Below, piece by piece: positions 1 through 64,000 of a DNA stretch of 64,000 bases. The DNA comes from Ceratodon purpureus. Taxonomy: Eukaryota > Streptophyta > Bryopsida > Pseudoditrichales > Ditrichaceae. The notes beneath the pieces were generated by a model, which was not told where the DNA came from, did not search any database, and worked only from the letters and a program-made list of their open reading frames with translations. The DNA lies in the NCBI GenBank assembly GCA_014871385.1, contig CM026422.1, positions 19,462,596 through 19,526,595 of the forward strand, given 5' to 3'. Position 1 is the stretch's first letter. Each line of letters starts with the position of its first letter. The translations under genes were made by a program, and so were the position numbers.

Positions 1-595
1 TGAATTATTTCTTTCAAAATTAGTCAAAATTTGAGATTTTGAAATTTTTCAAAAATAATTTCACCCAAAAATAAAAAATGTATAAAAGCACCTAACCACC
101 GTTTAGATTTTTCTAAAACCAAGTATACGTAACGTCATACATGTTTTACGATATCAATGTTTTTAGACCCGCTTGTAGAAAATAATTTTTATGAAGGTCC
201 AAAAAAAGGAATAAGTCTCCAAATTTTTTCATGGAGGTACCCAACTTGATAACCTACATGGAAAAAAATATGAGCAAAATGTTTGGGATAATAAACATCA
301 AGTCCTCATTTTCACCATTTACCCTATGTCGTTCAGTTTACACCAAAAAAAACTTTTGCTGCAACTTTGAACATTATAATCTCACAAATGGTAAACATCC
401 AACGGTTGAAAATTTCATCAGTACTTTTTAAGAGAGTTAAGTACAAGATCTTACGGTTAGATGTCTAAAAAAAGGAAGAAAAACGGGTCCAAACCGTCAT
501 TCTCACAAAACGGTCAAAAATGACAGATTTGGAACTTGGAGCTTCCAAAAACGGCTGGATTTTTAGGGGTTAACTCAAATTGAACAATGACGAGT
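1..595 (-). repeat. AT-rich dispersed repeat, copy A
   Basis: The reverse complement of this stretch matches 14725-15330 over its whole length, with many substitutions and small indels. Shared landmarks include the words GTAAGATCTTGTAC, CAACCGTTGGATGTTT and TTCATAAAAATTATTTTCTA. The match continues to base 1, so the copy runs off the left edge of the window. A weaker, shorter relative lies near 5925-6060. No coding potential is seen. The family is a diverged noncoding repeat of unknown class. Confidence 0.75.
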
Positions 596-3085
596 TTGTT
601 GTTGCCAATGGCTTGTCACTTGGTCCCATATATATATATTCTTAAATAATATGATGCAACTGTAATGAGTGGTCATTGTTTTATTTTTTCATTCAAATAA
701 AACATCATTTCAAGTCAAAAAAACATAAATCAATATCGGGCTTGCAGTAGTAGAAATAAATCAAATAATAAAGCTACAATGAACATTGCAAAACCCCCTT
801 AAAAATTAATCAATGCAATGCACAATTAAATTAGAGTCCTTTTCAATGGCAATACATGAATTCAAACTCATGTCTATTAAACGCATAAGGCTAAGCTTAA
901 CTCCAAGTTAAGCCCCACTACTTCGACACTTCTAAATATCAAATCAAGTGTCAATGTACATAAAGCAAAAACAACTTTTCTCATTTAAAACTCCAATTTT
1001 ATGAGCCTCTCACTATTTTCTTTACTTTTCTCTCTCTTATCATGTGCAAGGCATAATACATTGATTTTCAACCTAGAGTAAAACCCAAAAAACACATATT
1101 GGACAAATGATAGCGCAAGAATTTTTCTAAAGTTTTTCCGTTGATAGAACAACATGCACCTTGGAATACAACCACGTAAAAAATAATATTGAATCATCCA
1201 TTAAAACATGTTCATTCATAAACTTATCGATTATAAGGTATTTTCATCCAAATTTTAACGATTTCAATACATTTTTTCATTTTTTTCCACTTTTAATCCA
1301 CTTTTTTGCTCATATTTTCTAGTGTACAAGTAGCCACATCCAAAATGAGGTAAGATTTTGGCAAAAATTTGCCAATAAAAAAATCCCTGCATCAAAGGTG
1401 AGAACTTCCAGGAATCCGGTTTACCTATGGGGAGAAGCACAATAAAGTGGACCAAAGAAGTGCTTAACTATTCGTCAGAGTCAGTCCTTTTGCAAAAATT
1501 GCACAAAAGTGATGGAAAGATGTAATTGAAGTCAATTTTTTTTGCTAATATAGATTCTCAACTTGTTTTTCTGTATGACTACAACCTGAAAAAGTTTTGT
1601 CCAAAGTAGACACTTTAAATTTATTGTATGGGGGCTTTAAATCCAAACAAAGTGAATGCAGTCATTTGAAAAAGTGGCTAGAAAAGAATAAAAAAACTAT
1701 CAAAAAATCACTTTTAATGAAGTGGGGCCCTCTGTATGTTGAAGAGGTATTCTAAATAGTCAATTCATATACTCATTAATTGGTTTAGGGTCCAAAGGTA
1801 CCGCCAGGATGTTTTTTAGGAGGGTTACTTCCGCGGTACTTTTTGTGAGGTTTTTTCACCGAACATTGTTTTTTAAATTGGAAAAAAAATTCTCTAAAGA
1901 CAATAGAGGGCCGGAAATGAAGAAATTAAAACTTTGGAAAAGTTTATTTTCATGATTTAGAACTAGTGGTCAAATTAAGTTTCAATTGAAGATGTTTTTT
2001 TTATGGAGATGCCTACAAGATACCTTATGACACTTTAAAAAGTGACTAAAATACTCAAAAACTACACCAAAATACTCAAAATCACCTTTGAGCTATAAAA
2101 AACAGCACACTTCATATTCACTTCCTAGTGATCACATGTTGCTCTTTGTGGTCCACTTTATTGTGCTCTCCCTCTACACTCCGACACTCCTTCCGCCCTC
2201 GTGCAGTAAATATTCCCACATGCCCTCTTGCGTCAAATGGTGTGGACCCTGCTGTCGACAATATGACTCACATCTGCACACAAATGCCATGCCCATGATC
2301 ATGCTTCCTCGGTTTCGACGTCCAATTTGAGGAAGCAGTGATCTTGCAAGCTGCTTCCATCCGCCGTTCACGTCAAGGCTCCTCAAAGTAAAAATCCGTG
2401 TTCATGACTGCACGCTCTCAGTCTCAAGTGTCCAATGGCATATATCGATCAACACTCCTTGCATCTCATCGATCAACACTGGAATTAGTACACTACAACT
2501 TATGAACTCTCTCATACCATTAGCTACATGCCACTCTTGGATTTCATCTCAGTTGTTGTAACAACCTGCATTTGAATCTAGCTGGCAGCTGTCGAACGCT
2601 GTCTGCACCAGTTTGGTTGTCAAGTAGTTTATCTGAACTAGATTTTGTTACCATGGCAACAACACCAAGTACTAAGTAATGATCTTGTTTCTGCAGTTTC
2701 GTACAATTGCATTTTGGTGGTTGGATGTTTGGGTGTTGCAGTGTTGCAGATCTAGAACTCATGGATTGTGTTGGTGCTTTGATTTTAGTACCATCTCAGT
2801 TGATGATCATTTGTTGGTGTATTGAAGTTGGCAGTTTGGTTTTTCTGGATTTGGTTTCTACGTTATTGGGCTTGAGGTTAGATAAGGAAGTCGAGAGATT
2901 TGAACCTGATGGGTGCCGGTGATTGTCTGCGGAGAAAGGGACGGCGCCAGGAGTTTGAGATCAGTTTGTCATTTGATTGAACTTTGCATCTTCTAGCTCA
3001 GTGATATTCTGATGTTACTCTCCAAGGCTCTCTGCGTTGTAACGAATTAGGTTGGAAAGATATTTGACACTTGTTTTGCATCTGG
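596..3085. other. Intergenic DNA upstream of the reductase
   Basis: The first half is very AT-rich with no convincing open frame. From about 2.1 kb the base composition becomes more mixed, as expected for the promoter and 5' leader of the reductase gene. A CAG directly at 3090-3091 could be a splice acceptor, so an upstream noncoding or coding exon in this stretch cannot be excluded. Nothing else is recognised. Confidence 0.5.
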
Positions 3086-4683
3086 ATGGGCAGGTGGTGG
3101 TCAAAGGATACAGTCGTGGTAATCACAGGCTCCAACCAGGGCATTGGTTACGAGATTGCACGCCAGCTTGCTCAGAATGGACTTACCGTGATTGTAACTG
3201 CACGCAGTGAAGAGCGAGGGAAAGCCGCAGTCGAGGCTTTGAGGAAAGAACTTGGAACGGAGGCCCAAGACCTTGTTGCATTCCATCTTCTCGATGTCAC
3301 CAGTGATGAGTCTGTGGCTGCTCTTGCTCAATGGCTACGCCAAACATACGGGGGAGTTGACATCTTGGTACGTCTCAGTTTTTTTGCATCACACCTTAAG
3401 TGCGCTTCAGAGTTGCACTACCAGTTCAAACTTTGAACGATGTGATTCGACATGAACTAGATTTATCACATCAGATATGAGCTGAGTCCTAGAAAGCCAC
3501 ACCATCGTCCTCCATGATGTGCCATGCTTTCTGCGATCTATACCAAAATTTTAGTTTGTTGATCATTCTCAGCGAAGAAAAAGAGAGAATCTTTCTCCTT
3601 TCCAACTTGCCCATTGAAATTGCCCTGACTCATCTCTTCCTTATTGCCATCTTTTTCGAAGTGCCACTCCTGGTCCTATGTTTCACTTCCCTCTTCAGAT
3701 AGAGGCTCTTCTCCTCTGTTTCTAGGAAAGTAAACCATGTTTGCAGATTGTCATGTTGTAGAATGATCTTGCACTCGTAAGCTAGAAGGAACATTTAAGG
3801 CTCACACAACCTCAAAATGAACTTTGAATGATATTTCGGGTGTGATCACTGTTTAATTTTGGTGATTTGTGGGGAGAGCAGGTGAATAATGCGGCCATAT
3901 CTCGTGCTGAGACCGAAGAAAAGATTGTTGATACAAACTACTATGGTGTGAAGCGTGTCACCAAAGCCATCCTTCCACTGCTTCGCCCCTCCCCTGCAGG
4001 TGCTCGTGTCATCAACGTAACCTCCGACTTGGGCGCTCTTAAGGTAATTGTTGCTTCTCAATCCCTGCAAGAGTGATTGTTTCTTTAGAAAAAAACATGA
4101 AAAGAATTTCAAAATGGGGCCTCGAATACTGTCAATCTGCTTTCTAACAAAATGGTGCAAAACATAATTCTCACATTCTACCCACTGTCGAGAATATGGT
4201 TGCAGCATTTCTATTCCTAGAATCTTACACTTTAGGACTAACACATGTCCATGACATATATGTTATGAATCTCAGCACCTCTCCAACAAATATCGTGACG
4301 AGTGGAAGGATCGTGATCAAATCACAGAAGATCAAGTCGACCACTTCATCCAGCAATATCTTGGAGAATTGAAAGAGGGCACATGGAAATCTGGAGGATG
4401 GCAAGAGAATTATGCTAGCTACGCAGTCACCAAGGTCGCTCTGAATGCATACACGAGTGTGTTGGCCCGTGAGGTTGGGCCAGAAACGGAGAAGGTGTAC
4501 GTGAATTGCTTCAATCCAGGATTCGCAATAACCAACTTGAACGATTACCTGGGTCTAAGCACTCTCCATGCGAGCACTCTCCAAGAGGCAGCCATGACAG
4601 GCATTTGGCTGGCTCTGCATCCTGTTGGAGGCCCACATGGGAAGTATCTGGATCGAAAGAACTTGGGCATAGCTGAGTGGTGA
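3086..4683 (+). CDS. Short-chain dehydrogenase/reductase (plant carbonyl reductase-like)
   Basis: Three exons, 3086-3367, 3882-4043 and 4276-4683, join in phase 0 at GT-AG introns to give about 283 residues, the usual length for this family. The Rossmann motif TGSNQGIG lies at residues 14-21, the NNA motif near 96-98, the catalytic Ser near 142 (in VTSD) and the YxxxK pair at Tyr197/Lys201 (YAVTK). The insertion between the Ser and Tyr motifs is typical of plant carbonyl, menthol and salutaridine-type reductases. Such enzymes use NADPH to reduce carbonyls in the cytosol; the substrate cannot be told from sequence. The start ATG at 3086 gives a normal N-terminus (MGRWWSKDT), but the CAG just after it could instead be an acceptor for an upstream exon. 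The gene appears intact, one of the few host genes here. Confidence 0.9.
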
Positions 4684-6945
4684 ATGGTTTACAAGATGTC
4701 TTTCATGCATTCAGTGTAGAATTGTTGATGAAAATGTACTCATTTGTTGATGAAAATGTACTCATTAGAGGTACAGTAAAAAGAATGAGAAGTTAAAATT
4801 GCGGATATTTATAGTGATGACTTTTATTTGGTAATTTAAAAAAGAAATAATTGGGATATCTTATTGCTGTGGAGTCTGGACTTGATGAGTTGATCCAGGC
4901 AATTTTTGGTGGCAGTTTATGGCCTTCGAGATTCTATTATTCTCATGTAGAAAGCAGCTTTATCTAGCTTGTAAACAAAATGGTCATATTTCTGCACAGA
5001 ATGAATTAATGTACATTCCCAAGTCTTGCATGGTAATAAGTTATAAAGATAATTATATTGCTCTTCATATTTCTGGAAAAATGGATTTCACATACTAATG
5101 TCATTGGAATTATCACTACAGGAGCACATTAAAATCTTGGTGATTGTTCAAAAACTCAATGAACATTCATCGCTAGATAACATGGTTGATTGAGACACTT
5201 AGAAAACACTAATATATCTTAATTATAATTAAGACACCTGATCGAGTTATATTGGTATTTTAAAAAAATATTTGAATTAAATTCATTTTTTACAATCAAT
5301 CAGCCTAAGCATATGGAGTAATATATTGTGGCCATATATGTCCTTTAAGTTTGTTGTTTAAGACTTTATGCATCATTTTAAAAATACAATGTTCAAATTA
5401 ATAGATTAAAGAAGTACAAATTAAGAACTTTTCAAGCATGATCCTAGAAAAACCCTGGTTTGCTTATTATAGTCTCATTACAAGCAGAACCACATATTGT
5501 TGTCATCATTGTTCTCCTCCTCATGTGGTATGTGTAAGGGATATCAATACAAAACCATCACACTATGTAATATCACCATTATACAATATATATTTATGTT
5601 AAAAGTACCACTCTTGTAAAATTTTCCAAACATATAAAAAATGTGATTTATTCAAATAAACATCAATTGCCAATTTGCCACTAACATAAAATACTTGTCA
5701 TCCGCCCATTGGTATCCAATTCTTCAGTTTGAAATTTACATTTATCATCTACATATTAAAAAAATACCTTAATTGATGGTTAGAAATACAAAGAAACCTA
5801 ATAAAAGTTTAGGCACATTAACCTCTAAAGTCGAAAGGCCTCAAACCCGCCAAAATCCGTCAAAATTGACCTTTTTCAATACAAGGTGTAAGTTTTTAAG
5901 TTATGATGTATTTTGGGGATGTAACAATAGGATCTAGTACCTTACTTGTATATGTACATGTACCCTAAATCCTAGATTCAAACTCCTTACCGTTTGTGAG
6001 ATCATAATGTTCTAAGTTGAAAAAAAAGTTTTTTTTTCCCTTGTTGCGAAATGGGATTCAAGTGTTTCGTGAGCCTAAAAAACCAATTTTAAAAGCAAAT
6101 TTGATGTGAGGCTCTTCAAATTCTTGTTCTCAGGTGGGTTAGGAATATGTCCATGCACTTCTTTACCTCATACAACCTATAAAACCTAAGGAAATGCTTG
6201 AATTTTCACATCGATGTATGCTGAAATTCAAATATAAGGGCTGGTCTATGATAGGAAGAAAGGCATATGGAGAAATATTGGATAGAAAATTCAAGCGGTG
6301 AGATCATGCTTGAAAAGCTTATTTACATGTATAAAAACAAAACTTGAAAAAAGTAAAATCTCAATCTTTGGTGAATTTTTGAAGTTTCTATCATTCTATG
6401 ATCGAATTAATTTTGGGCAGATTTTTGAGCATATAGTGCAATTTTGGGAAGTTTCAGTATGCCTAAATACTGTTTTCCAACTTTGTGTATATTGTGCCAA
6501 AATTACAGCTTCATTAATTCAAGTAGCTGTCTAACTGACTCAATGTACCTCCAAATCTCTGATCTTACATTTAGATGGGGATTAATTTAAAACTTGAGAA
6601 TTCCAAGTGATTCAACTTCCAAGTTCTCTTGTTTCAACTTTGAAGCTTCCAAGCTCCAATCTGTTAGACCCCGTCAAGCTTGTGATTCAGTCTAGTGCAA
6701 ACTTTGAAGCTTCCAATTAGTTAGCCCTGTCAAGCTTCTGATTCAGTCTCGTGCAGTTTATACTTTCTCTCAAATCCTTTGGGTGCAATTTATGTTCTGA
6801 GCAGTTTATACTTCCGGTGGATCTTCATCAATCAGGCAGCTTAGGAGGGAGTATTCAATCAATCAAAAGTTTTGAGCACTGAGCACTGTGCTACAGGTGA
6901 GTGAGTATTCGAAGTGGGTGAGTGGAATCAGTAATATTGCTTTTA
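4684..6945. other. AT-rich intergenic DNA, no gene seen
   Basis: No supported coding region. Around 5925-6060 a segment resembles part of the dispersed repeat at 14725-15330 (shared GTACCTTAC/CCGTTTGTGAGATCATAATGTTC-like wording), in the same orientation. The open frame at 6298-6534 is AT-rich and not like a protein. The last bases before the CACTA element, CAG at 6946-6948, are the left target-site duplication. Confidence 0.5.
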
Positions 6946-6948
6946 CAG

Positions 6949-6963
6949 CACTAGTGGAAAAGC
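6949..6963 (+). repeat. CACTA left terminal inverted repeat
   Basis: CACTAGTGGAAAAGC, 15 bp, a perfect inverted match to 27817-27831. The next base differs (C here, T in the other arm). The 3-bp duplication CAG precedes it. Confidence 0.95.
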
Positions 6964-6979
6964 CTGCGAGTTTGACGAA

Positions 6980-7330
6980 AATCCTGACCGGCACTGTGAC
7001 CAGAACCGCGTTTCATGACCGTAATGCCGCTCTGGTCATCTCTCACTTCGTTTCCGTCAAGTTGGTCACGCTTATCTTAGTATCTCTGACACGGGGGACT
7101 TTGCGTTGTAATTGGGTAACTGCGGTCCCACTGCGCGGAGTTCGAATGAGGACTCGAACTTGGGAACAATGCGTTAAACAGCGGCAGTAATTTTGACGTT
7201 CTTATCTCCTTGTTGTTTAGATTGATGACCGGGTCTGAATTGTCATACCCTGGAGCTCAGCATATTCGTACATTAAAGATTCTCCGCTGCCATCGCGATT
7301 GAGGACATGGTTAAGTATCATGACCGGATG
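6980..7330. promoter_or_regulatory. Left subterminal TGACC/GGTCA motif cluster of the CACTA element
   Basis: At least seven copies of TGACC or its complement lie in about 350 bp, e.g. CTGACCGGC, GTGACCAGA, CATGACCGT, CTGGTCATC, TTGGTCACG, GATGACCGG and CATGACCGG. Both orientations occur. Two more lie in the last 70 bp of the right end (CATGACCAGG near 27773 and TTGGTCACATG near 27801). In En/Spm the TNPA protein binds short repeated words near the ends; by analogy these are candidate binding sites. The binding role is inference. Confidence 0.55.
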
Positions 7331-7936
7331 CGTTGATGGATACCCGATTTTACCAAACTACCCTGATGACGTCCGGGAGGGACTACATTACAGTATACCC
7401 TGCAACCAAATGTGTTCGGACGAGAACCGTCGTCGATGCCCTCCATCGCAATGCATACACCGGATTGATATAGAAGCCCTGTTATGTTACGTCAGAATAT
7501 TCGATATCCACGATTTCTCATATACCCACGCGTTATCGCAGGGTTTTGAATGGCGCCCTGAAGCTGGCATATGCGGGATTAGGGTTCTGCTGCCGGCATA
7601 AAAGTTATGCATATTTAGCACTGCATTATTTCCTTTCGGAAATAATGTTGGAAAGGAAATTCATACAATATAGAAGTCGCTTTTGCACGATTAATATTTC
7701 AAATCATAAGGTTTCTCAACGCTCACTGCTGATTTATCCTTCAGCTCAATCCGGTTAACCAATGCTTTCGCATTCCCGCAGTCTATTACGATGTACTATC
7801 AGACGACTACTGTAAAATTACCATGACTGAGAGCGTCGACAGCTTCTCTTCAACTACAAGATGAGTGAAGTGCCGGAAACAACGTCTCCTACATACTTCG
7901 TAGTCCACATCGGATGGTGGCCCTCGAAATTGTTAC

Positions 7937-10112
7937 TTATGCGTTCCTTTTGTGGAGGTACCGAGCATTCCACTTGACGAAGATGTTGGACCCCGATGCC
8001 TTCACCACAGCGTCGTCCACTGTTAGAAACGATTGACGGTCCTCAACATGTAGTAGTGGCATGTTGGGAATGAGAATTCGATGGACCTGGACCATCTGCT
8101 CTCCACTGCCACATAGGTTCCCCAATTTCTGAGCTCTCGCCTTCCAGCTCCCTCCGGTTTTCCCTTCGGCAATGACAGTGTCTCCGCTGTCCGGGTGAGT
8201 TATGTAGCACAATTTATTCACTGCAATTGCATCATTGCCTGCACGGGGAGGGAACTTGAGCGCAATATTATGTGAAGAGTCATCCTCTACAGAATCGAAT
8301 TCACTAGGGAGTCCCCTACCTCGCCCTGGTAACGACGGTAGAGACGCTACTGCGTTATGCGGATCTTGAAGCGGCGGTGGGGGCGGTCCATGAGAAGTTG
8401 GCTCGCCTTGTTTCCGAGCACTGCATGGGACGCGGAAACTGGAAGCGGGATCTGCGGAGGGGACATCCGCCCCATAGGCACTTTCATTAACGGAACCATT
8501 GGCCACCGACTGGTCGGATATGTCGGTCGAAACAGCTTCCATATCTTGATTTCGGGATTTTATTGGACGCAAATTATTGCGAGTGTTAGGTGTTAGTAAT
8601 ACAGTCTCCTCGCTCATCCACGACGGCTGGTGATCCCGTGCTGGTTCAGGTACAGCTTCCGGTACTTCAGTTGCTAGGGACTGTGATCGCGTTCGCTCAT
8701 CCAAACTCGGATCCGCCAGCGCTTCGTTCAGTACTGGAGACTGTGATGGAGATCCGTCTGTACCTGAACTGGAGTTCACGAGACGTAACAGAATGTCTTT
8801 GAAATCGCGCTGAGTGTGGAGTACCTCCGTCACCATTGCGAGGTTCTGTGTCACCTGGGATGCAAGATCGACGACCCGTGTTTCCAGTTGGCTGATTCGC
8901 ACATTTTCGCAACTACTACGCAGGGGGCTGTCTCCATTCACTCTCCCTCTTGAGGTATGGCGCCGGTTGTACTCCGGTGTCGTGAGGCCCTGTTCAAGGA
9001 ATACATGCATTGGTCAACCACATCACCATGTTTAAACCAGCCCATATACAACTACTTCGAATAAATTGAAGGAAGCTTACATTTTCTCCAAGTGGGGTAT
9101 CGTCTTCTTCATAACGAGCGTCCGGTGCGGATCCTCTCGTTGAGGCATGTCGTGCGCTGCTCGAGGCTCGCAGTGCAGATTCCTCCATGCCTGATCCCCC
9201 AGAGGGAATTGAGGTCGTCCCCATGTAAGGCAGTGCCTGTGCACCCAGTTAACGTAATTATCCATCCACTGTATTCGTCAATTATTACTGTTGTACAGCA
9301 TACACGAGGGCAATATAAATTGATAAATTCTATGTCCGAAACTGAATTTGATTACTAGCAACCTAAAGTTTCATCAATTTCACCTGGTTGCGTGGTGTCG
9401 ATGTAGATGTTGGTCCTTGACTTCCGTGGCTGCTTGACTTCTGCGACCCGAGGGTTCGAAGTGCCGCCATTTGCTCACTCTCCGCTTTACCTGCCACACT
9501 CATCCAGTATTTCCGCAATGTGCGAAACGCCTCATCCGGACGTTTCTCATGCTGTTTACCTTGACTAGAAATAAAAAACTCCTTCCACTCTAATCTGTCA
9601 TTCTTAATTGCCCCTTTCAGGTACCTCGATAGGTATTTCGCACATAGAGGATGATCGTATGTGAAAACCTCCCCCAAGGCTGCGTAAACTTTGTCCACGG
9701 CCTTCCACCAGTCCCCCTTTTTCCCCTTGTAACTTCTAATACTCTGATCCATACATTGCCTGGCTATTAAGCGAACTTGTCTATGCCAAGCACATTTTAA
9801 TCCAATTGGCTCACCTGTGGTAGTTGTCGGCACATGCACGACAGGTGATCTTCTTTCAGCGTGTGCGTTAGCCATTTCCATGAAGTATGGTTTCGTAAAC
9901 TGCCGTTGAATTCTCCTCCTCTTCCCTTGGTCTTCCTCAGCCACGCGCCACGACACTTCTGCATTCGGCCCGTACGGTTCACTGCGAATGACTGCCGTTG
10001 GAACATTAAACTCAGATGGGAGTGCGCCATGCCTTGACTGAGATGGTGTGCAGGGATTGTGGCGATGCGGCTGGGAGATTGTTGACGGTGTTGCCCTCGT
10101 ATGTCTGGGCAT
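7937..10112 (-). CDS. TNPA/Transposase_24-like CACTA accessory protein
   Basis: Minus strand, three exons read as 10112-9384, 9236-9081 and 8989-7937, all joined in phase 0 at GT-AG introns; about 645 residues. Residues ~60-220 have the look of the plant Ptta/En/Spm transposase family (Transposase_24): a basic stretch, then a region rich in Trp and Arg with a final RTLRKYW-type helix. The middle exon is Ser/Arg-rich and low-complexity. The last exon has a predicted coiled coil near its start (QLETRVVDLASQVTQNL) and a C-terminal globular part with a VAxG-like/VHR pattern resembling the domain that follows Transposase_24 in plant proteins. Such proteins bind subterminal repeats and help excision. 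An in-frame acceptor-like CAG lies just before the chosen ATG, so an upstream exon may be missed. The family call is from recall and moderate. Confidence 0.65.
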
Positions 10113-10431
10113 CTGTAATCTTTGGTTACCGCCGCCTGGAACTGCTCCGCCGGGATATTGAGGGTCATAATGTACGTCGGTCCTATCCCCTCCTTGGCCG
10201 TCGCTGTGTTCGTATCGGCCATCCTCGTGGTCATCATGTAAGTCTGGATCGAAACCCTCCTCTGTCCACCTTTCGTATTCTGCCTGCGGAATTCACGTCC
10301 CAGACCCCAAATAAACAAGCATCTGCTGTTTCAGACCTTAGAGGCCGGACATAAACCACATGTACACAGAAATAAACGAAAAAACACTTCGGATTACCAT
10401 GGACAATGCTAAATACGCCGACTATGTAGGA

Positions 10432-10804
10432 TCAACGACTCTTCGACGGTTTGTCACTAATATTTTTCCCACGCATGAAGTCCTCCAGCATCTGTAATCT
10501 CTCATTGGAAAACAGACAGCAAGAACGTTCCGCAGTTCCGTACCTGATTCTGATGTGACGAGGAGGGTATACCGGGGCCCATGTCCCCCTCCTGTATTCC
10601 ACGAGCAGGGAATGGGGTACGATGTTGTCCATGCGGCGACGCCATCGCCTCTGCTCCGCAGCGACTGCAAATGCGACTGAGGAAGACAGGTGAGAGTGAT
10701 CGAGGAGCCCATGAGTCTCTTGAGTCATATAGGGACGTCGTGCCGTCGGAGACGCTAAATGTCGAACATGAATCAGATCCGGTCAGTGCCTCTGACGGCG
10801 CCAT
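10432..10804 (-). other. Possible minus-strand exons, unresolved
   Basis: Two overlapping minus-strand frames are open here. One contains a basic stretch with several Arg and Trp residues (QRRWRRRMDN); the other is Ser-rich and followed by a GT donor-like site. They may be 5' exons of the TNPA-like gene downstream on this strand, but no splice chain could be fixed. No family is recognised. Confidence 0.2.
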
Positions 10805-12025
10805 TAGGGATACACAGTGATTTGTACGAGAACTAGGTTAAAGAAGAAATACGAAATCGAATGTGCAACTTCCAGAGATGTTCAACTACCCAAAGAGAAA
10901 GCGGAGTTAGGGTTCTCCCTTCCCATGTCGTTAAGTGTGAGAGGATTCCCTTCCTGACGCGTCCACGACATACTGTAAGTGAATATGACCGTGTATCTAA
11001 AGAATCCGGCGGGCGCCCAAATAAGAGGATATTAATCACCTTTAAGAGCCTTCACAATCTCTAGTCTTTTAAAAGCGGTGCATTCAGTGTTAGTTATCTA
11101 AATTTCGGCCTGCACTTGCCACTACAGACAGTTTGGAATGAAAGAACCACTAGAGTGATGCCATCCTCTTCACGAAGTCAAGCTAATCCCCGCCGGTATA
11201 TTTCACTCTTTCCCAGAAATAATACACCCGTCAGGCAGCGTAGTCGCAGGTGAGAGTAGCTGGAGGGATGACGTTGTCCTTATCGACCACGCCACGCATG
11301 TAGGTGAATTTTTTTCGGCCTCTCTTAATGAGCTACGATATTACGGAAATGTAATATTCTGGTGGAATTCGATAGAACAGGACGAATCTCAACGTCCTAG
11401 AGGAATCCTGTAGATATTACGTGGGTTTGTAATATGCTGCGCACGATGTCGCACACGTCAGTATGTCTCTGTATGGGTCATTCTTACTGTGACTCTGGCC
11501 CCCTTTTTAAAGAACTCTTCAGACACCGTGTGGTGGATGACAAATTCGCCCATGTGCGGGACGCCTATGACGAAACTTCACTGAATCAGATTAATCTGAT
11601 ACTACCGTTATCATGGCAACAGAAAATGAGATGTAGTATACATACATGTTTCAATCAGTGGGTCGTTTTAAACCGACCAAGATGTTAAGAGTGTTTTCTC
11701 CGCGGTGTACTGAAGCAGGTATTGTACAAATCCTGACAAGCCGTTGCAGCTTTTCTGAACAGCGACGATAACTAAATCATACCGAACATCACATCGTTTT
11801 TCAAGGATGCTCTCAGAGAAGACAACTGGCTTCTCAGATTCCCGTTCACGTCAGTTAACATACACTAGAAATATATGGTCTCATACTTCACAAAGGTTAG
11901 CAGTGTATGATACATTGGCAATATTGTGACGCATTATGTCAGTGGTGGGAATTTCAATGGTTTTGTTTATAATTGAAAGAAACGTCAACGACCTTCGCGG
12001 TCCTCGATCTATACAGCAAGTTTAA
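10805..12025. other. CACTA interior, no supported gene
   Basis: Mixed-composition DNA with only short overlapping frames on both strands. None has a recognisable motif or a clear splice context. Confidence 0.4.
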
Positions 12026-12454
12026 TCAAGTGGGAATCATGCTCTCTAAGTACTGCACTGCATCGTGTCTACTCCTGAACCCTCTGAATTCAGCACCGCT
12101 AAACCCCTTCACAGCATCATTACACTCTGGCCACGACGTGAATATCCCTGTTCTGAACCCTCGTCGAACGGCATAATACTTACGCACACACTCTGCTCTG
12201 GGCAATCCCAACGCCGTAGCTGCCCTGGAACCAGATGAGCTTCGTCCCGCTACTGGTACCTCTACCCCCACCGTCTGTAGAGGCTGTACATGCCCACCAC
12301 GCAGCGACACTTCGACGGGATTTGTAAGAATCCTCCTCTCTACAAACTCTACGAGGAGACGAAGCAAAAACTTTAGACACCTCAAAGTCGACCACAACGT
12401 CAACCATAGTATCTGTGCCAAAGAGAAATTACGCGATTCGGTGAAGAAATCCAT
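12026..12454 (-). CDS. Exon with RNase H1 N-terminal-type (hybrid-binding) domain
   Basis: The last ~50 residues before the stop at 12026 read as a near-textbook RNase H1 N-terminal/Cauli_VI-type domain: a KYYAVRRG start, then GIFTSWPECNDAVKGF, then a Phe-rich strand and a final helix (HDAVQYL). This small domain binds RNA/DNA hybrids or double-stranded RNA in eukaryotic RNase H1. No catalytic RNase H domain follows. Upstream in the same frame the sequence is less protein-like, and an alternative minus frame (12180-12407) also looks plausible, so the true exon start is unknown. The 13354-13968 gene lies upstream on the same strand and could supply the N-terminus through an intron. The domain call is strong; the gene model is weak. 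Confidence 0.6.
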   Translation of the reverse strand: MDFFTESRNFSLAQILWLTLWSTLRCLKFLLRLLVEFVERRILTNPVEVSLRGGHVQPLQTVGVEVPVAGRSSSGSRAATALGLPRAECVRKYYAVRRGFRTGIFTSWPECNDAVKGFSGAEFRGFRSRHDAVQYLESMIPT

Positions 12455-12479
12455 GTCCGTGACTCTGAGGAGTTGTGCA

Positions 12480-13350
12480 GGGAAATGACAACGTCTTCGA
12501 CGAACTGCTGGAGACCCTCTTCCTCTATCAACATCATCGGCATTGCACGAGAATATAGTCCCTGCCGACCTGATATAGAAGTGACTGTTGCAGTACTTGG
12601 TCTCTATCTAACGTTCCACCTACGGAGTAGGTAGACCAGTAAAAGTCCGTGAGACGGCGGCACTGGCGGCAATACGGGTGGCACGTTGCGAGTGAGGATG
12701 TCATTTCCCATAGGGCGGATTAAAAAACGCCGCCACCATCAGACACTGTTGTACAATTTATGTTGATCAATTTACAGTGCTAGTGAAAGTTCACCTGTGC
12801 GCTTCGAATATTCGGACTTCGGTATATAAGCTATCTCCTGAATGAATTACAGTAATCCGCCCCGAAGCTATTTCCTTAATGTCCTTGCATTTGAGAGGTA
12901 AGCGAACGTAATTCAACACTCTACATTGAGAGCACGGGGCAAACCGCGGTAGGTAGCATATGCGGTGGACAGTAACACATATTACAAGTTCAATCACACA
13001 CACTCTGATTATATCAATTCGCGGAGACGGTGCTCCACCACTTGAGTTACAAAAACTAATTGTCCACAGAAATTAACAGCGCAAAAACGATAGAGCACTG
13101 TCAATGATTACGTAACTGGACTCCCGAAATTGGACATTGTCGCTGATTTTGCTATAACCTGGGCAAAAGACATACGTTTAGCACTTCCGATTCTACTACG
13201 ACTGGTGCGACTGCCATGATTGTAAGATTCTGCACTGAGCGTTAATGCGTACCATATGTCACCTCGTCAACTCCTCCCTTATTCGTCTCCCATTTTTGTA
13301 TGACTGACTTTCACGTAGAACCGACTGTCCGAACACAACCCCCGCCGTGG
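12480..13350. other. CACTA interior between two minus-strand coding blocks
   Basis: No supported gene. If the 13354-13968 frame and the RNase H1 N-type exon belong to one gene, this stretch would be its intron(s). Short minus-strand frames at 12791-13003 show no motif. Confidence 0.35.
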
Positions 13351-13353
13351 AGG

Positions 13354-13968
13354 TTATTTCATATGCTTATCAAAATCGGATGAGGCTTCACCAATTCCGT
13401 CGGCCGTCCTTGCAGAGGAAGGATTAAGAGTAACGTTGGACATCTTATCAATCAATGATGAACCTCCGGATACATGGCTGGAAGATGCTGCACTTAGAGA
13501 CATTGGGAGGCAGGAGTCCATGTCCTCTAAACTCAACCGTTCGAAACCGAGATCCTCCCACGCCGGTCCACCATTCGCTGAGCCCTCGGAGAATTGAGCC
13601 ACAGCCTCGGAGAAGTTTGAGGGTGACGAAACACAATCCATTTGCGATGGTGTGATGGAGTCAAGTACCGATGTCGCGTCTGTGTAATCATCGACTAGTA
13701 TGGGGTTGGATGCCGATCTCCCAATCTGCCGTTGTCGACTCTGGTCAGTTGATAGGTATTCAGCAAACGAGTAGTTCGCGGCAGCTCCGAACCTGCGTAT
13801 TTCCTGCTCACACTCAGGTGTTAAAATGAAAACAGTCGAGTCTACCATAATCTGCATCAAATTCGGGAGGTCCGGGAGACGTGGCCTCGGGACGGGCCCA
13901 ATACTTTCACCTCGTCGGAGGAAGACCTCAGCAAGCCAGGACAGTACAGCACCCTTCTCTGAATCCAT
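13354..13968 (-). CDS. Unknown CACTA-encoded protein
   Basis: A 204-residue minus-strand frame starting at ATG 13968 and ending at TAA 13354. The N-terminus (MDSEKGAVLSWLAEVF) looks like a real helix, and the rest is acidic and Ser-rich with a hydrophobic segment near residues 35-55. No family is recognised. Its length, normal amino-acid mix and lack of a competing frame favour a real gene. It lies between the TNPA-like and TNP2 genes of the CACTA element and may be the first exon of a longer gene continuing to the RNase H1 N-type exon at 12.0 kb. Confidence 0.5.
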   Translation of the reverse strand: MDSEKGAVLSWLAEVFLRRGESIGPVPRPRLPDLPNLMQIMVDSTVFILTPECEQEIRRFGAAANYSFAEYLSTDQSRQRQIGRSASNPILVDDYTDATSVLDSITPSQMDCVSSPSNFSEAVAQFSEGSANGGPAWEDLGFERLSLEDMDSCLPMSLSAASSSHVSGGSSLIDKMSNVTLNPSSARTADGIGEASSDFDKHMK

Positions 13969-14724
13969 CACTACGACAAATCAGTACAACAACGTCGACA
14001 TGGAAGGAAGAAGCACTGCAAGTGTTTCAAATAACAACTCAGGTAACCCGATAGGCGGGGTCGAATGAATTCCAGCCGACACGCAGTAAGGCACATTAAT
14101 CTAAACCTACATGTACATGTCCGTTCATAATCAATGCATGAGCATCATACATCAGAATTGAATATGATCGATATAGCTTGGAAAGCAATCAGGTGGTCCA
14201 GCTCTGATGGACACGTAACAGTAGGATTGTAGTATTATTTTTTATGATCAGCTACATCCTCCGAATAGAATAACAAAGACTGTGCGCACATTCCGGCCGG
14301 GCCAACCAGAAAACGACGAGGATCCAGCTATCTCCAGGGACCCGTCAGCGCATTTATACCTTCTGCGGACATTACCAAATGAGACAAAAAGGGGGTCCTA
14401 CTGTCATTACAAGCGGTAATGACACTCAGCATTTTGTCAATGACGTGGCACCGTCTATTTTGTCCTGGGTGTATGGGTACTCAATGCCATGGTAATGGGG
14501 GACTCTAACAATTGCACAGATTCATGCCTCGGTATGACCAGATGTCGGAATTTGTTATATTTAACAGTTTAGCGGATGTTTATAAACTAAAGAAACCGGC
14601 ACTGTAGATTTGATAATATTATTCTACACTGAGGAGAATAAAAATCTGAAATTATTAAGGATTTTTTGGAAAAAAAAATGAGAATATGAACTTCATTATA
14701 AATAATGAACTTGTAATGTAATGT

Positions 14725-15330
14725 ATATAGTTAACCCCTAAATTCCCTTGTGTTTTTGAGAGCTTGAAGCCTCAAAACTGCGATTTTTTACTACTATGCC
14801 CTCCCGAGGAAATGAAACAAATTTGTTATCTTTTTTTGGAAAGTCAACCGTAAGATCTTGTACCTAACCCTACTTGGAAGAACTGATCTAAATTTCAACC
14901 GTTGGATGTTTTTCATTAGTGAGATCGTAGTGTTCAAAGTTTCAGCATATATTTTTTTGAGCCTCGGCCGAGAGGCATGGTGCAAATGGGTCAAAGGGAG
15001 ACTTGATGATTATTACTTCAAACATTTTGGTCACATTTTTTTCCATGTAGCTAATTAGGTTAGGTATGCTCATGAAAAAATTCAGCCCAAAAAAACGCTT
15101 TTTAGACCTTCATAAAAATTATTTTCTATAAGAAGGTATAAAATTGACAAAATAGTAAAACATGCATTACAAAAACAATTTGTGAGCTAAAGAAAAATTG
15201 AACGGTGAGTAGGTACCTTCATAAATTCGTGATTTTTAGAAGAAAAAAAAATTCAAAAATTCAAAAATCTCGAATTTTGACAAATTTTTAAAGGGAAAAA
15301 TCAAAAATTATTAAAAAGGTTGAAGCTTGT
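14725..15330 (+). repeat. AT-rich dispersed repeat, copy B
   Basis: Inverted, diverged match to 1-595 across its whole length, starting at GTTAACCCCTAAA and running through CAACCGTTGGATG and the TTCATAAAAATTATTTTCTA block into an A/T-rich tail. One copy is in host DNA and one inside the CACTA element, which shows that the family is dispersed rather than being the ends of one element. Confidence 0.75.
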
Positions 15331-16903
15331 CTTTGTAAGTTTTAGAGTTTGCCCTTGTAAATTTGGTAAACTTTTTGACTTGGGTCACTATGGAATTTGA
15401 ATAGTCATTTGGTTATGAACATATTTCAAATTTTATTTTTGTAAAAAGACCTAAATTTAAACTGCCCGTTTTGGATCTGAAACCAAAAATTTCTAGATGA
15501 AGGTTCTAAAATTGGAATTTGGCTTCAAATTTTTTACTACATAGACCTTACCATAAGGGGAGCATCCAGTAAAAATCTTGATAAAAAATATTACTTTTAA
15601 CCCCTCCATCTAGGCTGCCCGAAAGTGCAAAAACCCACTTTGGGTTTTAAGGATAGTTAGGGGTTATTTTCATAGGAATTCCCAAGATTTTGATATTAAA
15701 AATTGAATATGACGAAAAAAAAGAAAATAATTTTGGAACTTCATGTAACATGCCACAAGTAGACGTTCAATCATTGTTTTTGGTCAAGGAAATAAAAAAA
15801 ACAAAATATATTCAATTTAATAAGAATGCATTGTATTTACAGTACAATTGTTATTTATCACTGGAGGTTAATATAGTTATTAAGTATATACTGATATAGT
15901 TCTATATGGATGTTATTGTGCTAGGATATAGCAAATAGCATGAATTTAGGGTACTAAAGTCAAATAGATTTAAGTAGTGTTTTCTTTCATATACGATTTT
16001 TGGGTTGTTTTATTAAATGCCAATTTCTGAATGTCAGAACTACGTGTCTTGATTTTCATCATTGTACCATTAAAGTTGAATTTATAATATGGTGTGCATG
16101 GTAATATGCTACATATAGAGATTAAATCCATACTACCGAATTGAAATAAAAAATTTAGAAATATTCACATTTCTCTCGTGCATGCCTTATTTACTTAGTT
16201 ATAGAGAAAGCATTAACGGTGTAAGTAATAAGTTATGCTGTCCACGATTATTTTACTTTAAACATTTGTTTACACGTTTCATCTTCCTGAACGACTTGTT
16301 GGTTTCTTTTATTTAAGTCCTCAATACATTTGTGCAAAGTATTTTAAAAAAAAACAATTCATATGCATTAAAATCAAACGTTAAATGCTAATAATATTTA
16401 AATGCTTGTACACATATTAGCTCATTCTCTATTCCAATTATGTGCATTTGTTGTTATTTCGTTTTGCTTATTCCTGTATTCTAAGTTTTAAATATCTTCA
16501 TTCATATTTTAATATAATATTCTTTTAATCCATGAAATGTACATCGACGATAGTGCTACAAATTACAAGAAAAGAGTAGGTGCGCTTTATAAGCTACTCA
16601 TGATTGATGTAAAAGTTGCATGGGTCCATTCATATAGCAGAATAGCCTGTCATTTCGTAATCACTATTTATTTTTTACCTTAATAGTACGATTTAACCAA
16701 AAAACTCAGTTTTTTAATTAATAATTCATGTTTTACATTAATGGAAGTATATATCTACGGAAATAAATTGACTTGTATTGCTGGTAAATTTCTTTTTTAA
16801 TAGTTCATGATTTATATTCTAAAAAATCCATTGAGTTCTTAGGATTATATCTACCTTCACATGTAAAGTACTTTGTAATGGATTATGTACAAATATTTGA
16901 GGA

Positions 16904-16905
16904 TT

Positions 16906-16974
<69 letters not shown>
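16904..16974. repeat. (TA)n microsatellite
   Basis: About 70 bp of alternating T and A with two or three single interruptions. Likely length-variable. Confidence 0.95.
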
Positions 16975-16978
<4 letters not shown>

Positions 16979-18956
16979 TCTTTGTAGGAATACAATAATA
17001 TTAATATAATTAAGAAATCCTATTTGTACGCTGAATTAATAGAACTATGCACTATTTCAAAATTACATTGAGCTAAATTTATTTCCAAGAATTCTAGATT
17101 TCCACCGCATATGCTATTAAGAACTTCTAATTCATCCTGAAACGTTGAAAAAATAACAAATATGCTAAACTGACTTCTTCATACAATCCTTCTTTATACC
17201 GTAGAAGGAGGTTCTGTGGGTGAGGATGACTTCCAGATGGAAAAGAGCCAAAATGCTTATGTTCCACTTTTTTGAGATAAGTGTTTTACAACCACCTTGA
17301 AAGCGAACTTTGTAGCATCACAATAATATGTACAAATAGTACATAACATGTATAAAAACAAAAAGGTAAAAATCAATTGTATATGTTGTCTTATTATAAG
17401 TACATACTTCAGTGGAATTAAACCATTCTCTTGAGGATTACTGTCTATTTCATTGAAATTAGTAATTCACTTTCATCGGTATTATCAAGAATGTGTTTTA
17501 ATATAGCAAAATAATTCTGTGAATTAAAGTACTATGAGCTTCAAGGTTTGATGTATAACAATTGCAATTTGAGGAGCGTTTATAGATTTAAATTATTGAG
17601 AACATCAAAAATCATTGTAATGAATCCTGTAGTGCGATTAAAGATGTATTCAAATATCTTGATAATTTAGTGTTGTCATCATTTTTAATTAGCACTTACA
17701 AATGCGGCCCACGTTTGCCTGATTTACTGTTGTACATACTAATGCATGGGCTTCACAATATATATAAAAGAGCTCATGAATTAAATGTGGCAATTACTTA
17801 AAAAATTATGATGTTTCAATAATAAAATACAAAGCACTGTCGCAACATCACTGGTATATAGGGATGGTTGTGTAAAGTGCTCCAGATTATACTTTCTATA
17901 ATTACTATAGAGAAATTTTACTATATGAAAAACTTAAACTGTCTTTAATTTTGTTAATAATATGACAGTAATCATAGAATCGTAATGTATATTGATACTA
18001 AAATTCGAATCATTTAATATAATATAATTTTTTTTTTTTTCATTTGTGAAATATATATCGTTAAACATATAATCATATACAGTTCTTTAATTTATAATAT
18101 ATATATAATTAAATATAAAAACGTAATTATTAAACAAATTTAAAGAATTTATATCATTGAATATAAAATCAAGTATCTTTATTGCACTTAATAGGTATAT
18201 TTATTAAATGTGATTCCACATATAGTTAATGATGGTAAAGTAATGAGTGGTTAAAATGAATAAGTTATTTCGAATTTCAAAATTTAAATAAAAACATTCT
18301 GGTAACAGTCAAAATGTCTGCAATGAGATAACTTATAAAAGATTCAGATCTCATCCAGGACCAGGGGTACTCACCAAGTACGTGGGCTCTGTATCCACCA
18401 AATAAGGGCACTTTTCCTGCAATCAATATTCTTATGTTCTTCCGAAGGCATATAAAACGAAAAAGGGCCCTTTATATAAATCACTGTTTACCATAGCCTT
18501 ATTCTGTAGGCAAGCCGTGACTGCGAAACAATGCCTGACAAGAGTAAGAATTCAGCGACTTTGTCTCGCAGTACCAGGACGCACGTCTGAAAATGTTACA
18601 GGGGCACCACTTGTGCCAGATTTGTCGATTGAGGCACTACATGACAACGGCGTCAGTGTAGCACAGGGCGGCATTGATTGAGTAGACGAAAACACCGGCT
18701 CCGTTTAGAGATTCGACAAAAAATATGGAGACAATCCGTGAATGTATTATTCCTCATGCATTCGAAGATATCTGAAGTGCAAGGGCGCAGAAAGGAACCT
18801 GATAAAACTTAGCCTGTACTCTTGAAATGCCGTCTCAGTCGGTCCACAATTTATCCTTGAAAGAATGTGCAGCGTGGTCCGTTTTCAGGGTACAGTTAGG
18901 GAAGTGCTTTGAATTACGGACGCCGAAGACAGTTCACGCGAAATCAGAAGAGGGCC

Positions 18957-19265
18957 ATGGACGACCGAGCCGAAGAGAAGGAGCTCACGCAGAACGACGA
19001 GGATGAAGCTTCAGGAGACGAAGAGGACGAGGGAGACGTTTGGTGTACGAGGCAAGAGATGGAGGATCATTTTCAATTCGGACCGGAGTTCTTCGGCTGG
19101 GAAAAGCCGTACCACGTAATACACGCCGAAGTCAACGCAAGTGTTTTATCAACTCTCCTCTTGCTTCGCATCGGCTCCGTTCACGGCCAACGAGTAGCGG
19201 AAGTCGAAGAAATTTGGGACAAACTGTACAGTCTCATTCTCGATATCTACATGACTTGGAACTAG
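18957..19265 (+). CDS. Small protein resembling the N-terminal region of the TNP2 transposase
   Basis: 102 residues from ATG 18957. The first 45 are very acidic with Lys. The second half contains ASVLSTLLLLRIGSVHG and IWDKLYSLIL, which parallels LTQLSSTLLLLNCLRTHG and LFELLSKSIL in the TNP2 protein encoded just downstream. This looks like a partial paralog of that segment, placed upstream of the transposase on the same strand. It may be a separate regulator or a 5' exon. The stop at 19265 is clear; upstream splicing is not excluded because the frame stays open to 18909. No enzymatic motif is present. The similarity is seen by eye and should be tested by alignment. Confidence 0.45.
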   Translation: MDDRAEEKELTQNDEDEASGDEEDEGDVWCTRQEMEDHFQFGPEFFGWEKPYHVIHAEVNASVLSTLLLLRIGSVHGQRVAEVEEIWDKLYSLILDIYMTWN

Positions 19266-19721
19266 GCAGCGTTATTAGTGTTTGTGGCTGTACAACGGTA
19301 CTTCGAACTACTTTCGCATTGCAACGGACATGATGTCCAGTCCATGAATAAAGTTGAACAATTTTCCTCAATGTTCCGGCTGACTCTTCTTAGAACATAA
19401 CCTGCTTTGCATACCTGTATTATCCGTATCTTGTAATCGGATATGTTATTGCACTTCTAATTCGTCACCGCGTTTCTCCGGGAGAGGAGCACCGAGCAGC
19501 CGATTGAAGAGAATGATGTCCACCTCTACGTTCTTTGGTAACCCTAATACCTAAGCTACTTGGTGGACGCTTTTCTGCCCGACTGGAGGTGTAGTAGGTC
19601 ATCCTCGCGACGTTACCGTTCGTCTTCTTGTTGGCAAAGGAGAGTACATCGATTACCGAAGCTTTTCAAATAAGATTTTGTTGAGGAGTGTAGGGGGCTT
19701 TGTTTAGAAGGCCGTCTTAGC

Positions 19722-22700
19722 ATGGAAGTCCGCGACCCAATTCAGAGTGTGACGCGTACGGAGAACCGGGACAGAAAGCTGGCCGCAAGAGAGGAGGCGA
19801 TGGCGAGACGGCGCGGCCGAATGCACCGTTCCTGTCCCTGTAACATTTGTCTCGGCCAGATCCGGTCGAAACGGTCACTTCCGACCGTGAGGTTTCATCT
19901 TTCTACCTACGGCAGGCATCCATACAACCGAGGTTCCACAGAGGTACGAATTCTCTACAATACTTTTGCTGTAAGGGAGGAAGCGATTGATAAGTTCATG
20001 GACTTTCTGCTGGGCACCTTTCCTCACCAACCTCGTTACTGGGTTTTGAATTACGCGTCCTGTTTTGTACACTTCGTGCCTCACATCTTGAGTAACTTAA
20101 TTTACACAATTAGGGATTGGCGGAGGATGAGTCAGATAACGAGTGGGATTCATACATTCGGGAGGGTTTTGGAACACGGGCCTCTGGCTTCCTTGAACAA
20201 TTTCAGGCGCCGCTGGACGAGGATATGGATATGCCAGACCTTGTGGACCATGCTTTCCGCATGTACGATGGCATTGTAGGTCAGATCGGAGTACTACCTG
20301 ACCAGGATGCGGTCGACAGAGACAATGAGGGAAACAATGAGCCATGGCCAGACGAGGGAGATCCAATACGAGGACAGGCAAATGTCCAAGAGGACGGCGA
20401 TGAACCCGGTAGGGAAAGGCGGGAGCGGGAGATGGCACAAGCGAGAGCAGGTATGGCTGAGGCTTCACATTCCAGCGACGAGGACGTAGACGAAGATGTT
20501 CCAGCCATGGAGGCTCACCTCACCAACGAGCAATTCCTGCTGGAAGAGAGCTCCCGAACACCTCTTTATGCTGGTGCGAGGTTGACACAACTTAGCTCAA
20601 CCCTGTTGTTGTTAAATTGTCTTCGTACGCATGGCGCTTCTAATGTGCTTGTCAACGAGCTCTTTGAACTCCTATCGAAGAGCATACTTCCAGAAATCAA
20701 TTCCCTACCGCTCTCAGAGTACGCAGCCTCTAAAATTCTCAAACAACTAGGACTTGCGTATGATACGATTCATGTATGTCCTGGCCCCGGAGCTTGCATG
20801 CTTTTTAGGGGCCCGATTAACTCCTTATTGGACAGATGTAGTAAGTGTGGTGCACAGAGGTATAGAAGAGTAGGGAGATCGAAGGTACCTTGCAAGGTAC
20901 TCAGGCACTTTCCCCTGATCCCCAGGCTACAACGGATGTACAGCACGCCTGTGCAGGCATCTTTGATGACAGCACACGCAAGGCTACAGAGCACGGACGA
21001 CGTCATGAGAGGTGCATACGATTCGCACCAATGGAAATTTATCCAGTGGAGGTGGTGGCAAGAATTTGCGAGTGAAGACCGTAACCTGCGATTGGGACTT
21101 GCAACTGACGGTGTGAATCCTTACTCTATCAAGCGTTCTACACACAGCACTTGGCCAGTGCTCCTGATCAACTACAATTTACCGCCATGGTTGGCAACCA
21201 AAAAGCACTTTATGATATTGAGCTTGATTATTCCTGGGAAGCGCTCGGTGACAGGTGACTGCTTCGACACATATCTGGAACCCCTACTGGAAGAGCTGAG
21301 GTTGCTTTGGAGCGATGGAGTTCAGACAAATGACGCTGCTTTATACAGAGGATCTCCGACTTTTACAATGAAGGCATTACTGATGTGGACATCGCATGAC
21401 TTCCCAGCCTATGGCTTAGTAGCAGGATGTGTAACAAAAGGTTACCGAGGCTGCCCGATTTGCGGTAAGAATACTATTTCACGTCGGTCTAGAGCTCTGA
21501 AAAAAAATGTATACGATTCCCAGTACCGTCGGTGGCTGCCGCAAGGGCACCCGTGGCGCAGCAACAGGGATGGGTTCAACGGCGAGGAAGAGCATCGTGG
21601 TCCACCTGAGCCGATTCAGGTGGAGGATATTCTGAGATGGGGGCAGCTGCGGGAAGCTTTCATGTTAAGGGGGGGAGTGCCACAGGTAGAAGACCCAGCA
21701 CGAGAATTTGGAATTAAAAGAGTCTCTGCGCTTTTTTCTTTGCCATATTGGGCGGTGAGTTCTTGAAATTCCATATCCTGCCGCAGACCCGTAGTATCCT
21801 CGCATGAAGTTCATAGTTCTACGATCTGGGAAGTTTTTATTCAGATCATTATGCCGTACATGTTTCTTATTGTTTGAAAGTGCCTGGTATTTGTAGGCAA
21901 ATGCTGTGTGATCTGTCCGCTTCGCGTTACCGAAACCGTTCAGTGAGTGATTGACAGTATGAGTCAGTAGGTTGGCTTCATTGTCTACCGCTATTAACGA
22001 GGTTGGGGGTGATCGAATGTATGATCTAATAAAGTTCCCGCTGCAGGAACTTCCCATTAGAAATACACTCGATGTCATGCACATCGAGCGTAACCTCTCA
22101 GACAATGTTCTCAGGCATCTGTTCGGAGATAAAGACACGACCGCTCTGAGGCGGGACATGGAAGAAGCCGGAGTCTTTAGGAGCCTGCATCTGATTCCAA
22201 CTGAGAACGGCGATTTCATTAAGCCTAGAGCTCCTTTTGTTTTTTCTTCATCTGAGAGAGACCGTTTCCTTGCATTAGTGTCTGGGACGAGGGTACCATC
22301 TGGTTACAGCTCTACTCTGATACGCCACGTAGGGGAGATGAGGCTGTCAGGGCTTAAAAGCCATGACCACCACATATTACTCCAACAGATACTCCCAGCG
22401 GCAATCAGAAATTCACTTTCGAAAGGTGTCAGAGAGACCATTGTTCGGTTGGGGAAATTGTTCCAGAAGATATGTGCCAAGGTCATTCGCAGGTCTGATC
22501 TTCCTGCACTCTACACAGATAGTGCTGAAACTTTGTGCATGCTCGAAATGAACTTCCCGCCAGGTTTTTTTGACATAATGCCTCATCTCGTCATTCATTT
22601 GGTACGTGAAATTGAAATCTGTGGACCTGTCCATTCTCGGTGGTGCTACTTTGTAGAAAGATACCTTGGGCAGTTAACTAGCTACGTAAGAGACAAATCG

Positions 22701-23934
22701 AAGCCAGAGGCAGGTATGGCTAGTGGGTACATGGTAGATGAAAGTCTAGGTTTTGTAACAGAGTATTTCAGCCTTTTCAAGCACACCCGGAGACGCGTCT
22801 GGGATCCTGAGGAGGAGATAAGAGATGCGGGGGAGCTCTTAATTGGAAAACCGCGGCAGAGGCGGCTCACGAACAGTGAGCTCCACCAGGTTCACGACTA
22901 TATTATTCGGCACAGTGTGTACACTGCCGAGCTGATGAGGTTATTCCTAATCATTGGTTCTAGACGTCAGTTACAGTTGTAAGATTTCCTAGTGTGCAGT
23001 ATCTAACTCACAGTATGTTTTACGAAGTTGCATTACTTACTTGGTAACGTACTTCCTGTTTCCAGTGCATGGGTTGATGAGGAGTCGGACTGGCAAGAAC
23101 AGCGGGAGCAGTTTCGCGCACAACAGCCGAGAGCCCGTTCTAGGCACATGGCGTATTCTTACCCGGAGCACTTAGCCGGCCCTTTCCCAACCTTCGGTTC
23201 TTGGCTTAATAAACACGTTCGTATGTTACGTACAGAAGGATTTCCAGTTAGCGCTGAATTGAATGAGCTACACTGCCCCCCAAGTCATATTGCTCTTTCG
23301 TTTAAGAGCATGTGGGCCTACGGGTGCCACTACAGGTGCAACCCCGAGTCCCATGAGAGCTACGTTAGCTTTGATTCTGGAGTAGCTTCAGTGTCTACAG
23401 ACTCGTCGAGTATTGATGTCGGTATCGTGAAAGACATACTCCTTATAACCTACGGTAAATTAAATTGTGTTGTCATGCAAGCGGAGTGGATAAAGTCCAC
23501 CGACCAAGGCAGAGCGGCTGTTCGGAAAGACCGGCTTGGTTTCTGGTCCGTTCTATTCAATGCCCGAGAACTTGCACCACGTTCGAATCCTTATGTTTTC
23601 CCAAGTAGCATAACACAAGTGTATTTCATGGAGGACGAGGTGAATGCTGGATGGAAAATAGTTCTGAGGCATGACTCTAGAAGCCGAAGGGTGACGGAGG
23701 AGAAGGACAGCTGGGAGTTTGATTCTGCGGGCCAATTCTTCCCCCCCCCCCAATGGGCACGACGCTACCGACGATGGAATTCTACCTGTCGAACCTCTGG
23801 GGGCATTCGAGGAGGTTGTGCGTGACACTGAATATGTGCAAGTGGTGGACGATCTTGGTGAAGTCCCGGACGTGGAGGATTTCCTAGACGATGCCGACTA
23901 CGAAGAAGAAATAGCGTTGCAGTACGTGGAGTGA
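19722..23934 (+). CDS. TNP2-family CACTA transposase (one homopolymer frameshift)
   Basis: Four exons: 19722-19943, 20114-21754, 22047-22978 and 23066-23934, about 1,220 residues. The N-terminal exon has the Cys/His element (SCPCNICLG, TVRFHLSTYGRHPYNRG) typical of TNP2 proteins. The transposase core includes GLATDGVNPYS near residue 405, PVLLINYNLPPWL, DFPAYG and the CPIC motif. NTLDVMHIERNLSDN follows, then a DUF4218-type region (HLVREIEICGPVHSRW, FVERYLGQL) and a DUF4216-type C-terminus. All splice phases fit. In the last exon, 11 C's at 23741-23751 shift the frame: one C fewer would keep the frame open to the stop at 23934, ending in an acidic tail. This is either an assembly error or a real inactivating change. 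The enzyme cuts and joins the CACTA ends in the nucleus. Confidence 0.92.
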
Positions 23935-25560
23935 CGCTTGCGAATATGAACCCGTTCTGTTACTTCAGGGTTGCATAGTCTGCGGAAGTACCAATGATGA
24001 TTCATGTAAACGAAGTTAGCTACCACAGCTTCTGAGAAAGCTTTGGACGGCGGAAGAGGTATGGTGGTATTTACGAAATGAAGTGCCTATGGTTGTCATG
24101 TATCACAATTAAGGGCCCACTAAATACAGTGTATCGAAAGTACATGTGGAGTTCCGGACTTAATATCCAGAAGTTACAAATTTATCAGGTTGAAGCTTAT
24201 TATCAGGCGGTAGTGGGGGAAGATCGCTGACCACTTAGTGGACGTCTTTGATCACGTAAATGCTATAATGCTGTTGTTGTTTAAGAGGTGAAATCGGATT
24301 GCAGCAGGTTCTACTCGTTCACAAGTGCGATCCTGATTATTGTTATCTGAATGTCATTGGTTTATTGTTGTAGAGAGGTTTTATCTTCCGCTGGTGAATC
24401 CCTTATGTATGCTAATTACTGATGTTGAAAATTACCAATGACTAAGTACCATGCTGGAAATAACATTCGATATCTCATATGCGATTATGAGACTATATTA
24501 TATATGTACAGAGCAACCAGTGCTGAAACTGATGTGTGTTAGTAAGGAGATTGGTATCCATTGTAGGGGGTCGTATTTCTTTTTAATTCAAGCGGGAGCA
24601 TTTAAGGTTTCATCGTCCTCATATACTCTAGCACAATCAACAAGTTGCATCGCGTGGAAAGAACTGTGCAGAAGCTAGGGAGAACATGGAACCGCATCAG
24701 ATTACCCATGCGCAAGTCTCCATCTCCTCTGATGGCGGGTGTACAGAGTCGGCCTTCACTTTTGGGGTATGGAGTACCCATTTACATGTTTTTTGACAAT
24801 GCTTATTACCTATAATCTTCTGCATCTATTTAATGAAGGCCGAGTAATTACTCGTGAGATGTGTTCTGTTTGAGTTGCAGTAGAGGATAAAAGCAATGAG
24901 CACATAGAGCTAGAGAGTACTAACCCGGAACCCTGCTATGAATTGAAATGAGAAGTCGAAGCAGTAGTTGTAATTGAAGATATTGGTGTGTGTGGAACGG
25001 CATTTATTGCAGGAAAAGACATTGTGAAGGACTGAATATAACATCGTAGTTGAAGGCGACGTAATCCTGGATGGTCACGGCAGTACTTCAAGTGAGGTAA
25101 TCATAAGACGTGCATTTATGCGGTGTACCTGCACACTTCACTCTGATGATATTATGTCTGTTATTCAGAGAAATAGTCTGGGACGTTCAATTAGTGTTAT
25201 GTAATTGGGAGTCGAGTAACCGGGAGAATGAATTTGTTTCGATATGTTGTATTGTGAATTTACCGTGTGGATGGAGGATCCGTGACTGATGCCTCGAACA
25301 CATAGAAATTAATTATGAAGCGAACCCTAAATCCGATCTCCCTAATGATGGCATATCTTCTTCCTCGGTCCAATTAATGAGTCCTGTACGATTGCTTGCT
25401 AATCCTATGTGGATACGCGATGTTTTTGGATATGTCCTGTCCCGCGTAACATGAAGTCCGTCATTTATGTGCAGCCCCTTTCCTAACCAGAGTGCTATAT
25501 AAACGTATCCATGTTCATTGTGTTGGAGCTTGAGAAGTCTTTCATCGTCTACTATCTGTG
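23935..25560. other. CACTA interior between TNP2 and the coiled-coil gene, no supported gene
   Basis: Only short frames without motifs are open here. Composition is intermediate. The stretch probably holds the 3' end of the transposase transcript and the promoter of the next gene. Confidence 0.4.
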
Positions 25561-25569
25561 TACTCTCAG

Positions 25570-26961
25570 TTTGCAATTCCCCTGGCTCCGTAGACAGAAG
25601 GAACAATATGCGGCAGACAAATATGGTGCGCGAATCATCGAAGCAGTGGTATGGGGACATGCTGTGCCTTCCGAGCTCAGGATTTCTGCCGTGCAGAGGA
25701 TCAAAACACCTCTATCCAAAGAGCGAGTGCCGTAAACGACTCGGTACACCCAATCACGGTGGAGCGTATCCATGGCGTCATCGTGGAGGCGATGAGTACG
25801 AGGGGTACGTGAAGGAGCTGTTCGAAAGAGTTCACCAGAAGAAGTTGCACTCCTCGGACATGGTCCCTTGGCACTTCGCTCGGGGGCTCCTGGCAGAGGA
25901 GGACGGACTCGAAGTGGATTGGGCACAGTATGCCGCAGAAAATCGCAGGAGAGGTGTGCGGAACTCAAAGAAGAAACTACTCAAGAAGTTCTGTAACCTT
26001 CGACGTCCTGTTCCGTTTTCACACCCACCGGTGAAGCCCACATTCCCAACTCCGGAAACACCCCTCCCGGTTTGATTTCTGAACTCAACCTATTCGAAAC
26101 CTTTTTTGTGCTTAAGACATATTGGAGTACAAGCAGCGATTATCAGAAATGAAATAATACTATTGTACCCTAAGGAAGAGAGAAAGTACTTAGTTTTGAT
26201 ATGGTCTCCTCAGTTAATGCTATGTGTAAATTCAGGTACCCCCTGTTCAGGAACCCGGGAATGAGACCGCGACGGTGCGAACGCGACAACGGACAGGCGT
26301 GCGTGGAAGGAATACTTCGGAGGAGGAATTAATATCTGGAGACGGTAATGACGAGGGGACCGACAATGGGTCTGGTGAACCTGAGGATACTGCGGCGGAC
26401 GATGCAAGCAAACTAATTCTATCAGCACTTGCAAAATTGTCGGACACCATCGCCATCGCGGCTGGAAAAAGGAGGGACGCTTTCTGCGACGAGGGAAACC
26501 TGAAGAGGGAGGAGTACCGCGCCGCGTCAGGGAAGCTTGAGAATTCAAAGACTAAACTAGAATCTATGAAGTCAACGCTGAAGGCTTGGGAGGAGAAGTT
26601 AGTTGAAGCTGAAGATTTTCATGGCCGTGCATCCTCTCTCCGGCAGGGCTCATGTAGTAAGGAGACGGAGGGGTACATTCACAGTGAAGGCCTGGGCAGT
26701 ACATCGGTAACTAAAGAGTGTGAGCTACGCGAGGATGTCGTCACATTGCTCGAGTACAACACCAAATTCGTCCAACAGCGTGTGTCGAAAATCAAGACCT
26801 TGGTGTCTTCACAGGAAAAGGTGGTTTCCGATGACGATGCGAAATTGAAGGAGTTGCGTGACAAGGCCAAGGACAGCACAGGACGGGTGATGGCGGAAAT
26901 TGCACAGATGGACGCATTACTGAGGTTCCTACGAACTGCAGAGCAGTACGTGCGTTCGTGA
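25570..26961 (+). CDS. CACTA-encoded coiled-coil protein, unknown function
   Basis: Two exons are supported, the first ending at 26069 and the second starting at 26236 or 26251, in phase 0. The first exon has a basic, Trp-containing region (DEYEGYVKELFERVHQKKL, VPWHFARGLLAEEDGLEVDW) and a Lys-rich then Pro-rich end. The second exon encodes acidic sequence and then a long heptad-like coiled coil (ALAKLSDTIAIAAGKRRD through TLKAWEEKLVEAEDF and LKELRDKAKDSTGRV). The upstream part is uncertain: between 25570 and about 25735 the more protein-like frame differs by one base from the frame used later, so a frameshift or a missed intron is likely. It may be the second DNA-binding or regulatory protein of the element. 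No family is recognised. Confidence 0.55.
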
Positions 26962-26964
26962 GGA

Positions 26965-27816
26965 ACTCAAGTATTATGATACAGGGAACGGGTAATGGCC
27001 ATATGCCCGGGAGATACTATAAGTGAGGTGAACACTGTGCAGCTTGGATATCAGTAGTTGCAGATTTTGAAGTCATGTAATCCGACGTATACCGGATCGT
27101 GTAAGACAGAAAGTGGGGCCGCTATTTCATTTCAGAATATTGTACAGACTACAGGTTCGATAGAGATGGAAACGTTTGCCGCCTCTTACAATTACTAGAG
27201 ATGGACTTCCAATTAAGCATATATGTCGAAGTCATTGGATATGGATCGCAAACAATGTATGAATTGCGGGTTTCTTCATAAACTGTGATTACAAGGCGAA
27301 GCTCTCCCCAGGTGTACAGATGGACCTATGCTTTTATTCTGTGTTTTGTCAAATTTATTGGAAAACCCTAAAACGTAGCCGATGACCGAGGATTCGAACT
27401 TGTACCGTGACACAGTAACCGTGATCTATGGATGGAAAAAAATTTAACGAACAGTGGATGTGAATTAATCTATCCAGTTAGCAACAGAAAACGAATTAGG
27501 TGATACCCGTCTCTGTAACGGCGGGTATGCATTTCCTACGAAGCACTTACCTTCCAAAGTAAGGAAGGGTGAGTTGCAGCCCGCTTATTACCACATATTC
27601 ACGAATTGTACCGAGTGGAACCTTCGGGAATTCCATAGTGCGGGGCCAACGGGAGAAGTAGGGGAGAAACTCTTCTCACATAACCAAAATAAGCAATACA
27701 CTCCACAGCGACGGGCCCGCCGATGCCAGCTCCGAAGCCTAACCAATCAGGAGAAACTGACATCGTCTTCCATGACCAGGAATTTTTTCCGTCAAATTAT
27801 TTGGTCACATGAACCA
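26965..27816. other. Right subterminal region of the CACTA element
   Basis: No supported gene. Two TGACC-type words lie in the last 70 bp, matching the cluster at the left end. A GAGGATTCGAACTTG segment at about 27388 parallels GAGGACTCGAACTTG at about 7148, at roughly similar depth from the other end and in the same orientation. Confidence 0.4.
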
Positions 27817-27831
27817 GCTTTTCCACTAGTG
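27817..27831 (-). repeat. CACTA right terminal inverted repeat
   Basis: GCTTTTCCACTAGTG, the perfect inverse of the left end, followed by the CAG duplication at 27832-27834 and then a short GT repeat. Confidence 0.95.
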
Positions 27832-28304
27832 CAGATTGTGTGTGTGTGTGTTGTGATCACATGCCAAATACGTCTGTGCCAGCCTGGGTGTCCTCTTAGA
27901 AGGGTGTGTAATCTTGTAGCTGCTACTCCTCAGCCTCCAATCTTTTGTGCAATCACTTTCGGTTCAAAATCATGTTAAACGTGATACTTGGAAAACCGCT
28001 ACATCAACCAACAAGCGTAGGGCATTGTCACTTCAAGAGGTGGAGTTAGATGGTTGATTCTTCATTATTTCATTGTATTAATTAGTCTAAACATGTATCA
28101 TGCAAATCATGCATAATTATAATATAAGTTTTATATTTCTTTGCAAGTTTTTCATTGACATCCAAGATTTAGATATGCCCTTCCATTGCAATGCTGTAAT
28201 TTCAGAGCCCTTCGAAAAGAAATTCATACATATGAGGACTTCAATTTTGAGCACTGGCACAACTGGTACCGTAGTTGCATCACTACAAAAGGAAACTCGA
28301 CTTA

Positions 28305-28624
28305 AGGTAGAATGTCCTTAAACCAAGTACGAGTCACGATCCAATACCAATTAGGACTAATGTCTAGATTGCAAAAAAATAGATGTACCTTGTTTGTACA
28401 TTTGAGCATTTAGTTTATACATTTGAGCATCTAATCGGTTTTAGGTCTTGGACACTTTTCACTTTCAAAGTTCATAATGAATTGGTTTTTTTCTATTTAA
28501 ATCCAAAAAAAACTGCCTTCAACATCATTCTTGTTCTACCTTCAATGAAAAATCACAGAAAATACATAGCAGCGCCACTCCTATACCAAAATCCTTATTT
28601 GATTGGCTTAAGGACATTCTACCT
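28305..28624. mobile_element. 320-bp MITE related to the pogo-like element
   Basis: Inverted ends starting AGGTAGAATGTCCTTAA are flanked by TA on both sides (28303-28304 and 28625-28626). The end sequence closely resembles the pogo-like element ends found at 29229 and 60521 (AGGTAGACTGTCCTA and AGGTAGACAGCCCTA). No coding capacity. The inner sequence is AT-rich. A nonautonomous relative mobilised by a pogo/mariner-type transposase is the simplest reading. Confidence 0.75.
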
Positions 28625-28626
28625 TA

Positions 28627-29226
28627 GGCCATTCCCCCCTCTCCTTCCAAGACCCGTTAGAAACCCGGCCTCGCAAGGGGACCCAAAGCAAAAGAAAAAT
28701 GGAGAAAAGAAAGAAACCGGGGAAAAGAAAGAAATCGGGGAAAAGAAAGAAATCGGGGAAAGGAGCCCCGCCTGAGCCCGACCCCGAGGCCAGGGCCGGG
28801 GAGCGAGGGAGCGAGGGAGAGAGAGAGCGAGGGATATTTAAAGTAAAAAGAACTAAAAGAGCGAGGGAGAGAGAGCGAGGGCGTCGGAGCGAGAGACAGA
28901 GGGAGAGAGACGGCCCCCTCGCTCGATCTCGCCTTGCTTGCTTGCTTCTGCTCGCTGCCTGCAATCGTCTCACGCGTTGCAGGCGCTCCGCCACAGGGTT
29001 CCTTCCGCTGCGCTCGATTTCAGCTAGGGTTTAGCGGGGCGGGGCCGCGGGGGAGCGATCGGGGATACGGCGCATCCGGGGCGGGGTGGGAGGGGGAAGG
29101 GAAGGGGAGGATGGAGGGTGTGGAGGATCGTTGCGCGTGGGCGCGGGCGCGGGAGGTGTGTGATTCAGCTGCGTTTCATGCTCATAGCTCCCTTTCCATC
29201 TCAAACTCCATGAATGAATCAGTGAG
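28627..29226 (+). promoter_or_regulatory. GC-rich promoter/5' leader-like region
   Basis: A sharp GC-rich island with purine-rich GAGAGCGAGG tracts, a TATA-like GATATTTAAAG near 28830, CT-rich runs, and an AGCTAGGGTTT word near 29022 typical of plant 5' leaders. It has no convincing protein frame. After removal of the pogo-like element (29229-60521) it would lie about 700 bp upstream of the LRR gene at 61.3 kb, in the right orientation. I infer that it is the original promoter and leader of that gene, displaced by the insertion. It could instead serve an unseen gene. Confidence 0.5.
28699..28757 (+). repeat. 18-bp tandem repeat, about three copies
   Basis: Unit GGGGAAAAGAAAGAAATC repeated about three times with one change, inside the GC-rich promoter-like region. 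Confidence 0.85.
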
Positions 29227-29783
29227 TAAGGTAGACTGTCCTATAAGCGCCACCTTAAGCATTCTGGCCTATTTGTGGCAATGATAAATTAACGAATTTT
29301 TTTTTACCATACTCAAAATAGCTTTTCATGAGGATTGGAAAACCTTGTAACATGTAATATGCAATTGTGAATTTTATACAGAATTCTGAAGTGCTCTGTA
29401 AGATTTCACCCATGTTTGATCCAGGAATTGTAGCGTTTTGAAACATAACGAAGCTGGTAACCGCTCCGGTGAATATGCAAAATAGGAGTCTAAAGCCTCT
29501 TTAAAACTAACCCAGTGAGAAAAAAAGAAGCGACCTTAGTAACGCATAAAGTAGAAAGGTTTAGGTTGGAGAATGGGTTCGGTGGTGACCCAAAAGCGCC
29601 TTCGTCAGCATCGCATGTGTGGCTGCGGTGAACCCAACGATCGCACCCTCTGCGACTGTGAATGGAAGGTTTAGGCAGCGGGAATCTTCCATCCCTGTGG
29701 ACGTTGGACTTGGCACCAACGGTCCCTGCGCGGGTTCCTCCTTCTTCGGAGACGCAGGACTTCTTCGGAGACGCAGGCCCAAC

Positions 29784-31519
29784 TTACCTCCTACCTTCGC
29801 CTTGAGAGAATGGCGACCAGGATTGCTGCGCTCGGTTAGGGATTGGAGTTACAGGAAAGGATTGTTGAAATTGTGCAGTGGGCACCGTAGAGTATGGGCG
29901 GGCATCAAACTGCGATAGAGGAGGTAGGGTGGAAGACGAAGAATAGAAGAGCTGCGGTGAAATTGGTGCTGCACCTGGAGGGTGGGGGAACGCATTCGGG
30001 TGCATTGGCTGCATGTAAGTTCCGAATTGTTGATGAAGAGGGTGGAAGTGGAAGGCGTCTCCCTCCTCTGCGGCCACTTGATGCCCACCGACGCTCTCCG
30101 GCGCCCTCGCTGTGCGACCTGCTTCTCCGCCCGGTCGTCCTCGGCGCCCTCGCGATGCCACACGCGCGGCCTTGGTCAGGGCAGCCTGATACGCCCTCGC
30201 CGCCTTGGCCTGGGCTGCGGCCTCCCTCTCCGCTGCTTTCGCAGCTTGCGCTGCAGCCTTCTCCCGCGCGCGCTCTTCCTTCTGCCGATTACTTTCTTCT
30301 CTCTCGGCTGCTCTTCGAGCATTGTTCGCTTCTCTCTCGGCTGCCTTTGTCCGTCTTGACTCTTCTCTTTGAACTCGTTGTCTCTCCTTTTCTGCCGCTA
30401 CATTCTCTCGTCTTGTTCTGACGGCCACTTCCGCTGCCTCATACTCGCTGCAGGTCAGAATAATGGATTTCGCAAAGTCAACAATGGGGTCTCTACGCTT
30501 GCTGCTCGCTCTGGGCGTGAAGGTCGGGAGTTGAAGAAACCTCGTTATGGAGTCCGGCTGTGCGACGTCAGGGTCCAGGCCACCAATCTCTGAATCCGCA
30601 GGGTCGGACTGATCCATGTTCACGAAAAAGTGTGCAGTTTCGGTGTTGGGGGGACGTGCGAGGTCTGCCTCCAGGTCGCGCTGTACATCTGCCGCAGGTT
30701 CTTCCCTGGTAACCCCGTCCTCTTCACTCTCGGGCTCAGTAGACCCCTCCTCTGCTGCAGACTCAGGTAGTTCCCGACATCCTGCCCCCTCCTCTTCATA
30801 ATCCCTGCTCACGGCCTCACGTTGCAAGTTGGAGTTTTGCATTGCATGTCCATCGTCTTGGACATAAGTTTCTGCAGGATCCAGGTAGCGATCAATTGCA
30901 TGCGGATTAAGGGGGTAGATTCCCGCTCCCCTGAAGCCAGCTTGTATGTTGGTTTTAGACTGCGCCTTGTGGAGAGATAATGATACCCAATGGGCCAAGG
31001 TTTCCTTGCCCGCAGGTTGATTGATGTTGCGAGACATCCAGAAGTCGCGGTATTCTCGGAAGAACTGTTTGAAGGGTTTAAAAACGGCTATGTCCAGCGG
31101 CTGTAGAACATGTGAGGTGTGAGAGGGTAAAGTAAGGAGGTCAAGTCCTACATTCTTTGCTGCCCTCACAACTTCTAACGAGCAGTGGCTATTGTGACCA
31201 TCTAGGATGAGCAGGTGCCGATGCGTGGGAGAAATGCCATACGATTCTTGGATTGACGCAATAAAATGGGAGATCCACGCAGAAAACAGATATGTGGTCA
31301 TCCAAGCTCTTTGCTGCGTTGCCATTGTTGCCCCATGTTCACAGAGTTGAATGTAATTCTGTCTAAACCTCCGGCCGCGGAATATGTAAAAAGAAGGAAT
31401 TGCCTTGCCTGCAGCGTTCACGCACGCTAAGACGGATAGCCACTCCCTCTGATTCGGAATGATGGATTGGACACGGCGAGCTCCAGTGCGGGCAATAACC
31501 ATTCCGCCACCATTCTTAC
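29784..31519 (-). pseudogene. pogo-like transposase, C-terminal exon (DDE_1 catalytic part and tail)
   Basis: Minus strand from the acceptor at 31520 to the stop at 29784, 577 residues. It starts with GKNGGGMVIARTGARRVQSI, then REWLSVLACVNAAGKAIPSF, LILDGHNSH (second catalytic Asp) and LQPLDIAVFKPFK (third catalytic Asp), the order expected in DDE_1 (pogo/jerky) transposases. After the catalytic domain comes an acidic region, then a long Ala/Arg/Lys/Glu-rich coiled coil and a Gln/Pro-rich tail. The first catalytic Asp is encoded 27 kb away in the N-terminal block at 58.8 kb. The exon itself is open; the gene is called broken because of the stop in the upstream block. Confidence 0.85.
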
Positions 31520-31541
31520 CTACAGCCATCATATGTAAGTC

Positions 31542-31552
31542 AATCTCTAACC
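31542..31552. repeat. Left 11-bp target-site duplication of the giant MULE
   Basis: AATCTCTAACC directly abuts the element and is repeated exactly at 58709-58719. Eleven bp is within the 9-11 bp range made by Mutator-like transposases. Confidence 0.85.
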
Positions 31553-31671
31553 GGGCATTCTGGTGTGGCAGCGGCGAGCAGTGAGCAGTGAGCGGTGAGC
31601 AGCCAAAAATCGCACCGGGGGTCAAAAGTGAGCAGACAAAAAACGCACCGGGGACCCTATGACCGTGGAAA
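31553..31671 (+). repeat. Left terminal inverted repeat of the giant MULE
   Basis: Contains GTGAGCAGTGAGCGGTGAGC-type short tandem words, then GCACCGGGG twice and a GACCGTGGAAA box. It matches the right end in inverse orientation, with one mismatch over 90 bp, and lacks a 33-bp unit present on the right. Confidence 0.9.
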
Positions 31672-31851
31672 AAATTACCGCCGGGGTTCCTATGAATCCA
31701 TGAGAGAATGAAGTGGATGAATGAAATTCAGACACCAAGATTCCAGAATCCGCAAAATTTATATATTGAAAAAAAATTGTAAATATTAAAAATGATCCTT
31801 AGAATCACCAAGGGGGGGGCTGTCACTATTCTCGGAATTGGAAGGCTTAGG

Positions 31852-32454
31852 CTACTCATTATCCTCTACCCAATCAAAATCTTCCTCTAAGAAAGCCGAT
31901 GGTCCGGGAGCTCCATTGCCAAAATCAACAACGTTGTCCGTAGAAGTCCATGTTGATCTAAGTCTTGGAATGTAGTAATGAAACAGCTCGGGTTCTCGAC
32001 ATGATATCCCGGAAGCACTCTCAACACGCCTGAGCGTGCGAACGTCGTCCTCGGTCCAGTCTATTTGGCCTCGATTTGATCGGATCACTTGACGAAGCTG
32101 CTGGACGTCAGAGAACATGTCCACCTCCTTACCAGGCCGTCGATCTTTGAACTTGTCGGTCACTCTCGAAACGAACTCCCTCAGCTCCCAATTATGCCAT
32201 GGTAACCCGTCCTGCATGCAGTGGAAGAAGAAGGGTAAGTGAGGTACACAATCTTGCAGAAAATGCAAACACCTAACTTAAACCGAAGGGAGTAAAGTAA
32301 ATTCAAAGATATTCAAATCAACAGAAGAGGCAATGAATCGAACCCGTAGCATTTCTGAAGTTGGGGGCATTGAAGACTTGATCTCCTCTCGTAACGAGGT
32401 ATGGCTAGTGGACGAGGATTGAACATGCTGGGCAGAGGGGGGGGACTGATCCAT
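31852..32454 (-). CDS. Unknown MULE cargo protein 1
   Basis: Two exons read on the minus strand, 32454-32344 and 32211-31852, joined in phase 0 with a GT-AG intron; 156 residues. The first exon is a Ser/Gln-rich N-terminus starting MDQSPPSAQ. The second has several Trp and Arg residues (DGLPWHNWELREFVSRVTDKF), a short helix (DVQQLRQVIRSNRG), and an acidic C-terminus ending DFDWVEDNE. No family is recognised. It is the first gene inside the left end and is transcribed towards that end. A run of 8 C's in the first exon is in frame. The donor is GT followed by a weak consensus, so the first exon is less certain than the second. Confidence 0.5.
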
Positions 32455-32751
32455 GACCGCGGTGTTTGCAAGAGAATGAGAGGAAAGATGAATTGAAGCT
32501 TAGGTCTGCAATGTAATTCTGAAAACAAGCTAAGGGGCTGGGAGAGAGAAGGAGCAATGCGTTTGTATGAGGTTGCTCTAAGCAACTAATAAGAGGCTCA
32601 GCCGTCGGTGGAGGAAACCAATCATAAATATAAGCTCGTACGTGGAGGTTAATTAAAACGTTTTTGGCGGCCATGGCAAATTGCAATAAACTCGCACGTA
32701 CAGATATACTGAATGCCTTACCCTTCAACATCTTCGTCTCCCAAAACATGA

Positions 32752-32765
32752 TGTCGGATCCGACA
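32752..32765. repeat. Perfect 14-bp palindrome TGTCGGATCCGACA
   Basis: Self-complementary word centred on GGATCC, about 165 bp upstream of the cargo gene starting at 32928. It shares the half-site TCCGACA with the satellite arrays and other palindromes of this element. Confidence 0.8.
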
Positions 32766-32927
32766 GTCAAAAACTGGACTAGCATGTTGTTGAGGTACTG
32801 CGCATTAATGTGCGAGTTTAGGGTTAACCTGTTTGGATTTGGAGGATGTGAACTCAAGTATGTCTCTCTTGTGTTATCACTTTTGTTTGCGCTTCGTTTT
32901 TAGCCTCCTTAGTTTGAGAATTGTAGA

Positions 32928-33551
32928 ATGGACTTCGCAGTGATCACCGACTTGTTCAGCCAGAGTTGGGTCACGCCCGAGTCAGCGATGGCTGAGCTCT
33001 TTCCAGACCTCATGCCCGAGTTGCATCGAGAATACATTGAGAACTCGGACTGGTGCTATGACTACATGACGCTGCTTGAGAACCTGCGGCAAAGAGGTGA
33101 TCGATGGGTGCTGCTGATTGATTCCATGCCAGCATGGTCGGCGTATGTGGTGGCTTTCAAGGAGTCGCGAGATGCAAGGAAGCGGAAAGACGAGTGGGGT
33201 ACAGGTATGGTTCATGCATACTGGACTGAGGCCCTCACCTTGTTTATGACAGACCGGGTTATCCCATTTGAGATTGACGAGAAACTTGTAGAAATGGAGC
33301 TCCGGGATCTTTCATTGCAGCAGAAGGTACTTTTGCGTGACCACCTGCGAAATAGTTACACCATGGAGGTGATGGGCCCTCCTACGGGCTACAGCATTGG
33401 CCAGTCTTCCATCTCTGGACCAGGGTCTTCATCCAACGAGAGGAAAGTATTTCCTAAGTATTGGGCACCACGAGCACTGCATTGCGGTCTTCTCTCGTGG
33501 CCTTTGCGAAGGAAGGTGCATCTCAACGCCGTGCTTGGAAAGCGATCATGA
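32928..33551 (+). CDS. Unknown MULE cargo protein 2
   Basis: 207 residues from ATG 32928. The N-terminal 150 residues look like a folded, helical protein with many acidic and Trp residues (SQSWVTPESAMAELFPDLM, WSAYVVAFKESRDARKRKDEW, LFMTDRVIPFEIDEKL). From about residue 165 another frame is equally plausible, so the C-terminus may be altered by an intron or frameshift near 33.4 kb. No family is recognised. It is divergent to cargo gene 1, and the palindrome at 32752 lies between them. Confidence 0.55.
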   Translation: MDFAVITDLFSQSWVTPESAMAELFPDLMPELHREYIENSDWCYDYMTLLENLRQRGDRWVLLIDSMPAWSAYVVAFKESRDARKRKDEWGTGMVHAYWTEALTLFMTDRVIPFEIDEKLVEMELRDLSLQQKVLLRDHLRNSYTMEVMGPPTGYSIGQSSISGPGSSSNERKVFPKYWAPRALHCGLLSWPLRRKVHLNAVLGKRS

Positions 33552-34767
33552 AAACAAGGTTTGTGTATTCCCATCTTTCAATTCTTTTGCGGTAGCAACA
33601 CTGATCCTGTACCATAGATATTGTCATGGTCGACGATGTTGGTAATTTAAAATGTCTAATTGATGTTTCAGTTGAGGCAGTAGTTTCAATTATCACTTAG
33701 TTTGATATATGCCAAGAATTTTATATGAATTGCGTATTCAGTGGTGGACAAATGGATTGTTGCATTTTAGGGATTTACGCCAAAGTCGAGTTGATTACAT
33801 CAAGGTGACATCCGTCATCAACTTAAAGTTTAAAATAGGCATTTTGCAATGTAACATTTTATTAAATTTAGGCTGGTAGAACTAGAATGGGGAAATCGGA
33901 TTTATGCTAAAATTCTACTAATGCCGCTAGGCGCTCTTAAGTGGAGTACACTAATACGTATAAAGCTCTCATGTTGATTGAGGAACAATATTGGTTTAGG
34001 ATATGGTTTACGATCAGTTAAAGGGTGGAACTATACTTCAACAGTGGATAGCCTTCAGAAGGCATGTATGTACTGAACTGCATTGGTAGTAAAGAATTGC
34101 ACTTGTGAATTCTGATTCATGAAAATGGCCCAGTGTTTCTCATCGTTTAGAAGGGATGCATCCAAACATATACTTTCATATACTGTAGTCTAGATGAATG
34201 TGAATCACACAACTTTCAGAGTTTTGGTAGCAATCGGAAGATGACTTCCTACTTTAAAGTGGGGGTTACAATGGGTGAGCTAAATTGGGGGTCAGCAAAT
34301 TAGATAATGAGCTCTAACCGTGTGCCGGATCCGATAGAGAAAAATTGACTCACCATGATTTCTCCGACAGTGAGTAATAGTTGCCTCACAGCAGATAAAA
34401 ATGTCCTTAGGATATTCATGAAGGTATTGATTCCTTCGCAATGACTGTAATTGTAATTCCCTTCGCTGAGTTCTATCAATTTCTTAGAGTTTTCTATTTT
34501 TCTATCATCGGATTATATGTAACTCTTTTGATACTCTACTGTCAGTACTTTGTAAAAGCACATGGCTGGTCTACTTAATATTAATTGATACATGCATGAA
34601 ATTGCGCAAAATCGAGACACATTATGTATGACCAGTATCTTATTTACAAAGTCGAAAGCATAAGAGTAGCCTAGATCCGTCTCTAATAACATAGAATAAG
34701 TAATGCTACTTTTCTCGTAGGTCCGAGTGGATATGTTCAACTACAAAATCAGAACCTTAGAGACCGT
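33552..34767. other. No gene seen
   Basis: AT-rich interval between two convergent cargo genes. A GCCGGATCCGATAG segment near 34323 is a degenerate copy of the TCCGACA palindrome word. Confidence 0.45.
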
Positions 34768-35208
34768 CTACTCATCATTATCACTGTCGGAGTCACTCAA
34801 GAGTATGAGAGAGAGCGCAGGGCCGTGAATTGCGGTAGTGCCATTCTTCACACTCTCAACGCTAATGGCGGAGCTACTATCCTCGGATTCGTCTCCATCT
34901 TCACTCGGGCAGCAAATAGTCCCTCCGCAATCCGCAGCGTGTTTCTCCATCCACCTCTGAACCCAAGGGGGAAATTCATCATCGAAGGTGTCCACTTCAA
35001 AGTAAAGTGACCTCCCATGTCCCTGTACGCACATTACCTTTAGCGTCTCTCCGCTGTCATTGATTCGGGCTGGGCTTACTCCATTTGAATCATGTGCCTT
35101 CTTGGGTTTGGGGTGGACATTATCGATAGGAGTGGCAAGGCGGGAGCAAGCACACCCTACCGGGCAAGACTTGCAAGGCATTGAAGAGGCCGAAGGAGAA
35201 CTTGCCAT
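34768..35208 (-). CDS. Cys-motif protein A (paralog of the protein at 39.9-40.4 kb)
   Basis: 146 residues from ATG 35208. Near the N-terminus is CKSCPVGCACSRLATPI, then a shared core VMCVQGHGRSLYFEV followed by WVQRWM, and an acidic Ser/Asp-rich C-terminus ending in LLSDSDSDNDE. The same three blocks occur in the same order in the protein encoded at 39891-40421. The clustered Cys residues (CxxCxxxCxC) suggest metal binding, and the acidic tail suggests interaction with a basic partner; both are inference. No known family is recognised. The paralogous pair inside one transposon points to duplication within the element. Confidence 0.6.
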   Translation of the reverse strand: MASSPSASSMPCKSCPVGCACSRLATPIDNVHPKPKKAHDSNGVSPARINDSGETLKVMCVQGHGRSLYFEVDTFDDEFPPWVQRWMEKHAADCGGTICCPSEDGDESEDSSSAISVESVKNGTTAIHGPALSLILLSDSDSDNDE

Positions 35209-35685
35209 CTACGAAAGAGAATAGACTTCTAGTTAGCCGAAAATCAAAGTACATCATAATCTTGATTAACATAATCCACTTTGTGCACGTCAAACAGACT
35301 AAATAATTGGAAAAGGAAAGATCCAATATTGTGAATTCTATAGATGCTAAGTTATGATAAAGTGAAAATGGTGTAAATTGTACCTTATTGTATTAAGCTG
35401 CTCTCGATAAACAAATGTTTGGGTCCTACAATGAACACCAGAATAGAAGAGTTAATTAATCAACTTCCGGCAGAGATTGTTAAAGCAAGCCGAAAAGCCA
35501 TTGGGATATAAAGCATGCTCAGTTACTAGCCATAGCTTTATGGCAGCTTGTTAGCATGGGGTAAAAACCTAACTCATAAAGCACATTTCAAATCTATCTA
35601 GCTTAAACTTGTCAACAGTAAGCTTAACAAGAACAAACTGGAAAACAACAGTCTAATATACAACAAGCGTAGCATACTACAAGCT

Positions 35686-35911
35686 GAAGATGCAATCTAT
35701 AAGTAAGATTATACCCCGCATACGAGTCAGGTTGCTAGTCAAGATGCCTAATGATATTTCCACACAATATGCACAACATACCGGAAGCATAACAGAGAGA
35801 AGATGCAATCTAAAAGTAAGCATTAAACCCCGCATACGAGTCAGTTGCTAGTCAAGATGCCTAATGATATTTCCACACAATATGCACAACACACCGGAAG
35901 CATAACAGAGA
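35686..35911. repeat. Tandem duplication, 113-bp unit, two copies
   Basis: Units start GAAGATGCAATCTA at 35686 and 35799 and share the long block from CCCCGCATACGAGTCAG through CATAACAGAGAGA with few differences. Noncoding; it lies upstream of Cys-motif gene A. Confidence 0.85.
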
Positions 35912-36314
35912 GAACAGAACCATATAACAAGCAAACTAGAAAAGCAAGAATCAAGAGAGGCATACCAAGAAACACAAGATCAGCGGAAGGAAACGAGAAG
36001 ATATTGAATGTATCTAACTTATATAGGGGCTGGACGCGGTGCATGGCAAGCGGCGGCGCAATTTCAAAGGAGGCGGCGCAAAATTAGGCTTTGAACCCTA
36101 ATCAAGCCGCAGATAAACAAGTGTGGAGGTCTACCCTGGCGGTTATAATTGCGGATTTGGGGCGTCTAAGAATCTAGAGACGGTGGGTAGGTCAAGGTGG
36201 CTAAAGCATTTGCGGGCCCAAGGTCTAAGGGTTGGGTTGAAATTGCGCGGTCCTACGAATTGGGCGGCAATCCAGGCGCGTGACAGAGGTCGGTGGTTTG
36301 GGAGTGAGGCTCAA

Positions 36315-36340
36315 ACCATCTGTCCGATCCGACAGATGGT
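36315..36340. repeat. 26-bp palindrome ACCATCTGTC...GACAGATGGT
   Basis: Ten-bp perfect arms around a CGATCC centre. It carries the same GACAGAT half-site as the 74-bp satellite. Confidence 0.8.
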
Positions 36341-36371
36341 ATTGGGCATCTCCATTCTTTGCCGGGGTTGA

Positions 36372-36930
36372 TGGATGTCCTCCGTGGTTGAGGTCCAAGG
36401 ATGTCTGTAGTGGCTGATAACCGGCTAGGGATATCTAGTGGATGTCAGGGTTCGGGGGCTGTGATGATACTTAGGGGTTCGGTGTATCTACCGTGAATAG
36501 AATTAGGATTATTTTGTTTAGAGAGTCTGTTGAACTTTGCAAATTAAAAGAAAAATTAGAGGTATATTTAAAGAACTTAATTTTAAGACATCACTAATGT
36601 AATACCATATGGACCATAATCGTATACTTTTTTTGTAATGGAAATGGATATTATTTACTGCTCAATATTGTTTTATCAAAATTAAATCGATTGTTAAAAC
36701 AATGGTTAAAGGAGAAGGTATTACGTTTAACACATCACAGAAAATAACATAAATTAAATATTTATATATACACGCATAATACTAACTTACTACTTTAGAA
36801 AGATATGTACTGATATATACTAGAAACGCCACACAAAGGTTCATTTAAACAAGATATTTACATTAAGGAATTTTGAAATCTCAAGATTTAACTACGTAAG
36901 AAACGAAGACGCTGAAGAGGCCTGTGGGTG
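36372..36930. other. No gene seen
   Basis: AT-rich interval without an open frame of note. Confidence 0.4.
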
Positions 36931-37014
36931 AACCCCGGCGGTTACACTAATGAGCCCAAAACTTCAGAAAAATCCGTCAGATGGATTCTGAGCTCTGCGA
37001 GAGCTGCCGGGGTG
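36931..37014. repeat. CCCCGGCGGTT hairpin element, copy 1
   Basis: AACCCCGGCGGTT at the left and GCTGCCGGGGT at the right form inverted arms. Between them is AATCCGTCAGATGGATT, a variant of the element's palindromic word. Its structure matches the copies at 41245-41328 and 43158-43241. Confidence 0.65.
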
Positions 37015-37984
37015 GGGGCTGGGTGCTGCTCGGAAGGTGCTTTTGAACGGTCTGAAACTTGTGAACGTTAGTTGACTTATGAACGGGGTCCTGCGATAGG
37101 AGACATATGATCGGGGTCATACAGGTGACTAACTATTTACAGAACGTTCTCGTTAAATTATAGAACAAATATCCGAAGTGATACTTTTACAATATTCAGT
37201 ACAAGGTAATAGATTTCATAATAAGTTTAAACCATAAATAGCAAAAGGAATTTGTGAACTCATTGTGGAAAGAACGTTAATACAATATAAAGTAGAAAAT
37301 TAAAAATGAATAATTAAATAAAAAAAAACAGTCAATAAGAATTTAAGAAAAATGAAAGTTCTGATAAATATATTAGGAATAGAGGTATTAGGGTTGTGTA
37401 TGCTATAAGCCATCACTATGAGCACACCTGAAAAAGATTTTTTTAATCTTCCAAAATTACTAAGAGGATTCATATCTATAAGGCTAGTTAGAATATTCAT
37501 ATTTTCCGTCTATTAGTAATATTATTTAATCTGAATTACAGAATCAAATGAAATAAAATGACATGAAATGCATAATGTCTTTTTATATGAAGAGAATTGT
37601 GGAATAGATGTATTATTACAGGTTTAAACCAGAAAAAACTGAAATGAATTTGTAAATTCAATGTGGATAGATTGTAAGTAATATATGAAGTAAAAAAAAA
37701 GGAAATACAAAAATAAAAATAAAAAAGAAATAATTTATTAGAGTAATTATCGCAAGGAAAATATAATAGACAGAGTGGTATTAGGGTTAAGCATGGCGTA
37801 CGCCACCACCATTGGCACACTTTATATGACTTACTCTACCTTCCATGATTAATTACAGTATTCATATTTTCAAACGCGGACTAATAGAGTTTTGAGTACA
37901 ATCATAAAATAAGAGGTATCAAAATCATTTAAAATGGAAAACAAATAATACTTTTAGTAATAATGCCTCTATTTTATTAAAATT
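37015..37984. other. AT-rich interval, no gene seen
   Basis: Very AT-rich; open frames are short and composed of AT-rich codons. It probably includes the 3' flank of the minus-strand gene that follows. Confidence 0.4.
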
Positions 37985-39016
37985 TTAAAGTTCCAAGTGC
38001 TCCTGTTTTGGACGCTTTTGTGGTTGATCTTCATTGTCAGGGTCTCTTGTCCGCTTCCGTATTGGAACCCAGTCGTATCGTTTTTCCCAAATTGATGCCG
38101 TTTGTCCGCATCCAACTCGGTCCAGCCATATCCCTTCATTATCTGCTTTCCATGCGCAATCTATACAGTCGATAGGCATTGAAACGTGGTTCACTAGAGG
38201 AGGTTTCCATATTTTAACATCCCTACGATATGCCATACTCCCCAGGTCTTTAAATTTGCATATCCAAGGCGAACTGAGTAAACGCTCGTCGGTGCGTGGA
38301 TTTAAGGATATGTAAAAAAATCGTTCGGAAATGTGTGCTTGAAGTCGTCCTGGAATAATCACAGTATTCATTGGGGCATCCATAACTCCAAATGTAAGCA
38401 GTAATTCATCATCGAGATCATTGAAAATAGACACTCTATACTCCTTTAGAAATTCGTGGTGGTCCTCGTCCTCCTTCCATTGCTTAAAAAGCTTGTACTG
38501 ATGTCTACCGCTAAAAGGATGGAACTGAGAAACATACAGACCATCTTGTTCAATATTCCATCGACACAAATATGTATCAGGGCTGGGACCTTGTTCACAG
38601 ATTGGACAGTTGTCATCGTTGAAATTTGCATCTTCGTGCCGCATAAGACGAGCATGTGGATGCTCCCAGATGCACATGTAATTAATCTCATATTTTTTGG
38701 CACAGTTCCATTCGCGGATTTCGTATTCAAAATCGCAAAACAAATTATCTTCAAAATCGAGAAGACCGCGGCCTACTTCGACAGATTTATGAGCTTTGAT
38801 TTGATCAAAGACGACATTTTGCTTTATTGGCACACCACGTTCATATTGCTTTTCGAAGCAATCTAGCCATACCTTCTTGTGCATATTATTTGTAATTTCA
38901 ACTGGTGACAATACATTCTGTATAATTTCCTCATCAAATGATCGTACTTGTCGGAAAGTTGTCAAAATTAAGTAATACAACAGTGAAAAAATGGGTTTAA
39001 GTCTATGATATTCCAT
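37985..39016 (-). CDS. Unknown MULE cargo protein 3 (343 residues)
   Basis: Single open frame from ATG 39016 to the stop at 37985. The N-terminus is hydrophobic (FSLLYYLILTTF) and might be a membrane or signal segment, or part of an unspliced leader. The body is rich in Trp, Cys and aromatic residues, with CPICEQG and a repeated Trp/Asp pattern (IDCIDCAWKADNEGIWLDRVGCGQT). The end is strongly basic (VPIRKRTRD, QKRPKQEH), which looks like a nuclear localisation signal. No known family is recognised. Codon composition is AT-rich compared with the ParB-methyltransferase gene. The lack of stops over 1 kb in AT-rich DNA supports a real gene. Confidence 0.7.
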   Translation of the reverse strand: MEYHRLKPIFSLLYYLILTTFRQVRSFDEEIIQNVLSPVEITNNMHKKVWLDCFEKQYERGVPIKQNVVFDQIKAHKSVEVGRGLLDFEDNLFCDFEYEIREWNCAKKYEINYMCIWEHPHARLMRHEDANFNDDNCPICEQGPSPDTYLCRWNIEQDGLYVSQFHPFSGRHQYKLFKQWKEDEDHHEFLKEYRVSIFNDLDDELLLTFGVMDAPMNTVIIPGRLQAHISERFFYISLNPRTDERLLSSPWICKFKDLGSMAYRRDVKIWKPPLVNHVSMPIDCIDCAWKADNEGIWLDRVGCGQTASIWEKRYDWVPIRKRTRDPDNEDQPQKRPKQEHLEL

Positions 39017-39890
39017 GCTATAAAATAAATGTGAAATTTGATCGAATTCTAATTGAAGATTAGGAGCTTTTGAAGAAAGACTACAGAGCTTTAATTTTTG
39101 AAATATTGAAAAAACTTGTTGTGCATTGTGCCCATCCTTTCATATCACTCTCGATACCTTTTCAGTAGCAGTTATACCCTTTGAATATAGAGAACGGTTT
39201 AACATAGCAGTTATTTTATTCAAAGATATCCAGTACTTATCACATACATTTCCAATATCCAATTGCTGGCCGCGAACACTTGCAGTTAATGCTCGTATTT
39301 AAAAACTTATAATATTAATTCATGCGACTGTACTTATGAAATCGGAGGAATAAGAATGATAAGAGAAGTATTACTTGAATTGTTTGGAATGAAGGTGTGG
39401 CAGCGGTGAACAGTATTAAAAAAATGATTTAAATTTCCGAATTAAGACCCTTGCTGTTGAAGAATTTATATAAAGTTGAAACTATAAAAAGTAAAATAGA
39501 TTCATAAACAACATGTGGAAAGTGCGTGAATAGTAAATTCGAATGAGGAAATTTCAATGAAAGTGTTAAACAGTAAGAGTCATGTTATAAAAAAAAAACT
39601 AACAAAAATTGTTATAAAAAGAAATCGTTTGGTTGCGGACACTTTTCTTCCGCTTTTGCCGTTAGGGGTTAAGGATAAATTCTTGATGCTGATTGAAGGA
39701 AAATATTGATCGTCAGTCAAAGATAATTGTGCTTGTTTCAAAAGTATGCAAATATATTATACAACCCGATATCTTGTTTTTACAAAAATCCACTGTTTAA
39801 AGGGATCGACTGGTTATACAGAAGCATCAGCCTAGAGAGCCGAGAATATGGTTTGCCGCATAGAACACCTACAGCTACAGAAGCACAAAT
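39017..39890. other. No gene seen; includes a stray TIR-like segment
   Basis: AT-rich. At 39393-39413 the sequence AGGTGTGGCAGCGGTGAACAG matches the first part of the giant MULE's inverted repeat, in left-end orientation. Confidence 0.5.
39393..39413 (+). repeat. Isolated MULE terminal-repeat-like segment
   Basis: GTGTGGCAGCGGTGAACAG differs from the left end's GTGTGGCAGCGGCGAGCAG at only two positions. No matching right end was found nearby. Confidence 0.55.
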
Positions 39891-40421
39891 CTACTTATCC
39901 GAATCTTCGTCATCGTCGCTTAAGAGTACGACGGGGTTCTCAGGACTATCTACCTCGTCGTAAACACACTCTGCCGCGTACTCAAGACAATCGGAGTCCT
40001 CGTCCTCAGATACATAGCCACTCGGGTAGTAGTCACGCCCGTCGCCGCCACCTGCAACGTCATCCATCCACTTCTGGACCCACTCGGGGAGACCATCCTC
40101 AGAACTTTTCACTTCAAAACAAATTGAGCGCCCGTGACCTTGCACACACATGACGTGCATAGTGTCTCTGGTTGCAGGGAGAGAGTCGCCGCACTGGTCA
40201 ACGCGCTCCTCGGATGGCATCGGAAACAAACTCCTCGGGACCGGGATCTTGAGCGCAGGTGGACTTGATAAGCTGGGACAGGTGCAAGCACCGGGAAAAG
40301 GGCAAGTCTTGCAGACCTCCGCAGAGCTTGGGAGAGGGATTGGAGTTGCGGAGCAGGTGCATGCAGTCCCATCTATGCACGTCTTGCAAGGCTCCTCGGC
40401 GGTGGGAGGGGAGTGTGCCAT
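39891..40421 (-). CDS. Cys-motif protein B (paralog of the protein at 34.8-35.2 kb)
   Basis: 176 residues from ATG 40421. Two Cys clusters near the N-terminus (CKTCIDGTACTC and CKTCPFPGACTC), then VMCVQGHGRSICFEV, WVQKWM and an acidic tail ending LLSDDDEDSDK. Protein A has one Cys cluster and the same following blocks, so B has an internal duplication of the cluster or A has lost one. Metal binding is inferred. The function is unknown. Confidence 0.65.
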   Translation of the reverse strand: MAHSPPTAEEPCKTCIDGTACTCSATPIPLPSSAEVCKTCPFPGACTCPSLSSPPALKIPVPRSLFPMPSEERVDQCGDSLPATRDTMHVMCVQGHGRSICFEVKSSEDGLPEWVQKWMDDVAGGGDGRDYYPSGYVSEDEDSDCLEYAAECVYDEVDSPENPVVLLSDDDEDSDK

Positions 40422-40715
40422 CTGATAAGAGCAATTGACATATCTTTGTTAGCATAACTAAAGAACAACGATAGAATGAATCTTAAGCAATGCCGAGAGT
40501 ATGAAAATAAGCAATAGGTGATTGAGTGTAATATGATATCACTATTTACCTTCACTGATCGAACGGTATTGATGATGCAACGCTACAAGTTTCGAAAACG
40601 CCTGAAACACCAGTGTCAGCCACCAAGTTAGACCAGTTGCAACAATCACATTTTAGAGACTAAAGAAACCTTGACAAAGAAAATCAGCCGCACGCCTTCT
40701 ATCCCATCCTATCCC

Positions 40716-41035
40716 CATTCGGCCCGCACTCATCCCTCACCCACCTCCCCTCTCATTCTTCACCCCCTCTATCATCTCTCACCCCATTCGGCCCGCCCTC
40801 ACCCCTCATCCACCTCTCCTCTATCATCTCTCACCCCATTCGGCCCGCCCTCACCCCTCATCCACCTCTCCTCTATCAACTCTCACCCCATTCGGCCCGC
40901 CCTCACCCCTCACCATCCTCACCGCTATCAACTCAATTCTTCCCCTTTCGTCCCGCCCTCACCCTCAACCCACCTCCCCTTTCTTTCCTAACCCCCTCTA
41001 TCAACTCACACCCCATTCGGCCCGCATCTCAGGAG
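40716..41035. repeat. 52-bp tandem repeat, pyrimidine-rich
   Basis: About five to six copies of a unit beginning CCATTCGGCCCGCCCTCACC, spaced near 52 bp in the best-conserved part (40785, 40837, 40889), with degraded edges. It lies upstream of Cys-motif gene B. Confidence 0.85.
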
Positions 41036-41244
41036 AAAGAAGAGAAGATGAAGAAACGCACCTTAGGAGTTCGAAGAGAAGATGAAGATCAATGGAAACA
41101 TATGATGCTTAAATAGGTAGATTGTCGGCCAGAAATGGCGGCGCGGGCGGCGGCTAGGTCAAAGGATTGAATGGCGGCGCTGGCGGCGGTGGATTCCAGG
41201 TCAGGGCAAGCGACAACGGGTGCGGAAGCTCGGTTGGAGGTGGT

Positions 41245-41328
41245 AACCCCGGCGGTATTGGCAACGGGCCATAGACACTTGACAAATCCGACAGATGGAT
41301 TTCGCAAAAGGCGAAGGCCACCGGGGTC
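41245..41328. repeat. CCCCGGCGGT hairpin element, copy 2
   Basis: AACCCCGGCGGT and CCACCGGGGTC form inverted arms around AAATCCGACAGATGGATTT, which is itself an inverted repeat of AAATCC around GACAGAT. Confidence 0.7.
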
Positions 41329-41339
41329 ACCAGATAGGG

Positions 41340-41720
41340 TCTCATGAGAGGGTATCGGGTGAGGGTCTCATGAGAGGGTATCAGGTGAGGGTCTCGAGTT
41401 CGGGTGCGGGTCTCGGGTGAGGGTGAGGGTCTTGGGTGAGGGTCTCGAGTTCGAGTGCGGGTCTCGGGTGAGGGTGAGGGTCTTGGGTGAGGGTGATGGT
41501 CTCGGGTTCGGGTGAGGGTTCGGGTGAGAGTGATGGTGAGGGTTCGGGTGAGGTAGACGGTGGCGGTTAGGGTGAGGGTAAGGGTGAGGAAGGAGTGAGG
41601 GTGAGGGTGAAGCGGAGTGCTTTCGCGGTATCATGCTGTGCGGGTGAGGGTGAGGGTGAGGGTGAGGGTGAGGAAGGGTGAGGGTAAGGGTGAGGAAGGG
41701 TGAGGGTGAGTGCGGAGCTT
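41340..41720. repeat. GGGTGA-type G-rich simple repeat
   Basis: Imperfect runs of GGGTGAGGGT, GGGTCTCGGG and similar, all with G on the plus strand. It lies between the hairpin copy 2 and the gene at 41806. Potential for G-quadruplex formation is inference. Confidence 0.85.
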
Positions 41721-41805
41721 TAAAGCGCGAGTGCTTTCGGGTATCATGCTGACATTAGAAGTTAGTTATTGAAAAGTACGTAATTGCCAAGCAATCTTTG
41801 TTAGG

Positions 41806-42288
41806 ATGTCGACGGCCTTGTCACGACGATCTAAGCTCCGTCGTGTTGAACTTATTCGACGTTTTAAGCGGCAGATCGCCAAAGCCTCTTTGTACCTAGC
41901 TTCAGCTGATTTCTCAGCAGATGGGTCGGTTCTAATGCCCTTCCGAAAATATGCCTGCGATGGTGAGGACATAAGGGTTGACCAGGAGGTCCGAAGACTT
42001 GAGTCAATTCTTGTGGAGCACGAGCGCACCGAGCTTCGAATGGAGATGGCAGGTCTTACGAAGACAGTAGACATCTCAAATGGCCCAGAAGAGTATATGA
42101 GTATGATGGACGAGGTCTTTGACATTCTAATTTTGCCTGGTTGTGTTCCCCCACGAGATTTATTTCAGGTTGTTACTGGGCTCAGGCTCATCCCTGATGA
42201 AGAAGTATGTAAGTGTCGCGAATCAGAGGCCATCCAGAAGGAGTATTTTGACATTAATCTCGGTGCTTGGGTAGTGGAATTGTTGTAA
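41806..42288 (+). CDS. Unknown MULE cargo protein 4 (160 residues)
   Basis: From ATG 41806. The N-terminus is strongly basic and helical (RRSKLRRVELIRRFKRQIAKASLYL); the middle is a charged helix (DQEVRRLESILVEHERTELRMEMAGL); the C-terminus is hydrophobic and acidic and ends GAWVVELL. No family is recognised. The basic helix could bind nucleic acid, which is inference only. Confidence 0.6.
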   Translation: MSTALSRRSKLRRVELIRRFKRQIAKASLYLASADFSADGSVLMPFRKYACDGEDIRVDQEVRRLESILVEHERTELRMEMAGLTKTVDISNGPEEYMSMMDEVFDILILPGCVPPRDLFQVVTGLRLIPDEEVCKCRESEAIQKEYFDINLGAWVVELL

Positions 42289-43157
42289 TGTATTGGGTGT
42301 TCTCAGCAGTAGAATTAGCACAATGTGTTCAGCACATTGGAGGCGATGTACAATAAGTCCTCTGTTAATAGACTATGTACATGGAGTTTGGAATGAAGTA
42401 CAAGTAAACATGCGTACAATGGAATTTCATCTATTTATATGATACCCATTCTCTGAGTTATCAGATTCTTGCATATGAGTTATACGGGTAAATTTGCACT
42501 ACGGTGCATCCTGTTTATTTAAGTAGTTAAGTATGTCCTTGCATCGAAGAATATTTGAATATAAGACCGATTAAAGCAAACAATAAGCAGCTGATACCAA
42601 GACTTGAAAGATGAAACAAGACTTGAAACATTATAACATGAATCATATATTATAGGCATCAAAAAATGAACGATATAAATGGTAAAAAGATGAAAGAACA
42701 TTAAAATGATGAGAGAGAAATTCATTTGACGATTAAGCAATTAATAGAATGAATGTATGAAAGAATGATAAAGGTAAGTCAGAGAAAAAAGATATTCAAA
42801 AACGACTGATTAAAATGCATATTAGAAGGAGAATGGTCAAATGCAGGAATTATTGAATAGAAGAAAAATGCATATAAGAAGGACGGCAAGGTTGAATCAG
42901 AAATATAAACCATCATTGATTCAATGATTTGAAGGTTCAATTCATGAATTCAATAGTTTGGAAATATATAATCAAATGGATTTTGTTTATGTAAGGCTAC
43001 CTTTGATAATTAATGAAGAAAATATATAGAAGTGAAACGGATAAAAGAATGAGAGATTGATCGGATGAGCAGCAAAATAATGTAAGATCAATTGCTATAG
43101 AAACCACGTGCCGAACCGCGCAGGAAAAACCAAGTGCCAAACCAAGGTAGGGTGATC
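42289..43157. other. No gene seen
   Basis: AT-rich interval between cargo gene 4 and hairpin copy 3. Only short AT-rich frames. Confidence 0.4.
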
Positions 43158-43241
43158 GACCCCGGCGGTTCTTCGAGCAAGCCGAGAGCAACTGACGGAT
43201 CCGACACATGATTTTTGAGCTCCAAGAAAACCACCGGGGTC
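43158..43241. repeat. CCCCGGCGGTT hairpin element, copy 3
   Basis: GACCCCGGCGGTT and AACCACCGGGGTC are 13-bp arms with one mismatch. The centre contains TGACGGATCCGACAC, the palindromic word of the element. The best preserved of the three copies. Confidence 0.75.
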
Positions 43242-46200
43242 GGTGGTAGGTGTAGCCCGGTTGTAGGATAACGACTTGCGGCTATGGGCGTAGATTCGAC
43301 TTGTTACAGTCGATTGAAAATGCAAGAGAGAGATAACTTACTATTGGAGATAGTAGAAACAGATTACCATAACAATATGATATAGTGTCCCAAAAAATTA
43401 ATAACAAAAACGGAATATTAGCATATAAACAAATAAGATTAAGTCAGCTATATCATTACTGGCATCAATTTGGAACAAAAAAAGACGGTTTAATAATGGA
43501 GTATCTAATTATTGCAATATGGGACAGAGTTCATTCAAAACAGTAACTATTAAGTATATTAATAAAATAGGCCGTATTGTTGAAATGAAAAACTGTATAA
43601 TAGAAAATCCGTAGTACATAAGGAATAACTGGAATTCCAAAAATTCATTTACATGTAAAACTACGATCACTCCGGATCAACTAAAATGCTATGAGTAACA
43701 ACTTCGGCTTCAATGTCCACAAAGTTTAGTACTCGACCATCGTATTTTCTACGAGTAAAATTCTTCATTGTGGGAGACTCCAAATTTGATTGAAATTGAG
43801 CCCCCAGCTCGGCATACTCTGGAAGCCGTAGCATGTCAGGTGATAGTGCAATCTTCTTGATGCACTCGTTAATTATCCCCCCAAAACGCGGACTTAGCGG
43901 CCTGCAATCACAACCGTATCAGAAAACAGATTCATATTGTACAAATATCCATGTCAGTTCAAAATGTCTCATTTAAAAAATGTTCATTGGAATACTCACT
44001 TACTCGTCGTCGCTTTCCTCGGTCATCATGGCGATGAATTTATTCACCGGCTTAGGAGTGGCCACCACGTCTTTTTCGATCATTGGCTTCATCTGTACAT
44101 GAGATGCATCCGCCTTTGGTAGAGGCAGTGGCGGCAGGGCCAACTTCTTAAGGACTTCTGTATACAGCTCCTGATCATCCTCAAGCGCGACTATGTTCCG
44201 TCCTGACTGCCGGCATGCTTTGATTGATGCACCTGATACAATTGAGTGCCTCTTTGTTAGATTTTAGTAGTTTCGAATTCCAAAAAAAAGGCCTTGTTCA
44301 TAGTTACCTCGCATGTGCAAAAACGACGAGACTTACCCGTTCCGGCGCCGATATCGACGACGACGTCACCAGGGTCGGTGGTGGCTCTGATTAAGCTCTC
44401 GATGAACAGCACGTCTTTCTCCCTCGCTCCTCGCCATGGCACCTCCTTGCGCATCGTCTGTTGCTCCAGCGTAACCCAATTTAGGATGACATCACGGTCA
44501 ACGATGTCGATGCTCTTTTTCTTGTAATCCTCGGGTGTCGGTCTGAAGTCAAAGCTGTTATTCGAGGATAATGTAAGAAGTTGCACCTTAAAGAAGCATG
44601 TTGTCATGCCGCTTATTTTCGCGGAGCGAAGAAGCAATCTATTGATGCCTGTCCACGACCTCTCAGACTTCAATTCAACCACTTGATGAAAATCACGAAT
44701 CTCGTCCTCTATTTCGCCATTGTCATCCGGATGGATAATGATCACACACCCCTGGTCTTGGAGAACGAGCTTAACAAAGCCAAAGACGGCTGCAAGGTAA
44801 TTGTCGCCTCTGCTGTTCCAATCTGGAATCTCGTCCTCATCGGATATACCAGGGACCGGCAGACCCTCCGGAATATCAATGATAATGAGATCTGCCAATC
44901 CACCCCCCCCGAACACTCTTCCCGTCCTTCATCCGGACCCGTTCCGGGGTGACGCTCCGAATCCACTGGACCATATCGTTGAAAGCCTTTGGCATGCTTT
45001 TCAACCTCATTCTAGGATTTGCCTTCTGCCACTCAGTTATTGATTCATTCAGAATCAACTCATGAACAGGGCATCTTGCTTGAGGTGCGCTGACGTCTGG
45101 CTTCTCAGCATGTCCAATCCTTGGAGAGAATGTCCCATTCTCCGCACCATTCGGCTCAACAGTCGCTGGGTCCGACTTCTTCCCCCTGCTCCTCTTCTTC
45201 ACTGGTTCCTGGTGGGACTCCTTCGATGCCGACTTCGCTCCCCTCTTCCGTTTCTTAGTGTTCGCATCCCCCGCACCAGTGGATGTCGAAACGACTTGTG
45301 TATCCTGTTCTGGCTCTGCATCCTGAGCAGGAAGTGCTTCATCTGAAATATCATGGGTGTCGTCATCCCCATCTTTCCTCTTGGTAAACATCTCCCTTAC
45401 AGCCTTCTCCTCAGCAGTTACAAATGACTTTGGGCACTCGATATACCAGCAGCACTCAATCAGATGGTTCAAATTGAACATCTTCCGCTGGTTGGTTGTG
45501 AAGATGAACTCGGAATTCGATGTCTCCGTCCAGCTGAACCACGGAGGTGGTATACTCTTTACCACACCAGCTGGGATGAGCTCCCGCTTAAAGTACCGAT
45601 ACAGACATCGCTTCCAAGCCATGTCAGTCCCTGGTTGGGAATTGAATGGTTGCGACTTCGAATACACATTAGCTCCCGTGAAGAACGACAAGTATGCCTT
45701 CTCCCATAGGAGCACACGCCACTTCTCGATGTACTCGGCCATAGGAGTGCGCTTCGAGTTGACGTCTTCCTCTGAATCGGAACTGGTTGCCAACCAGTTG
45801 AGGCACTCTTTCTCGACTTCGTCTTCCAACTGATACAAAACCATCTAAAGAGGACGCCATCGGCTATAACCTCGAATCCGTGTAACAACCCAGAGTTCTA
45901 GAAATAATGAAATAAACTTACGTTTGCCCAAAATGCAGCTTTTGTAATCCAGGGGTTAAGCACTTCAATTGAGCAAGGTGATGGTGGAAACTTCAATGTT
46001 TTCCTTGAACTCGCCGACCCATTCCACCATCTCAGCCATTTCGCTTTTGTTTTGGCCGACACCTCAGATGTTCAATTGCTTGGAGCTTGTCGATGGTCAT
46101 CTCAACCTTTGTTTGGTGCCGATCATAATGTCTTTTGATCTGAAAATCAACAGCATCCCAAGTAATCAGACTAGTGAAGATTAGAATCTGAGAGACATCA

Positions 46201-46360
46201 TTGCATCGAATACCAAATTTCCTCATAACCGAGCATTAACTATCTATGTAAAATCATCATTTCTGTCATAGAAAGTGTGTTAGATCACCGCTAAAGGGTC
46301 CAACAGCTGATCTGTCATACGAATGCAACACAGTACCATGTAAAGAATACGATATAGATT

Positions 46361-47160
46361 TCATCTATCGGATAAGACAGATGATTTATCAATGCTAAGT
46401 TTCCGAGGTACCTTGGGGTATTCGAAACATAAAAATCATGTAATGGATTTCAGAGAATATTTCTTCAGTCATATAGTCCACAATACCTAGCTAGGTGAAC
46501 ACAAAATAATTCTCTGTCGGATTTCAGAGATGATTTTTGATCGCCAACTTGACAAGGTACCTTGCGGAAGTCGACACATCAATATCGCCTGTCGGATTTT
46601 TGAGATTATTTCATGTCTCCAAGTTTCCAAGGTATCTAGGTAGATTGACACAAATAAACCATCTGTCATAGGTTTTAGATTGTTTACGATATCTAATTTC
46701 CTGACGTACCTTGAGGAATTGGCCACATTGAATTCAACAGTCTAATTTCAGAGATTATTTCTACTGTCTTACTTCCCACAGTACCAAGGTAATTGACACA
46801 ATCAAAACCATATGTCGGATTTCAGAGCTAATCTAAATTCTCCAACTTGACAGAGTACCCTGCGGTAATAGACACATTAAAATCATCTGACACATTTTAG
46901 AGATTACTTCTTCGGACAAACATTCCAGAGTACCCAGGTAAATGGAAACAATAAAATCATCTGTCGGATTTCTAAACTTGTTTGCTATCACCAACTTGAC
47001 AAGGTACCTTGAGATGATTGACACTCGAAAACCATCTGTCGGATTCTAGAGATATTTTCTTGCGACTAGTTTCCCAGAGTACCTAGGTAAATGTACACAG
47101 AAAAACCATCTGTCGGATTCTAAAGATGATTTCTCGACTCAAACATTCCAGGGTACTTCG
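46361..47160. repeat. 74-bp satellite, older diverged part
   Basis: About ten units with the word ATCTGTCGGATTT and its variants recurring every 72-77 bp (about 46514, 46591, 46666, 46813, 46961, 47035, 47108). Alternate units carry either GACAAGGTACCTTG or AGAGTACCTAGGTAAAT, so the array is organised as ~148-bp dimers. It lies in the intron of the ParB-methyltransferase gene. Confidence 0.85.
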
Positions 47161-47299
47161 GTATTTTTCGCATTTTGAGGCACATTTTCCTTAAAATTAC
47201 TAAAAAAACACATCTTAAGGCAAATAATTGATCCAAATCATCTAAACGTATGTAAAATCTCTGTGATACCTTGCTACCATGAGTGTTATAAATCGATCT

Positions 47300-48440
47300 G
47301 TCGGATTTTTTAGAGAATTTCCGCGAGCTCATTGGGCACATCCCCTCGGAATTTGAACGTCCGAAATTTCTGCCAAGAATCCGACAGATCATTTCTACGA
47401 AATTAATGGGCACATCCCCTCGGAAATTGAACGTCCGAAATTTCTTCCAAGAATCCGACAGATCATTTTAAAGGAACTCAATGGGCACATCCCCTCGGAA
47501 ATTGAACATCCAAGATTTCTCATAAAAATCCGACAGATCATTTCTACAAACTTTATGGGCACACCCCCTCGGAAATTGAACATCCAAAATTTCTCATAAG
47601 AATCCGACAGATCATTTCTACGAACTTAATGGGCACATCCCCTCGGAAATTGAACGTCCGAAATTTCTTCCAAGAATCCGACAGATCATTTTAAAGGAGC
47701 ACAATGGGCACATCCCCTTGGAAATTGAACATCAAAAACTTCTCATAAGAATCCGACAGATCATTTCTACGAACTTAATGGGCACATCCCCTCGGAAATT
47801 GAACGTCCGAAATTTCTTCCAAGAATCCGACAGATCATTTTAAAGGAGCACAATGGGCACATCCCCTTGGAAATTGAACATCAAAAACTTCTCATAAGAA
47901 TCCGACAGATCATTTCTACGAACTTAATGGGCACATCCCCTCGGAAATTGAACGTCCGAAATTTCTTCCAAGAATCCGACAGATCATTTTAAATGAGCTC
48001 GATGGGCACATCCCCTTGCAAATTATGCATCCTAAATTTCTCATAAGAATCCGACAGATCATTTCTACGAACTTAATGGGCACATTCCCTCGGAATATGA
48101 ACGTCCGAAATTTCTTCCAAGAATCCGACAGAGCATTTTAAAGGAGCTCGATGGGCACATCCCCTTGGAAATTATACATCCTAAATTTTTCATAAGAATC
48201 CGACAGATCATTTCTACGAACTTAATGGGCACATCCCCTCGGAATATGAACGTCCGAAATTTCTTCCAAGAATCCGACAGATCATTTTAAAGGAGCTCAA
48301 TGGGCACATCCCCTTGGAAATTATACATCCTAAATTTCTCATAAGAATCCGACAGATCATTTCTACGAACTAAATGGGCACATCCCCTCGGAATCCGAAC
48401 GTCCAATGATTTAAAGAACAATCCGACAGACCATTTTTGA
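47300..48440. repeat. 74-bp satellite, homogeneous part
   Basis: About fifteen units with AATCCGACAGATCATTT every 74-75 bp. Alternate units read TCTACGAACTTAATGGGCAC or TAAAGGAGCTCAATGGGCAC, giving ~149-bp dimers. Identity among dimers is high, implying recent expansion. The word is in inverse orientation to that of the adjoining older array. Confidence 0.95.
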
Positions 48441-50111
48441 GATCAATTTCCACTCATCACCACAAATTTTAACGTCCTATATTCAAAGAATAACCCAATT
48501 GATCAACTCCAAAGTATTTACCTCGTTTTGAAATCCCTTGCCATGGACTGGATTTGCAACGGCTTGCTCTCTGTTGAACTTTGTTTGCAGCCTATCCTTG
48601 GCTTCCTTCACGGCCTTGTCCACAGCTGCCCTCATCTCGTGCCCTGAATCATCACCAGGGTGCTCGTTGATCCAAATTTGAGAAGCCTCCTCTGCGACTT
48701 GGGCCAATGTTGCCTGTTTCAGTCCACGTGCCATTAACATCTCGGGACTTGAATCATCCAATTACGAATTGACAGCACTGATTTCTTATAACACTTACGC
48801 TGTGTAAAAACGTCACAAATACTTCTTGAGGCATCGAGTGCCACGACTTCTTAGTTGAACTCTTCGTGCGCGCCAGAAGATCCGGCGTTAGAATTCCACT
48901 CCTTTCCAGCTCCTCCACAGACATTTGCCCGTACGTCTGTATCTTGTGTAGAGTGTGCGGCAGCCTTTCTTTGACGTAAGCATCCTCATTGGCCCTGTGT
49001 CGAATACAACACACACTTCTTTAATATCAAAGATTCTAAATTTCCATGTTATTATATCCAACATCAACATCCGGAGAAAACACAATACTCTTGCACAGTT
49101 TAGGACTCACTTGTTGATGGCATGCATTGCTGTCACTAGAGCTTCACGGCTTCCCTTCACATCGAGCAGAATACAGTCCGGCCTTCCGTTTGCTTTAGCC
49201 CATTCAAGATCATCTGGGTATTCCACTTCGATGAACTCCCGCCATGCCCTTGTGCGGTGGTTACCATCGAAGACATAAAACATCTTTCCTGTAAGATCTT
49301 TTGTCTCCCTGTGCTGCCTGATCTCATCCTCGAACGCAGCGTTCAACACCTTCCAAGCATTACACCATCCTGACTTCATCTCCTCGGTGACACTTGCGAC
49401 GTCCCCCGTGTGCTATGTATCTGCAACATAAAATGCCCCAGACCCGGGTCTTATGCCGTTGAAGAACTCAGCTTGCAACTTCTGTACATCACTCTGCATT
49501 GCTGGACGCACGAAATCACATGGGATTAACCGGCATAAGGGAATCTTGATCATTGAATATTGGTGAGGTCTGCGGCGCATTTTGAGTAATGCAGCGTATG
49601 GGTCCGGCTTCAACTCCTCCCTGAATTGACGGAATGCTTGCCGAACATTCACAGGCTTTCGAGGAGGTTCAATCTCTTCCACCTGCCCACCAAGGCTCAA
49701 TAGAGTATCAGCGCCGGCTTCGCCATCACCAACTTGGGTCTGATCCTCGGTCTGATCGTCATCCTCCTTGCTGTCCTTGTCCTTGCTGGGTTCTTGCTGA
49801 AACCAGTCCTCCTCCGGCTGCTCACGCGAGCCATCCTCCTGCTGCTCACGCGAGCCGTCCTCCTGCTGCTCACGCGAGCCCTCCTCCTGCTGCTCGCTCG
49901 AGAAGCCCGCCTTGCCCACTTCATCATCTCCTTCGAGCAAGGAGCCCATAAAGTTTACTTTTGGTCGGGCCCTGCCATTACGGATGGGAGGTTGCGAACT
50001 ACCCATATCCTCGTCCATGAAGGAACCTCTCGGAATATCGTCTATCACGCTCTTCACTGCCTCTGTGGCCGCGTCTACCATATCGTGGGAAGTGCTCATC
50101 GCGCCCTGCAA

Positions 50112-51054
50112 GGTAGAGGCACGTTACATGCAAGTCAATAGAAGGCCGCATTTCAGAGCACAACAAATACACCCAAATGCGAAGCATAACATCATAAACC
50201 CTAAGAAGTCACAAAAACCCTAAGCAACACTTACAGATGTAATGCGTATTATACGGCAATCCGTCACTAGTTGTTCTGCACTCCCAATGATTAAAGCCTT
50301 GAAAAAACGCCGCTCTTGACACCCACAAGCCCTTCTCGGCCACAATAATTCAGACCTCGCACTATCCACCTAAACCTTGCAACGGCAAACCAAATGGAGA
50401 TGTGCTCTGAAGCCGCCCCTCTCAGACCCTCTCAAAACCTATACTTACACCATTTCAGCATACCCTTAACCTACCAAAGAACCTCACTCCAAACCCCCTC
50501 CTTGCATCTCCGACCTCCAACACCGCAACCCTCAGAAAACTGAAGAGCAAGGGTTCCCGTCTGTCAATTTATGCGTGCTTACTCCCTTGCCTCGACAGGC
50601 TTCTAAAACACACTTCTTGCTCACACCCTTTCCACGATTAGCTTCTAAGCCACACTTCCTGCTCGCGGCGGCCCCCACTCTACCCTAAACGCGACAACCA
50701 TCAATTCCTACAGCTAACTACAATGATGACCGCACCAACTTCCTACTCAAAGTTAAGTATGACAATGACTGTGATGCATGCCAAGAACCTACAAACTTTT
50801 AAAACCCTCATAAGCCATTAGTACACACCGCGGCCGGCTTCAACCCGGTTGGATGATGACAACAACCACTCCCTCCTCTACGCCCAGCGTACCATGAAAA
50901 TTGCGACGGCAAACTATTAAACCATAAAACACTTATCATGACGATCACACCACTCACTATTCTGATGCCGCAAACCAGTCCTACGAGTACTTGATCCCGA
51001 CCTGGCACTGGCTAGCGAAAATCTCGCTGATCAATCATGATGCTACAGCTGCGT
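50112..51054. other. No gene firmly supported
   Basis: Pyrimidine-rich in places. An acceptor CAG directly upstream of the ParB-gene ATG suggests that a 5' leader intron may lie here. Small minus-strand frames show no motif. Confidence 0.35.
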
Positions 51055-51429
51055 CTAGAACGTACCAAGACATCGTGCTGACAAGCTTACATCAGAATGT
51101 CGCGGCTGAAGAATGGAACTGGCGTGTAGATCGCTGAACACCCTCCTTGAGACGGCCACCGTCATTTGCCCGTCGACGAAGTGATTGCTGCTAACTTTCG
51201 TGGCCGATCCTCCAGTGTTGACGCTCGGACACCCTTCAATCTTGGATCTCGAGTCCCTGAGAATCGAGCTTACTGAACGAACAACCTTGCTTTGACTCTT
51301 GCTCTGACTCTGATACTTCCTGTCCGTCAAGCGCAACCCCGTCTTACTCTTTCTGCGCTTCTTCCCTGATCTCTCCTGGGTTTCTTCACTGGGGGAGCCT
51401 AACCCCCCACTCCGATATGACTTGGGCAT
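51055..51429 (-). CDS. Small basic unknown protein
   Basis: 124 residues from ATG 51429. Strongly basic N-terminal half with KKRRKSKTGLRLTDRKYQS and a Ser-rich middle. A GTACGT donor-like site near its end would leave phase 1, which does not fit the ParB-gene ATG frame, so it is not simply that gene's first exon. It is divergent to the MULE transposase gene at 51872. A nuclear localisation-type segment is visible; no family is recognised. Confidence 0.4.
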   Translation of the reverse strand: MPKSYRSGGLGSPSEETQERSGKKRRKSKTGLRLTDRKYQSQSKSQSKVVRSVSSILRDSRSKIEGCPSVNTGGSATKVSSNHFVDGQMTVAVSRRVFSDLHASSILQPRHSDVSLSARCLGTF

Positions 51430-51871
51430 CTGTGACGGTGAACGTAAAACTTACTTCGAAGACAAAACCGGCTCATACTCTTATCAGATCCTTGATGCAT
51501 TGAGAGAGAAATGAACCTCAACCGTGCTATGTTGAAAATGACTAAGGCCAATGTGTGATGCACTTAGGCTAAATGTCCCCCACCGAGCTCTAAGTTCGCC
51601 TATTAATTGAGGTTCCATAGGGCGTCATAGGCTTTGCCATGACGGTTTCTTCTCATAGACGATTTATTTTTGAATCTGTCAGTCATTAATGCTGATTGTG
51701 TGCCCAAAATAAAAGCTGTTCAACTATATTCTGGGACATGATACTGGTCTTGAACCACGCTGCAATGGTGAACTATCACGTACTTGGTTACAAAACTCTT
51801 AAACCACCCAATGCAACAGCCTTCCTGCTTCACTTCGGCTCTTCCACTCTGTGCACATCTTACCCGTAGAG

Positions 51872-54800
51872 ATGGCTCGTATACGTGCTGAAGGTCACGA
51901 TGTTCCATTCTGTGTCCCATGTAATTCGGAGGGTGTAGGGTCGATTACCGCTATCTTGTTGAGCGTGAGATACAACCTTGTTCTTGAGTCCGTCCATCTT
52001 GAGGAAGAAATTGTCAACGACGACGGCGAACTGATTCAAACTGTATATCAGATGCCGATTAGAGCTAAGGATGGTAGGGAGTGGCTTCTTGAGGCTAGAA
52101 GATATGTCGTGAGGGGACTCACTGCGGATCGTTGGGCTGCATCCACTGAGATATTAACACCGGGCCGATCCATGACATCGACTGTCGATGTTGGAACCGA
52201 GCCCAATCTTCCTGTGAAACAACCCGTAGCTCAACGCATTCATGTCCTAAGTGAGTCAGATAAGGATGATTTCGTTACGCCGTCCCAAGCTCAGCCAAGT
52301 TCTTCGCAGAAACCAGTATCGGGTAGCTTCAGTGTCATCCCCGGCCTTATGCGTCTTTTTTCCAAACCCGGAGCGAGGAATGCATTGTCGAGGTTGGACT
52401 TTAGAGCACTTCAGAGGGATCGCGTGCCATTTCTACCGACCGAGTTTAACGGGGACGTGCTCTTCGAGCTTCCACCAATCCCTGATCGCGGCACTGCAGC
52501 GAGCGCAAAGTCGATGGCAGGGATGGATAAGAAGTACGACGCACATCCATGGTGCAAGACCATGACGACCAACATCACAAACGACCAAGGACTGACTTTC
52601 AGATATTCTGTATGTGCAGGTCATCTGAAATGCCAGAACGAGAAGTGCGACTTCTTGCTTCGAGGAGACAAACGCAAGATGGAGGTGAACGAGTCTGAGT
52701 GGGACGGTGTCACGCTTACCCCGTTTGTCGTTGGTTGTGATCCTCCTCCGAAGTCCACACTTGTATGCAAAATCTGCAGATATCCCCCGGAATGCATCGC
52801 CACGTGCCCTGCAAGGATGTACTACGTGCTCGGGAATCCTGCGATGTCACGTGCGTGTATCCATATCGGTACACATAACCACCCTGTTGGATACGTTGAG
52901 TGCAGGGAGACCAAGCAGAAGGTTCTCGACCTACTCGAGTTGCATATGCAGAACACTCCGTACGCCAAGACATCGGCCCTAGCTCTAGAGGCGAGTAAGG
53001 ATTTTCTGAGTGAGTACCTCCTAATTGCACCGGGGGAGAAGCGGACCATTCTTTCGGACGAAGAGTTGGATGAGGTGTTCAAGAAGTATTATACACTCAG
53101 CAAGCCCGGGCTTAAGAACGCCGTGACGACCTTCAGGGGGATCGGTAACCTGGGCATTATCGACGGCATCGCTGCCTTGCGGGGCTGCAGCAAGTGGGAG
53201 TTTATTCATGACAATAAATTTCCCGGGCAGGGTTCTGAAGGGGACAAGGTTTTTATCTTTAAGATGTCCGAGAAAGGTCCCGGGTCGGGAGTGGACCTTG
53301 TAAAGCGAATGCAACCTGGCGGGGATCTCCAAGATTCCTGGATTATGTTTGATCACGTCAAGCGCACAAAGGGTTGGACAACCATGGCATGTCATGTCTA
53401 TGACTCTCAGTATTGCCGGGTCATGACTATCGCCATTTGTGATATGCAGTCAGAAGACGTGAGGGCCCAGACCGTGATGTGGCAATTCCTGAACGGAATA
53501 ATGGCAAAATATGGCTATGACAAAGTCAACTTCAAGGGCTTCATGGCGGACAGCCCCCAGGCCAACTGGAACTGTGTGCGGAAGATCTATGGAAGTGGCG
53601 ACGCGACGGTTCCAATGCCAGACCGTGAGCGTACGTGCCAGTTTCATTGGGCAACCTCACTTAGGAAGCACACTGAGGCTCACATCATCGGATCAGATTT
53701 GCAGAGGCAGCATTACGTGCTTTGCAAGCAGTATCGTGATGCAAAGAACATGGAAGAAGCCGACATTCGTTTCCACGCGATCCGAGCATGGTGGACCTCC
53801 TCAGGCGCTACTACTGCCTCCGGTCTTCGTGACCTCGAACTCTGGCTCGTATTTTGGCACTTTAGATATCGGCAGTGGGGAGGCTTCATGCAATTGGTGA
53901 GTACAACATCTCTTTTTTTATCCAGTCACTTAATACACTTATTTGACGTAGAATTGATTGAATCAGCAATTTCTTTGATTGCAGGACCTTACGGACGCCG
54001 AGAAGGACGAGATGCCCTCTTGCAACCTCTCGGAGACTGTGCACAATATATGGCTTCAGATGTCGGGCAATCGTGGCGACAACATCTACTTTGCCACGGT
54101 GGACGATTATGTCAGGGGCTTCATGCAATGCACTAACTATAGCGCCTACCTGCGAGGTGAGACCCCGGGTAAGGGACCTTGCAAAGCCGAACTCCGTTTA
54201 CGGCGAGCTCAAAAATCAGGGATTCCCAAGCGCCTTGCCGATGCCACTGAACACTTCCATGACGCTCCACAGTTGCTCTCCCGTGAGCCACATCGCGAAG
54301 GCGAGGAGCTCTTTGGGTCCACGAAACGGAAGCTGAATCAACCGATCGGATCCGAATATGACTCCCACAGGCCGGACAAGGTAAATTTTTCTCAACCTCG
54401 TCTGAGCACTAGGAATACGCGAGCACGCAAGGAGCCTGATGCTGAACGAGAGGATTCACCTCCACAAACGGTCCAAGCGGCACCCCCATCGCCAGTCTCA
54501 AGCCCGGACGAGAACAGGAGTCGTCATCACGTAACCGCTGTGGAGGAGACGGATGTGGACGAGAGTATGTGGCACCTTGTCAGGCTTCCAAAGGGATCGG
54601 CGAAGGCGTGTTTTGCTCAACAGGCGAGGACGAATAAGAAGTGCACGGCGAGGCTCATACGGGGAAAGAAGGCTACAATTGTGCCATGCTACTGGGGCAT
54701 CTTTACCGACGTCAGGAAGGATCAGCAAAAATGGATGCAGTTCTGCTTCTGTAACGACGACATCCAGAGATGCGTCATGGGTACTAAGCGGAACTGGGTC

Positions 54801-55433
54801 TCCAGCATGCCCCCTCCCCCGCTTATCTGGCCTGTCAAGCGTGGCTCTCGCCTTTCAAAGAGGGAGATACTTGACCTCGAGGCAGCCGGTTTCAGACTCC
54901 CTCAACGCCAAGAATTACCCGCTCACCAAGTTTTTCACGACGGTGCATCTCTCCCACAGCGGCCACGGTTTGACCTATCGCAGTGGAGTGTACCCCCTGC
55001 TCCAGGAATATATCCCACGGTGCGAGGAGGATTCAAGATTCGGCGTTGTAACCGGGTGCCACGAACAGAGCACGAGAACAACTGGGCCTCATCTACTCTA
55101 CTCACCATTCGAATCCAATCAGTCACACTCATACCTAACCCAGGTTTCGGGTGCATCATCAGCGTTGTCTCTGAGACCGTATCGGAGTCCAACGTCTACA
55201 AAATAACAATTGGCCCGGAGCCCGCCTGCACCTGCCCCAACTTCAAGGAAATGTCCATCAAGTCGCTGGGAAAACGACCTCCCTGGGTACCTTGCAAGCA
55301 TCTCTATTACATCTTCAATGCTATATGCAACCTTGATATTCACCAGGACTCCTACATCCATGCTCCAAGCCTCAGCTTTAACGAGGTCAAGGCTATTTTT
55401 CAGAGTGGCCTTCTTTCGCTTATCAATGTCTAG
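51872..55433 (+). CDS. Mutator-like (MULE) transposase with zinc region and SWIM finger
   Basis: Two exons, 51872-53896 and 53985-55433, phase 0, 1,157 residues. ATG 51872 is chosen over the non-ATG extension. Residues ~224-345 form a Cys/His-rich region (AHPWCKTMTT, CQNEKCDFL, CKICRYPPEC, ACIHIGTHNHP) like GCM/WRKY-GCM1-type DNA-binding zinc domains of some MULEs. The MULE core follows: IMFDHVKR near 493, FMADSPQANW near 560, and the CQFHWATSL segment near 590 in the C/D-x2-H position. The third acidic residue is not certain. A SWIM finger, CTCPNF...WVPCKHLYYI, lies near residues 1088-1112. The region between has a Pro/Ser-rich linker and a second, W-rich domain. No internal stop. This gene identifies the 27-kb element as a MULE; its expected target duplication fits the 11 bp seen. 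Confidence 0.88.
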
Positions 55434-56404
55434 GTTTGCTTCTGATGTGTCTTTTTCCCCTACCTTCATCCTATGGCGCTCGGTACGAACTCGGTGACAT
55501 TTTTATTCCTATTACGTCACAGATTAAAGCGGTGGCAAAACAGCTCGTATTCATGTCGGATATTCAGATCATGTGTTGGCATGACCATCGTTTAGTATAC
55601 GGTTCAATCCAGACATTTTTGTATATTTGTATTTATTTCTATAAATATTCTAAGTTTTCCCAGAAATTGATCTACTTTATGCGCCAACGATAGTAAAATT
55701 TCTTATTATCAATTGTACCCAATCACACCGAAGACATAGACTGCACATGCTCTCACTTCTCTGCTATCTAACTGATGCATCCATCCAAACGCCGTCGCAA
55801 TTCTCATCCCGAAAAACGTTGTCGTCATGGCATAATGAAGAATTCTGATATTGGGCCGGGTCCCCCTCATCACGGCCCCTTCCCAAACCCGGCTGACGGT
55901 TTTTTTGAGTCCACTTCGTTCCCCTCCCGCGGCAGGGTACCTTGCCTCAAGTCCGTCCCGGAAATCATCTGACGGATCCGGCACTACGTTCTGGGTCCGA
56001 ACCAAAACCACGGGTGGCGCCCTTCCAACACTTCAGAGAACTACCCTACGGGTAACAAAATGACATCTCAGTAATTTAAGTCCGGTAAAATTCATGTTGA
56101 TCTCCCGGATGACACAATATTGCAGGGATCCTACTGCCGGATTTTTTGGCAGGTATATATCCCGTTATATAATCATCCCGTTTGCTCCATTAAGAGAGAT
56201 ATATGTATTGTATTCTAAATGATGATTAGATAATGTTTTGGAGGTCATCGAAATGCACGCTTTCCTCATAAGCAGAGTTCAAAAAATCTCGGTTAACTCA
56301 CCTGAATCCTGCCAGACTGCCGCCGAACTCGTGAGAGTACGATACACCTCAATCGATAAAGCTGTATTCAATTACCAATGTTTCATTGCTGATTCCGGCG
56401 CTCT
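55434..56404. other. No gene seen; palindromic word at about 55966
   Basis: CATCTGACGGATCCGGCAC near 55966 is a variant of the element's TCCGACAGAT word, again with a CCCGGG-like GC-rich setting on each side. No protein frame is convincing. Confidence 0.4.
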
Positions 56405-56419
56405 GTGATTGCTTGTGGG

Positions 56420-57151
56420 ATGGTCTCTATATATGAGGTTAGTGGAGATCGCATAATCATTCTCAGCTCAAGCCTCATGCCAATGGACCTCGCGATGAAA
56501 CCAATCTATTTTAGCCTAGGCCGTAAATCGCGAATTATGTTAGACACCAGCTCCATGATGGATCCGCAGATCGGGGATATTGTATTTCGCAAACCCTCCG
56601 CCCAGGCCAAGATTGAGTTCTCACTCTACCAGTGCGCTGAGGATTGGTCTCAGAATTTTAAGACGTGGCTTTTGAAAGTGTTTACCTGCAGTGTGGTCTT
56701 TGATGATCAATTTCTCCATTCCGTTGACGCTCCAAAGATGATGAGGTGCATCATGCTTTTTGTCTGGGTACCTGGCCAAGGCTTTCAAGAAGCACCTTCC
56801 GGTGGAATCATGACACCTCATATTCCTCCGAGTGAGTCCACAACCTTTCATCGACTGAGTCAGGTGGGGTTCTTCCCGGACGGCAATAGCGTGACGTTGT
56901 GTTTTGCGCAGCCCTCCCCACCCGACCCAGTCACGTTTCTGAGAGTCGATTTCTGGAGGGACACGTACCGTCAGGAAGCGTATTCGGGGCTGCAGGTTCT
57001 TAACGTTGTTGACAACCCTTCCACGCAGTGCCCTACGCTGCGCATGATTTCTCTATGGAAACGAAATGGCGAAAGATGGATTTGTGATAGTTCTGTGATA
57101 GGTCCAAGTCTGCAGTCTGTATCGGAGGTGGCGAAGGAAGTTCCCGTTTGA
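56420..57151 (+). CDS. Unknown MULE cargo protein 5 (243 residues)
   Basis: From the first ATG at 56420; the frame is open 15 bases further without an ATG. Regular mixture of hydrophobic and charged residues, with several beta-strand-like runs (IIILSSSLMPM, CIMLFVWVPGQGF, VTLCFAQPS, LRVDFWRDTYR). No known family is recognised. It follows the transposase on the same strand, spaced about 1 kb, so it has its own promoter or is a distal exon. Confidence 0.6.
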   Translation: MVSIYEVSGDRIIILSSSLMPMDLAMKPIYFSLGRKSRIMLDTSSMMDPQIGDIVFRKPSAQAKIEFSLYQCAEDWSQNFKTWLLKVFTCSVVFDDQFLHSVDAPKMMRCIMLFVWVPGQGFQEAPSGGIMTPHIPPSESTTFHRLSQVGFFPDGNSVTLCFAQPSPPDPVTFLRVDFWRDTYRQEAYSGLQVLNVVDNPSTQCPTLRMISLWKRNGERWICDSSVIGPSLQSVSEVAKEVPV

Positions 57152-57946
57152 CATCTATGTTGACAGCATCGTGATATAGTCGCTGTTTTGTAACAGGGTA
57201 TAGTCGTTGTACTGCTTTTAACTTGCTCCCTTAATACATATGTAATCACTTTGATATCAGTCTATCTTTGCCAAGCTTACATTTGCACATTGTTTGAACC
57301 ACTACACTTTAATTCTTGAACCAAATTAACAGCAGACTGTGCATCATCAAGCCCCGTTTCACAAACCAAGTGTCTGTGTATGTTGAGTTCTTTGTCACTA
57401 AACTGTCCCACAAACTATTTTCATTTCCTATCTCACTATAATCCAGGTACCACCGGCTCCAGATGATGCAGTTGTCCGGCCGTCGGAGTCCCATGACACT
57501 CGGTCGTCCTTCCCTTCACCCTACTACCTTAGTACCGCACCCCTACCATTCTCCTGTATGTGGCTGACGGATTCGTCAGTAAGTTTAGTCTTGCCAACAA
57601 TATCGAGGGTGCCCACCCGTTCAGGACTAACATTGGAATTGTAAAATTACGTCACGGTAACTTATGGTTTCATAATGAATATAAAAGTTCATAACGCCGG
57701 CCGTCCTTCGCACTACGTCCTTGTTACGGATCTTAATTGTACCCAGAATGGAGGTGAAACATGTCACATTAGATCGAGTGAAATTGAAATGCCAAAATTG
57801 AAATATTTTCTCGCCCCCCATGTCATTCTTTATTGTACCCAGGTTGGTTAAGATACATGATAACGACATTTAGATTTCCTAGGCTCGGACGATGCTACGG
57901 CTGCAACCACTAATGCAGTTTACACTTAAATATTTTGTTAGCCTTA
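57152..57946. other. No gene seen
   Basis: AT-rich interval between convergent cargo genes. GGCTGACGGATTCGTCAG near 57566 is another inverted variant of the palindromic word. Confidence 0.4.
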
Positions 57947-58447
57947 CTACTGCTCAACGGCAATACTATCTTCTCCATCAACAGAAAAGTCTAGCCTCTC
58001 CCATCCTTGGTGTTCTTCAAGATTGATTGCAGTATCAGTCGCCGATATGGTTGGCGTTGTTGGTCTCTCTAAATGCTTGGGCAATTGCGATACGTACATC
58101 TTTCCGTCCCCAACGGCACCAGCATATGGATTGGCCGCGCATCTCAACGTCCTTGTCACGATCGGTTTCATCATCTTTGGCTTCCAACACGGACTTGCGA
58201 TCCTTGGAATGTTCCTCGAACCGCGAAGCTGAGAATATGGGCCTGCTCTTGGAGGAATCAAGTTCTCCATGTTTTCCGCTTTGTCGATCACAGCCACTTC
58301 CCTTCCAGACTGAATCGAATAGTCACCTAGGTTTGAGAGGATATCAATTACTTCGCACTCTTCCGCACTCGGAACCCAAACTTCACAGTCCTCTTTCACC
58401 ATCCCCATGCCGCTAATCACTTGCGCACATCTGAGGTACCTCAACAT
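57947..58447 (-). CDS. Unknown MULE cargo protein 6
   Basis: 166 residues from ATG 58447; the frame stays open upstream to 58522 without an ATG. Features: MLRYLRCAQVISGMGMV, then a Val/Ile/Asp-rich run (SAEECEVIDILSNLGDYSIQ), a Pro-rich middle and an acidic C-terminus. No family is recognised. It is the innermost gene at the right end and transcribes away from that end. TCTGTCGGATTTT, the half-site of the element, is at 58468-58480, just upstream of the start. Confidence 0.5.
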   Translation of the reverse strand: MLRYLRCAQVISGMGMVKEDCEVWVPSAEECEVIDILSNLGDYSIQSGREVAVIDKAENMENLIPPRAGPYSQLRGSRNIPRIASPCWKPKMMKPIVTRTLRCAANPYAGAVGDGKMYVSQLPKHLERPTTPTISATDTAINLEEHQGWERLDFSVDGEDSIAVEQ

Positions 58448-58556
58448 TCTATGGTCGCCCAAGAGCGTCTGTCGGATTTTACAGTCTTTCCGCTGCCAAT
58501 ATTCGGGGGCGGTACCTCGCAATTTCCACGGTTATATGCCACACATGCTCGACAAA

Positions 58557-58708
58557 TTTCCACGGCCATGGGTCCCCGGTGCGTTTTTTGCACACGAAAA
58601 TATTGGCCCCGGTGCGGTTTTTGTCTGCTCACTTTTGACCCCCGGTGCGATTTTTGGCTGCTCACCGCTCACTGCTCACTGCTCGCCGCTGCCACAGTAG
58701 CATCGCTG
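58557..58708 (-). repeat. Right terminal inverted repeat of the giant MULE
   Basis: Inverse of the left end over 90 bp with one mismatch, but with an additional 33-bp unit (a second GCACCGGGG with GTGTGC spacer) before the shared CCGTGGAAA box. The outermost 12 bp are only partly like the left end. Confidence 0.9.
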
Positions 58709-58719
58709 AATCTCTAACC
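58709..58719. repeat. Right 11-bp target-site duplication of the giant MULE
   Basis: AATCTCTAACC, identical to 31542-31552. Confidence 0.85.
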
Positions 58720-58823
58720 TTCTATGCACCATTTTAACATTATACTGATGCATACAAATGCCTTAGTCATGTATTTCTGAATTATCTTGGCATTGAATCA
58801 ATGTGTGAACGATTGCACATTAC

Positions 58824-59906
58824 CTGCCTGGGCGCCGGACTCGTCGCAGTTCCAGATGCGCTCGGGCGGATAATGGTGCTTGTTGTAGAGCTGCTCCAAA
58901 TTGTTGTAGAGTTATTTAACGTTTTCAGGACATAACGCTTTTGCCCTCGCGCTCTCAAGTTCTTGGGCAGCCCTGATTGTCAATTCAAGGTGGCGGCGCT
59001 TGAACCACCGCATCCACCCGCCACCCGGAATTCCATCCTTGAAGGGCGTCCACCTATCCTTGGTTATCTCATAAACCTTCATTCTCAACGCGTTAGGGGA
59101 CAAACCATATCCGCGATCGCACATTCGGATAAGATAATCAACAATCAAAGACTCCTCTTCCGGACTGAGCACCGGCTTCACTCCTCTCTTTCTAGTTCTA
59201 GTTTTCCCGTAACACCAGCCACGGAATGTGGTGTAAGGTATGCCATGATCCTTTGCCGCCTTTTTCATGCTCTGTCCATTGTCCACATCGTCTAATGCCC
59301 TGCGTAATTCCTCGTCAGTCCAGTTTCCATTCTTTCGAAGTCGTTCTCTTCTAACTGCTGGAACGTGGGGAGAGATGCGTGGTTCAGAGTTCTGTGGCGT
59401 TCGTGAAGCTTCAGGGAGGGGATTAACTGTGCATTTCCCATGGGCCGGTTGGTGAAGAGGTGCACGCTAGCTACGTTCGCCAGGCTTCCACTGCGCTGCC
59501 AGTGGTCGGTAGTCCCCAGTCCCTGCACTCTCCCGGAGCGGAGACGTTGACTCCCTGTGGGAACAGAAGCTGCCGCCTGCTGCGAGCCGTCGCCATCGCA
59601 CTGTTCCCCTCCGACTGCCGGCAGTTGCGAGCCGCAGCCACCGCGAGGGGATCGTCCTCCACGCTCCTCCCGACGTCGCCGCCCCCTCCGGCGCTGAGCG
59701 AGTTCCAGAGGCGTGTAATCCGCAGATGGCTGTGTGCCTGGATGCCCAGCGTCCTCCTCGTCGGTACTGGACTGAATGTCATGACCGCTCTCACCACCAT
59801 CTTCGGATCTCTGATACTCTACTGAGTCGTCTGAGTAGTGAAATTCGCGAGTCCCTCCGAGGTCCATAGCTGACATTCTGCTGGTTGATGATCGCACCTG
59901 CGACAC
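58824..59906 (-). pseudogene. pogo-like transposase, N-terminal block (HTH domains and first catalytic Asp)
   Basis: Minus strand. From about 59461 to 58912 an open frame encodes NGNWTDEELRRALDDVDNG and AAKDHGIPYTTFRGW, a pipsqueak-type helix-turn-helix, then a CENP-B-type region (LSPEEESLIVDYLIRMCDRG, MRWFKRRHLELTIR). A TAA at 58912-58914 interrupts the frame, but the same frame continues with LEQLYNKHHYPPERIWNCDESGAQAG up to a GT donor after 58824. NCDESG holds the first catalytic Asp. The upstream frame (59906-59464) is in a different phase, so a frameshift or intron lies between. The catalytic remainder is at 29784-31519, across the inserted MULE; the splice joins A-G|GKNGGG in the right phase. 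Confidence 0.8.
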
Positions 59907-61299
59907 ACATTGTAATTTGTTTCAGTTAGAAATGCATCTCAAACCATGCTCTTCTACTTCATGAACCGAAAGCACCATAATCCAAACCTCAAAGCAATCT
60001 GAATTTGCAAGTACATGTCACACACCTTGGTCTATGCAATTTCTAGAATGCAATGATAAGTCTAATTCTCTGTACTCGGCTGAGAGATCGAAGGAAGACT
60101 GAAAACACTTAAGCTGCCTCCAAAGTCGTGTTGGGCCCAAACCTTTGTATGCAAAATGAATTGTGCATTGTGGACAAATTTGGAGTCCGAAATGGTCATG
60201 AATGGCATGAGAATCTGTGAGGCGGCTGAGATCTGAAATGCACTAAATCCGACCCTGAGTTGCCATGCTAAGATTGAAAAACTAATAAATTTATCACCCA
60301 CTTTTGCTCCAACGTGTCCACTTTTTACAATATCTGAAAGCATGGAAATCTAAATCAGCATTGACCCATACTCGCGCCCCCTGCAACAGGAACTCACACC
60401 CCCATGACTCAATAAATTCTGACAAATCCTGGCATTACGGAATTCAGTACGTCTGATGGCGGTTTAAGCAGAGTTTTGACTGTCGATTCTGGGGGGGGGG
60501 CGATTTTAGGGCTGTCTACCTTAGCCCAATCACATGAGTTGCCCATGTCATGTGTTTCAACGGAAAAATAAATTGTTAAGACTATTTCAAGGTAGCTGTA
60601 AAGGTGCTGTTGAAAACGAAGTCTGGTGCTACAGCAACTTAATTCGAAAAAATAATTTGCTGCAAGGCTTCAACTCAGGACCAGACATTTTATCCCCTGG
60701 TTAGCAGATCGACTTACGTAATCATACGTGATCACGAGGTCAATGACCACGCGGCTCGGGAATCTAGCATCTAAAATTGGCCATAGTTGAAAACTGAAGT
60801 TGCTTTACCATTTTAATAGTCACGTACAGACATTTATAATTAGAGTTGGTCCATAGATATTGTTGTAACCCGAGATTGGCAATGGACTCGAGCAGGGTCA
60901 GCCCTGGTGGCCTGTTCACAGCAGAGCTTGAACGTGATCCTGAATATTAATAATTGTCTCCTTGAACTGAAAACAGTGGGTGCTCGGCGGCATTGCCTTT
61001 TGCAACCCCTCTCAACACAGGGATACTGGAAATTTATGACACAGTGAACACCAACTTATCACCGTACTTGCTGTACAAGCAACGCGCAGGCTCTGGGTGT
61101 TGCTCGGTGCAGGCTGAGCAGATGTAAGTTGCTCCTTGCAATTGTCGCCACAGTACAGCTCTCCGATCGCAGTACTGGCTCGGGAAGTTTCTGGCGCATT
61201 GACGTTGCTGCTGCAGTTGTTGATCAGTTGTTGATTAGGTCTCAGGTGGCGTGCTCCGACAGTGGCGGTGCGTGCAGTGTTGCGTGGGAGCTAGGTCCG
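59907..61299. other. Right end of the pogo-like element and LRR gene upstream region
   Basis: Up to 60521 this is the noncoding right arm of the pogo-like element, with a G10 run near 60491. From 60524 it is host DNA. A GT donor-like site near 61125 (GATGTAAGT) and the CG-mixed composition from about 60.96 kb suggest a 5' leader exon of the LRR gene. No other gene is seen. Confidence 0.45.
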
Positions 61300-63707
61300 A
61301 TGGCGCCTGCTGCCAGTATGAACCATGTAGCTCGCAACAGGATTGAGCTGCAAGGTTTCGCGGTTGCTCTTTTGCTCTGGTTTTCCTGCCTGCTTGCCGG
61401 TGTGGACTCGAAGACTGTGAATCTCTCCAAGGAAGAGAGTACGTCGACTTTTCCTTACCAGGATTAGATGGCGGTGCTCGAGAAACAGCATGTCGTGGAT
61501 TAGATTGCGTTGCCTGACCACATCTTGGATCCGTCTCTCTCACTTTGTTTATGTTGCCTTGTCAACGTTGCCCTAGTGGATGGATTGCAGGCCCTTTGGA
61601 AAGCGTTTAGTGTCAATACCCCTGACCCTGAAGCAAACCTCCACAACTGGAGGAATGGCTCTCATCCTTGCGGATTTTCTTCTCCCGACATGGATGGGAA
61701 TCTGGATTCCAGCGCCTGGATGGGGCTGAGATGCCAGTTTCACAACGACATCAACTACACTTGGGTTGATGGAGTAACGGTCACTGGACTGTAAGGATTC
61801 TGCTCTCTTTGGAACTCTCAGATACATATTGGCAGCTAAGTTATATTTCCAGTCGTTGCAGTTGAACTAGAACCCTCTCAGTTAATTTCATGGATGAGTT
61901 TTTATTTCAGAGTGCTATCCTTGAAAACTTTGCATTTGGTGTCTTTCGCCACTAGTCCTAGGTATCAAGAGCCTGGCTTCGTGCAGTTATGTTTTTTCTT
62001 GCAATGAATGAATATGTTCATTGCTTAAAGTTAAACAAATTCTTACAAGTTGGTGGCATATATTGTAGCACTAATTTATGCTAGAGGGACCAAAATGACT
62101 TTTGGATTGATGCTGTTATGATCACTTTCTCTAGGTGACATCCATATATCTACAATAATGTTTCCGGTACCAAATGAAGTTCTTGTTCACTTCAGGAAGC
62201 CCTCATAAAATGTTGGCACAAAGAATGCTTTGATGGCATTCGATGCTACGTGGTCCGAGAAGGGATTATGTTGCACTCGTCTGTTTCGTGGAAACATGTT
62301 CCTCCTGATGTCCCGATCATTAGCTGGTAGCTCAGGTTGTTCGTTCTCTGTTTAATTTCGCTGCCCTGCACCTTGTCCGATGAGGGCCTGTACAATAATT
62401 CCTTGCAATGAAATTCATTTGCTTCAAAAAAATAAAATAAAAAATGTTGGCACAATAACAGCTATCATTCTTTTTCTCCTAGTGTTGAAAAAACAGTGCT
62501 CACCAGATGAGAGTTAATTCTGTCGCCGAGAGCTTGAATGCACAGCCTCTCAACACAGTACCTCATCGGATGAAAGCCAAACAAGAGATGAATAGATAAC
62601 ATCAATTTGGTTCAATTCTCAGGAATCTCGGGGGTTTACAGTTGGAGGGGGTTGTCCCACCTGAAGTGTCCAAGCTGCGCAACCTTGAAAGAATGTAAGT
62701 AATTCATACAATTGTGTACATGTTCGTAACTATAGTGTATTGATACATATCAACGGTTTTTGTTCCAGTGGACGAGCACATTTAGGGATTGAAACGAGGT
62801 TCCCCTGTTACGACGCATCTTCAACATGCAAGCAGAGTTGGATCTTGCTGAAAGGCATACTAGAGTATGCAAGGATTATCAGTAAAAGGAACTTAAAGTA
62901 ATCCAATTAAAGTTCATCCATTGTCTCAGATGTATAGATGGACTTGTTTCTTGATTTGTTGAAAGTGAGTTCCATTATTAACAAGATTTCAGAATTTAGG
63001 TCCGTTAGCTAAAGCCTAAAACGGATGAACCACTCAGACATATTTTGAACCAACAATGTTCTGAATTTCCGACTTGAAGAATATTCTTGTATATTCTTGA
63101 ATATTCTTGCAATGAACATGTATCTAATGTATTACAGTTACCTGAAAATGGACTAGTAAATTATCTCATGGTGTACAGGTCCTCTGATGGAGGTTTCATA
63201 GTGTACAATTTATCCAACTTGTCTGCTTGTTGCAATGAAAGTCTTGATTTTCATCAAAATAAATGATAACAGAACCTCCTGGTTTACACAATAAACATTT
63301 TGGAATTTGCTAAGATTTTCAAGGTATGGTGGATGTTAGCTAAAATGATGTTACTATGGAGAAGTGTTTGTGCCAACACTATTTTTGTTACAGAGGTGAG
63401 TATTTCTATTAATCTACAACCTGAAGAACACCATTAAACACGAGCAATCTGTTTCGAGATGAGTTAACCATGTTATGAAAGAAAAAACTCTTTGAATAGT
63501 TCCTTGACCATCATGAATATTAATACTCAGCTCTTTTGTCCTGTTCCATTTGAATAGTGATCTCAGTGCCAACTCCCTCAGCGGCAACTTCCCATTCAGT
63601 TCACTCATCAACACGTCCAAACTGACCATTCTGGATCTCTCAAGCAACAATTTCGATGGAACAATCGCAGAGGATGCTTTTCAGAATCTACGACAGCTTC
63701 AGAAATT
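61300..63707 (+). CDS. LRR protein, N-terminal part (runs past the right edge)
   Basis: Four exons so far: 61300-61438, 61577-61790, 62623-62694 and 63558-63707, with consistent phases and GT-AG introns. The first encodes a signal peptide (GFAVALLLWFSCLLAGVDS). The second holds the N-terminal LRR cap: ALWKAF, LHNWRNGSHPCGF, SAWMGLRCQF. The third is exactly one 24-residue LRR (NLGGLQLEGVVPPEVSKLRNLER). The fourth carries about two repeats (DLSANSLSGNFPFSSL, LDLSSNNFDGTI). The architecture is that of plant extracellular LRR receptor kinases or LRR proteins; whether a kinase follows cannot be seen. The protein would act at the cell surface. The promoter may lie 31 kb away at 28.63-29.23 kb because of the transposon insertion. 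Confidence 0.85.
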
Positions 63708-64000
63708 GTAAGTACCGCAACTCTCATTTAAAAGTTTCACTTACGTCCTCTATGTGCTATATAATATGACTATTAGATTCTGAAGGTAATATTTTTCATG
63801 TTTAAATGAAGACTTTGCCTTATCATCCTTCAACTAAGGCACTTTACTATATTCATTAAGATTAAGTAAGTCGCTGATGCATGGATTCACTAATTCATGT
63901 TCAGAAAATAAACAGTAGGTGCGGGCCCTGTATGACATGTTTGTCAAAATAAATGTGTTTTGAGTGTGCATGTGACATGACAATTAGATAGAGAATCATC
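63708..64000. other. Next intron of the LRR gene, cut by the window edge
   Basis: Begins with a GT donor after 63707; AT-rich, no exon visible before the end of the window. Confidence 0.6.

Follow-up and report, generated by a model that had tools for sequence, protein, structure and literature searches.

The genome of the moss Ceratodon purpureus contains, at positions 31552-58708 of the window (the whole stretch of 64,000 nucleotides analysed here), an element of 27,157 bp that is very probably an autonomous DNA transposon of giant size, with terminal inverted repeats and of Mutator type. Its genes are best read as residents of a giant Mutator-like transposon and not as host cargo in the style of Starships. 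It has about ten genes: a transposase, a methyltransferase-like gene (MT) and about eight genes of no recognised function. The number is that of an earlier note made from the sequence alone, and the ORF inventory of the window element confirms it. The features are as follows.

29787..31550, minus strand: host gene, downstream part, with the DDE_1 domain of a pogo/Tigger-type transposase gene
31542..31551, no strand: left copy of the target-site duplication, direct repeat AATCTCTAAC
31552..31686, plus strand: end A, tip CGGGCATTCTGG at 31552-31563, then the inverted arm with GAGC[AG]G each 7 bp
31855..32277, minus strand: resident ORF g1, 141 aa, no Pfam match at cut-off
32913..33548, plus strand: resident ORF g2, 212 aa, no Pfam match
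33552..43551, no strand: hypervariable mosaic interior, with blocks that are 36-100% identical between pairs of copies
34771..35208, minus strand: variable ORF V1, 146 aa, paralogue of V3
37988..39139, minus strand: variable ORF V2, frame of 384 aa, with a weak match to Self-incomp_S1 (E 0.064, below cut-off)
39894..40448, minus strand: variable ORF V3, 185 aa, paralogue of V1
41773..42285, plus strand: variable ORF V4, 171 aa, no Pfam match
43670..45844, minus strand: MT gene, N6/N4 DNA-methylase-like, below Pfam cut-off
46842..48436, no strand: minisatellite arrays with a period of 149 bp, separating MT from P
48486..50123, minus strand: P gene (ORFs 49416-50123, 49110-49412, 48757-49020 and 48486-48761), no Pfam match at cut-off
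51872..53896, plus strand: transposase exon 1, open frame, with a zinc-finger-like region, catalytic D, D and CxxH
53897..53984, plus strand: putative transposase intron, GT..AG, 88 bp
53985..55433, plus strand: transposase exon 2, open frame, with the conserved E and a SWIM-type CxC..CxH
56393..57148, plus strand: conserved ORF o56, 252 aa
57950..58531, minus strand: resident ORF o58, 194 aa, no Pfam match
58574..58708, minus strand: end B, inverted arm and tip CAGCGATGCTAC (58697-58708, inward reading)
58709..58718, no strand: right copy of the target-site duplication, direct repeat
58824..59466, minus strand: host gene, upstream part, with HTH_psq and HTH_Tnp_Tc5 (frame 58915-59466)

The direct repeat, AATCTCTAAC followed by C, lies at 31542-31551(2) and 58709-58718(9). 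The earlier note took it for perfect 11-bp repeats at the element edges, against the background that MULEs make duplications of 9-11 bp and are normally a few kb long; the repeats are real, and the duplication proves to be of 10 bp, not 11. Over the 49 pairs of ends described below, the 10-bp register alone gives duplications (none in the 7, 8, 9, 11 and 12-bp registers); therefore an 11-bp duplication was rejected, the edges were reset to 31552-58708, and the 11th matching base is a C common to both sides by chance. The long inverted repeats 27 kb apart reported earlier are borne out by arms at 31557-31686 and 58574-58703 (130 nt, 86% complementary, 26.9 kb between them). Inside the tips the arms are identical at 107-109 of 122 aligned positions in all eight elements compared, as in the long terminal inverted repeats of the Mutator type. 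The outermost 12 bases are unlike between end A and end B, each tip being conserved in its own right. The element splits a pogo-type gene, in agreement with the earlier claim of a split gene: on one and the same strand, the left flank yields a Pfam match to DDE_1 and the right flank matches to HTH_psq (above cut-off) and HTH_Tnp_Tc5 (just below it), and an exon-like stretch in the 58824..59466 part ends at a CAG/GTAATG donor.

Other copies of the ends were sought in the genome with an exact 18-mer, a search that small or diverged derivatives could escape. The search yielded 142 ends (70 of type A and 72 of type B); the reversed motif, used as a backward control, had no occurrence. Inward A/B pairs made up 48 of the 63 close neighbour pairs, with lengths of 17.2-73.3 kb (median 27.9 kb) and none below 17 kb, while random placement of 142 ends gave 0.84 such pairs on average and five at most. 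Chance pairing is ruled out by these two controls. Edges were read for 51 pairs, two of which, with same-type ends, were set aside. A 10-bp duplication was found at 44 of the remaining 49 A/B pairs (39 perfect, all 44 different; 0 of 2352 in the control) and was absent at five, including C7a, one of the six collinear copies described next. Matches to both transposase and MT are present in at least 32 of the 49 pairs, and a match to one or the other in at least 42.

The window element and seven other copies, out of the 49 pairs, were read whole. Six of the seven match the window element at both tips and are collinear with it over 82-100% of its length; the arms are 88-100% identical outside the minisatellite, and the fetched copies contain the same genes in the same order. 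Since the duplication is present at 44 of 49 pairs and both gene matches in at least 32, the comparison of copies indicates that the giant gene-bearing unit moves as a whole. The tips, the duplication, this mobility, the conserved catalytic motifs and the resident gene order are what such comparison establishes. The earlier note had asked for a genome search and alignment of this kind and would have given up its reading had the ends never enclosed these genes; a transposase or MT match lies inside at least 42 of 49 pairs, and the note's view of a single giant unit bearing genes was right. A pair of ends from small elements around unrelated DNA, or a false join in the assembly, has next to no probability: 46 of 142 ends stand outside inward A/B pairs, as such a history would allow, but the duplications, the lack of short inward pairs, the shared genes and order and the gene matches in at least 42 of 49 pairs together refute it.

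The transposase of the window element has 1,157 aa in two open exons, with the layout D, D, CxxH, E and a SWIM-like knuckle. CxxH between the second D and E is a mark of Mutator transposases. Residues D517, D583, C612 and H615 are at least 90% conserved in 37 relatives, E17 of exon 2 is present in 91% of 79, and the CxC..CxH columns (C415, C417, C437 and H439) in 95-99% of 93-98. Read by motif, the protein thus has the DDE triad with CxxH and the SWIM/FLYWCH-type knuckle; a match to the Pfam MULE model (PF10551) was obtained for 0 of 26 family members even at E 1. No other Pfam family matched these 26 members, the SWIM model gave no match despite the knuckle, NCBIfam offered nothing meaningful, and the transposase profile matched no PDB sequence. 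The full-length MULE transposase of the earlier note therefore stands as regards its two open exons and Mutator-type motifs, and lacks the Pfam match. At the level of motifs the enzyme appears to be of MULE type, since its catalytic and zinc-knuckle layout and the 10-bp duplication fit Mutator.

The same giant cut-and-paste element might instead be served by an enzyme from a separate, unnamed DDE superfamily related to Mutator, hAT and P. We regard this as unlikely, if worth keeping in mind. The profile results would agree with it, as would the difference between the two tips and the size of this deeply conserved family (150 relatives by exon 1 and 173 by exon 2). It is opposed by the D-D-CxxH-E and CxC..CxH motifs, the long arms and a duplication within the 8-11 bp that a passage of PMC6446971 gives for MULEs, in which, according to the same source, extra ORFs occur.

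A second transposase family, 72% identical to that of the window, also has MT alongside, and in both families MT is divergent to the transposase. The stretch 56410-57162 (the o56 region) is 91-92% identical to family 2 in DNA. The family-2 tip has 31 places in the genome at 0-1 mismatch. As a second giant family, family 2 was considered from its transposase-side tip, in three copies. This tip resembles end A; in family 1 it is end B that adjoins the transposase.

Mobilisation in trans, in which a few intact copies or family 2 would carry along most copies as passengers, is rather improbable. It would account for the damage seen in some copies, for the 7 of 49 pairs with neither gene match (among the matches listed) and for the identity of the family-2 tip to end A at 11 of 12 bases in the three copies read. 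Self-supply is nevertheless available, since among the 56 family-1 transposase matches that were scored, 30 span the exon-1 query of 698 residues in full and with no stop; moreover, mobilisation in trans concerns the source of the enzyme and not the nature of the element.

In the window copy the first MT frame falls into two pieces (44879-45844 and 44260-44928); of the six other full-length copies, five have it as a single frame of 521-554 aa. Two further frames, 44003-44263 and 43670-43918, are possible later exons of MT. PF01555 matched MT below cut-off (E 5e-4 in the window copy and 0.012 in copy C3a), and two of nine members gave a match to an N4C/N6A methyltransferase domain, which points weakly to a DNA methyltransferase. 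In the P gene a ParB-like DGNHR motif was spotted by eye, with no usable Pfam or NCBIfam match, and PDB searches with MT and P returned nothing usable. ORFs 49416-50123 and 49110-49412 are one 338-aa frame in five other copies; the window copy has a stop codon in P. Because of this stop and the broken MT frame, the window copy may no longer be autonomous. Within-family dN/dS of the core genes is low (0.12-0.34), with overlapping non-genic frames giving similar values, so that these ratios are weak evidence. A large DNA virus, or an element resembling one, that integrated and borrowed a transposase could explain the size, the many genes of unassigned function and the methyltransferase-like gene. 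Such an origin is very improbable, as Pfam scans of the ORFs tried found no viral hallmark gene and IMG/VR contigs held no relative of the transposase.

About 10 kb of the interior varies between copies while the flanking arms stay 88-100% identical (minisatellite left aside). Host-gene cargo was rejected as an explanation: the main variable ORF families are common to all seven full-length copies compared, and among the ORF versions of the window (ORFs unique to single copies lying outside this Pfam scan) no host-type gene was recognised and none matched at cut-off. For the interior we favour a reading in which inter-copy recombination would have reshuffled old allelic lineages of the resident genes onto a recently spread backbone.

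In the mechanism that we propose, the element's own transposase would bind the GAGC[AG]G arrays in both inverted arms as its putative binding sites, and would cleave the DNA at the unlike tips CGGGCATTCTGG and CAGCGATGCTAC. It would join the entire unit, typically 25-30 kb in length, to the target with a 10-bp stagger and a preference for R-N10-Y. The accessory genes most likely form a DNA-binding and DNA-methylating pair that would mark the element's own DNA against silencing. Tentatively, and with somewhat less than even confidence, we suggest that giant plant DNA transposons of this kind form a new clade or superfamily, which no Pfam transposase family covers and which has many relatives in public sequence collections. 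Its members would combine a fixed self-modification module with a hypervariable cassette of genes, 10 kb long, that recombination exchanges between copies.

Plant cut-and-paste elements are usually described as a few kb long. Dozens of units of typically 25-30 kb with exact insertion scars mean that this limit fails in the present genome, where an element several times larger than plant jumping genes of its type as usually reported has some fifty copies. Three questions become testable in this system: how a DDE transposase handles 27 kb, of what use methyltransferase-like accessory genes are to a transposon, and what causes the hypervariability of a gene cassette whose two flanking arms are similar.

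Among known systems, MULEs (MuDR, VANDAL and Pack-MULEs) share with the moss element the long inverted ends, a duplication of 8-11 bp, and the DDE transposase with a SWIM-type knuckle. The moss element differs in its 27 kb, about ten genes, a transposase outside the Pfam MULE family, two different conserved tips and no recognised captured host gene; according to a passage of PMC6431247, no reported Pack-MULE exceeded 7 kb. Lanisha (Repbase Reports 2020; Maumus, McDaniel and Carey) was probably found in the same moss, because its authors overlap those of the Ceratodon genome paper. PMC12730594 describes it as EnSpm-like and as having C2C and H3-4H motifs, and places it in a group whose duplications are of 2-5 bp. 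Identity with Lanisha or the CMCT clade was rejected, the moss element having CxxH and a 10-bp duplication.

The earlier suggestion that a giant MULE might be undescribed in plants held in the literature searched, where no earlier description was found. It is limited to plants, since algae have giant DNA transposons of their own, from other superfamilies and with several genes: PMC12477816 describes transposons of the KDZ, EnSpm and Sola-1 types in Ectocarpus that carry accessory genes and range from >10 kb to about 30 kb in length, giant KDZ also in Chlamydomonas and giant EnSpm in red algae. Among them, Sola1-1_Ec32 encodes a protein that is ParB-like and an N4C/N6A DNA methyltransferase. 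The algal giants resemble the moss element in size and in having accessory genes; they differ in superfamily (compared by name only) and in host, a land plant here, and MT and P of the moss element seem to be two distinct sets of ORFs.

Starships of fungi carry variable host cargo, and share with the moss element the character of giant gene-bearing transposons. No tyrosine-recombinase captain domain was detected among the ORFs scanned against Pfam; a published abstract centres Starship classification on that recombinase. The cargo lifestyle like that of Starships, proposed in the earlier note, is not supported, as the interior gene families recur in seven copies with no host-type gene recognised. 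The moss element departs from Starships in having an enzyme of DDE type and families of resident genes that recur from copy to copy.

The window element is one member of a genuine family of giant transposons that hold several resident genes each and have an interior of mosaic make-up. Its inverted arms are 130 nt long, 86% complementary and separated by 26.9 kb. An 18-base motif from the ends occurs 142 times in the 362-Mb assembly (141 times on 13 contigs) and never when read backward; these are exact 18-mer counts, which diverged or small derivatives may escape. By the base preceding the motif, 70 ends are of type A (left in the window element) and 72 of type B (right). Neighbouring ends lie <100 kb apart in 63 cases, including 48 inward-facing A/B pairs spaced 17.2 to 73.3 kb apart (median 27.9 kb), against a mean of 0.84 such pairs and a maximum of 5 in 1000 runs of random placement.

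The other 46 ends are not in inward A/B pairs. Such single ends make up 18 of 40 on the 110.5-Mb contig C6 and 28 of the 102 on other contigs (Fisher P 0.049), as if element copies decay more on C6. This contig, 30% of the 362.5-Mb assembly, is probably a sex chromosome. In PMC13120521 the genome of Ceratodon purpureus is put at 349.5–358 Mb, with sex chromosomes at ∼30%.

Edges were examined for 51 pairs (37 among the first 100 end-motif matches listed and 14 further). Two pairs with same-type ends were left out; the resulting 49 A/B pairs exceed the 48 inward pairs because one pair was classed A/B from its tip though both its ends are of the Y class. A 10-bp target-site duplication is perfect in 39 of the 49, has one mismatch in three and two mismatches in two, and is missing from five. 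Registers of 7, 8, 9, 11 and 12 bp gave no duplication in any of the 49 pairs, and swapping flanks between pairs gave 0 of 2352 at ≤2 mismatches. All 44 duplications differ from one another; the base just outside is R on the A side in 32 and Y on the B side in 31. Since the 10-bp register alone yields duplications, the window element spans 31552–58708, bordered left and right by AATCTCTAAC. Direct repeats at both edges, as described in the earlier note, are thus confirmed, with their length corrected from 11 to 10 bp.

Seven further copies were compared whole. Six match the window element in both tips, over 82–100% of its length and in the same orientation; five of these carry the duplication (C7a does not). 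The seventh, C1a, has been cut down to 17 kb by deletion; its transposase is broken, and no duplication could be recognised at its edges. When the window element and the six full-length copies are compared, identity is 92–100% in the left 2 kb and 88–100% in the right 15 kb, with a minisatellite lower (75–99%). This minisatellite (window 46842–48436) has a 149-bp period and shows gaps when the copies are aligned.

The ends also enclose the same genes elsewhere, as the earlier claim of a gene-carrying element implies. Of the 49 A/B pairs, at least 34 contain a match to the transposase, at least 40 one to MT (a DNA-methylase-like gene) and at least 32 both; these are lower bounds because few candidates were scored (64 of 2723 and 79 of 3849, respectively). 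Among scored candidates, seven of the 49 pairs have neither. Elements of 17–19 kb at C7:11564310, C13:2131972 and C6:55028169 have perfect 10-bp duplications and no scored match to either gene; they are candidate non-autonomous forms.

Between the conserved arms, ∼10 kb vary from 36 to 100% identity per 1-kb block, switching along the sequence. The window is 98–100% identical to copy C3a over 33.5 to 40.5 kb; to copy C1b it is 54–87% identical up to 38.5 kb, then 97–99%. The main interior gene families (V1/V3, V2 and V4) recur in all seven full-length copies, V2 being fragmented in one. What the interior holds is thus one set of genes in diverged forms and not a changing set of host genes, the Pfam scan having covered the window's versions. 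A Starship-like cargo lifestyle, as proposed earlier, is not supported by these copies.

The transposase, with two exons and an inferred 88-bp intron, would have 1,157 aa. At E 0.01, public collections of predicted proteins contain 150 relatives of exon 1 and 173 of exon 2; the nearest probably come from the same species. Precomputed Pfam domains were found in none of the 120 matches listed for each exon, and a Pfam search with the transposase found no family. Conserved positions in exon 1 are D517 (MFDHVK), D583 (MADS) and C612xxH615; in exon 2, the E within CNLxETVHN is conserved in 91% of 79 relatives and the CxC..CxH knuckle columns in 95–99% of 93–98. The order D, D, CxxH, E, CxC..CxH is what we take to be the Mutator layout, a reading that also draws on a table in PMC6446971. 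The element is most likely Mutator-like; the MULE transposase of the earlier note thus stands by motif layout, not by Pfam match. The genome holds at least 56 matches to this family (family 1; 64 of 2723 candidates scored), 91–100% identical, with 30 of the 56 full length without a stop.

A second transposase family (family 2), 72% identical, has at least eight matches among the same 64 scored candidates, all open over the matched part.

Copies of the family-2 transposase in the window's own assembly (contig:position)
C5:19202770
C12:2699415
C8:14411944
C8:12334668
C11:7454019
C13:8943879
C9:9678670
C10:11842462

The family-2 tip differs from end A at one of its 12 bases and has 31 sites at 0–1 mismatch. 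The stretch at window 56410–57162, which holds o56, a 252-aa ORF, is 91–92% identical in DNA to family 2 (L115/L116/L117), the transposases being 72% identical; substitutions number 14/17/36 by codon position. This similarity could reflect selection or strong constraint, or recent exchange between the two families.

MT has a weak Pfam match to N6_N4_Mtase, under the cut-off, and eight relatives in the protein collection (23–95% identity). With 79 of 3849 genomic candidates scored, at least 70 rows belong to family 1 (89–100%) and at least nine to family 2 (51–52%), with one extra fragment. In both families it is found upstream of the transposase in divergent orientation, 3.3–6.7 kb away in 46 family-1 pairings and 5.6–7.4 kb away in five of eight family-2 cases (of the other three, one has its MT 29 kb off and two lack a nearby MT); MT is thus an old resident of the transposon lineage. 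The P gene, with a ParB-like DGNHR motif seen by eye only, adjoins MT on one strand in the window element, and the two may form one putative gene. The window copy may no longer be active, as its MT frame is interrupted and a stop lies within P.

The right flank of the window element encodes HTH_psq (and HTH_Tnp_Tc5 slightly under the cut-off), the left flank DDE_1 on the same strand. An exon-like stretch on the right runs up to a CAG|GTAATG donor that is ∼105 bp away from the duplication's right copy, and the duplication lies at the likely start of the next, predicted exon. When the flanks are joined the DDE_1 frame stays open as far as this point, which agrees with the split gene noted earlier; the element thus split a pogo/Tigger-type transposase gene. 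Other genes in the window, outside the element, are as follows.

20114–23822, + strand, CACTA/EnSpm-type transposase gene (Transposase_21, DUF4218, weak DUF4216)
3068–3433 and 4255–4680, + strand, exons of a short-chain dehydrogenase gene

In open-licence literature (Repbase not covered), searched through titles and abstract starts plus the available parts of PMC6431247, PMC12477816 and PMC6446971, no giant MULE or giant moss element of this kind was found for plants among the papers listed. Identity with Lanisha was rejected: according to PMC12730594, Lanisha belongs to a different, EnSpm-like group. Pack-MULEs as first reported included none >7 kb, according to a giant-transposon review (PMC6431247); the window element measures 27,157 bp.
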